From: Corynebacterium glaucum
GTDB lineage: Bacteria > Actinomycetota > Actinomycetes > Mycobacteriales > Mycobacteriaceae
Direction: 5' to 3'
DNA: 64,000 bases
Assembly (NCBI RefSeq): GCF_030408855.1
Contig: NZ_CP047358.1
Coordinates: 1,054,001-1,118,000, forward strand
A program made the position numbers and the translations under genes. The notes below the pieces were generated by a model. It saw nothing but the letters and a program-made list of their open reading frames with translations. It had not been told where the DNA came from and did not search any database. The stretch's first letter is position 1. Each line of letters starts with the position of its first letter. Below, in pieces: positions 1 to 64,000 of the stretch.

Positions 1-1554
<1,554 letters not shown>

Positions 1555-1613
1555 TGGGGGTCCTTCATGTTGGTAATTCTATTCATTGGTAGGTGGTTAC
1601 CCACCGTAGCGGT

Positions 1614-3638
1614 TTACGGGCGGTAGTCGTGGTCGGAGATTCGTCGATAAGCAAGAGCTTGTCGACGGCTCTTAGGCACCTGTGGGAGCCGGAACACGTG
1701 CGCGACATTGACTTGCGGCGCAAGGCGGACGTAGTTCTCGGTGCCCCACGTGTAGGTCTCGCCCGTGATCATGTCGTGAACCTCGAACGGCTCGCCAGGG
1801 TTGAGGCCCAGCTCGGTCACATCGAGGCGCAGCGTGCCTTCCTGGGTGAAGTAAGGATCGAGGTTCACCACCACGAGCACGGCGTTGCCGGTGACCGCGT
1901 CGACCTTTGAGTAGGCGATGACATTGTCGTTGGCGATGTCGTGGAAGCGGATGTTGCGCAGCTGCTGTAGCGCCGGGTTGTCGCGGCGGATCTGGTTGAG
2001 CAGCGCGAGGTAGGGCTCGAGGGATTCGCCGCGCTTCAGCGCCGCGTCGAAGTCGCGCGGACGCAGCTGGTACTTCTCGCTGTCCAGGTACTCCTCCGAG
2101 CCGTCGGCGACCGGCTCGTGCTCGTAGAGCTCGTAGCCGGAGTACACGCCCCACAGCGGGCTCATCGTTGCGGCCAGGGTGGCGCGCAGCGCGAACGTGG
2201 CAGGGCCGCCCTTCTGCAGGGACTCGTGGAGGATGTCGGGGGTGTTGACGAAGAGGTTGGGGCGGCTTACGTCGGCGACGTCGATAAGCAGCTGCGCGAA
2301 GTCGGTGAGCTCCGCCTTCGTCGTCTTCCAGGTGAAGTGGGTGTAGGACTGGCTGAATCCTGCCTTGGACAGGCCGTACATGCGCGGAGGACGGGTGAAT
2401 GCCTCGGCCAGGAAGATCACGTCCGGGTCCGTCTCATGAACCTTGGAGATGAGCCAGTGCCAGAAATTCACTGGCTTGGTGTGCGGGTTGTCAACGCGGA
2501 AGGTGGTGATGCCCAAATCCACCCAGTACATGACCACGCGGTAGATCTCGTCGTAGATCGTCTCCGGGGCGTTGTCGAAGTTGATCGGGTAAATGTCCTG
2601 GTACTTCTTCGGCGGGTTCTCGGCGTAGGCGATGGTGCCGTCCGCGAGCACGGTAAAGAACTCCGGGTGCGCTTTTGCCCACGGGTGGTCGGGCGCGGCT
2701 TGCAGCGCGAGGTCGAGCGCGATCTCCAGACCCAGGTCAGCCGCGTGGTCGAGCATTTCGAGGAACTCTGCTTCGCCACCAAGCGCGGGGTGGAACGCGT
2801 CGTGGCCGCCGTCCTTGGAACCGATCGCCCACGGCGAACCCACGTCGTGCTCCTCCGGGGTCAGCGAGTTGTTGCGGCCTTTGCGGTTTATCTCGCCGAT
2901 CGGGTGGATCGGCGGGAAGTACACGGTGTCAAAGCCCATCGCGGCGACGCGATCGAGTGCCGCCGCGGTGGTGGCCCAGGTGCCGTGGACGGGGTTGCCG
3001 GCCTCGTCCACGCCGCCGGTGGATCGGGGGAAGAGTTCGTACCAGGAGTTCACCAGAGCTTCGCGGCGCTCCACCAGGATGTCGCAGATCGGGCCGTGGG
3101 AGATCAGCTCGCGCAGCGGGAAGGCTTCGAGCGCTTCAAGCACCTCATCGGTCAAGCCGGCTTCGACTCGGGTGTGCAGGTCCAAGGTGCCGTCGGCAAG
3201 CACCTTGCGTGCGCGCTCGAGTACCTCCCGCTCGGTGCGGGCTGCCTGCTCTGCCGCTTTGTCGAACAGGAGGATGCCGTGAGCGAGGTCATTGGCCATT
3301 TCTGCCTCGGTCTGGCCGGCGAGGAGCTTCTTGGACACCGCGTTGCGCCAGGTGGCCATGACATCGCTCCACGCGTCGACGCGGAAGCGCCACAGCCCCT
3401 GCTCATCCGGCACGAAAATGGCGTGAACGTAGTCGGGGCGGTAAACCTCCTGCTCCATGGGTACGGAGTACTGCTCGCCGCTCGGTGCGGTGAGCTGGAG
3501 CGTAGCGCCGACGGCATCGTGCCCTTCGCGCCACACCAGCGCGGAAACCGGAACGACTTCCCCCACAACCGCCTTCGCGGGCAGCGTGCGACCTGAAACC
3601 TGGGGGCGGACATCATCAATACCGAAGCGGGCGACCAT
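1614..3638 (-). CDS. glgE: Alpha-1,4-glucan:maltose-1-phosphate maltosyltransferase GlgE
   Basis: Transfers maltose from maltose-1-phosphate to the non-reducing end of alpha-1,4-glucan, the polymerising step of the trehalose-to-glucan (GlgE) pathway. At 674 residues it has the usual family length. An N-terminal beta domain comes first, then a GH13_3 barrel with FRVDNPHTKP (nucleophile Asp), FLAEAFTRP (acid/base Glu) and FVNTPDILHES (third carboxylate), all diagnostic of GlgE rather than ordinary amylases. The ATG at 3638 has AAGGA seven bases upstream. It diverges from the ABC ATPase gene across 145 bp and is followed by glgB. Confidence 0.96.
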   Translation of the reverse strand: MVARFGIDDVRPQVSGRTLPAKAVVGEVVPVSALVWREGHDAVGATLQLTAPSGEQYSVPMEQEVYRPDYVHAIFVPDEQGLWRFRVDAWSDVMATWRNAVSKKLLAGQTEAEMANDLAHGILLFDKAAEQAARTEREVLERARKVLADGTLDLHTRVEAGLTDEVLEALEAFPLRELISHGPICDILVERREALVNSWYELFPRSTGGVDEAGNPVHGTWATTAAALDRVAAMGFDTVYFPPIHPIGEINRKGRNNSLTPEEHDVGSPWAIGSKDGGHDAFHPALGGEAEFLEMLDHAADLGLEIALDLALQAAPDHPWAKAHPEFFTVLADGTIAYAENPPKKYQDIYPINFDNAPETIYDEIYRVVMYWVDLGITTFRVDNPHTKPVNFWHWLISKVHETDPDVIFLAEAFTRPPRMYGLSKAGFSQSYTHFTWKTTKAELTDFAQLLIDVADVSRPNLFVNTPDILHESLQKGGPATFALRATLAATMSPLWGVYSGYELYEHEPVADGSEEYLDSEKYQLRPRDFDAALKRGESLEPYLALLNQIRRDNPALQQLRNIRFHDIANDNVIAYSKVDAVTGNAVLVVVNLDPYFTQEGTLRLDVTELGLNPGEPFEVHDMITGETYTWGTENYVRLAPQVNVAHVFRLPQVPKSRRQALAYRRISDHDYRP

Positions 3639-3783
3639 GGCGTTATCCTTCGTACTTGCTTATTGCTTGCGTTTTCCGCGCGTGCACGTTCAGGCCAAGC
3701 GTAGCGAAGCAGCAGGGTTTTGACCGGTTAACTCCCGCGCCACTTTCCACACAACCGCGCCCAAATAGGCCAAAATAGGACAG

Positions 3784-4644
3784 GTGAGTACGGAAACGAC
3801 GCAAACAGCTCAGACGCAACCCACCACGGATGAGGATCTGCTCATCGACTTCCAGAACGTCTCCTTCGTCCGCGGAGGAAAGACGCTCGTGGGACCGGTG
3901 GATTGGCAGGTCGAGCTGGATGAGCGCTGGGTGGTCGTCGGCCCGAACGGCGCAGGCAAAACCACGCTGATCCGAATGGCATCGGCGCAGGAGTTTCCGT
4001 CCTCGGGCGTGGCCTTTGTGCTCGGGGAGCAGCTGGGCAAGACCGACATGCGCGATCTGCGTGCGGCGATCGGCATCACCTCGTCCGCCATCGCCCAGCG
4101 TGTTCCTGACGACGAGAAGGTCGGCGACTTAGTGGTCTCCGCCGGCTACGCGATCATGGGCCGCTGGCGCGAAGAGTACGAAGGCATGGACTACGAACAG
4201 GCGCTTGAGGTGCTCGAGCAGGTCGGTGCGATGCACCTGATCGACCGGACGTGGGGGACGCTTTCGGACGGCGAGCGTAAGCGCGTCCTGGTCGCGCGCG
4301 CAGTGATGACCAACCCGGAGCTTCTGATCCTGGACGAGCCGGCGGCCGGCATGGACTTGGGCGGGCGCGAAGACCTTATCGGCTACCTCGGCGAGCTCGC
4401 GCTCGACCCGGACGCGCCGGCGATTGTGATGATCACCCACCACCTCGAGGAAATTCCGTACGGCTTCACCCACGCCATGCTTCTCGACGAAGGGTCGGTG
4501 GTCGCCCAAGGCTTAATCGAGGACGTTCTCACCTCCGAGAATGTCTCGAAGGCGTACCACCAGCCGATCGAGGTGACGTACGACGATGGCCGCTACTTCG
4601 CGCGCCGGGCGCGCAAAGGCCGCGGGGGCGCGCACCGCGCTTAA
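3784..4644 (+). CDS. ABC transporter ATP-binding protein, single-domain
   Basis: A cytoplasmic ATPase of 286 residues with one complete nucleotide-binding domain: Walker A GPNGAGKTT near residue 57, signature LSDGERKRV near 159, Walker B LLILDEPAAGMDLGG near 182, and switch His in MITHHLEE. No permease gene is adjacent, and homologues beside glgE in corynebacteria are likewise orphan. It could serve a distant permease or act in a non-transport role, so the substrate is unknown. The start is GTG at 3784 after AGGACAG. The stretch just before it holds the short direct repeat AAATAGGCC/AAAATAGG. Confidence 0.85.
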   Translation: MSTETTQTAQTQPTTDEDLLIDFQNVSFVRGGKTLVGPVDWQVELDERWVVVGPNGAGKTTLIRMASAQEFPSSGVAFVLGEQLGKTDMRDLRAAIGITSSAIAQRVPDDEKVGDLVVSAGYAIMGRWREEYEGMDYEQALEVLEQVGAMHLIDRTWGTLSDGERKRVLVARAVMTNPELLILDEPAAGMDLGGREDLIGYLGELALDPDAPAIVMITHHLEEIPYGFTHAMLLDEGSVVAQGLIEDVLTSENVSKAYHQPIEVTYDDGRYFARRARKGRGGAHRA

Positions 4645-4750
4645 ACGCTGCGCGTCGCCGCACACGGCACCCAGGCTCGGCTGAGCCGGTATGAGTAGTG
4701 GTGGCACCACAAATGGAGCCGCGGATGAATGCGTAGGGAGGTGATGGTCG

Positions 4751-5629
4751 ATGGAAAGGGCGAAAAAGCGCCGAACCGGTGCGGTGTCCACGGATGCCGG
4801 TGACACCATCGACGTCACCGAAACCAGCGGATTCGGAGGCGCGCGCCTGTCCGCCACGGTGATCCTGATGCGCGACCGCGCCGAAGGGTTCGAAGTTTGG
4901 GTTCAAGAACGCGTGCTGAGCATGCCGAATTTCCCAGGCATCACGGTGTTTCCCGGCGGTGGCGTAGATACCCGCGACTTTCCGGGGCGCTCCTGGGACG
5001 ACGGGGAGTTGTGGACTGGACGCTCTGCGATCTCGCTTGCCCGTCAGCTCGGCCTGACCAAGTACAAGGCGCACGCGGTGATGTTCGCAGCTGTGCGCGA
5101 GCTCTTTGAGGAAACGGGTATCTTCCTCGCGGTCGACCACTCCGGCAACCTGCTCGAGGACGCGAGCATTTTCCACGAGCACCGCAACGCGCTCGAGGAG
5201 CACACCATCTCGCTTACCGACGTGCTGCAGCACAACGACCTACAGGTCGACGGCGACCTACTCACCCCTTACGCGCGCTGGATCGGCAAATCCGAACGCG
5301 GCAACTGGTTCGACACCTTTTCCTTTCTTGCCGTGAACCCGGAAGGCCAAGAGCCCGACGGCAACACAGGCGAGGCCGACGACGCGAACTGGTTCCCGCC
5401 ACAATTGCTTGTCGACGGCTGGCGCGCCGGCCTCGTCCGCTTTGCCCCCTCCACCTGGATGCACCTACTCGAGCTCGCCAAGTTCGAAAGCGTTGCAGAA
5501 GTCCTTGCGGCGAAGCAGAACGCCACCATCACCCCGATCGTTGATGAGCAGCACCTCCACCACGCGGGCATGCAGGAATTCCTCCACCGCGCGCCCAAAG
5601 ACCGGATCGGGCGGCGCATTGAGTTGTAG
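4751..5629 (+). CDS. NUDIX hydrolase family protein
   Basis: A 292-residue cytoplasmic hydrolase, probably acting on a nucleoside-diphosphate-linked compound. FPGGGVD near residue 68 and RELFEETG at 116-123 form a NUDIX box split by an insertion of about 30 residues, as in the long eukaryotic-like NUDT19 (CoA/acyl-CoA) branch; that assignment is inference. The C-terminal half (WFDTFSFLA, FPPQLLVDGW) is conserved in the actinobacterial homologues. The ATG at 4751 follows a strong AGGGAGGTG ribosome site. The stop overlaps the proposed TTG start of the next gene by 11 bp, so the two are probably co-transcribed. Confidence 0.85.
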   Translation: MERAKKRRTGAVSTDAGDTIDVTETSGFGGARLSATVILMRDRAEGFEVWVQERVLSMPNFPGITVFPGGGVDTRDFPGRSWDDGELWTGRSAISLARQLGLTKYKAHAVMFAAVRELFEETGIFLAVDHSGNLLEDASIFHEHRNALEEHTISLTDVLQHNDLQVDGDLLTPYARWIGKSERGNWFDTFSFLAVNPEGQEPDGNTGEADDANWFPPQLLVDGWRAGLVRFAPSTWMHLLELAKFESVAEVLAAKQNATITPIVDEQHLHHAGMQEFLHRAPKDRIGRRIEL

Positions 5630-6803
5630 CCATGAAGAGGTCGCGTTCCTCGCTGCCAACGCGCCACGCATTGAGGCTATTGCGCCGGAGATCGCGCTGA
5701 CGAAGCAGTCCGTGTTCGCCGACCGCGCCGTACTCGACCGCGAATTCGGCGACTTTGCCCGCGCGGTGAGTGTGCTCATTTACGCCCAGCGCGCGGCCGT
5801 CGGCAAGCTTCCTGCGCATTGGCTGACTGACTACGATGCCGCCCAGCAGGCCACCCCGCGCGCCGTGGCCGATGTGCGTGCCGGACATGTGCGCGAGGCG
5901 GGCGCGACGCTGGTCCACGACGTGACCTGCTCCGTCGGTTCCGAGGCGCCCGCGTTCGCCGACGCCGGCGTCGCCTGGCTGGGCTCCGACCTTGACCGGT
6001 CTCGGATCGCTATGGCTCGTCACAACCTCGGAGACTCGGCCTGGCTCGCCGTGGCGGACGCGCTCGCGCCTGCGAGCCGCGCCGATGTGGTGGTCGCAGA
6101 CCCAGCCCGGCGCGCGGACGGCAAGCGCATCACCGACCCCGCCAAGCTCATCCCGCCGCTGCCGGACCTCCTCGCCGCGCACGCCGGTCGCGAGCTGGCC
6201 GTGAAATGTGCGCCGGGCATCGACTACTCCGAGTGGGACGGCCTGGTCAGCGTCGTCTCCGTCGACGGCGGCGTCAAAGAAGCCTGCTTGTACACCCCGG
6301 GCTTCGGCCGCGGGCGCGAGGCAGTCGTGCTCAGGGAAGGCTTCGAAGAACGATGCTTATCGACGGCCCCTTCAACGGCCCCAGTCAAACCTCCCGGCGC
6401 GTTCATCATCGAGCCAGATGGTGCCGTGATCCGCGCCGGGCTGGTGTCGCACTGGGCGACGCGTCACGGGCTGTGGATGTTGGATGAGCACATCGCGTTC
6501 TTGTCCGGCGACACGATCCCGGCTGGCTACTCAGGCTTTCCGTTCATCGAGGCAGTGCCGCTGAGGAAGCTGCGCGCCGCGCTCGCCGCGCGTGGGGCGT
6601 CGAGCGCGGAAATTGTCGTGCGCGGCGTCGACGTCGACCCCGACCAGCTGCGCGCGAAGCTCAAACTCAAGGGCGGTAAAGGCGGCAAGGCCGGCAAGGG
6701 CGGCGCGAAACTCAGCGGCGGCGCGGCACCGATGGCGGTGGTCATCGCGCGCATCGGCGACTCTGCGGTCGCCCACATCTGCGGCCCCCGCGTCCATGCT
6801 TAA
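5619..6803 (+). CDS. THUMP-like domain SAM-dependent methyltransferase
   Basis: A 394-residue protein resembling the actinobacterial class I methyltransferase family with a C-terminal THUMP-like domain, probably acting on RNA; the substrate is unknown. Rossmann features are HDVTCSVGSEAPAFA near residue 108, GSDLDRSR near 125, and DVVVADPARRADGKR near 157, a DPPR-like catalytic loop. The C-terminal part (AEIVVRGVDVDPDQLRAKLK, then a Gly/Lys-rich run) is the THUMP-like region. No ATG lies near the conserved N-terminus, so TTG at 5619 is proposed; it overlaps the NUDIX gene by 11 bp. One copy of the recurrent GCTTATCGACG motif is inside the gene. Confidence 0.78.
   Translation: MSCSHEEVAFLAANAPRIEAIAPEIALTKQSVFADRAVLDREFGDFARAVSVLIYAQRAAVGKLPAHWLTDYDAAQQATPRAVADVRAGHVREAGATLVHDVTCSVGSEAPAFADAGVAWLGSDLDRSRIAMARHNLGDSAWLAVADALAPASRADVVVADPARRADGKRITDPAKLIPPLPDLLAAHAGRELAVKCAPGIDYSEWDGLVSVVSVDGGVKEACLYTPGFGRGREAVVLREGFEERCLSTAPSTAPVKPPGAFIIEPDGAVIRAGLVSHWATRHGLWMLDEHIAFLSGDTIPAGYSGFPFIEAVPLRKLRAALAARGASSAEIVVRGVDVDPDQLRAKLKLKGGKGGKAGKGGAKLSGGAAPMAVVIARIGDSAVAHICGPRVHA
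6355..6375 (+). repeat. Extended copy of the GCTTATCGACG recurrent motif
   Basis: Matches GCTTATCGACGGCMCCTTY followed by A-A, one of four long copies in the window. It lies inside the methyltransferase gene on the coding strand. Confidence 0.75.
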
Positions 6804-6904
6804 CCCCAACTTTTCAGCACCAAGTTGGTGTTCTTGGCGGAGTTAAACACCAACTTGGTGCTCAAGAGTTGGTGCTAAAGAGTTGGTGCTCAAGCGTTGG
6901 GGTT
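6802..6904. repeat. Structured intergenic repeat: inverted repeats plus 14-bp tandem repeat
   Basis: A 103-bp element between the methyltransferase and the cysteine desulfurase. Two 17-bp arms, 6816-6832 and 6846-6862, are perfect reverse complements, and each is itself a near-palindrome around CACCAAGTTGGTG. From 6855 a 14-bp unit TTGGTGCTCAAGAG repeats three times with small changes and then breaks into TTGGGGTTGG. The outer ends AACCCCAAC (6802) and GTTGGGGTT (6896) are also inverted. No T-run follows, so this is not an ordinary terminator. Function unknown. Confidence 0.85.
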
Positions 6905-6955
6905 GGACGCCGCCGGCCACTGACAGACGGATCGTGGGACGGAAGGTGCGAGGTC

Positions 6956-6961
6956 TAGGCT
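6956..6961 (+). promoter_or_regulatory. -10 hexamer TAGGCT, leaderless start of cysteine desulfurase
   Basis: TAGGCT lies 8 bp before the ATG with no Shine-Dalgarno sequence between, so transcription should start at or next to the start codon. Confidence 0.6.
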
Positions 6962-6969
6962 GGGGTGCC

Positions 6970-8112
6970 ATGACCTACCTCGACTACGCGGCGACGAGTC
7001 CGATGCGCCAGTGCGCGATCGACGCTTGGCGCGAGCACGCGGGCGCGCTCAACCCCGGCAGCCAATACGCCTCCGGGCGCAAGGCGAACGCGGTGCTCCA
7101 AGAGGCCCGCGAGCAGATCGCTGAGCTGCTCGGCGCGGACCCGGTCGAGGTTGTCTTCACCGGCTCGGGCACCGAGGCGAACAACATTGGGGTGCGCGGG
7201 CTCTACGCCGCCAGCCGAGCGCGCGCCGGCGACGCTGCACCAAACCGCGTGGTCGCGAGCACCATCGAGCACCCCGCAGTGCTCGAGTCGGTGCGTGCGC
7301 TCGAAGCCGCAGGCGCCGACGTCGCGTGGCTATCGGCAGGCCGAGACGGTCACGTCACCGACCTCACCCCGCTAGACGCCCCGGCGGCGGTGGCGACCCT
7401 GATGTGGGCGAATAACGAATCCGGCGCGATCCAGCCGGTACAAGATGCGGCCAAACGCGCCGCCGCCCACTCCACGCCGCTGCACGTCGACGCAGTCCAG
7501 GTGGTTGGCAAGCTCTCCGTGGACTTTCACGCCCTCGGTGCCACGACGCTCGCGGCCAGCGCCCACAAGTTCGGTGGCCCGCGCGGCACGGGCATCCTCC
7601 TGGCCAAGCGCTCTCCTGCACCGCAGCCGGTCATCGCCGGCGGGGGACAGGAGCGCGGCATCCGCTCCGGCACGGTCGATGTCGCCTCCGCCGCAGCCAC
7701 CGCGGCAGCGCTCGCAGAAGCCACCGAAGACATGGAGCGGGAACGCGCCAGAATCGCAATGCTTCGCGACGACTTCGCCAACCGCGTTCTCCGCGAGATC
7801 CCTGACGCGGTCCTGACCACGCAGGAGCCCGCGCTCCCAGGCCACGCGCACTTCCTATTCCCAGGCGCGAATGCGGACGCGATGATCATGTTGTTGGATT
7901 CGCGCGGGATCGAAGTCTCCACCGGTTCCGCGTGTGCCGCAGGTGTGACGCGTTTTAGTCACGTTGTCGAGGCGATGGGCTACACCGAAGCCGAAGGTGG
8001 CGGTGCCCTTCGCGTCACGCTGGGGGAGGGGACGGTACAAGGGGACGTCGATAAGCTCTTGCTCGAACTTCCCGAGGTGGTGCGATGCGCGCGCGATGTG
8101 GGACTGCTGTGA
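6970..8112 (+). CDS. Cysteine desulfurase (IscS/NifS family)
   Basis: A PLP enzyme that takes sulfur from cysteine for tRNA thiolation and probably Fe-S assembly. The 380-residue protein opens with YLDYAATSP. It has the PLP-binding lysine K200 in SAHKFGGPRG and the persulfide cysteine C322 in STGSACAAGV. ATG 6970 was chosen because homologues start here and a TAGGCT -10 element lies 8 bp upstream. In C. glutamicum the nifS2-type gene sits close to mnmA; here about 7.3 kb of other genes separates them. It is the likely sulfur donor for MnmA at 15.5 kb. Confidence 0.93.
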   Translation: MTYLDYAATSPMRQCAIDAWREHAGALNPGSQYASGRKANAVLQEAREQIAELLGADPVEVVFTGSGTEANNIGVRGLYAASRARAGDAAPNRVVASTIEHPAVLESVRALEAAGADVAWLSAGRDGHVTDLTPLDAPAAVATLMWANNESGAIQPVQDAAKRAAAHSTPLHVDAVQVVGKLSVDFHALGATTLAASAHKFGGPRGTGILLAKRSPAPQPVIAGGGQERGIRSGTVDVASAAATAAALAEATEDMERERARIAMLRDDFANRVLREIPDAVLTTQEPALPGHAHFLFPGANADAMIMLLDSRGIEVSTGSACAAGVTRFSHVVEAMGYTEAEGGGALRVTLGEGTVQGDVDKLLLELPEVVRCARDVGLL

Positions 8113-8150
8113 ATCGTGTGTCTTTTGTGACTAAAGGGGCGAATCGGCGT

Positions 8151-8156
8151 TACACT
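8151..8156 (+). promoter_or_regulatory. -10 hexamer TACACT, leaderless start of the lysozyme gene
   Basis: TACACT ends 7 bp before ATG 8164. A TTGTGA at 8125 is a possible but long-spaced -35 element. No ribosome site is visible. Confidence 0.55.
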
Positions 8157-8163
8157 CGCGCCC

Positions 8164-9213
8164 ATGTATGCGCGCAGTCGAACCAACCATGCCCTCACCG
8201 CCGCAGTGCTCGCGGTGGTCATGGCCTTCACCTCTTTGCTCACTCCCGCGACCGCTCAGGCGCAGACGCTGCCGGGTCTGGTCTCCGGCGTGGATGTCGC
8301 CGGGCACCAGCGTCCGGGCGGTGCGCCGATCAACTGGCGTCAGGTCTCTGGGCCAGGTGGTCAGCAGTTCGCGTTTGTGAAGGCGTCCGAGGGCAGCGAC
8401 TGGAAGAACGACTTCTACGACGAAGACGCCCAAGCAGCAGCCGATGCCGGGATGCAGGTCGGCGCCTACCACTACGCGCGCCCCGCAGGCGATCCGCTCG
8501 CACAGGCCCGCTTCTTCGCCTCCGTGATCAACGACGGCCCGGCGACCCAGCTGCCGCCGGTGCTTGACCTCGAGGTCGACGAAGGCCTCGGCCCGCTGCA
8601 GCTTGCGGCCTGGACCAGCAGCTTCCTCAAGGAAGTTGAGGCCCAGACGGGCACCAAGCCGATGATCTACACCTACCGCTACTTCTGGTACGAGCACATG
8701 AACAACACCGACGCGTTCACGGACTACCCGCTGTGGCTCGCGGCGTACCAGAACCAGCCGCCGCGTCCCGTCGGTGGGTGGGACAAGCTGAGCTTCTGGC
8801 AGCGCAGCGACTCGGGCCGCGTCACTGGCATCAACACCCCGGTGGACATGAACTTGTTCAACGGCACCAACTCCCAGCTCGGCCAGTTCGCAGGCGGCAA
8901 CTACAGCGCTGGCGGCGGGGTGCTGGAGGCGTTCCAGGCGCCGGATTCTGACGAGCTGCGCGTGCTCGAGCAGGACAACACCAAACTCGTGCTGGCCATC
9001 CTTGCGCTCGCAGGTGGTGCCGTGGGTCTCAGCCAGCTCACCGAAGCCGCAGACAGCGCGGGCTTCGACGCCACCGACGCAAACAACATCGCCGGCCTCG
9101 TGCAGCAGCTGGCCAACGAAGGCGAGCTCCCGCTCGACGATCTGGCCAAAATGGTCGCCGGCGAGTACCAGATCGGTGACCTGCTCATCCTTCTCGATAA
9201 CGCCGCGAAGTAG
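8164..9213 (+). CDS. Secreted GH25 lysozyme (muramidase)
   Basis: A 349-residue secreted muramidase that cleaves peptidoglycan between MurNAc and GlcNAc. A Sec signal peptide spans residues 1-33 (hydrophobic core AAVLAVVMAFTSLL, cleavage after AQA). The GH25 domain covers about 38-245, with VSGVDVAGHQ (D44), FAFVKASEG and the catalytic pair D135 and E137 in PPVLDLEVDE. The C-terminal 100 residues are not a known wall-binding repeat and may be a separate helical domain. It may act in wall remodelling, or against other bacteria as an exported lysin. It is the first gene of the accessory block and ends at a terminator. Confidence 0.9.
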   Translation: MYARSRTNHALTAAVLAVVMAFTSLLTPATAQAQTLPGLVSGVDVAGHQRPGGAPINWRQVSGPGGQQFAFVKASEGSDWKNDFYDEDAQAAADAGMQVGAYHYARPAGDPLAQARFFASVINDGPATQLPPVLDLEVDEGLGPLQLAAWTSSFLKEVEAQTGTKPMIYTYRYFWYEHMNNTDAFTDYPLWLAAYQNQPPRPVGGWDKLSFWQRSDSGRVTGINTPVDMNLFNGTNSQLGQFAGGNYSAGGGVLEAFQAPDSDELRVLEQDNTKLVLAILALAGGAVGLSQLTEAADSAGFDATDANNIAGLVQQLANEGELPLDDLAKMVAGEYQIGDLLILLDNAAK

Positions 9214-9235
9214 AGCAATTCGCTTCTCGACGACT

Positions 9236-9267
9236 CCCCGGGGCGCTATACCCCGGGGTCTTCTGTT
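9236..9267. terminator. GC-rich hairpin terminator after the lysozyme gene
   Basis: CCCCGGGG (9236-9243) pairs with CCCCGGGG (9251-9258) around a 7-base loop, followed by TCTTCTGTTT. It overlaps the 3' end of the convergent spermidine-synthase-like gene and could work in both directions. Confidence 0.65.
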
Positions 9268-10079
9268 TCCGGATCCAACTGCTCCGGATCGTGGCGAGCA
9301 GCCCCCTGCGCAGCCAGCGACCGAGCCCACGCGTCATCCTTGAACTGCGCCGGCACCGCGCCCATGAGCAGGTTGCGCGTCAGCTCCGGGGTTGCCTCAA
9401 TCGGCAGGTTCGCCCCGATTAGCACGATGTTGCCGTAACGACGGCCTTTCAGCATCGGCGGGTCCGCAATCGCCGCGACGTGCGGCCAGACCTCGACCAT
9501 GCCGGCCAGCTCGTCCTTCGCTTCCTTCAGGTCCGCGTGCGAGCCGCAGTTCGCCAGGTACACACCACGCTCGCTTAACGACGCCCGCGCCGCCCCGTAA
9601 AACTCCACGGTGGTCAAGTTCCGGGGAGTTGTGGCTGAAGTGAAGACGTCGCGGATGATCACGTCGCGCGTTGCCGGTTTGAAGCCGTCAGTTTCCTCGC
9701 GCGCATCGCCCACGCGAATCTTGACCGCGGGGGCGCGGGGGACGTCGAAAAGCTCGCGGGCGAGCACCGCGAGCTCCGAATCGATTTCAACGACCGTATT
9801 GCGTGAGCCTTTCCAGGCGTGAGCGAAATAGCGGGGCATGGTGCAGGCCGCGCCGCCGAGGTGGGTGAGCCGGGCTTTTTCCTTGGGGCCGGCGGAGTAT
9901 GCGTCGTCGATGAAGTCGGCCATCCAGCGCATGTACTCGAAGTCGAGCCGCTCGGGGTCCCCGGGCACGATGTGCGAGCTGGGCACGCCGTTGACCAGCA
10001 GCACCATGGAGCCGTCGGGTTCATGGAGCACCTCGGCGATGCCGGTGTCGATCTCGTAGAACTCGCTTTTCTCGGCCAT
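9246..10079 (-). CDS. Spermidine synthase-like (PABS fold) protein
   Basis: A 277-residue protein with the polyamine-synthase Rossmann fold: LTHLGGAACTMPRYFAH near residue 81, VVEIDSELAVLAREL near 104, and DVIIRDVFTSATTPRNLTT near 140. Genuine spermidine synthases have fuller acidic catalytic loops, and corynebacterial members of this family are generally unassigned, so an aminopropyl- or methyltransferase role is only a guess. ATG 10079 was chosen over longer starts because a TACCCT -10 element lies 6 bp upstream and the extra N-terminus is low complexity. It is monocistronic and convergent with the lysozyme gene. Confidence 0.8.
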   Translation of the reverse strand: MAEKSEFYEIDTGIAEVLHEPDGSMVLLVNGVPSSHIVPGDPERLDFEYMRWMADFIDDAYSAGPKEKARLTHLGGAACTMPRYFAHAWKGSRNTVVEIDSELAVLARELFDVPRAPAVKIRVGDAREETDGFKPATRDVIIRDVFTSATTPRNLTTVEFYGAARASLSERGVYLANCGSHADLKEAKDELAGMVEVWPHVAAIADPPMLKGRRYGNIVLIGANLPIEATPELTRNLLMGAVPAQFKDDAWARSLAAQGAARHDPEQLDPETEDPGV

Positions 10080-10085
10080 GGTGCG

Positions 10086-10091
10086 AGGGTA
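10086..10091 (-). promoter_or_regulatory. -10 hexamer TACCCT, leaderless start of the PABS gene
   Basis: On the minus strand TACCCT lies 6 bp before ATG 10079 and no ribosome site is seen. Confidence 0.5.
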
Positions 10092-10114
10092 CCCGCCCGT
10101 CTCGCCCGGCCCGC

Positions 10115-10864
10115 TTATAGCCGGGCGTCGGTGCGCCGCAGGTAGACCACAGAAGCGAGCCACCCGGCGAAGGCCATTATCGCCGATGCTGCGATAACGG
10201 TGACGACGGTGGCGGCGGTCAAAGCACCTGCGTCAGCAACCGCCGAGCTTCCGAGCCACAGCGTGTCCGAGAGCAGAGCGGGAGGGAGCATGAACTTCAC
10301 GCCCGGAGCACCGGAGGCGAGGGCGCCGAATGACACAATGGCGGCGACCAGGCCGATTGCGATTGGGGCCGCGAAGTTGCGGATCACCATAGATAGCATC
10401 GATTGCCACGCCGCTACCGCCGACGCCGGCGCCAGCGCGAGCAACGCGGATGCAAGGAACTCTCGCGGGATGTCGCCCGGGATGCCCAGCAGCCGCCCGC
10501 CCGCGAGCGCGAGAAGGATCAGCACACCGTGCATTGCCGCGATCGCGATGGTCGTAGCTGCGACCTTCGATGCCACGAGGCTGCCCTCTGAACGAGTCGA
10601 GGTGAGCATGGTGAGCCAGTTGTGGCCACGATGTTCGACTCGCCACGCGGCTGCAGCGAGGATGGACACACCGGCCGTCATGAATATCAGACCGTAGAAG
10701 AGCATGATCTGGGAGAGATAACTGTCCCAGCCCGAGCTGAGCATCTCCGCGTTCGCGGCGTAGTTTCCTGTGCCAATGGCAGCGGCGATGAGCGGGACCA
10801 GCAGGATGACCGCCCAAATGTGTGAACGCCGGAACTTCAGCAGGTCGTTGCGGATCAGGTCCAT
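10115..10864 (-). CDS. ABC-2 type permease, second subunit of exporter
   Basis: A 249-residue membrane protein with about six hydrophobic segments and the short N-terminal cytoplasmic DLIRNDLLKFRRSH typical of BcrB/LanE-type permeases that move peptide antibiotics or lipid-cycle inhibitors. It lies 3 bp after the preceding permease gene. The ribosome site GGAG overlaps that gene's last codons, so the two are translationally linked. With the 10868 permease and the 11611 ATPase it forms a complete three-gene exporter. The substrate cannot be told from sequence; self-protection or resistance is inferred from family and from the linked two-component system. Confidence 0.85.
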   Translation of the reverse strand: MDLIRNDLLKFRRSHIWAVILLVPLIAAAIGTGNYAANAEMLSSGWDSYLSQIMLFYGLIFMTAGVSILAAAAWRVEHRGHNWLTMLTSTRSEGSLVASKVAATTIAIAAMHGVLILLALAGGRLLGIPGDIPREFLASALLALAPASAVAAWQSMLSMVIRNFAAPIAIGLVAAIVSFGALASGAPGVKFMLPPALLSDTLWLGSSAVADAGALTAATVVTVIAASAIMAFAGWLASVVYLRRTDARL

Positions 10865-10867
10865 GGT

Positions 10868-11614
10868 CTAAATCTCCTTTCGATCCAGCGCTTTGATGCC
10901 GGCACCGAAGAGCGCCGAAACCAGCACGAGGTAGCCGATCCACAGCGGCCAGTGCACCTGCACCGCTTCGACACCGGATTCGGCGAAACTGAACGGGGTG
11001 AGCACTGCGAAGTAGCCGAACGGGTTGATCGCGGCCAACCAGGCTGGCGAGAGCAGCGCAGCGATGCCCAAGAATCCGCCGACGACCCCGACAGCGAGGA
11101 CCACAGTCTGCGAGTCAACGATCGCGGCGAGGAAGAGCATCACGGCAAGCAGTGCAAGACTGGTGACGGTCGCGCCAAAGCCGAAACGCAGCCACGTTCC
11201 AAGCATTTCGCCGTCCGGCGCTGGAGCGCCAAGCGCAATCGGGAGCGCGAGCACTCCCGCGAACTCGACGGCTTTCAGCACGGCCACAATTAGCCCGGTG
11301 ACGCCGAACTTGCGAACAAGCAGCGCACCCGGTCGGGTGCCGGCAACAGCGTTGAGGCGCCAGCCGCCGCTCGCGTGCTCCGCGTCCACAACGCGGCTGG
11401 CAATCAATGCCAACTGCAGCGGGGCAAGAAAGGCCTGCGCCATGGAGAACCCGACAAGGTAGCCAGCCCAAGACGAGTGCGGGTCGTCCGCGAACTGTTC
11501 GATCTGTCCGCCGGCGAAGAGGTTCATGCTGGCGAACAGGACAATCCCTGCCGAAAGCAGCAGTCCCAGCAGCAAGGTCTTGGTGCGGCGGAGTTTCGCG
11601 AACTCGATCATCAT
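10868..11614 (-). CDS. ABC-2 type permease, first subunit of exporter
   Basis: A 248-residue membrane protein with about six transmembrane segments, opening with MIEFAKLRRTKTLLL, the same amphipathic lysine/arginine start as its neighbour, so the two permeases look like diverged paralogues. A conserved large loop (GRQIEQF-like GGQIEQFADDPHSSWAGY) follows the first segment, as in lantibiotic-immunity permeases. Its ATG overlaps the stop of the ATPase gene in an ATGA, giving translational coupling. Part of the ATPase-permease-permease operon. Confidence 0.85.
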   Translation of the reverse strand: MMIEFAKLRRTKTLLLGLLLSAGIVLFASMNLFAGGQIEQFADDPHSSWAGYLVGFSMAQAFLAPLQLALIASRVVDAEHASGGWRLNAVAGTRPGALLVRKFGVTGLIVAVLKAVEFAGVLALPIALGAPAPDGEMLGTWLRFGFGATVTSLALLAVMLFLAAIVDSQTVVLAVGVVGGFLGIAALLSPAWLAAINPFGYFAVLTPFSFAESGVEAVQVHWPLWIGYLVLVSALFGAGIKALDRKEI

Positions 11615-12528
11615 GCGCTCAACGCCTCCCGTCCGGTCAAGCCGATGAACACTTCCTCCAGGCTGCGGCGCTTGCGCACCACCTGGTGCAGCGGGACACC
11701 GTGGGACACCAGCTGCGCGCAGACCTCGGCGACTTGCTCATCGGTCATACCGGAGAGTTCCAATCCGCCGTCGGCGGGCGCAGGACCCAAACCACGCAGC
11801 AGGTCCGCCGCGATGGGGGCGGCTGGGGTTTGGATGAAGACGTCGGGCAACTGGGCGTCGTAAAGCTCTTGCTGCGAACCCTGAAAGACGCACCGACCTT
11901 GATTGATGATGGTGAGGTGCGATGCCATCTTTTCAATCTCCGAGAGCAAGTGGCTGGAGACGAGCACCGTGCGGCCCTGTTCGCGTGCGAGGCTGACGAT
12001 GAGCTCGCGGATTTCCTCGATGCCGGCCGGGTCGAGGCCGTTGGTGGGCTCGTCGAGGATAAGCAGCTGTGGGTCGCGCGCGAGCGCCATTGCGATGCCT
12101 AGGCGCTGCTTCATACCCAGCGAGTAGTTCTTGACCAGCTTGTCCATCTGGCTTTCCAGCCGGACCAGCTTGATGGCGCGCTGCGCGTGCGCGGGATCGG
12201 CTTTGAGCAGGCGGGTGGCAATGCGCATGTTTTCCCCGCCGGTGAGGTGCGGGTACGCCGAGGGTGCCTCGATCAGCGAACCGACGCCGGCGAGCACCTG
12301 GGGGCGGGTAGCAGCGGTCATCGGCTGGCCGAGCATCATGATCTCGCCGCTCGTCGGGGCGATGAGGCCGAGCAGCATTTTCATAGTGGTGGATTTGCCG
12401 GAACCGTTGGGCCCGAGCAGACCGTGCACCACACCGGGCGCGACCTGAAGGTTGAGGTTGTTCACCACGGCTGTGTTGCCGTAGGTCTTGGTCAGACCCC
12501 GCGTTGCAATGATTGGTTGTGTGTCCAT
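11611..12528 (-). CDS. ABC transporter ATPase, BcrA/lantibiotic-exporter type
   Basis: The 305-residue ATPase driving the two permeases downstream. Walker A GPNGSGKST near residue 39, signature YSLGMKQRLGIAMAL near 136, Walker B LLILDEPTNGLDPAG near 157 and switch His in VSSHLL. The C-terminal 80 residues form the regulatory tail seen in BcrA-like drug-export ATPases. First gene of the operon, transcribed towards the left from a region with an 8-2-8 palindrome at 12589 that is the likely response-regulator target. Gene order matches the antibiotic-inducible export modules of Firmicutes and actinobacteria. Confidence 0.9.
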   Translation of the reverse strand: MDTQPIIATRGLTKTYGNTAVVNNLNLQVAPGVVHGLLGPNGSGKSTTMKMLLGLIAPTSGEIMMLGQPMTAATRPQVLAGVGSLIEAPSAYPHLTGGENMRIATRLLKADPAHAQRAIKLVRLESQMDKLVKNYSLGMKQRLGIAMALARDPQLLILDEPTNGLDPAGIEEIRELIVSLAREQGRTVLVSSHLLSEIEKMASHLTIINQGRCVFQGSQQELYDAQLPDVFIQTPAAPIAADLLRGLGPAPADGGLELSGMTDEQVAEVCAQLVSHGVPLHQVVRKRRSLEEVFIGLTGREALSA

Positions 12529-12588
12529 GGCCCCAAGGTTTCCGCAGACCAGGGGCCTGAAACATCGGCGCAGGGCACGATTTCTGTG

Positions 12589-12606
12589 GTCATACCCAGG
12601 TATGAC
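12589..12606. promoter_or_regulatory. Candidate operator: 8-2-8 palindrome before the ABC exporter operon
   Basis: GTCATACC-CA-GGTATGAC is a perfect inverted repeat about 60 bp upstream of the ATPase start. It matches 14 of 18 positions with a site at 14517 before the kinase gene, pointing to one regulator for both units. Confidence 0.65.
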
Positions 12607-12616
12607 GTGAACGGGC

Positions 12617-13303
12617 TTAAGAATCCAGCAAGTCGGCCCGCTCCACTAACCCGGTCCGATAGGCGAACAGGGCCGCATGCACCCGGTCGCGCGAGGAGGT
12701 CTTCGCCAGCACGCGCCCCACGTGCGTCTTCACCGTCGGCATCGAGATGAACATCCGCTCGGTGATCTCGGTGTTCGTCCACCCGCGCCCAATCGCCACC
12801 AGCACCTCCCGCTCCCGCTCGGTCAGCTCTTCCAGCGCGAGCCGGTCGGCAGGGGAGAGGGGCAAGGATTGCTCGGGAGCTTCATTGAGCTTTGCGACGA
12901 TCCGGTTCGTCGCCTTGGGAGAAATCACCGCGTCTCCGGCGGCGACCGTGCGAATTGCGTCGAGGAGCGCCTCCGGCTCGGCGTCTTTGAGGAGGAACCC
13001 GCTCGCGCCGGCTGCCAGTCCACCGAGCACGTAATCCTCGTCGTCGAAGGTGGTCAAGATGATCACCTTGGTGTCCGGGTGGCGCTGGGTGAGTTGGCGC
13101 GTCGCGGCAATACCGTCGAGGACCGGCATCTGCACGTCCATGAGCACGATGTCGACTGGTTGTTCCGCGGCGTTGGTGAGCGCCGCTTCACCGTTGGCCG
13201 CGAGCCACCGGACGTCCAGGTCCGGCTGGGAATCGATCACGCCGCGGATGCCGTGGAGGAACAGGGCCTGGTCGTCGGCGAGGCCGATGGTGTGGGCGCT
13301 CAC
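12617..13303 (-). CDS. Response regulator, NarL/LuxR type
   Basis: A 228-residue transcription factor. The receiver domain (1-120) has the acidic pocket ADDQ, the phosphorylation site D56 in VLMDVQMP, and the conserved Thr and Lys (ILTTFD, FLLKDAEP). The LuxR-type HTH (165-225) reads LTEREREVLVAIGRGWTN then ITERMFISMPTVKTHVG. The start is GTG 13303, whose first bases overlap the kinase stop (GTGA). Cognate kinase is the upstream gene. The shared palindrome before the kinase gene and before the ABC operon makes autoregulation and control of the exporter likely. Confidence 0.92.
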   Translation of the reverse strand: MSAHTIGLADDQALFLHGIRGVIDSQPDLDVRWLAANGEAALTNAAEQPVDIVLMDVQMPVLDGIAATRQLTQRHPDTKVIILTTFDDEDYVLGGLAAGASGFLLKDAEPEALLDAIRTVAAGDAVISPKATNRIVAKLNEAPEQSLPLSPADRLALEELTEREREVLVAIGRGWTNTEITERMFISMPTVKTHVGRVLAKTSSRDRVHAALFAYRTGLVERADLLDS

Positions 13304-14481
13304 TGGGCCACCTCCTGCGGAGCATCGGTTCTGCGCAGCGGAATTGTCGCCTCTGTGACCCAGGTGTTGGTCTCGGTAGGGGCGGCGGTGACGAAGCCGT
13401 CGATAAGCGATGCTCTCTCCTGCATGCCCTGGAGACCGGTGCCGGTCGAGGGGAGAGTTCCGCGCGGCGGAATCGGGTTGGTTGTGCGGACTGCGACGTT
13501 GTCCTCGTTCCAGTCGACGGTGAGCTGCGCGGTGCCGGTGCCGTGTTTGAGCGCGTTGGTGAGCGATTCTTGGATGATGCGCTGCACCGCGAGCGTGGTG
13601 GCGGGGGCGAGGTCCGCGGGTGGTTGGCCGTGGACGGTGTAGTCGACCTCGAGTCCGCCGGCGCGGCTGGTGGCGACGAGCTGGTCGATGTCGAGGGTTT
13701 CTACGAGTGGGGTGACGGGGCGCTGCTCTGAGCCGCGAAGCAGGCCGACGACGCCACGCATCTGCTTCAGGGAATCGCGGCCGACTTTGGCGATGGTGCG
13801 CAGCGCGTCGTCTTTGGTTTCGGTGCGAGCGCCGGTGTCCGGTGCGCTGGCGTAGAGAGCGCCGTCGGCTTGCGCGACGATAACGGTGAGCGAGTGGGTG
13901 ACAATGTCGTGAATCTCGCGGGCGAGGTGGGCGCGCTGCTCCTCGGCTGCGCGCTCGAATTCTTCCCGCTGACGTTCCAGCCGTGCCTGGAGCTCCTTCT
14001 CTGCGGTCTCCTCGGCGCGGCGGCGCAGCTCGCCGAAGAGGCTGGCCGCGATGAGGAGCGTGACGCTCCAGGCGATATACGGAGCTCGTTCGGCCGGTGT
14101 TAGTGCGGTGATCGTCGGTGAAATGAGAGTCAGCGCGACGGTGTCGCCGACAAACAGGGCGACGGTAATCAGGTCGCGGTGCGGCGAGGGCAGGTGGCGG
14201 CGGGCGATGTAGGCGGCGAAAGGGGCGAGCGCGACCGAGCCGGTGGGCAACGTTGGCCTGAACGCGCAGATTGCGAGCGCTGCGGTGATAGCTGCGACGG
14301 TGAGTAGCGGCCACCGCCAGCGAGTGAACGGAGCCGCGAAAGCGCAGAGCAGGAGCACCACATCTAGCGCGATGTTGCTTGAGGTTTGGAAGGCACCGAG
14401 CAGGCATGCGAACGCGAGCCCTGCGGCGAGAGCCAAGTCTCGGTATCGGGACCGGCGAAGCGACGACGTCTGCACATCCAT
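13300..14481 (-). CDS. Sensor histidine kinase, HisKA_3 type
   Basis: A 393-residue membrane kinase. The N-terminal 150 residues hold about five transmembrane segments with almost no extracellular loop, the intramembrane-sensing layout often found in kinases linked to ABC exporters. A coiled coil (150-185) leads to the phosphoacceptor H191 in REIHDIVTHS. The ATPase domain has IIQESLTNALKHG (N box) and GTGLQGMQERA (G box). ATG 14481 is preceded by a TAGCCT -10 element at 8 bp. Stop and regulator start overlap by four bases. Confidence 0.92.
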   Translation of the reverse strand: MDVQTSSLRRSRYRDLALAAGLAFACLLGAFQTSSNIALDVVLLLCAFAAPFTRWRWPLLTVAAITAALAICAFRPTLPTGSVALAPFAAYIARRHLPSPHRDLITVALFVGDTVALTLISPTITALTPAERAPYIAWSVTLLIAASLFGELRRRAEETAEKELQARLERQREEFERAAEEQRAHLAREIHDIVTHSLTVIVAQADGALYASAPDTGARTETKDDALRTIAKVGRDSLKQMRGVVGLLRGSEQRPVTPLVETLDIDQLVATSRAGGLEVDYTVHGQPPADLAPATTLAVQRIIQESLTNALKHGTGTAQLTVDWNEDNVAVRTTNPIPPRGTLPSTGTGLQGMQERASLIDGFVTAAPTETNTWVTEATIPLRRTDAPQEVAQ

Positions 14482-14489
14482 AACGAGCT

Positions 14490-14495
14490 AGGCTA
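14490..14495 (-). promoter_or_regulatory. -10 hexamer TAGCCT, leaderless start of the sensor kinase
   Basis: TAGCCT on the minus strand ends 8 bp before ATG 14481. The imperfect palindrome at 14517 lies just upstream, around where the -35 region should be. Confidence 0.55.
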
Positions 14496-14516
14496 GTTCG
14501 GGATGTGTGCGACTAC

Positions 14517-14534
14517 GTCGTACTGCGGTATGAC
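14517..14534. promoter_or_regulatory. Candidate operator: second copy of the GGTATGAC palindrome
   Basis: GTCGTACTGCGGTATGAC matches the 12589 palindrome at 14 of 18 positions and keeps the right half-site intact. It sits directly upstream of the kinase -10 element, suggesting autoregulation. Confidence 0.55.
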
Positions 14535-14553
14535 GTTCTCTGCGCCTTGAGCC

Positions 14554-14721
14554 CTACATGTATTTGAACGCGTGCCAGAATCGCTGCCAGTCGTTCTTCG
14601 GACGCGCTTTCTCGCGTTCAGCGAGATTGCGGCGCAGCGACTCGATCGACTCCTGCGTGTACTCGCGTGTAGCGCGATCTCGATCGAAGTCAGCTTGAGA
14701 TGGTTCAAACTTCGTGGTCAT
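14554..14721 (-). CDS. Small hypothetical protein, 55 residues
   Basis: I do not recognise this gene. It encodes a highly charged, probably helical 55-residue protein starting MTTKFEPSQADFDRD and ending WQRFWHAFKYM. Support is a good ribosome site (GGGAGGG, 8 bases before ATG 14721) and sensible amino-acid composition. It lies 111 bp downstream of the two-segment membrane protein gene on the same strand and 72 bp upstream of the kinase gene, so it could be the last gene of a small operon. No function can be assigned. Confidence 0.55.
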   Translation of the reverse strand: MTTKFEPSQADFDRDRATREYTQESIESLRRNLAEREKARPKNDWQRFWHAFKYM

Positions 14722-14832
14722 CTGCGAGTCCCTCCCTTTCCGCTGGAATCGTTTCGTGAGTTCCGTGTTGACGCCTTGCTGAAGATGAGTTTAAACGTTC
14801 TGCAGCTAGAACGCGATGCGCTCATCCCTCCG

Positions 14833-15342
14833 TTATCGAGTTCCGTCCGCATCGATGTCGTCCACGTCCGGTTCGTTCTGCGGCTCCAGCCGAGCGACAA
14901 AGTTATTCACTGCGTCAAGCAGAACGGGATCATAAGCGTTCATACTAGGTCGTCTGGTGTACTGACTCAGAAGATCCCATCCGAAAGCCACCTGCCTTGG
15001 GTCATCACTAAATGTGAGTTCTGTTGCCCACTGCAAGCTTTTGAAGTACGAATCCCTGTCGTCGGATCTACGCTTCTGGTTCAGGGTGTCCACTGCGACA
15101 GAAGCAGCTATCAAACCCACGAAAGCCGCGAGAAAATTGGGTTGCGTCGTAAAGATCGCTTGCAGCACTTCGGCATAACTCATTGATGTGACTAGCGCGA
15201 CGGCGCCCACTACCAGCGCGCAAATAACGCTGATAAGAAACGCAATGTAAGCGATCTTGAGCACCGTTTTTAAACCCGAGGCGAAGAATCCATCCATTTC
15301 AATAGATCGGTTCCCGTCGTTCTTGGCTCCTCTAAAACCCAC
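14833..15342 (-). CDS. Hypothetical membrane protein with two transmembrane helices
   Basis: I do not recognise a family. The 169-residue product has a short basic N-terminus, two hydrophobic segments (about 27-52 and 67-85) and a soluble C-terminus of about 85 residues with many acidic residues near the end (PDVDDIDADGTR). GTG 15342 is used because a GGGGGGAG run lies about 9 bases upstream. Codon use appears less GC-biased than its neighbours, which fits a recently acquired accessory gene, but I could not measure this. It is divergent from mnmA. Confidence 0.6.
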   Translation of the reverse strand: MGFRGAKNDGNRSIEMDGFFASGLKTVLKIAYIAFLISVICALVVGAVALVTSMSYAEVLQAIFTTQPNFLAAFVGLIAASVAVDTLNQKRRSDDRDSYFKSLQWATELTFSDDPRQVAFGWDLLSQYTRRPSMNAYDPVLLDAVNNFVARLEPQNEPDVDDIDADGTR

Positions 15343-15445
15343 TGCTCAAACTCCCCCCTTTAGTGACGAGAATCTTATTCGAGGCCCACATGAGCGGCAT
15401 CTTGGTAGTGCTCAGCACTGATTGGGTGATAGAAACCGACGCGAC

Positions 15446-15451
15446 TACACT
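15446..15451 (+). promoter_or_regulatory. -10 hexamer TACACT, leaderless start of mnmA
   Basis: TACACT ends 8 bp before ATG 15460, with no ribosome site in between. Confidence 0.6.
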
Positions 15452-15459
15452 CCCGCACC

Positions 15460-16539
15460 ATGCGAGTACTGGCAGCAATGAGCGGGGGCGTGGACTCCTC
15501 TGTCGCTGCGGCGCGCCTTGTCGAGGCCGGGCACGACGTTATCGGCGTCCACCTCGCGCTGAGCAAGGATGCGCAACAGACACGCGAGTCCGCCCGCGGT
15601 TGCTGCTCTCTAGAAGATTCCGCCGATGCGCGCCGGGTCTGCGACAAACTCGGCATCCCGTTCTATGTGTGGGATTTCTCGGACCGCTTCAAAGAGGACG
15701 TCATCGACGATTTCGTCGATTCCTACGCCCGCGGCGAGACCCCCAACCCGTGCCTGCGCTGTAACGAGAAGATCAAATTCGCTGCCTTGCTCGACCGCGC
15801 GGTCACACTCGGCTTCGACGCAATCGCGACCGGCCACTACGCCATCATCGACAGTGACGGCAACCTCCGTCGCTCCGCTGACCCGCTGAAGGACCAGTCG
15901 TACGTGCTCGGCGTGCTTACCCGAGACGAGCTCGACCGTTGCATCTTCCCGGTCGGCGACACCGAGAAGCCGCAGATCCGCGAGGAAGCCGCCCGTCACG
16001 GCTTCTCCACTGCGAGCAAGCCCGACTCCTACGACATCTGCTTCATCCCCGACGGCAACACGCAGGCTTTCCTCGGCCGCTCCATCGGAATGCGCCCAGG
16101 CATGATCAAGGACACCGACGGCAACGAGCTTAAGGAACACGACGGCGCGTTCCAGTACACGATCGGCCAGCGCAAAGGCCTGAACATCCGCGTGCCGGCC
16201 GCCGACGGCAAGCCGCGCTACGTCACCGATGTCGACGCCGCTACCGGCACCGTCACCGTCGGCCCGCGCGACGCGCTGAAGGTCAGCGAAATCACCGCAG
16301 ACCGCCTCAAGGTCCTCCACCCCGCAATGGAAGGCGAGTTCGAGGCCCACGTTCAGATCCGCGCACACGGGGGAGTCGTCGGGTGCAGGGCGCGTATCGA
16401 CGGCTCGTCCATGACGCTCACCCTCCACGAACCGCTCGAAGGTGTTGCCCGCGGTCAGGCCGCAGTGCTGTACCTGCCGGATCCGGACGGGCAGGGCGAC
16501 ATTGTGCTCGGCTCCGGCACGATCTGCGGCACCACTTAA
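15460..16539 (+). CDS. mnmA: tRNA 2-thiouridylase MnmA
   Basis: Installs the 2-thio group on U34 of Lys, Glu and Gln tRNAs, using sulfur relayed from a cysteine desulfurase. The 359-residue protein has the PP-loop SGGVDSS at 8-14, catalytic Cys C101 in [12 protein letters not shown], and second catalytic Cys C194 in DICFIPDG; the C-terminal beta domain is complete. The sulfur donor is probably the desulfurase at 6970. Downstream, a PH-like membrane gene and a MetE-like gene follow on the same strand, but the former has its own -10 element. Confidence 0.96.
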
Positions 16540-16545
16540 ACCGCT

Positions 16546-16551
16546 TAGACT
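16546..16551 (+). promoter_or_regulatory. -10 hexamer TAGACT, leaderless start of the PH-like gene
   Basis: TAGACT ends 8 bp before GTG 16560; no ribosome site is present. Confidence 0.55.
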
Positions 16552-16559
16552 CAGCATTT

Positions 16560-17063
16560 GTGAACGAACATCTCGTCTGGACCAACCCGCTTGCACCCAA
16601 GTGGCGCTGGGGGCTGATCGGGCTCGTAGTGCTCGCGGTCCTCGGCGTGCTGGCCGCTATGGCCACACAGCGCTTGAACACCTGGATCGGTATTGCCACC
16701 ATGCTCGGGTTCGCAGTGCTGATTAACCTCATCCACCGCATCGGCACCTTCCTCATGGTCGATGCGGACGGTCTGCACTTCGGGATGTTCCCGCGGCCGA
16801 ACGACATCATTCCGCTCCAGCACATCAAGGAGGTGCGAGTCGAGGAGCTGCCCGCCCACCACCGCGTGAAACGCCCGTTCGGCTCCTTCGCCGATCCCGA
16901 CAAAACCACCGTCAGTGTTGTAGACGCGAACTCGTCCACCCGCGCAGTCGTCCTGAAGACCCGCGACGGTCGTACCATCAAAGTCGGCGTCGGCGACAAC
17001 GGCCCAGCAGCGGAGACGTTCGTGAAATCCCTGCGTAAGCAGCGGCGGGGGATCCGTGGCTAG
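16560..17063 (+). CDS. Membrane protein with two helices and PH-like domain
   Basis: A 167-residue protein. Two transmembrane helices lie at about 17-37 and 43-62. A soluble domain follows (LMVDADGLHFGMF, IIPLQHIKEVRVEE, TTVSVVDANSS, VVLKTRDGRTIKVGVGD) with the beta-strand pattern of bacterial PH-like domains (DUF3093-like). The exact family is uncertain and the role unknown. GTG 16560 is chosen from the TAGACT -10 element 8 bp upstream. It overlaps the MetE-like gene by 8 bp, so the two are probably translated together. A similar PH-type protein sits before ilvD at 52.4 kb. Confidence 0.75.
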   Translation: MNEHLVWTNPLAPKWRWGLIGLVVLAVLGVLAAMATQRLNTWIGIATMLGFAVLINLIHRIGTFLMVDADGLHFGMFPRPNDIIPLQHIKEVRVEELPAHHRVKRPFGSFADPDKTTVSVVDANSSTRAVVLKTRDGRTIKVGVGDNGPAAETFVKSLRKQRRGIRG

Positions 17064-17934
17064 TCAACTCCCTCCCGCACCGACCGCGTTCGGTCTCGGC
17101 CCGCTACCCGGTACCGACCTCGCGAACGCAGCCGACATCGTCATCTCCGAAACCCCACTGCCACACATCCCGCAACTGCCCGATCGCGGCATCGGTTCGG
17201 ATGCAATCGGGCGCACCGCAGCACTCCTAGACATTCCCGTCGAACCCGGACCTCGCGGCTGGCGCGTCGCCCCACGCCCGCGCACCCAAACCCAGTTCCG
17301 GGACCAGATGGAGCGTGACCTCGACGTACTCGAGGAGCTCTGGGCCAGCAAAATCGATCAGGTCAAGGTGCAACTCGTTGGGCCATGGACGCTCGCGGCG
17401 GAAATCGAAATGGCAAATGGGCACCGCATGATCACCGACCCCGGCGCGCTTCGCGACATCACAGAAGCGTTCGCCGGAGCGGTGGAGCAGCATAAAGGTG
17501 CCGTCGATAAGCGGATTGCTCCAACCGTTTTGCAACTCGACGAGCCGCGACTCGCCGACATTGCTGCGGGCAACCTCAAGGGAGCGACCGATTACGAGGA
17601 GATCCGTGCATACCCAGAGCCGTTTGAGCGGCTCGCAGGCTTCGGGGAATTTTTGCTCAATGCACCATTGCTTATCGACGCCCCCTGGCAGACCGCAGAC
17701 CTCAAATCGCTGACCTCGGCTGGGCAGCGCGATCGGGTCGCGGAGTTGTTGGAAAGCGGGGCGCGGTTGGCCATTGCGCCCGTTGAGCCGGATTGGCTTT
17801 GGCGCTACTTCGACGAGTTACAACTCGACCTGGCGGTTACAGCGCTTGATGTGTTCGCGGCTGGCGGCAGCACTTTGACAGAGTCCGCTAAGAATTACCG
17901 CGCCGCGAGGGAGATGGCTGAAGGTTTGCGGTAA
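17056..17934 (+). CDS. MetE C-terminal-like (cobalamin-independent methionine synthase family) protein
   Basis: A 292-residue protein resembling the C-terminal catalytic barrel of MetE, as found beside ligA in mycobacteria and corynebacteria. It begins TAFGLGPLPGTDLANAADIV and has VKVQLVGPWTLAAEIE near residue 104 and TVLQLDEPRLADI near 157. Full MetE has about 750 residues and a His/Cys zinc site; only the barrel is present here and the HxC ligand set is not obvious, so methionine synthesis should not be assumed. GTG 17056 overlaps the upstream gene by 8 bp. Two GCTTATCGACG copies, in opposite orientations, lie in this gene. Confidence 0.8.
   Translation: MASQLPPAPTAFGLGPLPGTDLANAADIVISETPLPHIPQLPDRGIGSDAIGRTAALLDIPVEPGPRGWRVAPRPRTQTQFRDQMERDLDVLEELWASKIDQVKVQLVGPWTLAAEIEMANGHRMITDPGALRDITEAFAGAVEQHKGAVDKRIAPTVLQLDEPRLADIAAGNLKGATDYEEIRAYPEPFERLAGFGEFLLNAPLLIDAPWQTADLKSLTSAGQRDRVAELLESGARLAIAPVEPDWLWRYFDELQLDLAVTALDVFAAGGSTLTESAKNYRAAREMAEGLR
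17492..17512 (-). repeat. Extended copy of the GCTTATCGACG recurrent motif
   Basis: On the minus strand it reads GCTTATCGACGGCACCTTT followed by A-T. It is inside the MetE-like gene, antisense to the coding strand, and matches the long intergenic copies at 49501 and 52985. Confidence 0.75.
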
Positions 17935-17971
17935 CGCTTCGAATCTGTTCGCAGTATGCGATAGTTGTCGT

Positions 17972-18685
17972 ATGAAGAAAACTGCACATTCTATGATCGT
18001 GGCCCTGGCTGTATCGGCTGGCGCCATTGTTGTTCCAGCTCATGCTGCTGAAGGCGATACCCCTTCGGTTCAAGAAGAAACCACAACCCAGGCTGGGGTG
18101 CCGGAAAGCCCATCAGCTGAGCCGGCTGAAGAGACCGGTGGTGAGACCGACACCGATGGAGCTTCCGAATCGGCGAGCGAGACTCCTACAACCACCAGCA
18201 CGACGGCAACCACGACCCCTGCATCGACTTCGGCTCCCGCTGCGGTTCCGGCTCCGACCGAGCGTGATGGCTCCTCGACCGGCGCGATCGTCGGTGGCGT
18301 GGTGGTCACCCTCGGCGTGCTGGCAGCAGCCGCCGGAGGAGCGTGCTGGGCCATGCAGCAGGGGATCATCCCGAACCCGCTGCCGGGCATCATCCCGTGC
18401 CACCCGCCTGCGCCTCCGGCTCCTCCGGCTCCGGCGCCTGCTCCCGAACCTGCACCAGCACCGGCACCTGAGCCGGCTCCAGCACCCGCACCGGCTCCGG
18501 CTCCTGCGCCCGCTCCGCAGCCTGCCCCGGCACCCGCGCCGAGGCCCGCGGCCACCAAGCAGTACAAGAACTGCACGGCGGTGTGGAATGACCTCGGGCG
18601 TCCGATCCGTCGTGGTGAGCCCGGCTACGGATCGCACCTTGACCGCGACGGTGACGGCGTCGGCTGCGAGCGCCGCCCGAAGTAA
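17972..18685 (+). CDS. Secreted or anchored Excalibur calcium-binding protein with Pro-Ala spacer
   Basis: A 237-residue surface protein. A Sec signal peptide (1-26, cleavage after AHA) is followed by a Thr/Ser/Glu-rich stretch (27-98), a hydrophobic segment (about 105-128, GAIVGGVVVTLGVLAAAAGG), a Pro-Ala repeat of some 55 residues (APAPEPAPAP units) and a C-terminal Excalibur domain with DRDGDGVGCE, the calcium-binding loop. The Pro-Ala spacer probably spans the cell wall and exposes the domain. No LPXTG sortase signal is present. Its ATG at 17972 lies 37 bp after the MetE-like gene; it may be cotranscribed. Confidence 0.85.
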   Translation: MKKTAHSMIVALAVSAGAIVVPAHAAEGDTPSVQEETTTQAGVPESPSAEPAEETGGETDTDGASESASETPTTTSTTATTTPASTSAPAAVPAPTERDGSSTGAIVGGVVVTLGVLAAAAGGACWAMQQGIIPNPLPGIIPCHPPAPPAPPAPAPAPEPAPAPAPEPAPAPAPAPAPAPAPQPAPAPAPRPAATKQYKNCTAVWNDLGRPIRRGEPGYGSHLDRDGDGVGCERRPK

Positions 18686-18695
18686 CTTACAGTTA

Positions 18696-19379
18696 CTAGC
18701 CCTTCATCGGCCAGGCTAGCGAAAAGTCGGAGGTGTCACGACCTTTCGACTGGAAATGGCGGCGGAGATTCTCCTGGCAGTTGTAGTACTCCACTGCCTG
18801 GTACTCCATGAGCGAATCGGTGTCCATATCGGCGAGCTCGGGCCAGATCTTGCGGACCTGCTTCCATGCAATGCGCGCCGCGGCCATCGCGTCCGAGGTG
18901 GCCTCGTGTGCGTTGTCCAGGCGGACTCCGTAGAACTCCGAGAGCGCAGTCAGGTTCCGGCTGCCTTTGCGGTAGCGGTCCCGGGCGCGGTCGATCACGA
19001 GTGGATCGAAGACGGGGCCAGTGACCGTGAAATCACCCGTGAGGTGGCGCAGGACGGTGAGGTCGTAGGGCGCGTTGAACACGATCAAGGTGAGGCCGTC
19101 GGCCCAAGCCTGCTTAATCGCGTCAACCGTTTCGCGCAGCACCTCGTCGTGGTCGCGCCCTTCGGCGCGGGCCTTCTCCGTTGTGATGCCGTGAACGGCG
19201 GCGGCTGCCTCCGGGATTTCCACACCAGGGTCGGCGAGGGCTTCCGTGGCGGTGACCTCGGAGCCGTCGATACGCACAAGCGCACTGGTGACAATGCGAG
19301 CTTCCCGCGGGTTAGCCGACGTTGTCTCGAGGTCGAACGAAAGCATCCGCGACGCATCGAAGCCTGGTGGGGTTGCCAT
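18696..19379 (-). CDS. DEDDh 3'-5' exonuclease (DNA polymerase III epsilon-like)
   Basis: A 227-residue exonuclease. ExoI LSFDLETT (D16, E18), ExoII FNAPYDLTVL (D106) and ExoIII HEATSDA (H158, D163) make a complete DEDDh site. In actinobacteria such proteins are stand-alone, with proofreading or RNA/DNA trimming roles; which applies is unknown. ATG 19379 replaces a longer frame because a TAGAAT -10 element is 7 bp upstream. It ends 10 bp from the convergent Excalibur gene. A weak 7-bp hairpin spans both stops. Confidence 0.9.
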   Translation of the reverse strand: MATPPGFDASRMLSFDLETTSANPREARIVTSALVRIDGSEVTATEALADPGVEIPEAAAAVHGITTEKARAEGRDHDEVLRETVDAIKQAWADGLTLIVFNAPYDLTVLRHLTGDFTVTGPVFDPLVIDRARDRYRKGSRNLTALSEFYGVRLDNAHEATSDAMAAARIAWKQVRKIWPELADMDTDSLMEYQAVEYYNCQENLRRHFQSKGRDTSDFSLAWPMKG

Positions 19380-19386
19380 GCGGATT

Positions 19387-19392
19387 ATTCTA
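19387..19392 (-). promoter_or_regulatory. -10 hexamer TAGAAT, leaderless start of the exonuclease
   Basis: TAGAAT on the minus strand ends 7 bp before ATG 19379. Confidence 0.55.
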
Positions 19393-19513
19393 ACGGGCGC
19401 CCCGACGCGCCAGCTCGAGTCTTCCGGGGCAACGTTTTCCACTGCGTCCATGATCCCTTTCGCGATGAATTTAAGCGTTGCTCGGTGGATAGGCGGGATC
19501 AATAGTCAAACGC

Positions 19514-22557
<3,044 letters not shown>

Positions 22558-22561
<4 letters not shown>

Positions 22562-23592
22562 CGTGTCTCCTCCAATACGTGGATGCCGAGTTTTTCCACA
22601 CCAGCGACGGTGTTGCCCACGACGAATGCGGCGCGGGTGGGGGACGGCTGCCCGGATTCGGGGTCCCATACGAGCATGGTGCGGAATCCGCCGGTGCCGC
22701 CGTTATGGAATGTGTAGTTCTGGTCGTCTTCGCCTGTCAGGTCCGCCCACCCATATTCGGGCAAGCCATGTGCGGTAACCCATTCGACATATTTGGCCAT
22801 GTCGGCGGGTGTGGAGCGGATCGCGCCGGCGGGTGCCCACCCGTCCATGTCCCACGGCTCGGCTGATCGGCCGCTACCGTCGAGGCCGCGAGGCGCGCCG
22901 TCGTTGGTGTGCGCCAGCGCGATGTAGGTGTTGTCCATGCCGGCAAGCTCGAAGATTCGCGTGCGCAGCAGTTCTTCGTACGGTACGTCGGCGTGTGTGG
23001 CCAGCAATTGGCCGAGCAGGGCGTGGCCGTAGTTGGAATATTGCATCTCGCCCCGGTTAGTGAGCTCGGCTGCGCTGGCGGCGTCGAGGATGTCCTGTGG
23101 GGTGTCGCGCCGGTAGGCGTTGCCGCCGTCGCGAAAGTTCGCAACCATGATTTCGGCGAAGCTCAAACTCTCCATCACAGCAAGTCCCGAGGTGTGGTTG
23201 AGCAATTCCTCCAAGGTGACATCCGCGATGGGGGCGGAAGCGACGTCGATGATGTCCTGCACTTGGGTGTCCAAGGTGAGTGAGCCTTCGTCGATGAACT
23301 GGCGGACTAGCTCTGCGTTGAAGGTTTTGGTGACAGAGCCGATTTCGAACTCGGTGTGCTCGTCAGCACCGAGACCTCCGAATGCGACTTCGCCGTTGTC
23401 GTAGATGAATCCTGCGAGCTGGTGGTGACCTTTCTCCGCGTGATCGGCGAAAGAGGATGCGATGCGTTCGTTCCCGGTGCGCTCGGCGGCTACGTCGATA
23501 GGGCGCGGTCCAAGGGCTATGAGGAGGACGAAAATAACAGCCCCGGCACCGAGTCCGGTCAGCAGGGCAGGTGTTCGTGGTACTTGCATCAC
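22558..23592 (-). CDS. Serine hydrolase, beta-lactamase class C family, membrane-anchored
   Basis: A 344-residue penicillin-binding-protein-like hydrolase. A transmembrane signal anchor (10-28) exports the catalytic domain. Motifs: SxxK in GSVTKTF (S86, K89), YxN in YSNYGHALLG near residue 186, and HNG in FHNGGTGGF near 294. Such proteins can be esterases or D-amino peptidases; antibiotic cleavage is not implied. GTG 23592 overlaps the preceding stop (GTGA), although ATG 23589 is possible. It is a close paralogue of the next gene upstream, sharing the string FGGLGADEHTE. Confidence 0.88.
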
Positions 23593-24560
23593 TGCCGCCC
23601 TGGAGTGTTATCAAGGCGTGTGAGCAACTGGATGTCCAGCTCATTGACATCTACGGCGCTTGAGTTGGCTACGTAGGCCGCGCGAGGTGATTCGGATGCA
23701 GTGTCCCAGCTCAAAACGTTGGAGTACCCAGCAGTGCCGCCGCCTTTTGAAATGCATTCGACACCGCCAATGTTGCACTGGTGCCACGCATGGCCAGGGC
23801 CTCCATGTGAGGCGACCCAATGCGCGTACTTCGCCATGTCGGCTGCAGTGGAATGCGCAGCACCGGCGGGAGCCCACCCATGCTCTTCCCACGGTTTCAC
23901 CGGGCGGCCATTAAAACCCAACCCCTGTGGAGCGTTGCGGGTCGTGCCTGGCAGCGCGATGTAGGTGTCACTCATGCCGGCGGGCTCGAAAATTCGGGAG
24001 CGGACCAGCGCCTCGTAGTTGGTTTTCTGATGAACCGCGAGCAGCTGACCAACCAGGGCGTGGCCAAAGTTGGAATAGAGAAACTGTCGGCGGTGTCGAA
24101 GTCGCGCACGCGCAGCTGTCGCAAACACCTGCTCGGGTGTGCGGCGGCAGTAATACCGAAAAAGATCTAGAGACGGCGCGACGTTGTTGTGAAAGAACCC
24201 GTTGGTGCCCACTGGCCCTAATCCAGAGGTGTGGTCGAGCAGCTCTTCGAGGGTGACGCTAGCAATCGGTGCGTCGGGCACGTCGATAATCTCGCCCACT
24301 GTGGTACGCGGGGCAAGAGCGCCCTCGCTGACAAGCTGGCGCACCAGTTCAGCGTTGAAAGTCTTGGTGATTGATCCGATCTCAACCTCAGTGTGCTCAT
24401 CTGCACCGAGACCGCCGAAGCGGACCGTACCGGCTTCGTAAATGAATGCGCATAGCGCGCGGTGGCCATCCTCTGCGCAGGTGGCAAGGATTTCTGCAAT
24501 CTCCGGATCACCAGTGCGCTGAGTAGCCAGTTCGATTGGGTGGGAAAGAACCGGGCGCAT
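23589..24560 (-). CDS. Serine hydrolase, beta-lactamase class C family, no signal peptide
   Basis: A 323-residue paralogue of the downstream gene. It keeps SxxK (GSITKTF, S63, K66) and YxN (YSNFGHALVG), but the third motif reads SKGGGTAGY, with KGG in place of the HNG of its partner. It starts directly with MRPVLSHPIE and has no hydrophobic N-terminus, so it is probably cytoplasmic. Two Cys-containing loops (CNIGGVEC) near residue 273 are absent from the paralogue. Start and upstream regulator stop share one base (TAATG). Tandem duplication with divergence in location is the simplest reading. Confidence 0.85.
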   Translation of the reverse strand: MRPVLSHPIELATQRTGDPEIAEILATCAEDGHRALCAFIYEAGTVRFGGLGADEHTEVEIGSITKTFNAELVRQLVSEGALAPRTTVGEIIDVPDAPIASVTLEELLDHTSGLGPVGTNGFFHNNVAPSLDLFRYYCRRTPEQVFATAARARLRHRRQFLYSNFGHALVGQLLAVHQKTNYEALVRSRIFEPAGMSDTYIALPGTTRNAPQGLGFNGRPVKPWEEHGWAPAGAAHSTAADMAKYAHWVASHGGPGHAWHQCNIGGVECISKGGGTAGYSNVLSWDTASESPRAAYVANSSAVDVNELDIQLLTRLDNTPGRQ

Positions 24561-25036
24561 TAGTGAGCCTCCGAGGCGATCATGATGGTCATCAGCGGAA
24601 TCACGCGCGCTGGGGGGATCTCGTATGCGCCGGCGGTCTTCGTTACCCATCCGGCGGACTGGAGCTCTTTCAGGTGGTGGTAAGCAGTGCCGGTGGAGGA
24701 CACGATTTCCGCTTCGACGAGATCGGCAGCGGTGGCTGGTTTATTGAGCAAGTAGCGCAGCATCTCGCCACGGACGGGGTGGGCGAGGGCTGCGAGGCGT
24801 TCGATTTGCCCGTCCCACGGATCGTCCGTGATCCAGTGAGTTGGCCGGGCCCATTGGTATTCGTAATCACCCGTGCCGAGAGTGACATAGCCATGCAGCA
24901 TCACGCCGCCGTCAGCGGTGGCGTTGTAATCAATGGGCACTTCGCTGGGAGAGCCGGGAAGGTGTGCTTCGAGCACGGCAACCCGCTCCTCCAGCGCTTC
25001 GATGCGCGCTACGGTTTCTGAAGGGGTCGAGTTCAT
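24560..25036 (-). CDS. ArsR-like winged-helix regulator with N-terminal coiled coil
   Basis: A 158-residue protein. Residues 5-27 form a coiled coil (VARIEALEERVAVLEAHL); residues 38-75 are an unassigned segment (YNATADGGVMLHGYVTLG); the winged helix is C-terminal (LAALAHPVRGEMLRYLL, ADLVEAEIVSSTGTAYHHL). Usual ArsR proteins are little more than the HTH, so the extra N-terminal half may sense a ligand or dimerise. First gene of the operon with two serine hydrolases and a small membrane protein. A palindrome around its -10 element suggests autorepression. Confidence 0.82.
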   Translation of the reverse strand: MNSTPSETVARIEALEERVAVLEAHLPGSPSEVPIDYNATADGGVMLHGYVTLGTGDYEYQWARPTHWITDDPWDGQIERLAALAHPVRGEMLRYLLNKPATAADLVEAEIVSSTGTAYHHLKELQSAGWVTKTAGAYEIPPARVIPLMTIMIASEAH

Positions 25037-25039
25037 GAG

Positions 25040-25063
25040 TTCTAGAATTCCAGAAAACTAGAA
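25040..25063. promoter_or_regulatory. Candidate operator TTCTAG-N12-CTAGAA over the operon promoter
   Basis: TTCTAG (25040) and CTAGAA (25058) are perfect inverted arms with 12 bases between. On the minus strand a -10-like TAGTTT (25055-25060) lies inside. The end is 3 bp from the regulator start, fitting repression by the regulator itself. Confidence 0.55.
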
Positions 25064-25190
25064 ACCGGGCAACCGATTCCCGAAAATCAAACCCCGGATC
25101 AAGGATTTCGGATCCGCCCAATTTCGGGCTTCTAAGGCGGTTATCCGACATCTATGATCCGAAGTTTGCGCAGGGGGGAGGGGTGCCAAC

Positions 25191-25811
25191 CTAGATAATG
25201 CGCCGCTGCCTCGCCGTATCCACGGCAGCAGTGCGGTTATCCACGCCCAACTTGGAGTAGATGTGGATCAAATGCGTCTTCACTGTCGCCTGCGAGATGA
25301 ACAACCGCTCCGCTATCTCGCGGTTCGAGGCACCGGTCTGCAGCGCCTGCAGCAGCTCAATCTCGCGTTCTGAAAGCGCCTCTTCGGGACGCATTACGCG
25401 CTCCGCCAGCACGTTCGCGACCTGCGGCGACAACGCCCGCTCGCGCCGGGCGGCGCGCACCACCGCGTCGTGAAGCTCGTCTTCAGGCGCGTCTTTCAGC
25501 AGGTAGCCCATCGCCCCCGCCTCGACCGCGGCCACCACATCCGCCTGCGTGTCGTAAGTGGTGAGGATCAGCACGGGTGGGCCGCCGGCCGCCACGAGGC
25601 GACGGGTCAGCGCGATACCGTCAGCCCCCGGCATCTGAATATCGCTGACCACCACGTCCACATCGTCGGGCACTTCGGCGGTCCCGTCGGCAGCCTCGGC
25701 GACCACTTCGATGTCGCCGAACGAGTTCAGGACGGCTCGCAAGCCTGCGCGTACGACAGGATGATCGTCGATAAGCATGACCTGCAACTTCTCTGAACCC
25801 TGCACTATCAT
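25191..25811 (-). CDS. chrA: Response regulator ChrA-like (haem-responsive)
   Basis: A 206-residue NarL/LuxR-type response regulator with phosphorylation site D57 in VVSDIQMPG, Thr/Lys switch residues (LILTTYD, YLLKDAPE) and HTH LSEREIELLQALQTGASN then REIAERLFISQATVKTHL. The assignment to ChrA rests on the arrangement with chrS and the divergent hrtBA, the known haem-exporter module of C. diphtheriae and C. glutamicum. The paralogous HrrA is not excluded by sequence alone, but HrrSA is not linked to hrtBA. The start overlaps the kinase stop (ATGA). Confidence 0.85.
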   Translation of the reverse strand: MIVQGSEKLQVMLIDDHPVVRAGLRAVLNSFGDIEVVAEAADGTAEVPDDVDVVVSDIQMPGADGIALTRRLVAAGGPPVLILTTYDTQADVVAAVEAGAMGYLLKDAPEDELHDAVVRAARRERALSPQVANVLAERVMRPEEALSEREIELLQALQTGASNREIAERLFISQATVKTHLIHIYSKLGVDNRTAAVDTARQRRII

Positions 25812-26953
25812 CCTTCCTGTTGCCCACTGAGCGGCAATGTCGCGGCGAGCACGTTGCCCTCAACCGTGAGTTCCCCGCCAGCCTCTTCCACGCGTGCGCG
25901 CAATCCCTTCAGCCCGAAGCCTTCCGGGCCGGTGATGCCGCGGCCATTGTCGTAGATGTCGACGGTTGCTTGGGCACCAAGCTTATCGACGGTCACCACC
26001 GCGACGTCTGCCCCCGCGTGCCGCACAATATTGCTCAATCCTTCGCGCACGATGCGCTCGGTGACCGATGCCGCTGGTTCCGGTAGGTCAACGGCGTTGA
26101 CGCGGACATCCAGCGGGGTGCCCAACGCGAGCTGGCGGGCCTCAGCGCCCCGCGCAAGCCGGTCGATACGCGCGGTCAGCGGCTCGGTTGTGGGCGCGCT
26201 ACCTGTTGCTCCGGCCGCGTTGCCGGAGACAAAACGGCGGGCTTCCGCCAGGTTATCTGCTGCGGTCTCTCGAATGACGGTGAGCGTGTCGTGGGTGGAC
26301 GTGGGGGCGTCGATAAGCGAAAGCTCTTTATCTAAAGCTCGGCCGAGTAACACGATGGAGCTCAAGCCCTGAGCCATGGTGTCGTGGACCTCGCGGGAGA
26401 GGCGCGAGCGCTCCTCGGCGACTCCGGCCGCGTGCTCGGCGGCGGCGAGCTCGAGTTGGGCTGCCTGCAGATCCGCGGCGAGCTGGCGGTAGTGCTCCGC
26501 ATCTGCGCGAAGCACCTGGTAGGCGTGCACGATGCCGATGGCCAAAATCGTGCCAATCGTTGGGCCGATGAGGCCGCCGACGCCACTTCCTGGAACGGTA
26601 ACCGTGAGTGTGTAGGCCAACAGGCCCGCAGTGACGGCGAGGCCCCAGCCGGTGGGCAAGACGAAGCAGGCGACCATGACCAGCGGAAATTCCAGCCACA
26701 CGAAGGTGGGGGAGAGGGCGACGAGGATGATCCAGAGCACGATGACCGCGGTAAGCCAAACCGCCGCCTGGCCGTGCGTATAAGCGCGACCGCGGTTCTG
26801 GTGCACGGTGCCGAACAAGTACACGGCGGCGAACGCGGCGACAACGCACACCGCAGACCACGAGCGCGTGCCAATCAGTCCCACCACCAGCAGGACGGCG
26901 ACGAGCACGTGCAGGCTCACGCGCAGGGTGGCCAGGATCCGGTTCGAGCTCAT
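25808..26953 (-). CDS. chrS: Sensor histidine kinase ChrS-like (haem sensor)
   Basis: A 381-residue HisKA_3 kinase. About six transmembrane segments (15-150) form the sensing part; in ChrS haem is sensed within the membrane. H190 in SREVHDTMAQG is the phosphoacceptor, with ATPase boxes IVREGLSNIVRHAG and DNGRGITG. ATG 26953 was chosen over an upstream start because a TAGTGT -10 element lies 7 bp before it. It is divergent from hrtBA across a 122-bp region with a 20-bp palindrome. Confidence 0.87.
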   Translation of the reverse strand: MSSNRILATLRVSLHVLVAVLLVVGLIGTRSWSAVCVVAAFAAVYLFGTVHQNRGRAYTHGQAAVWLTAVIVLWIILVALSPTFVWLEFPLVMVACFVLPTGWGLAVTAGLLAYTLTVTVPGSGVGGLIGPTIGTILAIGIVHAYQVLRADAEHYRQLAADLQAAQLELAAAEHAAGVAEERSRLSREVHDTMAQGLSSIVLLGRALDKELSLIDAPTSTHDTLTVIRETAADNLAEARRFVSGNAAGATGSAPTTEPLTARIDRLARGAEARQLALGTPLDVRVNAVDLPEPAASVTERIVREGLSNIVRHAGADVAVVTVDKLGAQATVDIYDNGRGITGPEGFGLKGLRARVEEAGGELTVEGNVLAATLPLSGQQEG

Positions 26954-26960
26954 GCGCGCA

Positions 26961-26966
26961 ACACTA
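26961..26966 (-). promoter_or_regulatory. -10 hexamer TAGTGT, leaderless start of chrS
   Basis: TAGTGT on the minus strand ends 7 bp before ATG 26953. Confidence 0.55.
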
Positions 26967-26997
26967 GCGTGCAGCACCTACAGCTCGGGGGACGGCG

Positions 26998-27017
26998 AAT
27001 CAACCGATCGGTTGATT
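26998..27017. promoter_or_regulatory. 20-bp perfect palindrome between chrSA and hrtBA
   Basis: AATCAACCGATCGGTTGATT is identical to its reverse complement. A further half-site-like TTCAACCGG follows at 27023. It sits 59 bp before the hrtB start, where an activator such as phosphorylated ChrA would bind; direct binding is inferred. Confidence 0.65.
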
Positions 27018-27075
27018 CCGATTTCAACCGGCTTCCCGATGTAATAAAGCCCAGCTCAGCGCGAGAATTGAAGCC

Positions 27076-28056
27076 ATGTTCGTAGGAATTCGAGAAATCA
27101 AGAAGGCGAAGGGTCGCTTCGGACTGATCGTTGGCACCGTCGCGTTGATCACCCTTCTCGTTGTTGTCCTGACCGGCCTGACCTCGGGCCTGGGTAAGCA
27201 GAACACGTCGGCGCTGGAGGCGCTCGCGCCGGAAGCGGTGGTGTTTGAGGACCAGCAGAATCCGTCGTTTACCACTTCTCGCGTACAGGCGAAGGACGGA
27301 ACCGTCCCACTGGGCACCGGCCAAACTCTGATGCAGGCCGCCGACGGCGAAGAAGACTCCGTTGCCGTCCTCGCGCTTCCGAGTGGCACCGAGCTGCCCG
27401 GCGGAGAGGTGCTCGGCAGCGGCGCTGTCGCGTCGGAGTCGATCGGACTCTCCGCCGGTGAGTCAGTCCGCATCGGCCCGGCTGAGACGACCGTCGACGC
27501 TGTTACGGGAGACCTGCAGTTCTCGCACACGCCGGTAATTTGGGTGCCCACCGAGATCTGGCAGCAGGTATTCCACACCGACGCGGATGGCACCGTGCTG
27601 CTTTCCCGGGACGCGGATATCGACGGCAGCGTGAGCCTGAAGGAGTCCTTCCAGGGGCTGGCTGCCTACGGCTCCGAGCGCGGATCGCTGATGCTCATCC
27701 AGGGCTTCCTCTACGCCATCGCGGCTCTGGTGATCATCGCGTTCCTCACCGTGTGGACCATGCAGCGCACGCGCGACCTGGCAATCCTTAAGGCCATCGG
27801 TGCATCGAACTCGTACCTGATGAAGGACGCGCTTAGCCAGTCCGCAGTCCTGCTCGCGATCGGGGTCTTAGTCGGCGGTCTCGGCGCCTTCGGCATTGGC
27901 ATGGCCATGGCCGGTGTTGCACCGTTCACCCTCACCGCGCCTGTGGTCGCCGCGCCGCCGGTCGCCGTGTGGGTGCTCGGCATGGCCGGCGCACTTCTAG
28001 CAACTCGCTCCATCACCAAAATCAACCCGCAAAGCGCACTTGGAGGTGTCGCGTAA
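27076..28056 (+). CDS. hrtB: Haem exporter permease HrtB-like (FtsX family)
   Basis: A 326-residue FtsX-type permease: one transmembrane helix at 17-38, a large extracytoplasmic domain (about 40-210), and three helices at 212-235, 258-282 and 293-312, the MacB/HrtB layout. With HrtA it relieves haem toxicity by pumping haem out of the membrane. The start is ATG 27076; a TAATAA sequence about 34 bp upstream may be the -10 element. The stop and the hrtA start share one base. The identity rests on topology plus the divergent chrSA genes. Confidence 0.85.
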   Translation: MFVGIREIKKAKGRFGLIVGTVALITLLVVVLTGLTSGLGKQNTSALEALAPEAVVFEDQQNPSFTTSRVQAKDGTVPLGTGQTLMQAADGEEDSVAVLALPSGTELPGGEVLGSGAVASESIGLSAGESVRIGPAETTVDAVTGDLQFSHTPVIWVPTEIWQQVFHTDADGTVLLSRDADIDGSVSLKESFQGLAAYGSERGSLMLIQGFLYAIAALVIIAFLTVWTMQRTRDLAILKAIGASNSYLMKDALSQSAVLLAIGVLVGGLGAFGIGMAMAGVAPFTLTAPVVAAPPVAVWVLGMAGALLATRSITKINPQSALGGVA

Positions 28057-28709
28057 TGTCCAACGCCAATCTCGAACTCAGTAACGTCACCGTCACGTTC
28101 CAGGACGGCGAAGAGCGCCTGACCGTCCTCGACCAGCTGGACTTCACCGCGGAACCCGGCCAGCTCACCTTCATCGTTGGCGAGTCCGGCTCCGGCAAGT
28201 CCACGTTGCTGTCTGTCGCCGCCGGGCTGATTCAACCCGATTCCGGCACCGCCACGCTCGGAGGGATGAAGATTGACCACGAGGTGCGTCGCGAGAAGAT
28301 CGGCATGATCTTCCAGCAGGCCAACCTCATTTCCGCCCTCAACGTCCGCGACCAGCTTCTGGTTACTGACCACTTGCGTGGCGTAAAGCCCCGCAAAGAG
28401 AGGGCGGATGAGCTTCTTGCCGCAGTCGGCCTCGAAAGCTTAGGCGATCGCGACATGCAGGCACTTTCCGGCGGTCAGCGCCAGCGTGTGGGCATCGCTC
28501 GTGCGCTCATGGGAGAGCCGGAGCTTGTGCTTGCCGACGAACCCACCGCCGCACTCGACCACGATCGTTCCCAGGAGATCGTCGCACTCCTTCGCTGGCT
28601 GGTGGAAGACCGAGGAATCGCCTGCGGATTCGTCACCCACGACCGCTCGCTGATTACTGGCCGCGACGCTGTCTTCGAGATGGATCAACGCGCAGCGGCG
28701 CTTGTCTAA
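28056..28709 (+). CDS. hrtA: Haem exporter ATPase HrtA-like
   Basis: A 217-residue ABC ATPase of the LolD/MacB class. Walker A GESGSGKST near residue 43, Q-loop IFQQANL, signature LSGGQRQRVGIARAL near 141, Walker B LVLADEPTAALD near 158, switch His in VTHDRS. The ATG overlaps the hrtB stop (TAATG), giving coupled translation. Together with HrtB it makes the exporter that ChrSA should induce when haem is high, as in C. diphtheriae growing on host haem. Confidence 0.9.
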   Translation: MSNANLELSNVTVTFQDGEERLTVLDQLDFTAEPGQLTFIVGESGSGKSTLLSVAAGLIQPDSGTATLGGMKIDHEVRREKIGMIFQQANLISALNVRDQLLVTDHLRGVKPRKERADELLAAVGLESLGDRDMQALSGGQRQRVGIARALMGEPELVLADEPTAALDHDRSQEIVALLRWLVEDRGIACGFVTHDRSLITGRDAVFEMDQRAAALV

Positions 28710-28726
28710 GCAGTAGTCTGCAGGAG

Positions 28727-29392
28727 CTAGCGCAGCATCGCGCCGATGATCGCGCCGAGGTCGCCGACATGGGTGACCTCGGATGCCAGGTAATCTGGTC
28801 CACCCACGCGACCAACCACAAGGACAAGGTCGGTCCCGGTCAAAGGTGCAACTGCAAGCGCCGTGTCCAGCAGCCCCCACCCTTCTGGCACCCAGGGCTC
28901 GGATTCGGCGTCCAAAACCCGCGGCCCGTCGAGCTCGATCACTGGAGGCCGAGAACCATCGTCGCTAGGCGCAGCGTCCGATGCAGCTACGCGCTCCATG
29001 CCGTCGCCGACATTTTGCAGCACCACAGCCCACGACGAAGTCATGGTCCGGGGCATCAGGTTCACGAGCTCACTGAGCGCGTTAGAGCGGTTCTTGGACA
29101 CTTGTGCAACGCGGGCCAACATCTGCACTTGACCGCGACGATCGACGCGACCCGTGAACGGGCGGATCGAATCAACCTCGACGCCCTCTACTTCAGCGGA
29201 GGCAGTAATTACTGTGTCAATCATGGTCCCGGTGGGGAGTTCAACCACGATGTCGTCCGTGACCATCCCGTCGGGACTCGTGTGGACGATGTCGACGGAC
29301 TTGATGTTCGCGCCTGCTAAACCGAACGCCTCGGCAAGGTCGCCGAGGCTGCCGGGGACGTCCGGAATGGACACGCGAATGAGGTAAGCCAT
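28727..29392 (-). CDS. ACT-domain protein of actinobacterial gatC-linked family
   Basis: A 221-residue protein with an N-terminal ACT domain (1-75: YLIRVSIPDVPGSLGDLAEA, then GANIKSVDIVH) and a C-terminal half with a GAF-like or PAS-like pattern (LLDTALAVAPLTGTDLVLVVGR). ACT domains bind amino acids, so a regulatory or sensor role is likely; the ligand is unknown. ATG 29392 is supported by TATAAA 7 bp upstream. It is divergent from gatC, a neighbourhood I recall as common in corynebacteria, though no link to amidotransferase function is shown. Confidence 0.82.
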   Translation of the reverse strand: MAYLIRVSIPDVPGSLGDLAEAFGLAGANIKSVDIVHTSPDGMVTDDIVVELPTGTMIDTVITASAEVEGVEVDSIRPFTGRVDRRGQVQMLARVAQVSKNRSNALSELVNLMPRTMTSSWAVVLQNVGDGMERVAASDAAPSDDGSRPPVIELDGPRVLDAESEPWVPEGWGLLDTALAVAPLTGTDLVLVVGRVGGPDYLASEVTHVGDLGAIIGAMLR

Positions 29393-29399
29393 GCTCCCT

Positions 29400-29405
29400 T
29401 TTATA
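29400..29405 (-). promoter_or_regulatory. -10 hexamer TATAAA, start of the ACT-domain gene
   Basis: TATAAA on the minus strand ends 7 bp before ATG 29392. AGGGAG in the gap would be too close to a start-site ribosome signal if the transcript is leaderless. Confidence 0.5.
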
Positions 29406-29466
29406 ACACCCGGCCCACTCGCCACGGGTGCTGGTTACCGCCGCCCGTCCGTTACAGACGGTGCCG

Positions 29467-29472
29467 TAAGAT
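29467..29472 (+). promoter_or_regulatory. -10 hexamer TAAGAT for gatC
   Basis: TAAGAT lies 43 bp before GTG 29516, giving a short leader that holds GAAGGA as the ribosome site. Confidence 0.45.
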
Positions 29473-29515
29473 GAAGCCGTTGATTGCAAAACCACGCGAC
29501 TTGAAGGAATCAGTA

Positions 29516-29815
29516 GTGGCTGAGATTTCACGCGACGAGGTGTCGCGCATCGCTCGGTTGGCGCGTATCGCGTTGAACGACGAGGAGCTTGACCAGATCG
29601 CCGGGCAGTTGGACACCATCATCGATGCCGTTTCCGCGGTGCAGCAAGTAGATACCGACGGCGTCACGCCGATGAGCCACCCGCACTCGGTGGAGGCGGA
29701 GATGCGCGAGGATGTTCAGCGCACCACGCTGACTCAGGAACAAGCACTGGATCAAGCACCTGCGGTTGAAGATGACCGCTTCGTGGTTCCGCAGATTCTT
29801 GGCGAGGGGGAGTAA
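29516..29815 (+). CDS. gatC: Asp/Glu-tRNA amidotransferase subunit C (GatC)
   Basis: The small 99-residue subunit that holds GatA and GatB together. The family pattern EISRDEVSRIARLARIAL and the C-terminal Asp-rich helix are present. GTG 29516 with GAAGGA upstream gives the standard N-terminus MAEISRDE; a longer frame starting at 29471 would add 15 residues not seen in the family. gatA follows after 6 bp. gatB is encoded 14 kb downstream. Confidence 0.93.
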   Translation: MAEISRDEVSRIARLARIALNDEELDQIAGQLDTIIDAVSAVQQVDTDGVTPMSHPHSVEAEMREDVQRTTLTQEQALDQAPAVEDDRFVVPQILGEGE

Positions 29816-29821
29816 CACAGC

Positions 29822-31318
29822 ATGACTGCATACACGCTGCCAACTGAGGGCTTGGTCTCCAAGCCGGCACACGAGCTCGCCGCGATGATTCAGGCCGGTG
29901 AGGTCACCTCCCGCGAGGTAACCCAGGCATTTCTGGATCGCATTGCAGAGACCGATGACGAAATCGGTGCGTTCCTCCACGTCGGCGCGGATGAGGCTCT
30001 TGCGGCTGCCGACGCCGTAGACGCACAGGTGAGGGAGGGTAAGGAACCCGCCTCCACGCTTGCAGGTGTGCCGCTTGCACTCAAGGACCTGCTGGTGACC
30101 ACCGATGCGCCGACCACTGCGGCGTCGAAAATGCTCGAGGGCTACATGAGCCCGTACGACGCGACGGTGGTGAAGAAGCTGCGCGAGGCCGGGATTCCGA
30201 TCCTGGGCAAGACGAACTTGGACGAGTTTGCCATGGGTTCCTCGACGGAGAACTCCGCATACAAGAAGACGAAGAACCCGCACGACCTCGAGCGCGTGCC
30301 AGGCGGTTCCGGCGGCGGTACTGCGGCGGCGCTTGCTGCTGGCCAGGCTCCGCTTGGCATCGGCACGGACACCGGCGGCTCCATTCGCCAGCCGGCGTCG
30401 CTCACCGGCACCGTGGGAGTCAAGCCCACGTATGGTGGCGTCAGCCGCTACGGCGTGATCGCCTGCGCCTCCTCGCTCGACCAGGTCGGACCGTGCGCGA
30501 ACACCGTGCTCGACACCGCACTGTTGCACGAGATCATCGGCGGGCACGACGAGTTCGACGCTACGAGTGTCGATAAGCAATTGCCCTCTTTGGCTGATGC
30601 CGCGCGAGAGGGTGCCAAGGGTGATTTGAGCGGGATGAAGATTGGCCGGATCAAGCAGTTCGACCGCCCGGGCACCCAGGATGGTGTGCGCGGGCGTATC
30701 GACGCGGCGTACGAGCAGCTTGCGGCTCAAGGCGCGGAGATCGTCGAGGTCGATTGCCCGAGCTTCGACGATGTCATGGGTGCGTATTACATCATTCAGA
30801 TGTCCGAAGTGAGCTCGAACCTCGCTCGTTTCGACGGCATGCGCTACGGCCTGCGCGCCGGCGACGACGGTACCCACTCCGCCGAGGAAGTCATGGCGAT
30901 CACCCGCGGCGAAGGCTTCGGCTCTGAGGTCAAGCGTCGCATCATCCTTGGCACCTACGCGCTGTCGGTCGGTTACTACGACGCGTACTACCTGCAGGCG
31001 CAGCGCGTGCGCACCCTCGTCGCTCAGGATTTTGAGAGGGCTTTTGAGCTTTGCGACGTGATCGCTGGTCCCGCCGTGCCGTCAACGGCATTCAAGCTCG
31101 GCGAGAAGGTCGACGATCCGCTGGCGATGTACAACTTCGACCTGTTCACTCTGCCCCTGAACCTGGCGGGGCTGCCCGGCATGTCGGTGCCAGTGGGCAA
31201 GGCAAGTGATACCGGTCTGCCGGTCGGGTTGCAGCTGATTGCGCCGGCGTTTGCCGACGACCGGATCTACCGGGTTGGCGCAGCGGTTGAAGCTGGTCTC
31301 GCAACAAGTGAGAACTAA
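29822..31318 (+). CDS. gatA: Asp/Glu-tRNA amidotransferase subunit A (GatA)
   Basis: Glutaminase subunit of GatCAB, which turns Glu-tRNA(Gln) into Gln-tRNA(Gln). At 498 residues it has the amidase signature with the Lys-Ser-Ser triad K88 (PLALKDLL), S163 ([10 protein letters not shown]) and S187 ([10 protein letters not shown]). It lies 6 bp after gatC. The final codons overlap the proposed start of the MFS gene by 11 bp. A GTCGATAAGC copy lies near 30569. Confidence 0.96.
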
Positions 31319-32648
31319 CCACTGGACGACCCTCGCGGCGCTGTCCGCGGGGTATTTTCTCGTCCTTTTCGACCAAGGCTTCATGCCGGTGGTCACCCCG
31401 CTGCTGCCATTCGAAGTTACAAACTCGGTATGGCTGACCAGCATGTTTCTGCTGTTCTCGGTGGCACCGATGCCCGCCGCAGGGCGGTTAGGCGACGCCT
31501 TCGGACACAGGCGGATGTTCCTTCTCGGGCTTGCTATTACGGCAGCGGGTCTGATCCTCGCAGGTTCGTCGTGGTCCTTCGCCGCACTGGTGGTGGCCCG
31601 TGCAGCTCAAGGACTTGGCGTTGCACTCTTCCTGCCGCAGGCATTCGCGGTCCTGCCGAAGGTGTTTCCTGAGCACCTGCAAGGGCGAGCGTTCGCGGCC
31701 TGGGGTGTCATCGGCTCTGTTGCGTCGCTCCTTGGGCCGATTGCCGGAGGAGCGATCGCGCAATCGCAGGGTTGGCGCGCGGCGTTCTTCGTCCAGGCTG
31801 CGATGTGCGTCGGCGCACTGCTTGCTGCCGCCGTTTGGGTTCCGCAGCTGCCAAAGGCGCAAGTTCGCGTGCCCGTGCTGGGCGTACTTCTCTCCTTTGC
31901 CGGCCTCGGCTCGTTGGTGTACGGAATTCAGTACAGTGGCTGGTATAGCGTTCTCTTCGGTGCGCTTTGCTTGGCACTACTCGTCCTCGCGGCTCGCAAC
32001 GGTCAAGACAACGGCTTCCTGCCGCTGTATTTGCTGCGCGATCGCACGTTCGCGTTCGGAACTATCGCCATCTTTGCCATGGGGTTCTCTGTAGCGTCGA
32101 TGTTCATTCCGATGATGTACTGGCTGCAAACCGTCGCAGGCGCAAGCCCAACGATGTCAGGGTTCATCACCGCGCCCATGTCGGTGGTCGCGTTTGTAGC
32201 GACTCCAATTGCCGGCTATCTCTCGGACAAGGGCGACCCGCGCCGTCTCTGCGTCGCCGGGTTCGCCGTGCAAGCCATTGCCATAGCGCTTGTTATCGCG
32301 CTTATCCTTGGCTCCGCACAGCCGGCGTGGTTCGGCGTCTCGACCGCGCTCCTCGGTTTGGGCAGCGCATTCGTGTGGGCCCCGAATGCAGCGTTGACCA
32401 TGCGCGGAATTCCGGAGGCCGATGCGGGGGCAGCCTCGGGCCTGTACAACACTTCTCGGCAGGTAGGCAGCGTGCTTGGTGTCGCACTCGTCGGCGCCGT
32501 GCTTGCAACCGGGGAGATCGCCGGCACCGCCGCCCCCGCGATGGCACTGCCACTCGCCGCGTTCCTGGTCGGCGTACTCAGCGCGCTGTTGCTCAGCCGC
32601 ACGGTGGGGAATCCTGTGCACACTGCCAGTGTTCAGGCTTCGCGCTAG
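31308..32648 (+). CDS. MFS multidrug exporter, EmrB/QacA (DHA2) type
   Basis: A 446-residue membrane protein with about 12-14 transmembrane helices. Motif [13 protein letters not shown] near residue 60, and motif C-like [11 protein letters not shown] near 141 mark a drug:proton antiporter. Substrate unknown. GTG 31308 overlaps the gatA stop by 11 bp and no strong ribosome site is visible, so translation may depend on gatA. pfkA begins 10 bp after the stop but has its own -10 element within the end of this gene. Confidence 0.85.
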
Positions 32649-32651
32649 GCT
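32646..32651 (+). promoter_or_regulatory. -10 hexamer TAGGCT, leaderless start of pfkA
   Basis: TAGGCT ends 7 bp before ATG 32659 and overlaps the MFS stop codon. Confidence 0.6.
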
Positions 32652-32658
32652 GGCAGCC

Positions 32659-33690
32659 ATGCGATTAGCCACTTTGACATCCGGCGGCGACTGCCCGGGC
32701 CTGAATGCTGTGATCCGCGGCATCGTGCGCACGGCCAACACGGAGTTCTCGTCCACAGTGGTGGGCTACCTCGACGGATGGGTCGGTTTGATGGAGGACC
32801 GCCGAGTCGACCTTTACGACGATGCCTACATCGACTCCATTCTTCTGCGCGGCGGCACCATCCTAGGCACCGGTCGCCTCCACCCGGACAAGTTCAAAGC
32901 GGGTATTGACACGATTAAGGCGAACCTGGACGATGCCGGCATCGACGCGCTGATCGCCATTGGCGGCGAGGGCACGCTCAAGGGCGCGAAGTGGCTCTCT
33001 GACAACGGGATCCCGGTCGTCGGTGTGCCAAAGACCATCGATAACGACGTTGCGGCGACCGACTACACCTTCGGTTTTGATACGGCGGTTTCCGTTGCCA
33101 CTGACGCCATCGACCGCCTCCACACCACCGCGGAATCCCACAACCGCATCCTGATCGTCGAGGTCATGGGCCGTCACGTGGGCTGGATCGCACTGCACGC
33201 TGGCATGGCTGGCGGTGCGCACTACACAGTCATCCCGGAAGAGCCGTTCGACATCGCAGACATCTGCAAGGCGATGGAGCGCCGCTTCCAGATGGGCGAG
33301 AAGTACGGCATCATAGTGGTGGCTGAGGGCGCGATCCCGAAGGAAGGCACCATGAATGCTGGTTTGGGCGAGGAGGACGAGTTCGGTCACAAGACGTTTA
33401 CCGGCATGGGCCAGATCATCGCGGATGAAATCAAGGCTCGTCTCGGGTACGACGTGCGAACCACCGTCCTCGGGCACATCCAGCGAGGCGGCACCCCGAC
33501 TGCGTACGACCGCGTGCTGGCCACCCGCTACGGTGTCCACGCCGCACGCGCCGCGCACGAGGGCAACTTCGACACTTGCGTCGCGCTCCACGGCGAGGAC
33601 ATTGAGCTGGTCCCGCTCGAAACGGCCGTCGCGCATCTCAAGCAGGTCCCGGAGGGCCGTTACCAAACCGCGAAGAGCATGTTCGGCTAA
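32659..33690 (+). CDS. pfkA: 6-phosphofructokinase PfkA
   Basis: Phosphorylates fructose-6-phosphate, the committed step of glycolysis. The 343-residue protein has [14 protein letters not shown] at 8-21, GGEGT at 102-106, catalytic PKTIDND with D128, and MGRHVGW. Gly at 105, where pyrophosphate-using enzymes have Asp, predicts ATP as donor, while K125 is the form shared with actinobacterial group III enzymes. ATG 32659 has TAGGCT 7 bp upstream. The Mug-like gene begins at the base after the stop. Confidence 0.95.
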
Positions 33691-34212
33691 ATGCACGATC
33701 GCAATCTCGCGGATGCGCGGTTGTGGGTGGTCGGCATCAACCCGGGCGGGCGTTCAGAGGCCGTCGATGCCCCCTTTGCACACCCCGGCAACCGTTTCTG
33801 GCCAGCCATGTACGCAGCGGGCATAACCCCGTATCTTGTGGATGCCCGGAACGGCTTGTCTGTCGAAGATTCCGACATGCTCGCAGCTCAAGGCATCGGA
33901 TTTACAAACCTTGCCGACCGTTTTACCGCGAAGGCGAGCGAGCTGTCCAACGATGAGCTCCGCCGCGGGGGAGAGGCCCTCATCCGCAAGGTTGAGCAAT
34001 TCCAACCGGCAGGGCTCATGGTTGCAGGTATTGGAGCTTTTCGGATTGCTTTTCGACGGCCGCGTGCATCCCGTGGTCTCCAACCAGACCCAATCGGATC
34101 TGCGGAAGTCTGGGTCGTCGGAAATCCCAGTGGCTTGAATGCCCACGAAACGGTGGACTCACTCGCCGCAAGTTATCGCGAGGTCTACGAAGCCGTAATG
34201 GGGGATGATTGA
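33691..34212 (+). CDS. mug: Mismatch-specific uracil/thymine DNA glycosylase, Mug type
   Basis: Removes uracil or thymine mispaired with guanine, opening base-excision repair. The 173-residue protein has the active-site motif VGINPGGRS (N17) and the wedge region NPSGLNAH near residue 144, both standard for Mug/TDG. It starts directly after the pfkA stop with no gap, so it relies on the same transcript; no ribosome site other than the pfkA end is seen. Downstream begins a 352-bp non-coding stretch before the polysaccharide cluster. Confidence 0.87.
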   Translation: MHDRNLADARLWVVGINPGGRSEAVDAPFAHPGNRFWPAMYAAGITPYLVDARNGLSVEDSDMLAAQGIGFTNLADRFTAKASELSNDELRRGGEALIRKVEQFQPAGLMVAGIGAFRIAFRRPRASRGLQPDPIGSAEVWVVGNPSGLNAHETVDSLAASYREVYEAVMGDD

Positions 34213-34564
34213 CCACCTGGCTTGATCCCGGTGTGTCCCTTCCGGTGATAAGCGGCAAGGTCACGGGTTAGCCTAGGCCCGCTCGCGCTCCGGCGGCTTT
34301 CAGCCTGCTATCCGCAATCCTCTTCTGTATTCGTGATTTTCGAAACATATAAGGAACGGTTGCGCGGTTGCTCAATCAGCGAGGGTTGGGGCATGCCTCA
34401 CTTTTCGGTGAATTTGAATTCATTGGGTTGGATGCCCGCTTAGTTCTCTGTGGCCCGGTTGGCTGGGTGGCAGCATTCGGCTTTGCCAAATCGTGATATG
34501 AACGTTATAAAAATTCTGTTAGTATGCAATGGTCGAACGTCGAAATCCGACCAAGGACTAACTC
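34213..34564. other. 352-bp gene-free stretch with promoter for the polysaccharide operon
   Basis: The stretch is visibly richer in A and T than the flanks. It marks the boundary between the conserved pfkA-mug block and the accessory cluster. It contains a good promoter at its right end. No coding frame, repeat or RNA gene was recognised in the remainder. Confidence 0.6.
34483..34511 (+). promoter_or_regulatory. Sigma-70-type promoter of the polysaccharide operon
   Basis: TTGCCA (34483-34488) and TATAAA (34506-34511) are separated by 17 bp. It is one of few promoters in the window with both elements near consensus. The predicted leader is about 45 nt and contains GTCGAACGTCGAAATCCGAC. Confidence 0.6.
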
Positions 34565-36157
34565 ATGACTTCTGTGCATGCCCACGCGAAGGGGGGTTCC
34601 TCGATGGAGAACGATGAAACCATCTCGGGACCCCAAGAAGTCGGCCCAGACCGTGACGGAAACGAAAAGGAGCCAATCTACGGCACGTCGACAACTAAGA
34701 TCCGCCGGGTCGCGCATCGCACCGTCCCTAAACGCAACGTTCGTCTCACTCTCTACATAACGCAAGCGGTGGACCTCACCGCCTTGCTTGTTTCCTGGTT
34801 TGCGGCTCGATTGATCTTGGGTGATTACTGGCCCAGCTGGGTTGTCACGCCCGACGCAACGCAAACAACGCGGGTCAGCATTATCTCGGCGGTGCCCTTT
34901 GTCGCCCTTTACGTGATCGCACTGTGGATCAACAAGTCCTACCGCTGGCACACGCGTCTGGATGTGCATCGCTCGACGCGTCTTGTAGTGCGATCGTGTG
35001 TGTACGCCGCGTCATTTCTTTTCGCCATCGGCGTGATGTTTCACGGTTACCTGTTGACCATCACGCTTCCGCTCGCTAGCTCGCTCGCCGTCGTCTTCCT
35101 TTTGATCGGGCGAGGCATCTCCGCTGCGGTTTGTCGCCGGGTGCTGGAGCGCAACCCGGTCAAGCTTCTTGTGGTTGGCACAGCCTCCGGTGTTTCTCAC
35201 GTGCTCGGTGATGACCTTGAAGCACGCTTCCCGTTGCACGAGATCGCAGGCGTGATGATCTCAGACGGGATCAACGCCCCGCTCCTACGAGAAGAAAAGG
35301 AGGTTCCAGTCACGACCTACTCCACCGTCGTTGATATCGCGGACAAGGTGCTTGACGACGACTTTGATGCTGTCTGGCTCGCCAGCCTGGATGATCTGCG
35401 CGACCGGGATATCAGGAGAGTGATGTGGTTGCTGGAGGGGACCGACGTACGCGTATACGTCGACCCGATGATCGGCGGCATCGAAGGGCACCGAGTTAAG
35501 CACGAGCGTGTGGGCACCCGCACCGCAATCCAGCTCAGGAAGCCGAGGTTCAACCGCGTTAACGGGTTCGTCAAGCGCGCAATGGACATCATCGGCTCGG
35601 CAGTTATTTTGACGTTGATTTCTCCGATTCTGCTCGTTACCGCGATCGCTATCAAGCTTGATGACGGCGGCCCGATCTTCTACAAGAGCACCCGCGTCGG
35701 TCTTCGCGGCGAGCCGTTCCAGATGTGGAAGTTCCGCAGCATGCGAGTCGATGCCGATCAAATTCGCGAGAAACTGGCGAAAGAGCAGGGGCAGAGTGCT
35801 TTCTTGTTCAAAATGAAAGATGACCCCCGTGTCACCCGTGTGGGCAAATTCATCCGCAAGACCTCCATCGACGAACTCCCGCAGTTCTTCAACACTTTCA
35901 ATGGCACGATGAGCATCGTTGGCCCTCGTCCAGCGTTGGCGAACGAAGTTGACATGTATAGCCCCGATATGCGCATGCGCCTCGAGGTCAAACCGGGTAT
36001 CACGGGCCTGTGGCAGGTCAACGGTCGATCTGACCTGAGTGCAGAGGAGGCAGAAAACCTGGATCTCTACTACGTCGACAACTGGACCATCTGGATGGAT
36101 TTCACTATTTTCTTCAAGACCTTCAGCGCAGTGCTGCTTTCTCGAGGTGCGTACTAA
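34565..36157 (+). CDS. Polyprenyl-phosphate sugar-1-phosphate transferase (exopolysaccharide initiation)
   Basis: Starts exopolysaccharide synthesis by moving a sugar-1-phosphate onto undecaprenyl phosphate at the membrane. The 530-residue protein has four N-terminal helices (about 60-180), a Rossmann-like CoA-binding middle region (VKLLVVGTASG), a fifth helix (about 340-365), and the catalytic core: FYKSTRVGLRG, MWKFRSMR, TRVGKFIRKTSIDELPQ, MSIVGPRPALA, and PGITGLWQVNGRS, as in WbaP/CpsE. Whether glucose or galactose is transferred cannot be read. ATG 34565 has AAGGA upstream; the ATG at 34604 is an alternative. Leads a four-gene operon. Confidence 0.93.
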   Translation: MTSVHAHAKGGSSMENDETISGPQEVGPDRDGNEKEPIYGTSTTKIRRVAHRTVPKRNVRLTLYITQAVDLTALLVSWFAARLILGDYWPSWVVTPDATQTTRVSIISAVPFVALYVIALWINKSYRWHTRLDVHRSTRLVVRSCVYAASFLFAIGVMFHGYLLTITLPLASSLAVVFLLIGRGISAAVCRRVLERNPVKLLVVGTASGVSHVLGDDLEARFPLHEIAGVMISDGINAPLLREEKEVPVTTYSTVVDIADKVLDDDFDAVWLASLDDLRDRDIRRVMWLLEGTDVRVYVDPMIGGIEGHRVKHERVGTRTAIQLRKPRFNRVNGFVKRAMDIIGSAVILTLISPILLVTAIAIKLDDGGPIFYKSTRVGLRGEPFQMWKFRSMRVDADQIREKLAKEQGQSAFLFKMKDDPRVTRVGKFIRKTSIDELPQFFNTFNGTMSIVGPRPALANEVDMYSPDMRMRLEVKPGITGLWQVNGRSDLSAEEAENLDLYYVDNWTIWMDFTIFFKTFSAVLLSRGAY

Positions 36158-36161
36158 AGAA

Positions 36162-37232
36162 ATGGCGAAAGAGAACACTGATTCCGTTATCCGCGTCCTA
36201 CATATCACCGAGGCGTTCGGCGGGGGAGCTCGAACCGCGATTCAAGGGTATGCGGCACTCGACATGTCGGTTGAGCATAATCTGTTGTGGAACGAGCGGC
36301 GCCAGATCAACGCGGCCACCGGTCCGGACGAAGGATTGTTTGTGTACACCGCTGCGCTCCCCGAAAGCCATGTCGCAGCATTGAAGACGGTGGTCGCTAC
36401 CATCCGTGAATTGGAGCCAGACGTAGTACACGCACACTCGAGCTTTGCAGGGGTTTATGGGCGGCTTGCGGCAGCATTGACCCGCACCCCGGTGGTATAC
36501 ACTCCGCACGGTTTGTCGACCGAGCGCAAGGACATCTCCAAGTGGAAGCGCAAGGTTTTCCACACCGCAGAGCGGGCGCTGTCACCACTGACTACCGTTT
36601 TCGCTGGATGCTCCACCCATGAGGGTTCCTTGCTGAGAGAGTTGAATCCGCGCGTTCCCAACCAAGTCGTTCCAAATGCCTTGCCCGACGCTAAAGTGGC
36701 AGAGCTACCGCGCTGGGCCGATACCGAGCGAGCGTCTACCCCGACGCTGTGTTTTGTTGGTCGGATTACTTCGCCTCGCTACCCGGAGATGGCGTGTGAA
36801 ATTGCCGAGGCGCTCGAACCTGAAGGAATCAGGTGCATCTGGGCGGGGGACGGCGAGCCGGAATTGCGGGAAATGGTAGAGAGTAGCGGCATCGAGGTAT
36901 TAGGGTGGCTTGATCGCGAGGCGCTATTTGACAGAGTTGCTTCTTCACATGTGGCTGTCCATACTTCTCGTTGGGATGGTTTTCCTATGAGTGTGCTAGA
37001 GTTTCGTGCGATCGGTATCCCCACCGTCGTTTCCGACATTCCAGCTCTAGCCGAGTGCCCGGATGAGGCGAGGTTTGACAGCGCCACATCGGCAGTCAAG
37101 GCAATTCACACCGCGCTAGAGAACCCGGGATCTGTCGACTGGTCAACGGTTGAACAAACGTACACGGAAGAACAGCAGCGGGATTCGCTTCTGTCGGCTT
37201 ACGAATCTGCGAGGAGAAGGCGCAAGCGGTAA
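36162..37232 (+). CDS. Glycosyltransferase family 4
   Basis: A 356-residue retaining GT4 transferase that should add the next sugar to the lipid-linked unit on the cytoplasmic face. N-terminal Rossmann domain with FGGGARTAIQGY and VVHAHSSFAGVYGR; C-terminal donor-binding domain with FVGRITSPRYPEM, WAGDGEPELR, and the E-x7-E motif in SRWDGFPMSVLEF. Donor and acceptor are unknown. It begins 4 bp after the initiating transferase stop, and its own stop shares one base with the next start. Confidence 0.88.
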   Translation: MAKENTDSVIRVLHITEAFGGGARTAIQGYAALDMSVEHNLLWNERRQINAATGPDEGLFVYTAALPESHVAALKTVVATIRELEPDVVHAHSSFAGVYGRLAAALTRTPVVYTPHGLSTERKDISKWKRKVFHTAERALSPLTTVFAGCSTHEGSLLRELNPRVPNQVVPNALPDAKVAELPRWADTERASTPTLCFVGRITSPRYPEMACEIAEALEPEGIRCIWAGDGEPELREMVESSGIEVLGWLDREALFDRVASSHVAVHTSRWDGFPMSVLEFRAIGIPTVVSDIPALAECPDEARFDSATSAVKAIHTALENPGSVDWSTVEQTYTEEQQRDSLLSAYESARRRRKR

Positions 37233-39172
37233 TGACTCTCGTAGACGTTGGCACGAAAGCTCCCGAGGATGTGAATCCGCAAGCGAAACATGCCGACGAG
37301 CAGCCAGCGACCAGGTGGGCGCAGTTCAAGCACCTGTTTTTCAAAGTCAAACAATTCCAATGGCCGCTGTGGGCCACGGTGTTGTGGGTGCTTTTCGGTA
37401 CCGCGATCGCAGCATATATCTCCATTAACCGAGAATGGCTGCTCAGCAGCAACTTTGGAAACGACGCGGAGCTGATCCTCAAGTTTGCCCGCATGGAGAC
37501 TGACGAGGGCGGATCCTATAGAACTATCGCCAACGTCTATACCGCTCTCGGTTTGGTAGAGAAGCCGATTGCGGCTGGATTGGTTGGCGTATTCATCGCT
37601 GCCGCCGGTGCAGCGTTCGCCCTTGTTCCCTCAAAAGGTCTAAGAGGAGTGTTTGCGCCTGTCGCGCTGTTTGGCTACCTGGTGCTATCCGGAGCGTTTG
37701 TCGGAACGTACACCAAGGAACTCATCGTTGTTTCAATCGTCGCCCTGATCTGCGTTCTTCTCTCCGCGCCAAGTCACTGGTCGGGTGACCTCCTCATCGT
37801 TGCCTCAATCATGTTGGTGGCAGGGACGTTCCGTCCATACTGGATTTTCTTGGCGATGGCCTACATCGCGCTCAGGATAGTGCCGCTGAAGCGGTTGACC
37901 GTGATTACCTTGCCGGCTCTCCTCATTGCTGGGAACCTCGCATGCTCGATCGCGATCTTTGTCTTGCTCGGCCAATCACCCGACTTCTTCCGAACCTCGG
38001 TGAATGTCGACCGCGGTGCCGCAGAGGCCGGGACAATGATTACCCGGTTCGTGGACGGTTCCGCTGAACCGTTTGCGGGTGCGCTGAACAACCTGCTGGT
38101 GATGCTAACGATGGTGTTTCCCGTTCCGATGCTGCTTCTCGGGAGCTTGTACTACCTTGTTAACACGGTTCTGTTCATTTCACTGTGGGGATTCGCTTTT
38201 CTGAGGTTGTTCTTGCGCAAGTTCGAACGCCCTGTGCTCGCACACCGGTTGATTGCGCTATTGTCCGGCTTCCTCGTCTCGCAGGGCCTGTTCGAGCCTG
38301 ACTATGGTTCAGCGCTGCGCCACCTCACTCCATTCATCCCGCTCATCCTCGCGCTCTGGATGATCAACTTTGGGAATCCGAGAGAGCTGAAATCCAATGG
38401 GACGGATTTCGCGGTGCCGTCCTTCATTGTGCCAGGCGAAATGAAGGCGCTCGAGGCGGGCCCGTCGGCGACAAGTACCGAGCTGGGTACGACGGAAGAA
38501 CTCGATCGCATTGCGCAGCCTTTGGCACTGCTGAACATGATCCGGCTTGCCGAGTTGGAACGTAGAGGTAACTCGGAAGCCGCCGCAGAAGTGGATCCCG
38601 TGCTGGTTACTGCGGTGGCTACCAAAGCACAGGAAGGCGCAGCGCAAGACGATAGAGAGGCTCAGCCCGCGAAGGGTGGATCCTCCAAGATCGAGCCGGA
38701 CGACGCTGCTGCGACCGCGCCAGAGAAACCAAGTGGCGCTGTCGTACAGGAGACAACCGAGGTACCTGGCTCGCGGCCTGTCGAGGACGAGGTCGAGAGC
38801 AGGGGATCGTCGATAATCCCTCAGCCTGCTGACGAGAAAAGCGAACTTAAGGATAGTGAGGCCGCTGATGAAGAGACTGACATCGAAGCCGATGTGATTG
38901 TGGCTGAGCCGATCGAAGAAGTTGAGGTTGAGGCTGTCATTGAGGAGGACGAGGCCATCGCGATCGACGACCACGGGGCGCAACCGCAAAAGGCTGAGTT
39001 GGTGCGGCAAAGTCTCATGGTCTCTGGTGCCGCCACGACGGTCTCGAACCAGCTCGCACGGGCGATTAGTGCTGCGAAGGCGAATCTGCGACCAGACGTG
39101 CGCTGGGTTACCTCCCTGCCGCCGCTCATCGTTGAGACGGTGGAAGACCACCGAGGACGCGAGATTCGTTGA
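37232..39172 (+). CDS. Wzy-like polysaccharide polymerase candidate with long acidic tail
   Basis: A 646-residue membrane protein. Residues 45-370 hold about ten transmembrane helices with a large loop (about 245-285), the topology of O-antigen/capsule polymerases; no strict family motif was found, so polymerase is an inference from position and topology. Residues 395-645 form a soluble tail, acidic in 470-590 (many Glu/Asp repeats such as EEVEVEAVIEEDEA), ending with a conserved-looking helical patch (NQLARAISAAKANLR). This tail is unusual for Wzy. Starts in a TAATG overlap with the glycosyltransferase. Confidence 0.7.
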   Translation: MTLVDVGTKAPEDVNPQAKHADEQPATRWAQFKHLFFKVKQFQWPLWATVLWVLFGTAIAAYISINREWLLSSNFGNDAELILKFARMETDEGGSYRTIANVYTALGLVEKPIAAGLVGVFIAAAGAAFALVPSKGLRGVFAPVALFGYLVLSGAFVGTYTKELIVVSIVALICVLLSAPSHWSGDLLIVASIMLVAGTFRPYWIFLAMAYIALRIVPLKRLTVITLPALLIAGNLACSIAIFVLLGQSPDFFRTSVNVDRGAAEAGTMITRFVDGSAEPFAGALNNLLVMLTMVFPVPMLLLGSLYYLVNTVLFISLWGFAFLRLFLRKFERPVLAHRLIALLSGFLVSQGLFEPDYGSALRHLTPFIPLILALWMINFGNPRELKSNGTDFAVPSFIVPGEMKALEAGPSATSTELGTTEELDRIAQPLALLNMIRLAELERRGNSEAAAEVDPVLVTAVATKAQEGAAQDDREAQPAKGGSSKIEPDDAAATAPEKPSGAVVQETTEVPGSRPVEDEVESRGSSIIPQPADEKSELKDSEAADEETDIEADVIVAEPIEEVEVEAVIEEDEAIAIDDHGAQPQKAELVRQSLMVSGAATTVSNQLARAISAAKANLRPDVRWVTSLPPLIVETVEDHRGREIR

Positions 39173-40629
39173 AGGGGCTGAAGGACCTGCAATCGCTGCG
39201 GTCGGTGAGCAGCGCGACGATTGGGCAGGGTCTAAATTTCCTCGCGATGCTTCTGCCTGTGTTCGCGCAGCGCGGCGACCAGCTTGCGTATCTCCTCGTT
39301 CCACTCTCGCTAGCTACGGTCTTGCATAAAGTTGGGTTCCTCTGCTTCAACGTGCGCTACCTGGGCATTCGGCGAGAGCAGGAGGGGATTGCGACCGCAA
39401 CCTCTTTCTGGGGGCTAGTCGGGGCGACTGTTGTGATGTTGGCGTTAGCCGGAGTCATTGCGCTGTGGAGCTCCAGATGGGCGATCGTTGCTCTCGCAGC
39501 GAGTTTCCTCATCATCAGCCACGGCCTGTACTTCATGGCGGTGACCATCCTTATTGCGGAGAACAAGCTCGGCGCGTACGGGACTGGGCGTCTCATATAC
39601 GGGGTGTTGAACATTGGGCTCACAGCAGCGGCGGTATACTTCGTTCCCAGCCGTGCAGGCTTGATCTACGTTGCTTTCGTGCTCACATCAGTTATTGGGG
39701 TGTGGATGCTGAGCCGAGCGGATAACAAAGTGCACGGCTTTGTGAGGAGCCATTCGCGTCAAGCCTTCGGCCCCGAGGGCATTGCGTATGTGAAGGAGAG
39801 CTCCCCAGTCGTGGGCTCCACGGTCGTGGCCGAGATGGGCTTTCAAATCAACGGGTTCTTCACCCCGCTGATGGGACACCTGCAAGAGATGTGGGCAATC
39901 GTGGTTCGCATTGCTGGCGGATTCGCCACCGTCGGCTCACAGGTTCTCGCGCCTGTCTTTGAGTCGAAGGTTTCTTTTGCTTTGCGGAATTCGCAGCTCG
40001 ATGAAGCATTTGTCTGGGTGAAACGCAGCCAGTTGGCCGGCATCGGTTTCGCTTTGGCAACCGGGTTGTTCCAGACGCTGCTCATCTACGTGCTGTACGG
40101 TAGCGAGTACAGCTGGTTGATCATCGTGAGCGGCAGCCTCTATTCGGCAGCGTTCTTGTCCTCCACCGTGCCCGGGAAGATGCCGTTCCTCATGGGCCGG
40201 AATAAGACGATCTTGGTGTGGTCGCTGCTGCGCGTTGGCTGCCACATCCCTCTGTTCGCGATGCGCGACGAGAAGCTTTTCATCGCTGTATGCGCGGTGC
40301 AACTCATCTTTGCGATTTGGCTGATTGGCATCACGTATTTGCCGCCGAAGCGTTCCCAGGTTGATGCCGCAGCTCAGGTCTCCGAAGAAGAGGACGAGGC
40401 GGCCGAGCAGGTCACCGACGGAGTCTCTGGCTCGGCGCTTACTGCGCCTCCCGCCGGCACTCAAAGTCGGGCTGACGGCAACGGTGACGAGAATGCACCC
40501 ACGAACTTGTCAGCGGCGTTGAAGGCTACACCAGCGCCAGAAGTGGTTTGGGAGAGAACTCTCCCGCCGTTTGCCACACGCGACGGGGTGAATGCTCCAC
40601 AGAACCAGCGGCGCGACCGCAGGGACTGA
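39169..40629 (+). CDS. Wzx-like polysaccharide flippase with C-terminal tail
   Basis: A 486-residue membrane protein with about 12 helices (10-395) in the MATE/MOP pattern of O-unit flippases, followed by a soluble, acidic and Pro/Ala-rich tail of some 90 residues. The presumed task is to turn the lipid-linked repeat unit to the outer face. TTG 39169 overlaps the previous stop by four bases (TTGA). The final gene of the operon; it converges on a glycosyltransferase gene with only 5 bp between. The tail echoes that of the polymerase candidate. Confidence 0.75.
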   Translation: MKGLKDLQSLRSVSSATIGQGLNFLAMLLPVFAQRGDQLAYLLVPLSLATVLHKVGFLCFNVRYLGIRREQEGIATATSFWGLVGATVVMLALAGVIALWSSRWAIVALAASFLIISHGLYFMAVTILIAENKLGAYGTGRLIYGVLNIGLTAAAVYFVPSRAGLIYVAFVLTSVIGVWMLSRADNKVHGFVRSHSRQAFGPEGIAYVKESSPVVGSTVVAEMGFQINGFFTPLMGHLQEMWAIVVRIAGGFATVGSQVLAPVFESKVSFALRNSQLDEAFVWVKRSQLAGIGFALATGLFQTLLIYVLYGSEYSWLIIVSGSLYSAAFLSSTVPGKMPFLMGRNKTILVWSLLRVGCHIPLFAMRDEKLFIAVCAVQLIFAIWLIGITYLPPKRSQVDAAAQVSEEEDEAAEQVTDGVSGSALTAPPAGTQSRADGNGDENAPTNLSAALKATPAPEVVWERTLPPFATRDGVNAPQNQRRDRRD

Positions 40630-40634
40630 ACCTA

Positions 40635-41756
40635 CTAACCCTCGCGGATGAGTTCAGCGAGCTGCGCCCACGTTTGCGAGGTGCGTAGCTGCTCTACTGC
40701 TGCAGCACTCAGGCCGTCGTAAATCTCCGGCTGCAGTACACTGCGCATCGCTTCAGCGACAGCCAAGGGGCTGGTCTCGGTGGCGACGGCACCGAAACCA
40801 TCCGCTTGGCTTGGCAATGCGCCTACTGGTGTAACCACGCATGGAATGGCATTCGCTTTTGCCAAGGTTATCGGTCCAGACTGGCTCGCCGAGGTGTAAG
40901 GCAGGATCATCGCGTCGAAGCTGTTGACCAGCGAGTCGACTTCGTCTTCTGGGATCCAACGGATGTCCCATTCAGCCTGGTTCCCCAACGGCGAGACCTT
41001 GAGGTGTTCTTCTGGGCCGAACCCGATGATTCGCACTTGAAACTCAGGCACTTGCGGGTCTGAGCGAAGGATCTCTGCTGCCTGGAGAAGGAGTTCCACG
41101 CCCTTGTACTTCTGCAGCCGGCCAAACATCCCGAAAATGAACGGCCTGCCAGTGGGGAACTGGCGAGCAGGAACCCCATCTGTTCGGTGGCCAAACGGTG
41201 GGTGCGAACCGACGGTGATCTTTTTTTGCGACTGCTGTTTCAGTACCTCTCGCACTGCGGGAGAGAAAGTCGCGAGCCGGTCTGCGAACTTCAGTTCAAT
41301 GATCCGTCCCAGGCGCTGCACAAAGTTGGATTCGCCGGGATGGTGCTCCCCATCGTGGATGCAGGCGACGTACTCCACCGAGCGGGGCACAAGCAGCGGC
41401 AGTGCCAGGGACTGGTATACGCTCTCCATCACGCCCACGACGCGCTTGACGTTGTGTGCACGGAGCCAGCGACGCATCCGGAGTGCGTTGAACGCCAAGC
41501 GGGGGAGTCCCAGGATGACTCCAAGGTTGGAGTTATATGTCGGAATCGCAATGGAAGGTACTGGCAAAGTCTCTAGCCGCGGTGCGATTTCGGCGTCCGG
41601 GTTGTAGCTCAGCAGGGTTGCCCCGGTGTTGAGAAGATCTCCCTCGATCAGTTCAAGAAGGAAGCGTGGACCGCCGCCGGTCCTTCCCCAATGCACCCAG
41701 CAAGTGCTCGAACTCGCGTCAAGTGCGGTTGTCTTGAGATCTGATAATTTCTGCAC
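40635..41756 (-). CDS. Glycosyltransferase family 4
   Basis: A 373-residue GT4-type transferase in convergent orientation to the main polysaccharide operon. HWGRTGGGPRFLLEL is the N-terminal glycine-rich acceptor loop; FIFGMFGRLQKYKGVELLLQ near residue 205 starts the donor domain, with ILPYTSASQSGPITLAKA as the E-x7-E region; here Ser replaces the first Glu, so the catalytic set is not canonical. GTG 41756 is preceded by TATGAT at 6 bp. Probably part of the same pathway. Confidence 0.82.
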   Translation of the reverse strand: MQKLSDLKTTALDASSSTCWVHWGRTGGGPRFLLELIEGDLLNTGATLLSYNPDAEIAPRLETLPVPSIAIPTYNSNLGVILGLPRLAFNALRMRRWLRAHNVKRVVGVMESVYQSLALPLLVPRSVEYVACIHDGEHHPGESNFVQRLGRIIELKFADRLATFSPAVREVLKQQSQKKITVGSHPPFGHRTDGVPARQFPTGRPFIFGMFGRLQKYKGVELLLQAAEILRSDPQVPEFQVRIIGFGPEEHLKVSPLGNQAEWDIRWIPEDEVDSLVNSFDAMILPYTSASQSGPITLAKANAIPCVVTPVGALPSQADGFGAVATETSPLAVAEAMRSVLQPEIYDGLSAAAVEQLRTSQTWAQLAELIREG

Positions 41757-42015
41757 GGCAACATCATAGGTAGTCGTTGAAAACTCACCATAGTCGGGGT
41801 GGGGTCTTTGGTCTAGTGCTTTCGTCCTGGCTAGTGGAGGTGGGACCTTTACTTCGCGGGGACTGGGAGAAGTAGTCCGCGACTTGTGCGAACTCTATTG
41901 ACAGGATCGCATTCTAGACGCGTAGGGGTGCCGTTTGCGTAGACATTTGCGGTGCCCTCCGGACTACTACTACGCGCCGGCGGCACGAACCCTGAAGCTT
42001 CCTGAAGGAGGTGTC
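41757..42015. other. 259-bp non-coding stretch between polysaccharide and PrsW blocks
   Basis: Apart from the TATGAT -10 element at 41763-41768 serving the glycosyltransferase gene on its left, I see no coding frame with a credible start and no clear repeat or terminator here. Confidence 0.5.
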
Positions 42016-42852
42016 CTAGCCGGCAAGTGTGCCGACCGGCTCTTGACGACGGCCGATCTTGCGTGAGCGGATATACAGCCAGATGACGAGAATCCATTGA
42101 AGCGCCGTGGCACCGACCAGTGCGAGGCCCTGGGCATCTGGGTTGAAAGATGCTACGAACGCGGGGAGGGCGTTGTATGCGGCGTGAACGGCATAGCCCA
42201 AAGCGAACCACGTCACTAGCTTCCTGACTCGCCAGCCAAGGTCTTTATCCGTGCGAGAAATAAAACATCCAATGCCCCATGCCAGGATGCCCGCATACAT
42301 GCTGTGGCTGAATGGACAGGCCAACGCACGCCCGAGGTAACCCGTGAGGGCACCATCCACGTCCGAAGTAAGCGATTGGAGTGCGGTTTGGGTTATGTAG
42401 CTGATGTTTTCCATGATCGAGAATCCGCCACCGACAACAATTCCGAGCACGGTGGCCTCAATCGGCCTGCGGACCTTGACACACCCGATCGCTACAAACA
42501 ACACCGCGAGCCCCTTCGCAGTTTCTTCCGCGGAAGGAGTCAGAAGCGCAGCTACCCACTCGGGCCAATCAAATGCGGACTGCAAAGACGAAATTGCCCC
42601 GTTTGAGGGGATCGCGATCCCGCCGGCCATTCCGGCGATGAGCCCCGCCCACCAGAACCAGCGGTTTGCTGGACGACCAGGATGGCGTCGCACAGCGAGC
42701 CAAATGAAGAGCGCCTGTAGCGCAGCCCAGGCGAGGGCCATGCCCCAGGCGGCGTTGCTTGCCGGCGCATGTGTCAGCGACCGAGTGCTGACAAAGAGCC
42801 CGACTGGTATGAAGACAATCAGGAAAATTCGCGCGAGGTTCTTAGCGGACAT
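42016..42852 (-). CDS. PrsW-family intramembrane metalloprotease (module 1)
   Basis: A 278-residue membrane protein with about eight helices. PrsW family blocks are present in order: SAEETAKGLAVLF (EExxK), RRPIEATVLGIVVGGGFSIMEN, CPFSHSMYAGILAWG and GYAVHAAYNALP, the last two giving metal-binding histidines. In Bacillus, PrsW cuts an anti-sigma factor; here the likely partner is the adjacent anchored protein, which is inference. ATG 42852 follows AGGAGG at 8 bp, better than ATG 42858. It overlaps the stop of the anchored protein gene by 11 bp. Confidence 0.88.
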   Translation of the reverse strand: MSAKNLARIFLIVFIPVGLFVSTRSLTHAPASNAAWGMALAWAALQALFIWLAVRRHPGRPANRWFWWAGLIAGMAGGIAIPSNGAISSLQSAFDWPEWVAALLTPSAEETAKGLAVLFVAIGCVKVRRPIEATVLGIVVGGGFSIMENISYITQTALQSLTSDVDGALTGYLGRALACPFSHSMYAGILAWGIGCFISRTDKDLGWRVRKLVTWFALGYAVHAAYNALPAFVASFNPDAQGLALVGATALQWILVIWLYIRSRKIGRRQEPVGTLAG

Positions 42853-43423
42853 TGGCATCCTCCTGGCTGCGAATATCGTCGATGAGCGGTTGCGCCAGCG
42901 CGTCAGGATCACCACCGGCAAACGTGAAATACACGCTGGAGCTTTCTTCCTGGGGGACCGAGACTGCCACGAGCCGACCCTTCGGCCGATCAGCTCGCTT
43001 GAGGCGTGCGTCCCCGCCGAGGTCTTCCACGTCGCTGGTATCTGGTTCGCGGTCGAGAAGCTGCATGCGTACGTAGCGCGCCAACGCGAGATCCGGATCG
43101 TCGGTGGTTCCTCCGGACTTCGCCGTCACCACGGTTTCCCCGCATGTCCACCGCTGTACAGAGTCGTTGTAACTCGTGCGGCTGCGGCACACCAAGTCGC
43201 CGCCATCGCGTCCCGGCACCGTGATGCCCGCCAGCGAAACTGGTTTCTTTGCCGTTTCCCTGGCGACGTCATCGTCACCGGGATGACTGCGAGCGACGAG
43301 TATGGGAGCCCCCATTGCAACAGCTGCAAGGAGCACCGCGGCCACCAAAGTAACGAGTGTTGAGCGCTGCTCTTCAACCGGAATAACTCTATCAGCGTCA
43401 ATAACATCTATAGGTGAAGTCAC
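42842..43423 (-). CDS. Anchored extracytoplasmic protein paired with PrsW (module 1)
   Basis: A 193-residue protein with a signal-anchor helix at about 24-46 and an exported domain. I recognise no family. The exported part has two cysteines 15 residues apart, the second in QRWTC, then alternating strands. The 44.3-kb gene shares this layout (two Cys, Trp before the second, about 170-190 residues, next to prsW). GTG 43423 has TAGCAT 7 bp upstream. It may be the substrate or a regulator of the PrsW protease encoded just downstream. Confidence 0.72.
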   Translation of the reverse strand: MTSPIDVIDADRVIPVEEQRSTLVTLVAAVLLAAVAMGAPILVARSHPGDDDVARETAKKPVSLAGITVPGRDGGDLVCRSRTSYNDSVQRWTCGETVVTAKSGGTTDDPDLALARYVRMQLLDREPDTSDVEDLGGDARLKRADRPKGRLVAVSVPQEESSSVYFTFAGGDPDALAQPLIDDIRSQEDANVR

Positions 43424-43430
43424 TCGGGTT

Positions 43431-43436
43431 ATGCTA
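43431..43436 (-). promoter_or_regulatory. -10 hexamer TAGCAT, leaderless start of PrsW module 1
   Basis: TAGCAT on the minus strand ends 7 bp before GTG 43423, so the second module in transcription order has its own promoter. Confidence 0.55.
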
Positions 43437-43489
43437 GGCCACCCCGAATCTCCCGGGCGTACCTGGTCCGAGTTTGAGAGAACCGGTCA

Positions 43490-44314
43490 TCACTTACCTG
43501 GCGAGACCTGCGCTGCCGCGTCCCGACGGCCGATTGCACGGGAACGCCGGTAGAGCCAGATGAGAAGCATCCACTCCACAACCGTCACTGTGACCATTGC
43601 AATAAGGCCGGCGATTCCGGGGATTACGCGGGAAGCGTTGAACGTGCCATGGAGCGCTGTGGCGAGGAGAAACCAGACGGCGAAATGAGCCAGGCGCCAA
43701 TCAAGTGGCTGGTCAGTGTGGCAGAGGAATACGCCGAGGCCCCATGCGGCTAAACCGGTATACACCGCGTGCGAGAAGGGGCCCAAGACGAAAAGCGCCG
43801 TCATTGTGCCCACCCCATTGAAATAGTCGGACTGCAGGTCCATTGATGCGGCAATCAACGAATTGTTGACGACTTCTGCGACGGTGAAGCCGGCACCGAC
43901 TGCCATACCAACAACCGCGGCCTCTATCGGGCGGCGAATTGGGACGAGTGCCGCGATCAACGCGAAGACCGCGAGGAACTTCGCCGTTTCCTCTGGAAAG
44001 GAGGAAAATAGGCTCATCACCGCTTCCGGCAGGCTCGCTGCAGCTTGGAGGTAAGCGGTATTTGCCGGTGCAATTGCTACGGATATCCCCACCCCACCAA
44101 GAAAGCCGGCGGGCAGCCACCACGGATTCCCAGGGCGTCCCGGGTGCTTGCGCAACAGAAGTGAGACGACAGTGACAGCGACGATGACGAATCCTGCCAG
44201 GATGCCGGCGAACACAGAAGTCCAGGGCACCAGCGTGAGACGATAGACATACAGGGTGGCCAAACCGAGAATTGCAATCCCGCAAAGTGCCTGCGCCACG
44301 AGTTGCTTGCGCAC
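43490..44314 (-). CDS. PrsW-family intramembrane metalloprotease (module 2)
   Basis: A 274-residue paralogue of the module 1 protease with about eight helices. Blocks: FPEETAKFLAVFA, RRPIEAAVVGMAVGAGFTVAEV, GPFSHAVYTGLAAWG, and ALHGTFNASR. The EExxK and both His blocks are kept, but MEN of module 1 reads AEV, so one polar residue differs. GTG 44314 shares one base with the stop of the upstream anchored protein. Sequence match to module 1 over the whole length shows duplication of the pair. Confidence 0.86.
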   Translation of the reverse strand: MRKQLVAQALCGIAILGLATLYVYRLTLVPWTSVFAGILAGFVIVAVTVVSLLLRKHPGRPGNPWWLPAGFLGGVGISVAIAPANTAYLQAAASLPEAVMSLFSSFPEETAKFLAVFALIAALVPIRRPIEAAVVGMAVGAGFTVAEVVNNSLIAASMDLQSDYFNGVGTMTALFVLGPFSHAVYTGLAAWGLGVFLCHTDQPLDWRLAHFAVWFLLATALHGTFNASRVIPGIAGLIAMVTVTVVEWMLLIWLYRRSRAIGRRDAAAQVSPGK

Positions 44315-44832
44315 TAGCGCACCTCCTCTTGCACGAATTGGTTGACGATCTCGCGGCCTCTGTCGTCGGCCGCGGCGACGTAGATAGTGATGTCACCGCG
44401 CTCGACAGCGGCAAGTGAGACTCCGTTGCGGTACAGCTCGTACACGTTAGGTGCGGGGTGCTCGAGCTCATTGGGGCTGACGGACTCCCCGCTGGTGATT
44501 TGCCAATAGAACCTCGCGACGGTCTTCGTCCGCTCCGCTTCAACATCTGCTGTGTAGTCGGTGCGTATCTCGATCGAAGTGTCATCGCAGTCCCACCTCC
44601 ACCGGCCGGTCACGCCATCGCTGCTGTTCGCCGATTTCTGTGCGCACTGCAGAGGGGCCCCATTGGTGTCGCGCAGGGTGGCACCACCCGCAGAGACTTC
44701 GGTGAGTTCAGGTTCGGCATTGCTCGTTACCGCCTGAGCGACGAACGGGGCCGAGAGAATGAGTGTGCCGACGGCCACGATGGCGAGTGTGCCCGAGCGG
44801 GTGCCACTGTCAGAAAAGTCGGGGTACTTCAT
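44314..44832 (-). CDS. Anchored extracytoplasmic protein paired with PrsW (module 2)
   Basis: A 172-residue protein with an N-terminal signal anchor (about 14-36) and an exported domain with two cysteines 19 residues apart, the second in RWRWDC. Family not recognised; layout parallels the 42842 gene. The second of two adjacent ATGs (44832) is chosen because a TATCCT -10 element then sits at the usual 7 bp; the first (44835) would leave only 4 bp. First gene of the module 2 operon. Confidence 0.7.
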   Translation of the reverse strand: MKYPDFSDSGTRSGTLAIVAVGTLILSAPFVAQAVTSNAEPELTEVSAGGATLRDTNGAPLQCAQKSANSSDGVTGRWRWDCDDTSIEIRTDYTADVEAERTKTVARFYWQITSGESVSPNELEHPAPNVYELYRNGVSLAAVERGDITIYVAAADDRGREIVNQFVQEEVR

Positions 44833-44839
44833 CATGAAG

Positions 44840-44845
44840 AGGATA
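44840..44845 (-). promoter_or_regulatory. -10 hexamer TATCCT, leaderless start of PrsW module 2
   Basis: TATCCT on the minus strand lies 7 bp before ATG 44832, which decides between the two adjacent ATG codons. Confidence 0.5.
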
Positions 44846-44904
44846 GGATATACCGCTCAATCGCTCTCAAGCCGCCCGGACGGTGAAAACCTCGGCCGAA
44901 GAAT

Positions 44905-44910
44905 TAGGGT
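44905..44910 (+). promoter_or_regulatory. -10 hexamer TAGGGT, leaderless start of the GNAT gene
   Basis: TAGGGT ends 8 bp before ATG 44919. Confidence 0.5.
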
Positions 44911-44918
44911 AATTGCCC

Positions 44919-45503
44919 ATGGATATTGATCGCGAGAACTTTTTCGCAGCCCCGACGCTGGCAAATGAATGGGTCACCCTCGAGCCACTTAGCGGCGAGC
45001 ACGCGGATGCGCTCGCCGCCGCTGTCGGTGACCTTCACGAATTGTGGTATCAGGACCACATTCCGTCGATAAGCGAAGTCCCCGAGTACATCGAGCGACT
45101 GCTCGGGGAGGACAACCGCGTCGCGTGGACGATCGTCAACCCTGACGGCACCCCGGTCGGGGTGACAACGTACCTCCACCTCGACCCGGTAAATCGCAAT
45201 CTCGAGATCGGCTCCACCTGGATCGGCGCCGACTTTCAGGGAGGTGCGCTCAATCCCGCAGCGAAGTTGCTCTTGTTGCAGCGCGCCTTCGAGGACCTTC
45301 GCTGCTTGCGAGTAGAAATTCGCACCCACTACATGAACCGCCAGTCGCGTGCGGCCATCGAAAAGGTCGGCGCGAAGCTTGACGGAGTGCTCCGGCGGCA
45401 CAAGATCCTAAAGTCCGGCCTCGTGCGTGATACCTGCGTGTACTCCATCCTTGACACTGAGTGGCCCGAGGTGAAAACCGGCCTGCAGGCGCGACTAGAC
45501 TGA
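44919..45503 (+). CDS. GNAT acetyltransferase, RimJ/RimL type
   Basis: A 194-residue acetyltransferase. [15 protein letters not shown] near residue 22 is the RimJ/L-type N-terminus; the acetyl-CoA region is [24 protein letters not shown] near 90, and [29 protein letters not shown] carries the C-terminal signature. Substrate unknown; N-terminal or antibiotic acetylation are both possible. ATG 44919 is chosen over the in-frame TTG at 44913 from the -10 element. gatB begins 5 bp after the stop but has its own promoter. Confidence 0.85.
45496..45501 (+). promoter_or_regulatory. -10 hexamer TAGACT, leaderless start of gatB
   Basis: TAGACT overlaps the end of the GNAT gene and ends 7 bp before ATG 45509. 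Confidence 0.6.
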
Positions 45504-45508
45504 ACGCC

Positions 45509-47011
45509 ATGACTGCGTACGACCTGATGGATTTTGACGAGGTGCTGGAGAAGTACGACCCGGTCATGGGTCTTGAGGTGCACGTCGAGCTCGCGACGGA
45601 AACAAAGATGTTCTCCACCTCCTCTGCTCACTTTGGTGCGGAGCCTAACACCAACATCGACCCCGTCTCGCTGGGTCTTCCGGGCGCATTGCCCGTGGTC
45701 AACGCGAAGGGGGTGGAGTGGGCCATCAAAATCGGCCTTGCACTGAACTGCAAGATCGCCGAATCGTCCCGCTTCGCTCGGAAAAACTACTTCTACCCGG
45801 ACCAGCCGAAGAACTACCAGATCTCGCAGTACGACGAGCCAATCGCTTACGACGGCTACTTGGACGTGGTTTTGGAGGATGGCACTGAGTGGCGCGTGGA
45901 GATCGAGCGCGCGCACATGGAGGAAGACACCGGCAAGCTCACACACCTGGGTTCCGCATCCGGGCGCATTACCGGTGCGACCGCCTCGCTGGTGGACTGC
46001 AACCGTGCCGGCATTCCGCTGATTGAGATCGTGACCAAGCCCATCGAGGGCGCGGGCGAGCGCGCGCCCGAGGTCGCCAAGGCGTACGTCGGCGCGCTTC
46101 GCGAGCTGGTCAAGGCGCTCGGGGTTTCCGACGCGCGCATGGATCAAGGTTCGATGCGCTGCGACGCCAACGTGTCGCTGCGCCCGATTGGCCAGGAAAA
46201 GTTTGGCACCCGCACCGAAACGAAGAACATCAACTCGCTGAAGTCGGTCGAACAGGCGGTGCGTTTCGAGATGCAGCGTCAAGCCGCCGTGCTAGACAAC
46301 GGCGAGGAAATCATCCAGGAGACCCGCCACTACCAGGAGAAGGACGGCACCACATCCAAAGGCCGCCCCAAGGAGGAGGCGAGCGACTACCGCTACTTCA
46401 ACGACCCGGATCTGCCGCCGGTGATCGCCAAACCGCAGTGGGTTGAGGAGATCCGCGCGACTTTGCCGGAACTGCCGTGGGTGCGTCGCGCCCGCATCCA
46501 GGAGGAGTGGCAGTTGCCGGAGAAGGAGTTCCGCGATCTGGTCAACGCCGGTGCACTCGACCTCATCGTGGACACGGTGGAGGCCGGCGCTACTCCGGAC
46601 GAGGCCCGCGCGTGGTGGGTCAGCTACATCAACGGCAAAGCGAACGAGGCCGGAAAGGATCTCGACGCGCTTGGTGTCACCCCGCAGGACGTTGCCCGCG
46701 TTGTCGAGCTGGTCAAGGACGGCAAACTGACCACCAAGCTTGGGCGCCAAGCTATCGATGGTGTGATCGAGGGCGATGGCAGCGTCGACGAAGTCGTCGC
46801 CAAGCGTGGGCTCGAAGTGGTGCGTGACGACGGTGCGATTGAGGCTGCCGTAGACGAGGCTCTGGCCGCAAACCCGGACATCGTGGAGAAATACCGCGCC
46901 GGTAACACCAAGGTCACCGGCGCCATTGTTGGTGCTGTAATGAAGGCAACACAGGGCAAGGCCGACCCAGGCCAAGTCAACAAGCTCATCGCGGCCAAGC
47001 TCGCAGACTAG
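45509..47011 (+). CDS. gatB: Asp/Glu-tRNA amidotransferase subunit B (GatB)
   Basis: The kinase and tRNA-binding subunit of GatCAB. The 500-residue protein has [61 protein letters not shown], and the C-terminal Yqey-like helical domain used for tRNA recognition. The family's N-terminal zinc Cys pattern is not evident here, as in other actinobacteria. ATG 45509 has a -10 element at 7 bp. Ends 12 bp from the convergent YkvI-type gene. Confidence 0.96.
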
Positions 47012-47023
47012 GCGAGCGGGCGG

Positions 47024-48430
47024 CTACTTTGCCTGCGGCGGCTTAGTAGCCGGGAACTCGCCGGTCTTGTACATCTCGTCGTAGGCGTGCCAGTGGATCT
47101 CCTCGCCCGGGGTGTCAGGGGCGCCATCGTAGGCGTTCGATTCCGGGTCGAGGGCGGGAACGTCCTTGAGATCGAAATTGCTTGAATCGTCCGCGTGGAG
47201 GTCGGCCGCGACCTCCTCCTGCACCGACTGCCACAATTCCTGATCGGCAACGTTCGAATCGGACGCCAGTTCCTCCACCTCAGCGCGCTCCGCCTTCGTG
47301 AGATCGGCAGAATCTGGGTTGAGTTGCGTCTCCGCGAGCTCTGCGAGACGCTCGCGCCGCTCGGTCTCGTCCTTGATGTTCTGGCGGTCACGGAACCAAG
47401 CGGTGCCCATAACCACGGCCAGAATCAAGCCGAGGTATCCGAGCACGGGGTAGACCCAGCCAACCAGGTCTGCGAAGCCGATAAAGGAAAGCGCGAATCC
47501 GACCGCCACCACGGCGAAGTAGTAGGGGCGGAACTTCTCTGCCTTGTCGTGCGACAGTCGACGGCCTAGGGCGTAGAACATGCCGACAGCCGTGTTGTAG
47601 ATCATCAGATAAATCACGATGGAAACCGCAGTTCCCACTGCCGGGTGCATGGAATCGAACACCATCAGCAGCGGGAAGTCCGCGCCGCTGACGTGGTCCA
47701 TGTTGCAGAACAGGATGAACACCAAAATCATCAGCAGGACTGAGAACATGATGCCGCCGAGAAGGCCGCCCCGGCCCGCCTGGGTGGGGTTCATGTGGGA
47801 ACCGGCAAACACCAGCATCATGGAGGTGTCCATGATCAGAACCAGCGTCGCGTAGTTCACCGCGGTAACCAGCCAGTTGTCGAACGTCCCGGACGCGTTC
47901 TGGTTTGTCTGCGCGAGTTCGTTCAGCCCGTCGAAGCTGCTCGGCATCTGCGTCAAGGTGATCACAAACGCAGCGAGAACGCAGACGATCAGGAGGGGAG
48001 TGATCATGGAGATGACATTGGAGAGCTTGTCAATGTCTAGGAAACCGGACAACAGTAGCAGCACTGTCATGATCGCGGAGCCGACCCAGGTGGCCGTGCC
48101 GAACTGCTGCTCCAGATTCGAGCCAGCGCCGGCGACCATGACAAAACCGATGCAGAACAGCGTGAACATTGTTGCCACGTCCATGTAGCGGGCCACCCAT
48201 GGGCGGGACACGCTTCGAAAGACGGCACTGTGGTCATCGGCGAGGTAGTAGGACCCAAGCTGGTAGACCCAGCCGCTGAATACGGCGATGATCAGGCCAG
48301 CGACGGCGGCACCGATAACTCCCCAGTACCCAAAGGCGAGAAAGTATTGCAGGATTTCTTGGCCGGAGGCAAAGCCAGCGCCGACCGTAAGGCCAACGAG
48401 GGCGAGTGCCACCTTCAGTGTTTTGCTCAC
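47024..48430 (-). CDS. YkvI-family membrane transporter
   Basis: A 468-residue membrane protein with about ten helices within residues 5-345 (GLTVGAGFASGQEILQYF near the N-terminus is the family signature) and a cytoplasmic tail of about 120 charged residues. The fold is that of LeuT-type amino-acid transporters; substrate not assigned. GTG 48430 has AAGGAG about 10 bases upstream. Its divergent neighbours are not directly adjacent; the MarR gene lies upstream on the same strand and may control it. Confidence 0.82.
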   Translation of the reverse strand: MSKTLKVALALVGLTVGAGFASGQEILQYFLAFGYWGVIGAAVAGLIIAVFSGWVYQLGSYYLADDHSAVFRSVSRPWVARYMDVATMFTLFCIGFVMVAGAGSNLEQQFGTATWVGSAIMTVLLLLSGFLDIDKLSNVISMITPLLIVCVLAAFVITLTQMPSSFDGLNELAQTNQNASGTFDNWLVTAVNYATLVLIMDTSMMLVFAGSHMNPTQAGRGGLLGGIMFSVLLMILVFILFCNMDHVSGADFPLLMVFDSMHPAVGTAVSIVIYLMIYNTAVGMFYALGRRLSHDKAEKFRPYYFAVVAVGFALSFIGFADLVGWVYPVLGYLGLILAVVMGTAWFRDRQNIKDETERRERLAELAETQLNPDSADLTKAERAEVEELASDSNVADQELWQSVQEEVAADLHADDSSNFDLKDVPALDPESNAYDGAPDTPGEEIHWHAYDEMYKTGEFPATKPPQAK

Positions 48431-48504
48431 GCGAGTTGCGCTCCTTCCGAATGGTCATGACACAAACCGCTCGATGGTAACACCGCGTGAGCGTGAGCTC
48501 CGAA

Positions 48505-48972
48505 CTAACTTCGTGGCAACCCGTGGGTGTTCGCGAGAATCTTGCGCATAATCGCGTTCAGCTGAATCGCCTCATCAACGGTGACAGCCTCAAAGATGGA
48601 TTCCCGTAGCTGGTGAATCATCGTCGGAGTTGCTCTCACCATAAAGTCCGCTCCTTCCGGTGTCAGAGAAGCGATGGTGGAGCGGCGGTCCTCTGTGCTG
48701 CGGGTGCGCGTGGTTAAGCCCTTGTCTTCAAGCCGATCCATCACGTGGGAAAGGCGCGATGCCGACGTCCGCGTCGTCCGTGCCAGCTGAGACATGGTGA
48801 TCTGCTGGTCTTTAGCCTGGGCAATTGCCAACATCGCCAGGTAGTCAATCAGTGACATCTGCTCGGAGCGCTTAAGGTGCTCATCCAAACTCGCGGGCAC
48901 CCATGTCACAAACGCCCAGAGTGTGGCCCACAAGTCGGCATCATGCGGGTCGAGCCAGTGAAACCGGTCCAT
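48505..48972 (-). CDS. MarR-family transcriptional regulator
   Basis: A 155-residue winged-helix regulator. HTH and wing: ITMSQLARTTRTSASRLSHV near residue 59, MDRLEDKGLTTRTRSTEDRRS near 80. ATG 48972 is selected because a TACAGT -10 element lies 6 bp upstream. Divergent from a GNAT gene across 45 bp and upstream of the YkvI transporter gene, either of which could be its target. Confidence 0.88.
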   Translation of the reverse strand: MDRFHWLDPHDADLWATLWAFVTWVPASLDEHLKRSEQMSLIDYLAMLAIAQAKDQQITMSQLARTTRTSASRLSHVMDRLEDKGLTTRTRSTEDRRSTIASLTPEGADFMVRATPTMIHQLRESIFEAVTVDEAIQLNAIMRKILANTHGLPRS

Positions 48973-48978
48973 ATCCGA

Positions 48979-48984
48979 ACTGTA
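48979..48984 (-). promoter_or_regulatory. -10 hexamer TACAGT, leaderless start of the MarR gene
   Basis: TACAGT on the minus strand ends 6 bp before ATG 48972. Confidence 0.5.
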
Positions 48985-49003
48985 ACCCACTCTGCCCACG
49001 CAT

Positions 49004-49009
49004 TACGCT
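49004..49009 (+). promoter_or_regulatory. -10 hexamer TACGCT, leaderless start of the second GNAT gene
   Basis: TACGCT ends 8 bp before ATG 49018. The two divergent -10 elements of this 45-bp gap are only 19 bp apart. Confidence 0.5.
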
Positions 49010-49017
49010 TCTGGTCT

Positions 49018-49491
49018 ATGACTATAATTCGCCGCGCCCGCGATACCGACGTCCCCGAGATCTTCGCCATGATCAACGAGCTTGCGGAGTATGAGAAGCA
49101 GCCCCAGGACGTCACGTCCACCGAGCAGGACGTCCGCGAGCACCTTTTCGGCGACAACCCGAAGGTCTTCGCCCACATCGCAGAGGTCGACGGCGAGGTT
49201 CAAGGCATGGCGCTGTGGTTTCTGAACTATTCCACGTGGCAGGGTCGCCACGGCATTTGGCTCGAGGACCTCTACGTCCGCGAGGCAGCCCGCGGTCAGG
49301 GCCTTGGTTCGGCACTGCTCAAAGAGCTCGCCCGCACCGCGGTGGCCAACGACTACCGCCGCGTCGAGTGGTCCGTGCTGAAGTGGAACACGCCTTCGAT
49401 CGGTTTCTACACTGCTCTCGGCGCCAACGACATGGGGGATTGGTCCACGATGCGGCTCGACGGCGAAGCCCTCCAGGTTCTCGGTTCTTAG
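49018..49491 (+). CDS. GNAT acetyltransferase, diamine/spermidine acetyltransferase-like
   Basis: A 157-residue GNAT protein. IIRRARDTDVPEIFAMINELAEYEK matches diamine N-acetyltransferases, and the acetyl-CoA loop is DLYVREAARGQGLGSALL near residue 84. EWSVLKWNTPSIGFYTALGA near 117 is the C-terminal signature of the SSAT/SpeG-like group. A polyamine or thialysine substrate is plausible, not proven. Divergent from the MarR gene. Immediately downstream lies an extended copy of the GCTTATCGACG motif. Confidence 0.85.
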   Translation: MTIIRRARDTDVPEIFAMINELAEYEKQPQDVTSTEQDVREHLFGDNPKVFAHIAEVDGEVQGMALWFLNYSTWQGRHGIWLEDLYVREAARGQGLGSALLKELARTAVANDYRRVEWSVLKWNTPSIGFYTALGANDMGDWSTMRLDGEALQVLGS

Positions 49492-49500
49492 GAGTTTCTT

Positions 49501-49521
49501 GCTTATCGACGGCACCTTTGA
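49501..49521 (+). repeat. Extended copy of the GCTTATCGACG recurrent motif, intergenic
   Basis: GCTTATCGACGGCACCTTT then G-A, 9 bp after the GNAT stop codon and before the DoxX gene. Confidence 0.75.
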
Positions 49522-49574
49522 ACCTCTTCCCAGCCACGCCGACCGAGCTCCCTGACCTGCGCGGTTCCATCGCA

Positions 49575-49580
49575 TAGATT
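49575..49580 (+). promoter_or_regulatory. -10 hexamer TAGATT, leaderless start of the DoxX gene
   Basis: TAGATT ends 7 bp before ATG 49588. Confidence 0.55.
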
Positions 49581-49587
49581 CTGCATC

Positions 49588-50520
49588 ATGTCATCCCATA
49601 ACACCCGCGATGTGACCCCCGACGACTTCGGCCCTGACGATGTGCCCTCATACAGCTCCCGCCATTCAAGGGCAGAGGCGAATACCGAGGCGTTCCCGAG
49701 CGCGATGAGCCCGAATGAACCTACCGAGCAGTTCCTGCGGGCAGATCCCGCCCCGGACGAGCTGCTGGCGCAGACCGAGCACATCTCCGAGGCGTCTTAC
49801 GCCACCCCCGAGCCGACCGTGTCCTACAGTTCGGTCTCCCACGAGACCGCCGCGATTGACCGCGAGCCAGCGTACATCGCCCCGGCCGACCCGCTGTACG
49901 AAGAGACCACCGTGGTCTCCGCGCCGGTTGCTGCGGTTGAGCCGGTTGCGGAGGCCGAGTCGGCGACGCCAGTTGGACGCGGCACCATGGACTTCGGTCT
50001 TTTGTTGCTGCGTCTAGTCTTCGGCGGCTACCTCGTGCTGAGCTCGTTGATGACGTTCTTCCGCCTCGGCAACTCGGCCGGCATCGGGGGGCTCGAGTCC
50101 GAGTTCGCCAACTACCCGTTCGGCAACGGGCTCGCCATCGTTATCCCTACCTTGGAGCTCGCCGCGGGCGTGTTCCTTATCCTCGGCCTGATCACTCCGG
50201 TGGCTGCAGCGGTTGCGGTGGCGGTCACCGGGTTCACGGCTCTGCACACGATCACGGCTTCGGGGCTGGGGTGGAACCCGCTGTACTGGGATGCATCTAT
50301 CTGGCTCCCAATCGTGCTCTTCGCAGTCGCGTTGACGGTGCAGTTCACCGGGCCAGGGTTCTACGGGGTCGATGCTGGCCGCACGTGGGCGCGTCGCCCG
50401 CTCGCCTCATCCTGGATCTGGCTCCTTGTCGGCCTTGCCGCAGCCGTGGCGATGTGGTGGTTCGGCACCGAGCTGAACCCGTTCACCTCAGAGTCCCTAC
50501 CGACCCCAACCACCTCGTAA
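49588..50520 (+). CDS. DoxX-family membrane protein with long N-terminal extension
   Basis: A 310-residue protein. Residues 1-130 are an acidic, disordered-looking region rich in Glu, Pro and Thr; the DoxX domain with four helices follows (about 135-255: DFGLLLLRLVFGGYLVLSSL, LAAGVFLILGLITP, AVTGFTALHTI), and a fifth helix lies at 275-295. DoxX proteins take part in respiratory or thiol-redox membrane complexes; the role here is unknown. It converges on ilvD with 51 bp between. Confidence 0.8.
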   Translation: MSSHNTRDVTPDDFGPDDVPSYSSRHSRAEANTEAFPSAMSPNEPTEQFLRADPAPDELLAQTEHISEASYATPEPTVSYSSVSHETAAIDREPAYIAPADPLYEETTVVSAPVAAVEPVAEAESATPVGRGTMDFGLLLLRLVFGGYLVLSSLMTFFRLGNSAGIGGLESEFANYPFGNGLAIVIPTLELAAGVFLILGLITPVAAAVAVAVTGFTALHTITASGLGWNPLYWDASIWLPIVLFAVALTVQFTGPGFYGVDAGRTWARRPLASSWIWLLVGLAAAVAMWWFGTELNPFTSESLPTPTTS

Positions 50521-50571
50521 ATCCCCATTCCAACCCGCGACCCCCAGCCGGCCGGACCGAGCCTGCCAGAT

Positions 50572-52410
50572 CTAATCCACCTGGCGGACGGCGCCCTTGT
50601 CGGCGCTGGTCGCCATTTTGGCGTAGGCCTTCAGCGCTTTCGACACCTCGCGAGCGCGGTTCGGCGTCCAGGGGCGGTCCGACGCCTCCATCTCCGCGCG
50701 GCGCTTCGCCAGCACCTCATCATCGACATCGAGCGTCAGTTCGCGATTCGCAACAGAGATGGTGATGGTGTCTCCGTCTTCGACCAGCCCGATCAGACCG
50801 CCGTGCGCTGCTTCGGGGGAGATGTGGCCGATCGAGAGGCCGGAGGTGCCGCCCGAGAAGCGGCCGTCGGTAATCAGCGCGCATTTCTTGCCCAGGCCAG
50901 CGCCTTTGAGGAACGAGGTGGGGTGCAGCATTTCCTGCATGCCCGGTCCGCCGGCAGGGCCCTCGTAGCGGATCACAATGACCTCACCTTCGAGCACCTC
51001 GCGGGCAAGAATCATCGATACCGCCTGTTCCTGCGAGTCGACGACCCGTGCGGGGCCGGAGAACTCCCAGAGGCCTTCCTCCACACCGGCGGTCTTCAAA
51101 ATCGCCCCGTCCGGTGCCAGGTTGCCGCGCAACACGACGAGGCCGCCGTCAGATGTGATCGGGTGCTCGACATCGTGGATAACGCCGTTGGCCGCATCCG
51201 TGTCCAACGACTCCCAGCGGGCAGACTGGGAGAACGCCTCGGTGGTGCGCTGACCGCCAGGCGCGGCGTGGTAGAGCTCCACGGCTTCGTCGATCGTGGA
51301 CCCGCCGCGGATATCCCAGTCAGACAGCCACGAGTCCAGTGAGTCGTATGCGACCGTGTGCACATCGTCGTGAAGCAATCCGCCCCGGTGCAGCTCGCCG
51401 AGGATGGCTGGGATGCCGCCAGCACGGTGCACGTCCTCAACGTGTGCTTCGCCATTCGGTGCCACCTTGGACAGGCAGGGGATTTGGTGGGAAAGATCGT
51501 CGATGTCGCTGAGATCGAAGTCCACCTCGCCCTCTTGGGCAGCGGCGAGGATGTGCAAGATGGTGTTTGTGGAACCACCCATAGCCATATCCAGGGCCAT
51601 CGCGTTGCGGAACGCGTGCTCGGTGGCAATCGCGCGCGGAAGCACCGACTCATCGCCATCGCCGTAGTAGCGCTTGCACAGCTCCACGATCCGGGAGCCG
51701 GCCGACTCGAAGAGCGCGCGGCGCGCCGTGTGCGTGGCCAAGGTCGTGCCGTTGCCCGGCAGCGACAGCCCGAGTGCCTCGGTGAGGCAGTTCATGGAGT
51801 TGGCGGTGAACATGCCGGAGCAGGACCCACAGGTGGGGCAGGCGCTGTTGGCAATCTGGTCGAGTTCCGTGTCGGATACCGCGTCGTTCGCAGAAAGCGC
51901 GATTGCGTCGATCAGGTCGGACTTCGGCTTGGTTACGCCACCCGCAGAGATCGCCTTGCCAGCCTCCATCGGACCGCCGGAAACAAACACGGCCGGAATG
52001 TTTAAGCGCATCGCCGCGTTGAGCATGCCCGGGGTGATCTTGTCGCAGTTGGAGATGCACACCATGGCGTCAACGGTGTGCGCGTTGCACATGTACTCCA
52101 CCGAGTCGGCGATGATCTCGCGGCTGGGCAGCGAGTACAGCATGCCGGCATGCCCCATGGCGATGCCGTCGTCCACCGCAATAGTGTTGAACTCCTTCGG
52201 CACGCCACCTGCTGCACGCACTGCCTCGGCCACGACGTCGCCGACGTTCTTCAGGTGCACGTGCCCGGGAACGAACTGGGTGTAGGAGTTGACGATCGCC
52301 ACGATCGGCTTGCCAAACTCCGACTCTTCGGTGCCGGTAGCGCGCCACAGTGCGCGGGCTCCGGCCGCCTGGCGGCCGACAGTGGTGACGCGTGAACGAA
52401 GCGGGATCAC
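50572..52410 (-). CDS. ilvD: Dihydroxy-acid dehydratase IlvD
   Basis: Dehydrates dihydroxy-isovalerate and dihydroxy-methylvalerate in valine, leucine and isoleucine synthesis. The 612-residue protein has the Fe-S ligands in [11 protein letters not shown] and [17 protein letters not shown], and the C-terminal [15 protein letters not shown] block. GTG 52410 overlaps the upstream stop (GTGA), so it is coupled to the PH-domain gene. It is transcribed away from ilvBNC 2.4 kb off, as in C. glutamicum. Confidence 0.97.
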
Positions 52411-52955
52411 AGGGGTTTCTCCTCAGTATTAGTTGGTTGAGCTGGCCGTGGCCCCGGAATGTCCGGGTGCTCTTTGAGGTACTCATCGTATTCCTCGCGG
52501 GTGAGCAGCACGCCGTAGCCGTCCTGATCAATAATCTCGTATTTGCCGTCGGCGGCTTCCTCGGCCTCGGTAATCACGTCGGTAATCCGCCCGCGTGACG
52601 CCTCGGCCAGGTCCGGCAGCGAATTGAAGGTCACACCGGGCATCGGATACTCCTGCCCAGCATTTGTTGTCGCGAGCGCCCGTGACCGCTTGAAGCCGAC
52701 ACCGGCCAGCTCATCCCAGCTCACGCGCTGGTTCTTGCGAAACAGGTAGTTCAGCGCGATCCCATCGTCGCCGACAGTGGTGGACACCCGAAAGATCCAT
52801 ACCAGCGCAAGAATCGGGAAAATCAGCACCCACGCGAGGTACTTCGGGGCCCAGCCGATACCGATCAGCGCGATGCCCATCATCATCACAATCGCGATCA
52901 CGTGCTCTCGCGAAGGGCGGAACACCTTCGGCTCGTTCGGCTCGGCACCAGTCAT
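52407..52955 (-). CDS. Membrane protein with PH-like domain upstream of ilvD
   Basis: A 182-residue protein with two N-terminal helices (about 18-55) and a soluble PH-like domain ([29 protein letters not shown]), then a charged tail ([17 protein letters not shown]). It resembles the 16560 gene in layout and belongs to the corynebacterial family found at this place between ilvD and mscCG; function unknown. ATG 52955 is preferred to ATG 52964: TAGCAT then lies 7 bp upstream, whereas the earlier ATG overlaps the hexamer itself. Confidence 0.75.
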
Positions 52956-52962
52956 GCGTGCC

Positions 52963-52968
52963 ATGCTA
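52963..52968 (-). promoter_or_regulatory. -10 hexamer TAGCAT, leaderless start of PH gene and ilvD
   Basis: TAGCAT on the minus strand ends 7 bp before ATG 52955 and probably serves ilvD as well. Confidence 0.5.
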
Positions 52969-52984
52969 GTCACCGGAGCTTTTC

Positions 52985-53005
52985 GCTTATCGACGGCCCC
53001 TTTAA
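52985..53005 (+). repeat. Extended copy of the GCTTATCGACG recurrent motif, intergenic
   Basis: GCTTATCGACGGCCCCTTT then A-A lies between the PH gene promoter and the mscCG stop codon, just touching the latter. Confidence 0.75.
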
Positions 53006-54525
53006 CCCGCCACGGCCCCTTCCTCCACATCCGTGGGTGCCGCGGTCGGGGACGCGGGTGCCGATTCCTCAGCTGTGGCAGACAACTCTGTGGGCGAAGC
53101 GTCCGCCGACTGCTCGGTAGGCGCGGGGGCCGGGGCAGGTTCTGCGGACTGCTGCGTCGGGGCCGCGGTGGTGCCCGCGGAGTCAGAAACACCAGGCGAG
53201 CCGGTGGAGTCAGAAACTTCAGGCGAGCCGGTGGTGGCGGTGGGAACAGTTTCCTGCGTGTTTTCATCCGCCGCTGGGGGTTGGGGTGATGACGCGGTCG
53301 TGCGCGGCGGAGGTGCGAGTACGCCACCGACATCTCCGTCGGGATTGAGCGTCAACCCGCGAATGATCAGCGCGGCGATGAATGCCACAATCAGCCACAG
53401 TGTGCTGGCCCGCATCAGGTTGTTTAGCACGGTCTTCGGGGCGTCGTCTTCTGCCGCAATATCTGCGGCAAGATCCCCAGTGCCCGCGGGTGCGGCATCT
53501 TCAGCGGCTGGGTCGACCGCCGCGCTTTCTGGGGCGGGGTCGAACGGACTCACTGGTGCCATGTGCTCGGTCGGGGGATAGGCCTCCGGATCAAGCTTGT
53601 CACGTTCGTCGAACTCAGCGGGGGAGCGTTGCTGGTCCTGGTGGGGCGCGTGCAACGAGGCGTCGTGAAGCGAAAAAAGCTCCGGAGTCTTGCCGTACTC
53701 GTCCCAGAACTCGTCGAGCACCTCAATACGGATAGCGCGTTCAATCATCCACTGGGTCAACGGCTCGGCGCGAACCATGAACCGCATATCCACGGTCCAC
53801 GGTTGGCCCGCTGCGGTGGGTGCGCCGACATCGACAGCGGGGTGGATCATCAGCTCGCCTCGGAGCTTGTCATGGATATCCGGTCGCGCAAGAGCGCGAC
53901 GAGCCGCCCGTTCGGAACGAGAAATCGCGTGCTCGGCCGAATTCGATCCCTCTAGCGGCACCGGTATGACAACCACCGCGTTGACCCAGTAGTTCGACTG
54001 GTTGATGTAAATCCGCGCCGCGGAGTTCGGAATGGTCACCGTAGCCTGATTCAGGGTGCGGATCGTGGTGGCGCGCATGGTGATTTGAATGACGTCACCG
54101 GCGACATTCACGCCGTTGCCTTCGAAGGAAACGTTGTCGCCCACGCCGTACTGCTTTTCAGTGAGGATGAAGAACCCGGCGAGAAAGTCCGCGATGATGT
54201 TTTGGGCGCCAAAACCAATCGCGGCCGAGACAACGGTGGCGGGGATCGCCGCGCCAGCGAGTGAGAAGCCGAGTTGTTGAAGAAGGAAGACGAGAATGAG
54301 GAAGAAAGCGATGACCTGGACGGTGTAGACGACCACGCCGGCAACTGCGAGTTGGCTCTTCTCCTCGTCCTGGGTGCGCGATTCCTGCACCTTGCGGGCG
54401 AAGGTGCGTTTGGCAAAGCGGCCAGCGCGGGGGACAAGCAGGGCCAGAATGAGCAAGAGGACGATGTTGATGCCGGTGGAGGCGAACCAGCGCCACAGTT
54501 CCTGGAAAATGAACGCAAAGGGCAT
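53002..54525 (-). CDS. mscCG: Mechanosensitive channel MscCG-like, with C-terminal extension
   Basis: A 507-residue MscS-superfamily channel. Three N-terminal helices (about 15-110), pore helix VSAAIGFGAQNIIADFLAGFF near residue 98, and the beta domain follow. A linker leads to a fourth helix (about 372-393, STLWLIVAFIAALIIRGL) and a Pro/Thr/Ser-rich outer tail. This extension defines corynebacterial MscCG, which exports glutamate on osmotic downshift or envelope stress. Position between ilvD and ilvB fits C. glutamicum. ATG 54525 with TAGCTT 8 bp upstream; a 13-bp direct repeat covers that region. Confidence 0.88.
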   Translation of the reverse strand: MPFAFIFQELWRWFASTGINIVLLLILALLVPRAGRFAKRTFARKVQESRTQDEEKSQLAVAGVVVYTVQVIAFFLILVFLLQQLGFSLAGAAIPATVVSAAIGFGAQNIIADFLAGFFILTEKQYGVGDNVSFEGNGVNVAGDVIQITMRATTIRTLNQATVTIPNSAARIYINQSNYWVNAVVVIPVPLEGSNSAEHAISRSERAARRALARPDIHDKLRGELMIHPAVDVGAPTAAGQPWTVDMRFMVRAEPLTQWMIERAIRIEVLDEFWDEYGKTPELFSLHDASLHAPHQDQQRSPAEFDERDKLDPEAYPPTEHMAPVSPFDPAPESAAVDPAAEDAAPAGTGDLAADIAAEDDAPKTVLNNLMRASTLWLIVAFIAALIIRGLTLNPDGDVGGVLAPPPRTTASSPQPPAADENTQETVPTATTGSPEVSDSTGSPGVSDSAGTTAAPTQQSAEPAPAPAPTEQSADASPTELSATAEESAPASPTAAPTDVEEGAVAG

Positions 54526-54550
54526 AGTGCATAAAGCTAGTGCATAAAAC
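54525..54550. repeat. Two 13-bp direct repeats over the mscCG start and -10 element
   Basis: TAGTGCATAAAGC (54525-54537) and TAGTGCATAAAAC (54538-54550) follow head to tail. The first covers the mscCG start codon and most of its -10 element TAGCTT (54534-54539 on the minus strand). Could be a regulator site or a chance duplication. Confidence 0.65.
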
Positions 54551-54586
54551 TCAATCCCCGTTTCCCCGCGGTGGCCGGGGACTGTG

Positions 54587-54592
54587 TATGAT
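54587..54592 (+). promoter_or_regulatory. Extended -10 element TATGAT of the ilvBNC promoter
   Basis: TGTG-TATGAT lies 7 bp before the leader-peptide ATG at 54600, so the leader mRNA should begin at or beside its own start codon. No good -35 element. Confidence 0.65.
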
Positions 54593-54599
54593 CCAACAC

Positions 54600-54653
54600 A
54601 TGATCACGACGCGACTAGCTGTAGTAGTAATTCCGGTGCGGCGCTTGCCGTAG
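54600..54653 (+). CDS. ilvBNC leader peptide (attenuator), 17 residues
   Basis: Reads MITTRLAVVVIPVRRLP then stop, with two Ile, four Val and two Leu codons including three Val codons in a row. It closely resembles in composition the attenuator peptide known before ilvBNC in C. glutamicum. When charged Val, Ile or Leu tRNA is scarce, ribosome stalling here should stop the terminator at 54688 from forming. It is not preceded by a ribosome site and appears to be translated from a leaderless transcript. Confidence 0.82.
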   Translation: MITTRLAVVVIPVRRLP

Positions 54654-54678
54654 CGGACAGCACTTCTGTCTAGCCGCT
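54652..54678 (+). promoter_or_regulatory. Pause hairpin of the ilvBNC attenuator
   Basis: AGCGG-ACAG (54652-54660) can pair with CTGT (54666-54669) and CCGCT (54674-54678), with a four-base bulge. It overlaps the leader stop codon, the usual place for the 1:2 pause structure. Confidence 0.5.
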
Positions 54679-54687
54679 CAAACAAGC

Positions 54688-54729
54688 GCCCTCGAGAGCT
54701 CACAGCTCGCTCGGGGGCTTTTGTTTTTG
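54688..54729 (+). terminator. Attenuator terminator before ilvB
   Basis: A stem of about 13 bp (5' arm 54688-54700, loop CAC, 3' arm 54704-54718 with a two-base bulge) is followed by TTTTGTTTTTG. It lies 35 bp after the leader-peptide stop and 62 bp before ilvB. Confidence 0.85.
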
Positions 54730-54790
54730 TGGTCGTCACCTTCTCAATACCTTTCCTCGTCTGACCTCTTGAAATAAGGAGCATTGCATC

Positions 54791-56677
54791 GTGGCTACCC
54801 CACAACAGACCGCGAATAACGATGCCGATTCAGCCAGCGCCGCCGATGCCCCGCGCGCTGGCGGCCCTGAAATCCTCACCGGCGCCGCAGCCGTCGTACG
54901 CAGCTTGGAAGAGCTTGGCGTAGATATCGTCTTCGGGCTTCCCGGCGGTGCGGTGCTACCGCTGTACGACGCGCTCGCGCACGCTGCGAAACTGCGCCAC
55001 GTGCTGGTTCGCCACGAACAGGGCGCGGGCCACGCGGCCGAGGGCTACGCCTTAGCTTCCGGCGAGGTTGGTGTGTGCTTGGCCACCTCTGGCCCGGGCG
55101 CAACCAATCTAGTGACCGCATTGGCAGATGCGTACCTCGACTCGGTACCGATTGTCGCGATCACCGGTCAGGTCGGCTCCCCGTTAATTGGTACCGATGC
55201 TTTCCAAGAGGCAGACATCCGAGGCATCACCATGCCGATTACCAAGCACAACATCATGGTCACCGATGCCGAGGACATTCCGCGCGCGCTTTACGCGGCG
55301 TACCACATTGCATCAACGGGCCGTCCCGGGCCCGTGCTGGTGGACATTCCGAAGGACGTCCAAAACGCCGAATTCGAGTTCGCCTGGCCGCCGCACGTTG
55401 ATCTGCCGGGCTACAAGCCGAACACGAAGCCGCACAACCGCCAGATTTCCCAGGCCGCGAAGATGATCTCGGAGTCCAAGCGTCCGGTTCTGTACATCGG
55501 TGGTGGCGTGGTGAAGGCGGATGCACACGAGCAGCTCCTCGAGTTCGCCGAACTCACCGGTATCCCGGTGGTGAACACGCTGATGGCACTTGGTGTGTTC
55601 CCGCAGAATCACCCGTTGTACATGGGTATGCCGGGCATGCACGGTTCGGTGCCCGCGGTTGGTGCTCTGCAGGAGGCTGACCTGTTGATCGCGATCGGAA
55701 CTCGTTTCGACGATCGCGTGACCGGCGACACCGCATCGTTCGCTCCGCACGCGAAGACCATCCACGCCGATATCGACCCGGCCGAGGTGGGCAAGATCCG
55801 CGAGGTGGACGTGCCGATTGTGGGCGACGCGAAGCGGGTGCTTGCGCAGCTGACCGATGCATTCCGTGACGCCAAGCGCAATGCTGTCCCTGAGATCGAT
55901 GCGTGGATCGGGCGCCTCGGCGGCCTCAAGGAGCGCTTCCCGCGCGGGTACGACGAGCAATCAGACGGGTCGCTCTCGCCGCAGTTTGTCATCGAGACGC
56001 TTTCCCAAACCGTTGGAACGGATGCCATCTACGTCGCTGGCGTGGGGCAGCACCAGATGTGGTCTGCGCAGTTCCTCGACTTCGACAAACCGCGCCACTG
56101 GCTCAACTCGGGTGGCCTGGGCACGATGGGCTACGCCATCCCGGCGGCGCTCGGTGCAAAAGCCGCGTGCCCTGACAAAGAAGTGTGGGCGGTTGACGGC
56201 GACGGCTGCTTCCAGATGACCAACCAGGAAATCACCACCGCGGCGATGGAGGGTTTTCCCTTCAAAGTGGCTCTGATCAACAACGGAAATCTGGGCATGG
56301 TGCGCCAGTGGCAGACGCTGTTCTATGACGGGACCTACTCTCACACCAAACTCGGCGGCGAGACCGCATACGTTCCGGACTTCGTGAAGTTGTCCGAGGC
56401 GCTGGGCGCGGAGGCGATCCGCGTAACCACCAAGGAAGAGGTCATCCCGGCGATCGAGCGTGCCCGCGCAATCAACGACCGCCCCGTGGTGGTGGAGTTC
56501 ATTGTGGGCGAGGATGCGCAGGTGTGGCCGATGATTGCCGCTGGCGCTTCAAACTCCGACATGCAGTACGCGCTGGGCATGCGCCCCTTCTTCGACATGG
56601 AGGAGTCCGCGGGTGAAACCCCGGAGGCGATCAACGAAACAATGGACGCAGTCAACGACGCCCAAGAGGAGAACTAG
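54791..56677 (+). CDS. ilvB: Acetolactate synthase large subunit IlvB
   Basis: Condenses pyruvate (or pyruvate with 2-oxobutyrate) with thiamine diphosphate; first common step of branched-chain amino acid synthesis. The 628-residue protein has [16 protein letters not shown], the cofactor Glu in [14 protein letters not shown], and the Mg/ThDP motif [11 protein letters not shown] near residue 474. The first 25 residues are an Ala/Asp-rich extension common in actinobacteria. GTG 54791 has AAGGAG upstream. It is the first structural gene behind the attenuator; ilvN begins 2 bp later. Confidence 0.96.
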
Positions 56678-56679
56678 CG

Positions 56680-58301
<1,622 letters not shown>

Positions 58302-58324
58302 CCACCGGTCCGTCGATAGGCCAA

Positions 58325-58375
58325 AGCATCCGCCTCGGCAGAACGAATTCTGCTGAGGCGGATGCTTTTTTGTTT
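58325..58375 (+). terminator. Strong intrinsic terminator after ilvC
   Basis: Two 19-base arms (58325-58343 and 58348-58366) pair throughout with one G-T wobble, around a CGAA loop, followed by TTTTTGTTT. It closes the ilv operon. Confidence 0.92.
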
Positions 58376-58463
58376 GGGGGGATGAGGAAACGCCCCGCTC
58401 CCAGTAGGAAACGAGGCGTTGCTTTCGCAATGCGTTACGTGACGCGACGTAACGCGCGCGATG

Positions 58464-58949
58464 CTAGTTCGTTGCCGGAGCGGCGGTGTCCTCGGCCGGA
58501 GCGTCGGTTGCGTCGACAACGTCGGTCTCGGTCACGGTTTCGTCAGCAGGTGCGTCTGCGTCAGCGGACTCAGTTGCGGTGCCGTCTTCGACGGTGGTGG
58601 TCTCTTCGACAACCTCGGTTGCGTTGGTGGTCGTAGTGTTCGGGGTGTCGGCCTCGTCATCGTTGCCGGAGAACAGGGACCACAGCAACCAGGCCAGCAG
58701 AAGAGCGACCAGGATACCCAGCAGCCACTTCCACCAGCCGCCGCCACCGTTGTTGTCCTCGGTGGTCACAGCGGTGGAGCCGGAGGTGGCCGGGGTACGC
58801 TCGGTGGAGACGCGCTCCCCGGTCACGTGGTCGCCAGCCGCAGTGGACTCGACGCGGCGTGCGGTGGTCTCGTCGGTAAGCTTCTCCGGATCCAGGTCGC
58901 GGTTCTTCGGATCGATGTTCTTCGGATCGTTCGGGTTCGGAGTCGTCAT
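58464..58949 (-). CDS. Single-span membrane protein with acidic Thr-rich tail
   Basis: A 161-residue protein with no recognised family. A charged N-terminal region (1-65, DPKNIDPKNRDLDPEKL) precedes one strong transmembrane helix (73-95, WWKWLLGILVALLLAWLLW). The C-terminal 65 residues are almost all Thr, Glu, Asp, Ala and Val. Topology probably places the acidic tail outside. ATG 58949 follows AGGACA-type sequence. It diverges from the zinc-type efflux gene and is convergent with ilvC. Confidence 0.7.
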   Translation of the reverse strand: MTTPNPNDPKNIDPKNRDLDPEKLTDETTARRVESTAAGDHVTGERVSTERTPATSGSTAVTTEDNNGGGGWWKWLLGILVALLLAWLLWSLFSGNDDEADTPNTTTTNATEVVEETTTVEDGTATESADADAPADETVTETDVVDATDAPAEDTAAPATN

Positions 58950-59091
58950 AAGAATGTCCTTTCGTAAAAAGCCAACAGTTCACGACCTTATCAAAACTCT
59001 TGGCAAGGCCAAGTATTACCCTGTGAGTCCCAAATGTCACTTCCGTGACGCCGTGCAGGTCGGCGCCCTGAATTCCGCTCCAAAACCGTTT

Positions 59092-59110
59092 TCATTAAGT
59101 TGTCATTAAG
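59092..59110. repeat. Two TCATTAAG direct repeats upstream of cation efflux gene
   Basis: TCATTAAG occurs at 59092-59099 and 59103-59110, 11 bp apart, one helical turn, and 13 bp before the -10 element. The spacing suits a regulator bound to one face of the DNA. Confidence 0.5.
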
Positions 59111-59122
59111 GGCTCGACTGGT

Positions 59123-59128
59123 TAAAGT
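59123..59128 (+). promoter_or_regulatory. -10 hexamer TAAAGT, leaderless start of cation efflux gene
   Basis: TAAAGT ends 7 bp before ATG 59136. Confidence 0.5.
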
Positions 59129-59135
59129 GCACCGC

Positions 59136-60119
59136 ATGGACGGTCGTTTCTCGCAGTCATCGCATTCTCGGGTGCACATGCATCACGGCCACAACGACAC
59201 CCACAACCACACGCACCACCACAAACACAGCCACGCCCCGACGAGCGCCCCGATCCGCGCTCTTCTCACCGCACTTGCGATTACCTCGGTCGTCTTCCTC
59301 GCCGAAATTGTCGGTGGTTGGCTCACCGGCTCGGTGGCCCTCCTCGCGGACGCTATGCACATGCTCTCCGACGCCGCGGGGCTAATCATCGCCGCACTCG
59401 CGGTCATTGCTGGCCAGCGCGCAGCGTCTGACCGCGCTACTTTCGGACACCGCAGAGTCGAGGTCCTTGCCGCGGCACTGAACGCGGCTACGGTGCTCGC
59501 CATTTCCATTTTTATCTGCATCGAGGCGATTAGTCGGCTCAAGAGCCCGACTGAAATTGCGAGCAGCACGATGATGCTCATCGCCCTCATCGGGCTGGTT
59601 GCCAATGCCGTCTCGGCGTGGGTGCTATCCCGCCACTCCGAGGACTCAATCAACGTTCGCGGCGCTTATCTTCATGTACTCGTCGACATGCTGGGCTCGC
59701 TTGCAGTTATCGCCGCGGGCGCCGTGATCCACTTCACGGGCCTGGTCGTGGCGGATGTCGTCGCTTCGTTGCTCATCGCCGCCTTGGTGTTTCCGCGAGC
59801 GTGGCAGCTGCTGCGCAACTCAACCCGCGTCTTGCTAGAGCAGGTGCCGGAGGATTTCGAAGTTGAGCGCGTCCTTCCGGCGCTGCGAGCGATCGACGGG
59901 GTAGCAGAGGTGCACGATTTGCACCTCTGGTCTCTCGACGGCGTGTCGGTCCTTGCTACTGCGCATCTGACCCTGCACGGCCAACACACGACCGTGCAGG
60001 ACTTTTCCCGTGTGCTCGATGAGGCCCAGGCCGAGCTACGTGCGCTGGGCGTCGACCACGCGACGATACAGGTGGAATTGCCCGAGCACATTCATCACGA
60101 GAGCATTTGTGAAAACTGA
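59136..60119 (+). CDS. Cation diffusion facilitator, Zn/Co/Cd efflux (CzcD/ZitB type)
   Basis: A 327-residue antiporter that should export zinc or similar divalent ions. A histidine-rich N-terminus (HMHHGHNDTHNH run, residues 9-30) precedes six helices. LADAMHMLSDAAG carries the H-x3-D zinc site of transmembrane helix 2 and LHVLVDMLGS the matching D of helix 5. The cytoplasmic ferredoxin-like domain begins near residue 240 (VEVHDLHLWSLDGV). ATG 59136 has a -10 element 7 bp upstream. It is followed after 16 bp by the DUF262 gene. Confidence 0.92.
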   Translation: MDGRFSQSSHSRVHMHHGHNDTHNHTHHHKHSHAPTSAPIRALLTALAITSVVFLAEIVGGWLTGSVALLADAMHMLSDAAGLIIAALAVIAGQRAASDRATFGHRRVEVLAAALNAATVLAISIFICIEAISRLKSPTEIASSTMMLIALIGLVANAVSAWVLSRHSEDSINVRGAYLHVLVDMLGSLAVIAAGAVIHFTGLVVADVVASLLIAALVFPRAWQLLRNSTRVLLEQVPEDFEVERVLPALRAIDGVAEVHDLHLWSLDGVSVLATAHLTLHGQHTTVQDFSRVLDEAQAELRALGVDHATIQVELPEHIHHESICEN

Positions 60120-60121
60120 TC

Positions 60122-60127
60122 TACAGT
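60122..60127 (+). promoter_or_regulatory. -10 hexamer TACAGT, leaderless start of DUF262 gene
   Basis: TACAGT ends 8 bp before ATG 60136. It favours this ATG over the in-frame GTG at 60109 that overlaps the efflux gene. Confidence 0.5.
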
Positions 60128-60135
60128 TTGAAGGC

Positions 60136-62016
60136 ATGGGGTTCACCACGCCGAGTTACTCACTTATCGATCTCTTCACACGGGCAGAGCGCGGCGAGTT
60201 GCAGCTGCCGGATTTTCAGCGCGAATACATCTGGAACACCGACCGCGTTCGCACACTCATCACGTCTGTACTGCGCGGATACCCGATCGGGTCATTCTTG
60301 GCACTCGACACCCGCAACTCCCCAGTACGGTTTCGCCCACGGCCGCTTGCAGGGCTGCAGGTTGAGGGGGTTGAGCCGGGGCTATTGCTTCTCGACGGCC
60401 AACAGCGACTGACCTCCCTGTACCACGCATTCAAGGGCGAGGGAGTCATCCCAACCGTGGACTACCTTGGGGAGCCGATCGCACGCCGCTTCTTCGTCGA
60501 TGTCCGCGGCGCGGTCGCCTCCGATCCGATGCCAGTTGAATCGGTGTTCTCCGTTGACCTCGACGGCAACGTGCGCTCCCACTTCGGTCCGGAGATCGAG
60601 GGCGGGATCAACAGCCGTGAGGACATGCTGCGCCACGGCGTGATTCCCGTGTCCCTGTTGATGTGGAAAGAGGGAAATGACCTCCTGATTGACATGGCCG
60701 CCTGTACCGAGGATGAGGGCATGCGTGCGGCTGTGAAGCGCTTCCAAAATGAGGTGCTGCGCTGGCTTCCGGCTTACGACGTACCCGTGATCCGCGTAGA
60801 TCGCAACACTTCCCAGGTTGGCGTTGGCCAGATTTTCGCGCACGCGAATTCCGCCGGGCTCCAGATGGACGTCTTCGAGCTGTTGACGGCGATGTTCGCG
60901 AACCAGGATCCCGGCTTCAAGTTGGCGGAGCACTGGGCGGGCGTCGAAAAGCAACTTCGGCAGTACCCCGCACTTGATCGAGTTGGGCGCATTGAATACC
61001 TGCGATCGCTCGCGCTGTTGATCACTGCCCGCAAGGGACAGGCGACCGGACACCGCGGCGACATTCTGACAATCTCTTTGGACGACTACCGCGCACATTC
61101 CGACGAGGTGACGCGCGCGTATTTGCAGGCTGCCGAGTTCCTGGCGGATCGGCGGATCCTCTCCGTTGACCAAGTTCCGTACTCGTCCCAGCTCGTGCCG
61201 CTGGCGACGATCCTCGCTCGCTTAGCCGAGCACCCTGGGGCATTGGACGAGGACCGTGCGCGGGATCGCTTGAACCGCTGGTTCTGGTCTGGTGTGTTCG
61301 GCGAGCTCTACGGCGCCCATGCGCCGACGATTCGTGCAGGTCTTGACGTGCAGGAGGTCACTCCGTGGGTGCTCGGACATACGGATGAAGAGCCTCGAAC
61401 TGTCGCAGATGCCGAGTTCAAGGAGTCTCGTCTCCTGAATGCGACTGAGGAAAGCGGCGTATTCCGCGGACTATTCAGCCTGCTTATGGCTCGCGGGGCG
61501 CGCGACTGGCGCACCGGAAAAGAGTTCAGTCGGGAGACTTTCGAGGAACTGCAACCCAGCTTCCACACAGTCTTCTCGCCGGCGTTCTGCGCGGGGATCG
61601 GTGCCGAGGGCGCGCTTGCACATTCGGTGCTCAACCGCACGCCGATGGGACGACGCACCGAAGTCGTGATCGAAGAAAACGAGCCGAAACGGTACCTGCC
61701 AAGGCTGCAGTCGAAGTCGCTTCTCGACGACCACGAGTTCGACGCGGTCATCGAAGGCCACGAGATTAGCCCGCAGCATCTCCTTAGCTCGAACTGGGAC
61801 GCGTTCCTTGAGGACCGCCGTGAAAGGTTCGTCGCGCTCATCGAATACTCTATGGGCAAACCGGTGATTCGAGACGTCGTCGGCGCTCTTGGGCAGCCAA
61901 CTGGGAGCCAGCGCGGACATGCCACCATGGCGGATCCAGTCGACGTTCTCGAGCACACTGAACACACCGAGCACACCGAACACACTGACCAGGACACTGA
62001 CCATTCCGAAGACTAA
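60136..62016 (+). CDS. DUF262 / GmrSD-like protein with degenerate C-terminal nuclease region
   Basis: A 626-residue protein. The DUF262 (ParB-like NTPase) domain is N-terminal: ELQLPDFQREYIW at 21-33 and the catalytic LLDGQQRLTSLYHAF with D87-R91. The C-terminal part resembles the end of DUF1524/HNH domains (HSVLNRTPMGRRTEVVI), but the canonical HHIFP-type metal motif reads FHTVFSP, so the nuclease may be inactive. A final repeat of EHT units (EHTEHTEHTEHTDQDTD) ends the protein. GmrSD enzymes restrict modified phage DNA; in this conserved corynebacterial place the role is unproven. Confidence 0.75.
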   Translation: MGFTTPSYSLIDLFTRAERGELQLPDFQREYIWNTDRVRTLITSVLRGYPIGSFLALDTRNSPVRFRPRPLAGLQVEGVEPGLLLLDGQQRLTSLYHAFKGEGVIPTVDYLGEPIARRFFVDVRGAVASDPMPVESVFSVDLDGNVRSHFGPEIEGGINSREDMLRHGVIPVSLLMWKEGNDLLIDMAACTEDEGMRAAVKRFQNEVLRWLPAYDVPVIRVDRNTSQVGVGQIFAHANSAGLQMDVFELLTAMFANQDPGFKLAEHWAGVEKQLRQYPALDRVGRIEYLRSLALLITARKGQATGHRGDILTISLDDYRAHSDEVTRAYLQAAEFLADRRILSVDQVPYSSQLVPLATILARLAEHPGALDEDRARDRLNRWFWSGVFGELYGAHAPTIRAGLDVQEVTPWVLGHTDEEPRTVADAEFKESRLLNATEESGVFRGLFSLLMARGARDWRTGKEFSRETFEELQPSFHTVFSPAFCAGIGAEGALAHSVLNRTPMGRRTEVVIEENEPKRYLPRLQSKSLLDDHEFDAVIEGHEISPQHLLSSNWDAFLEDRRERFVALIEYSMGKPVIRDVVGALGQPTGSQRGHATMADPVDVLEHTEHTEHTEHTDQDTDHSED

Positions 62017-62023
62017 CGCCCGA

Positions 62024-62917
62024 TTGAGAATCCGCCACGCTGTGCTCGCGGCGGTGGTTGTGGCTGGGCTGGGCTTGCAGGTTGCGGGGTGTGCTGACTC
62101 CGACGACCGCTCCCCGCTGGATCAAGTGATCGCGGTCAATCAATCACGTCACGTCGCGGAGACGTTCGAAGAGCACCCGGTGGTGATTGACGACACCAAG
62201 GGCCTTTCAAGTCTGCGTTTGTTCTTTCCTCGGTCCGAGATCCTTGTGGTGAGCGATTCCACTGTCGAGGCCCAGTTGCGCGCCGCGTCGATTGCCGTCT
62301 ACGCCCATGCGCCGATGATTGTGTATGACTCCGCGAGGCACCAGGAAATCTCCCAGGAGATTGAGCGGTTGAAGACGCACACGGTGTTGACCGTGGGGGA
62401 GGTGAACGTGGCACGCACTACGGGTCGGGTCAACGTTCACCGCGACCCCGGTGGCCTGGACGGGATTGGTCAGATGCTCTCTGTGCAGTTCCGCGAGAAA
62501 GTGATCGCAGATCCTGCGGATGCCGCAGAGGTCGTCGCCGTTCTCGACGCAAAGGAGCCGGTGCTGTTGCGCGCCGCGTGGGACACTCCGAAGGTCATGC
62601 CTGGAGCGGAAGCGGAACCGTTCCCCATCTCGTCGAGACGAGACGCCGATATGGCCCCCGTGGTGGTAGCAACAAAAGATTCGTCCATTGCGTCAATTGC
62701 AAACGCCCGCAGTTTTGGGGCGGCGGTCACCCTGGTGGACAACCCAGATCCGCGGGAGTCGCGATACACACTTTTCACCATGGCAGGTCTGGCTGAGCGA
62801 CCCCTGCTCGCACTCGGCGCGCAGTTTGGCGACGACGAAACGCTCGCGGAAAGAATTATGCAAGCGGAAGAATTTTATAGGTCTGCTGAGAGCGACACTG
62901 AACAGGCGGGGAACTAA
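62024..62917 (+). CDS. Putative lipoprotein with cell-wall-binding-repeat-like fold
   Basis: A 297-residue exported protein. The signal ends with the lipobox LQVAGC (Cys near residue 21), so it should be lipid-anchored outside. Two segments recall cell-wall-binding repeat 2 domains (SEILVVSDSTVEAQLRAAS then APMIVYDSARH and HTVLTVGEVNVA), a weak match. No ATG is available; TTG 62024, 7 bp after the DUF262 stop, gives the basic n-region MRIRHAVLAAV. GTG 62042 is an alternative. Precedes serA by 56 bp. Confidence 0.65.
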   Translation: MRIRHAVLAAVVVAGLGLQVAGCADSDDRSPLDQVIAVNQSRHVAETFEEHPVVIDDTKGLSSLRLFFPRSEILVVSDSTVEAQLRAASIAVYAHAPMIVYDSARHQEISQEIERLKTHTVLTVGEVNVARTTGRVNVHRDPGGLDGIGQMLSVQFREKVIADPADAAEVVAVLDAKEPVLLRAAWDTPKVMPGAEAEPFPISSRRDADMAPVVVATKDSSIASIANARSFGAAVTLVDNPDPRESRYTLFTMAGLAERPLLALGAQFGDDETLAERIMQAEEFYRSAESDTEQAGN

Positions 62918-62973
62918 AGTACTCCGGGTAACTGTTCACCCCTTTACCCGTTCTGCAGGAGAAGTGAAGTCCC

Positions 62974-64000
62974 GTGGCTAAACCGGTCGTCCTCATCGCT
63001 GACAAGCTTGCTCAATCCACAGTTGAAGCACTCGGAGACTCGGTGGAGGTGCGCTGGGTAGACGGCCCGAACCGAGAGGAGCTGCTCGACGCTGTTCCGG
63101 AGGCGGATGCACTGCTGGTCCGCTCGGCGACAACGGTGGACCGCGAGGTCATTGAAGCTGCACCGAACCTGAAGATCATCGGCCGCGCCGGCGTCGGCCT
63201 CGACAACGTCGACATCCCGGTAGCCACCGAACGCGGCGTGATGGTGGCGAACGCCCCGACCTCGAATATCCACTCCGCATGCGAGCACGCGATCGCACTG
63301 CTGCTGTCTACCGCCCGCCAGATCCCGGCCGCCGACCAGACGTTGCGCAACGCTGAGTGGAAGCGTTCCGCGTTCAAGGGCGTCGAAATCTTCGGCAAGA
63401 CCGTCGGCATTGTCGGTTTCGGCCACATCGGCCAACTGTTCGCGCAGCGACTGAGCGCGTTCGAAACCACCATCATCGCGTACGACCCGTACGCCAACCC
63501 GGCCCGCGCCGCGCAGCTCGGCGTCGAGTTGGTCGAGCTTGAAGAGCTCATGGCTCGCGCCGACTTCGTGACCATCCACCTTCCGAAGACCAATGAAACT
63601 GCCGGCATGTTCAATGCCGAGCTGTTGGCCAAAGCGAAGGAGGGCCAGATCATTATCAACGCGGCCCGCGGTGGCCTGGTCGACGAGCAGGCACTCGCCG
63701 ACGCGATCAAGAAAGGCCGCATCCGCGGCGCCGGTTTCGACGTCTACGCGACCGAACCGTGCACCGATTCGCCGCTGTTCGGCCTCGAGGAGGTCGTGGT
63801 CACCCCACACCTCGGCGCGTCGACGGTCGAGGCGCAGGACCGCGCCGGCACCGATGTCGCCGACTCCGTGCTGAAGGCGCTCGCCGGCGAGTTCGTCGCG
63901 GACGCCGTGAACATCACCGGTGGCAAAGTGGACGAGGAGGTCGCTCGTTGGCTCGACCTTGCTCGCAAGCTTGGGCTTCTTGCGGGCAAGTTGCTTGACG
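62974..64000 (+). CDS. serA: D-3-phosphoglycerate dehydrogenase SerA, C-terminus outside window
   Basis: Oxidises 3-phosphoglycerate with NAD, the first step of serine synthesis. About 342 of roughly 530 residues are visible: substrate-domain start, then NAD-binding GIVGFGHIGQ near residue 147, catalytic GRAGVGLDNVD near 73, IINAARGGLVDE near 225 with the Arg, and TPHLGASTVEAQ near 275 with the His. The long actinobacterial form, with intervening and ACT domains, should continue past 64000. GTG 62974 has CAGGAGAAG upstream. Confidence 0.96.
   Translation, partial: MAKPVVLIADKLAQSTVEALGDSVEVRWVDGPNREELLDAVPEADALLVRSATTVDREVIEAAPNLKIIGRAGVGLDNVDIPVATERGVMVANAPTSNIHSACEHAIALLLSTARQIPAADQTLRNAEWKRSAFKGVEIFGKTVGIVGFGHIGQLFAQRLSAFETTIIAYDPYANPARAAQLGVELVELEELMARADFVTIHLPKTNETAGMFNAELLAKAKEGQIIINAARGGLVDEQALADAIKKGRIRGAGFDVYATEPCTDSPLFGLEEVVVTPHLGASTVEAQDRAGTDVADSVLKALAGEFVADAVNITGGKVDEEVARWLDLARKLGLLAGKLLD

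What the first reader, a model, noticed from the sequence alone, without database searches (positions are those of the whole stretch)
1642..52995. GCTTATCGACG: an 11-mer scattered through the window far above chance, in both orientations
I found exact GCTTATCGAC or its complement 14 times. Plus orientation: 6355, 17670, 25981, 49501, 52985. Minus orientation: 1642, 2279, 8046, 13398, 17502, 25766, 26308, 30569, 45064. Thirteen continue with G. With about 60% GC the chance expectation for this 10-mer on both strands is roughly 0.1 per window (hand estimate). Four copies extend to GCTTATCGACGGCMCCTTY (6355, 17492, 49501, 52985), two of them intergenic. Near-copies GCTTGTCGACGG (1658, 5407) and GCTTCTCGACG (9211, 60387, 61718) also occur. 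Reading frame and strand vary, so protein coding does not explain it. It behaves like an uptake, recombination, segregation or nucleoid-architecture signal. I know of no such motif described for Corynebacterium.
Basis: partly seen in the sequence, partly recalled or inferred. Interest (0 to 1): 0.8.

Follow-up and report, generated by a model that had tools for sequence, protein, structure and literature searches.

The report
Self-DNA uptake-signal-like motif in Corynebacterium
A short DNA word, GCTT-two free letters-CGACG, is scattered about 1,550 times through this Corynebacterium chromosome and, in clade-specific spellings, through most sampled relatives of its genus, and it looks like a tag by which these bacteria would recognise their own kind's DNA when taking DNA up.

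Summary
The 11-mer occurs 13 times in the window and 508 times in the genome (reversed control 1). It is the best instance of a gapped core, GCTT-NN-CGACG: 1,554 copies, reversed control 103. Strand, replichore and origin distance do not matter; codon choice bends to the motif. The emptiest of 40 sampled stretches holds a plasmid-like metal-resistance island. Of 201 genus genomes, 140 carry the C form (280-1,964 copies), 10 more only a T form (GCTTNNCGATG, 625-1,184), 51 neither; 113 genomes of 30 other genera have at most 7 copies of the 11-mer. In a 39-genome tree the 7 T-form genomes share one clade; absence is scattered. ComEC is in 201 of 201 genomes, DprA and TadA in 80 of 80, ComEA in 79 of 80. 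Best reading: a DNA uptake sequence of the DUS/USS kind, independently evolved in Actinomycetota and spread by uptake-biased transformation, probably through a Flp/Tad-ComEA-ComEC machine. Uptake is untested, the receptor unknown, and these genes do not separate carriers from non-carriers. Nine paper searches (capped lists, titles and abstract openings) showed no report of such a signal in Corynebacterium. New variant of a known kind; interest high.

The parts
1642..1652 (-). core site GCTTATCGACG, coding sense f0
1657..1667 (+). core site GCTTGTCGACG, coding anti f0; inverted pair with 1642
2279..2289 (-). core site GCTTATCGACG, coding sense f2
3191..3201 (-). core site GCTTGCCGACG, coding sense f2
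4479..4489 (+). core site GCTTCTCGACG, coding sense f2
5212..5222 (+). core site GCTTACCGACG, coding sense f2
5407..5417 (+). core site GCTTGTCGACG, coding sense f2
5798..5808 (-). core site GCTTGCCGACG, coding anti f2
6355..6365 (+). core site GCTTATCGACG (extended copy), coding sense f1
7761..7771 (+). core site GCTTCGCGACG, coding sense f2
8046..8056 (-). core site GCTTATCGACG, coding anti f2
9222..9232 (+). core site GCTTCTCGACG, intergenic
9573..9583 (+). core site GCTTAACGACG, coding anti f1
9743..9753 (-). core site GCTTTTCGACG, coding sense f2
11856..11866 (-). core site GCTTTACGACG, coding sense f2
12889..12899 (+). core site GCTTTGCGACG, coding anti f2
13398..13408 (-). core site GCTTATCGACG, coding sense f2
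17502..17512 (-). core site GCTTATCGACG (extended copy), coding anti f2
17670..17680 (+). core site GCTTATCGACG, coding sense f2
21897..21907 (+). core site GCTTGTCGACG, coding sense f2
25466..25476 (-). core site GCTTCACGACG, coding sense f2
25766..25776 (-). core site GCTTATCGACG, coding sense f2
25981..25991 (+). core site GCTTATCGACG, coding anti f2
26308..26318 (-). core site GCTTATCGACG, coding sense f2
28529..28539 (+). core site GCTTGCCGACG, coding sense f2
30569..30578 (-). 10-mer GCTTATCGAC followed by A, so not a full core site
31048..31058 (+). core site GCTTTGCGACG, coding sense f2
34048..34058 (+). core site GCTTTTCGACG, coding sense f0
35350..35360 (+). core site GCTTGACGACG, coding sense f2
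45064..45074 (-). core site GCTTATCGACG, coding anti f1
46795..46805 (-). core site GCTTGGCGACG, coding anti f2
49501..49511 (+). core site GCTTATCGACG (extended copy), intergenic
51366..51376 (-). core site GCTTCACGACG, coding sense f2
52985..52995 (+). core site GCTTATCGACG (extended copy), intergenic
53661..53671 (-). core site GCTTCACGACG, coding sense f2
58871..58881 (-). core site GCTTACCGACG, coding sense f2
60387..60397 (+). core site GCTTCTCGACG, coding sense f2
60942..60952 (-). core site GCTTTTCGACG, coding anti f2
61719..61729 (+). core site GCTTCTCGACG, coding sense f2

Best explanation
GCTTNNCGACG (best form GCTTATCGACG with a T-rich 5' flank) is a DNA uptake sequence of the DUS/USS kind that arose independently in Corynebacterium. 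Proposed mechanism: a surface DNA receptor, most likely a component of the Flp/Tad pilus (a minor pilin) or ComEA, binds the duplex motif in either orientation; pilus retraction and ComEA-ComEC import the fragment; DprA and RecA recombine it. Because fragments carrying the motif are taken up preferentially, the motif accumulates by molecular drive at positions that tolerate it, until there is about one per 1.6 kb. When receptor specificity drifts, the whole genomic set is rewritten (C to T at position 10, AT to GC at positions 5-6), giving dialects; when specificity is lost, the set decays. Shown: the repeat, its DNA-level nature, even orientation, dialects and scattered absence along a tree, one nearly empty acquired island, and presence of competence-type genes. 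Inferred: that uptake is the driving process, that the Flp/Tad-Com machine carries it out, and the receptor.
For: (1) Abundance like USS/DUS: 1,554 copies in 2.53 Mb, reversed control 103; the literature gives 1,465 USS in H. influenzae and 1,892 DUS in N. meningitidis (PMC7811141, passages). (2) Sharp specificity: changing any of the 9 core letters drops 514 sampled copies to 4-59; shuffled 4-2-5 words average 10, at most 40. (3) DNA level, not codons or RNA: CTT in 312 of 418 L-(NNC)-D contexts against 15 of 146 in the matched L-(NNC)-E control; intergenic copies between co-directional genes 15 sense, 19 antisense; similar density in co-directional, divergent and convergent gaps. (4) No replichore bias, 272 of 514, p 0.20, with dnaA at the contig start and the terminus taken from GC skew; no origin-terminus gradient. 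(5) Fewer close neighbours than random: 59 gaps under 300 bp against 83 +- 7.7. (6) The emptiest of 40 20-kb stretches (2 copies, mean about 12, Poisson P 0.0006, picked among 40) holds metal-resistance genes matching plasmids of other actinobacteria, best 96.6-98.9%; both copies lie outside the listed plasmid matches. The literature says uptake sequences are under-represented in newly acquired segments and rRNA genes (PMC7811141, passages). (7) Dialects: 140 C-form and 10 T-form-only genomes of 201; the 7 of 11 T-form genomes that I placed on a tree share one clade, as DUS dialects follow phylogeny (PMC3630211, passages). (8) Machinery: ComEC in 201 of 201, TadA and DprA in 80 of 80, ComEA in 79 of 80. 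In Micrococcus luteus, also an actinobacterium, tad/Flp genes are absolutely required for transformation (PMC4322843, passages).
Against: No uptake or transformation was measured, and in the lists I saw no paper on natural competence in Corynebacterium. ComEC, DprA, TadA and ComEA are as common in genomes without the signal, so they do not predict it. One T-form carrier, G138, shows only 51 residues of ComEA in a 121-aa frame and no ComEA-type HHH domain. No carrier-specific gene was found, and tad proteins evolve no faster in non-carriers on the whole (medians 0.89-1.12 against 0.97-1.10 for neighbours; G195 is an exception with 2.19 for TadB and 3.34 for ssd). The inverted-pair arrangement described for part of DUS/USS is not evident, and spacing is close to random rather than even, whereas even spacing is reported for such sequences (PMC1939737, passages). 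Density rises with gene GC from 0.25 to 0.83 per kb; I did not model how much of this is composition. rRNA evidence is small (6.5 kb of this genome). Low density in foreign DNA would also arise under any process that needs time to build sites.
Confidence: 0.72

Rival explanations
1. A nucleoid or chromosome-architecture protein binds the motif, and selection keeps the sites for chromosome folding or segregation.
For: Dispersed over the sampled chromosome with no gradient; confined to the genus among the 121 family genomes searched.
Against: Even orientation on both replichores rules out a polar KOPS-type guide. Not palindromic, unlike most dimeric architecture sites (recalled). Neither form in 51 of 201 genomes, scattered in the tree, and rewriting of about 1,000 sites to CGATG in one clade are hard to get from weak selection on each site (inference).
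Confidence: 0.11
2. A Chi-like recombination hotspot read by AdnAB or another helicase-nuclease.
For: Over-represented asymmetric word; a recombination-linked drive could also build it.
Against: No replichore bias, 272 of 514, whereas Chi is co-oriented with replication in the species I recall; core plus flanks are longer than Chi sites I know of (recalled); absent in whole lineages.
Confidence: 0.05
3. A transfer bias on the donor side (packaging, vesicle or conjugative export preferring the motif) rather than uptake, producing the same molecular drive.
For: The genomic signatures of drive (dispersal, dialects, the nearly empty island) would be the same.
Against: No export system was sought here; import-type genes are near-universal in the genus, and both precedents act at uptake.
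Confidence: 0.07
4. A side effect of codon or peptide usage, Leu-Ile-Asp in one frame.
For: 301 of 442 coding core copies are sense frame 2.
Against: CTT chosen in 312 of 418 such contexts against 15 of 146 in the matched control; Val-Asp-Lys uses GTC-GAT-AAG in 43 of 73; noncoding density is higher than coding, 0.75 against 0.57 per kb.
Confidence: 0.01
5. An intergenic mobile repeat, transcription terminator or regulator operator.
For: 72 of 514 copies are noncoding or partly so, with a longer shared context.
Against: 442 of 514 copies are inside genes; intergenic density is similar in co-directional, divergent and convergent gaps, with no sense bias; of 135 alignable sites 105 are within three core mismatches of the relative, which fits point mutation rather than insertion.
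Confidence: 0.02

Closest known systems
USS of Pasteurellaceae (H. influenzae)
   Same: Nine-letter core, about 1,500 copies, AT-rich flank, scarce in acquired DNA, point-mutation origin, dialects (PMC7811141, passages; PMC12616744, abstract)
   Different: Unrelated sequence, other phylum, gapped core, a Flp/Tad-type locus instead of a classical type IV pilus, near-random spacing, receptor unknown, uptake not shown
DUS of Neisseriaceae
   Same: Dialects that share an invariant core and follow the tree; some family members without a signal (PMC3630211, passages)
   Different: Unrelated sequence; no counterpart of the ComP receptor identified here; inverted pairs not evident
Flp/Tad pilus-dependent transformation of Micrococcus luteus
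   Same: tadA-B-C, small Flp-type pilin, minor pilins, comEA-comEC (PMC4322843, passages)
   Different: 'Uptake sequence' does not occur in that paper's main text; M. luteus has two tad clusters, G000 one TadA
HIP1 of cyanobacteria
   Same: Highly iterated short word of debated function (PMC4390886, search listing)
   Different: HIP1 is a palindrome; this motif is not

Membership tests
DNA uptake sequence (DUS/USS) | Short asymmetric word far above chance across the genome | tested here: met
   1,554 against 103 reversed control
DNA uptake sequence (DUS/USS) | Both orientations equally, no replichore bias | tested here: met
   770 forward, 784 reverse; 272 of 514 leading
DNA uptake sequence (DUS/USS) | More in noncoding than coding DNA; fewer under strong constraint | tested here: met
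   0.75 against 0.57 per kb; top codon-score quintile lowest at 0.41, bottom quintile also low at 0.50 (own gene calls)
DNA uptake sequence (DUS/USS) | Under-represented in newly acquired DNA | tested here: met
   2 against a mean of about 12 per 20 kb in one plasmid-like island; a single case, picked as the emptiest of 40
DNA uptake sequence (DUS/USS) | Under-represented in rRNA genes | tested here: inconclusive
   0 copies in 5.5 kb and 1.0 kb of two rRNA operons of this genome (about 4 expected) and in 5.3 kb of a non-carrier's
DNA uptake sequence (DUS/USS) | Sites evolve by point mutation and turn over | tested here: met
   135 of 223 sites alignable; 40 of 135 keep the core (4-8% expected from overall identity alone), 105 of 135 within three mismatches, at 69-75% identity (shared positions counted from both sides)
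DNA uptake sequence (DUS/USS) | Dialects among relatives following phylogeny | tested here: met
   7 of 7 T-form genomes on the tree in one clade, which also holds one non-carrier
DNA uptake sequence (DUS/USS) | Host has natural-transformation machinery | tested here: met
   ComEC 201 of 201; TadA, DprA 80 of 80; ComEA 79 of 80; equally in non-carriers; function untested
DNA uptake sequence (DUS/USS) | Sequence-specific receptor (ComP; proposed ComN) | tested here: inconclusive
   Small pilin-like proteins match in 39 of 39 loci, no carrier-specific signature
DNA uptake sequence (DUS/USS) | Measured preferential uptake of motif-bearing DNA | not testable with these tools
   needs bench work
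DNA uptake sequence (DUS/USS) | Inverted pairs (a minority trait, about 10% per PMC1939737, passages) | tested here: not met
   9 neighbouring pairs within 60 bp among 514 sites, 6 inverted; 17.6 pairs expected at random. Not a defining feature
Chi or KOPS | Strand bias relative to replication | tested here: not met
   92 of 184; 272 of 514
HIP1-type iterated palindrome | Palindromic word | tested here: not met
   GCTTNNCGACG is not its own reverse complement
DnaA box | Fixed TTATCCACA-like word (recalled) | tested here: not met
   AT at positions 5-6 is replaceable (AT 184, GT 62, GA 51, GC 35 ...) while CGACG is fixed

The most novel reading that the evidence does not exclude
A third, independent origin of self-DNA recognition in bacterial transformation, and the first in Gram-positive or mycolic-acid bacteria: about three quarters of sampled Corynebacterium genomes mark their own chromosomes with roughly 300-2,000 copies of GCTTNNCGA(C/T)G, read by a Flp/Tad pilus-type machine, with clade dialects that partition gene flow within the genus and repeated loss of the tag.
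Probability: 0.63. Interest if true: 0.95.

Novelty: new variant of a known kind. Interest (0 to 1): 0.87.

Why it matters
If true, self-specific DNA uptake evolved a third time, in a phylum and cell envelope where I found no description of it, and natural transformation is predicted to be widespread in Corynebacterium. It predicts which species exchange genes (same dialect), offers a tool for genetics in species that are hard to work with, and supplies many related genomes with dialect shifts and absences to test whether uptake signals are molecular drive or an adaptation, a long-open question.

Tried and rejected
Alternative motifs in non-carriers: gapped and ungapped word scans of 160 kb each of G014, G133, G163 and G128 gave nothing comparable; the G133 palindrome TGCACGTGCA is confined to local arrays in 2 of 8 stretches and the G147 word TGTGAAAAACC to inverted pairs. 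Gene presence as discriminator: ComEC, TadA, DprA and ComEA are near-universal. The HHH_3 tally of 80 of 80 is misleading, because the best hit of most genomes is another protein of about 800 aa; ComEA-sized frames are listed for 74, five more came, and G138 is the exception. TadA scores at first looked like a split by signal, but the 4 of 25 low scorers that I placed on a tree form one deep clade, so this may be phylogeny. Tad matches in 39 of 39 are profile matches at E up to 0.01; in the deep clade TadB and TadC are one frame. Relative rates of tad proteins gave no signal apart from G195. Regular spacing: overall close to random; the shortage of short gaps is seen for the core but not for the 11-mer alone (17 against 18.3 under 500 bp). 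Phage depletion: BFK20 has 1 copy in 43 kb, but I do not know whether its host carries the signal. The search for the motif letters gave 24 papers, 20 listed, none on this topic by title.
Full report
WHAT IS THERE. The 10-mer GCTTATCGAC occurs 14 times in the window (0.09 expected) and the 11-mer 508 times in the 2,529,320-base chromosome, reversed control 1. I sampled 40 spaced 20-kb stretches and, with the window, had 864 kb. There the 11-mer has 184 copies against 2.1 expected. Testing every position showed that letters 5 and 6 are nearly free: the core is GCTT-NN-CGACG, 514 copies in the sample; any other single change leaves 4-59 copies, and shuffled words of the same shape average 10, at most 40. 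Genome-wide it has 770 + 784 = 1,554 copies, reversed control 103. The window holds 38. The commonest middle is AT (184), then GT, GA, GC, TT; CC is absent. Noncoding copies share a longer context, a T-rich tract 5' of the core and C/T-rich positions 3' of it.

DNA, NOT CODONS OR RNA. Own gene calls (791 genes, 88.9% coding) place 442 of 514 copies inside genes, 301 of them in one sense frame (Leu-x-Asp), 124 antisense. This frame bias looks like tolerance, not cause: in L-(NNC)-D contexts with the right neighbours CTT is used in 312 of 418, in the L-(NNC)-E control in 15 of 146; Val-Asp-Lys is spelled GTC-GAT-AAG in 43 of 73 (5.6 expected). Noncoding density is higher, 0.75 against 0.57 per kb, similar in co-directional, divergent and convergent gaps, with 15 sense and 19 antisense copies between co-directional genes. 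With dnaA at the contig start and the terminus near 1.29 Mb from GC skew, replichore orientation is even (272 of 514, p 0.20). There is no origin gradient, and gaps under 300 bp are fewer than random (59 against 83 +- 7.7), while overall spacing is close to random. Density rises with the GC of genes, 0.25 to 0.83 per kb across quintiles; I did not model composition.

WHERE IT IS MISSING. The emptiest of the 40 stretches, C1:885262-905261, has 2 copies where about 12 are usual. It holds mercury and copper resistance genes (Pfam for two of them; plasmid annotation). In the 12 listed of 63 matching plasmid records identity runs from 75% to 98.9%, best in Micrococcus, Corynebacterium maris and C. 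stationis (about 99%, merA) and Rothia (96.6%, copper cluster); the listed matches end at base 11,999, and the two copies lie at 13,852 and 15,692. The next emptiest (5 copies) is a 56% GC stretch; the two of its proteins that I scanned are family 2 glycosyltransferases. Within the rRNA operons seen, 5.5 kb and 1.0 kb of this genome and 5.3 kb of a non-carrier, there is no copy; about 4 would be expected in the 6.5 kb, so this is weak.

ACROSS THE GENUS. Of 201 genomes, 140 have 280-1,964 copies of GCTTNNCGACG and 61 have 8-134, with nothing between. Eleven have 625-1,337 copies of GCTTNNCGATG, one of them (G143) with both forms; so 150 of 201 carry a form and 51 carry neither (G073, with 213 T-form copies, counted as non-carrier). 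Among C-form genomes the middle letters also differ: in 60 kb each, G056 and G156 prefer GC, G122 and G162 AT. Named carriers are C. bouchesdurhonense SN14 (1,235), C. haemomassiliense (1,409) and C. urinipleomorphum (1,152); C. pygosceleis (108) and C. otitidis (102) are low for the C form. In 113 genomes of 30 other genera of the family the 11-mer has at most 7 copies. In a tree of 39 genomes (five genes, 2,549 columns) the seven T-form genomes present form one clade with one non-carrier inside, and non-carriers recur in several places; 8 changes are needed, 17.4 on average with shuffled labels, 11 at least. The 39 were those whose tad locus I fetched, not a random draw, and 7 of the 11 T-form genomes. 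Sites turn over: in the tad region of nine relatives 135 of 223 sites could be aligned, 40 of these keep the core (4-8% expected from overall identity alone) and 105 are within three mismatches. So sites are retained more than chance but most are not shared.

MACHINERY. G000 has comEA-comEC-holA and one tad locus: TadA (T2SSE, 168.8 bits), two T2SSF-like proteins (one just under the curated cut-off), a DUF4244 small protein and two further small pilin-like proteins without Pfam match (holA and the pilin-like reading are by position and sequence, recalled). ComEC is in 201 of 201, TadA and DprA in 80 of 80. ComEA-sized HHH_3 frames are listed for 74 of 80 and five more match the G000 ComEA; the exception is the T-form carrier G138, with 51 matching residues in a 121-aa frame. 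Tad proteins match in 39 of 39 loci. So the machine is near-universal and the signal is not. Non-carriers may take up DNA without preference or not at all. In M. luteus Flp/tad genes are absolutely required for transformation (PMC4322843, passages).

READING. The features resemble those described for DUS and USS (PMC3630211, PMC7811141, PMC1939737, passages): number, core sharpness, flank, both orientations, scarcity in new DNA, point-mutation origin, dialects. They differ in near-random spacing and lack of inverted pairs. Molecular drive by biased uptake explains how about 1,000 sites can change spelling together; weak selection at each site for an architecture protein explains this less easily (inference). 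Membership in the DUS/USS kind remains unproven, as uptake bias and receptor are untested. Paper searches of the held open-access library showed no paper on such a signal in Corynebacterium. Only searches listed all their hits (9 and 10); the others listed 8-20 of 24-476. I saw titles and abstract openings of the listed papers, and passages of five and the abstract of one; subscription papers and preprints are not held.

Noticed in passing
L097 and L098 (G147), e.g. L097:4113-4206: TGTGAAAAACC occurs in four inverted pairs, each with the same spacing (73 bases between listed coordinates); looks like a small element or paired operator.
   Followed up: no
L095:15401-15721 and L227:2035-4182 (G133): Local arrays of the palindrome TGCACGTGCA (4 and 9 copies, mostly 80-130 bases apart) in a non-carrier genome; absent from the other 6 stretches held.
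   Followed up: partly
L045 (G000:C1:885262-905261): Metal-resistance island (merA/MerR, copper ATPase, multicopper oxidase) nearly identical in parts to plasmids of other actinobacteria.
   Followed up: partly
L123, L124, L125, L126: A deep clade without the signal has TadB and TadC joined in one reading frame; in three of the four (not G030) the tad locus lies on the other side and strand relative to the contig start.
   Followed up: partly
tree: G082, G195, G181: Several non-carrier lineages have longer branches than their carrier sisters; G195 also has fast TadB and ssd.
   Followed up: no
G195:C1:543012-543797 and G148:C1:674637-675131: In-frame TGA inside the ComEC and the ComEA match, respectively, in two non-carrier genomes; could be decay or sequencing error.
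   Followed up: no
G138:C2:1654904-1655047: T-form carrier with only a short N-terminal piece of ComEA (51 residues, 121-aa frame) found; recent loss or assembly gap not distinguished.
   Followed up: no
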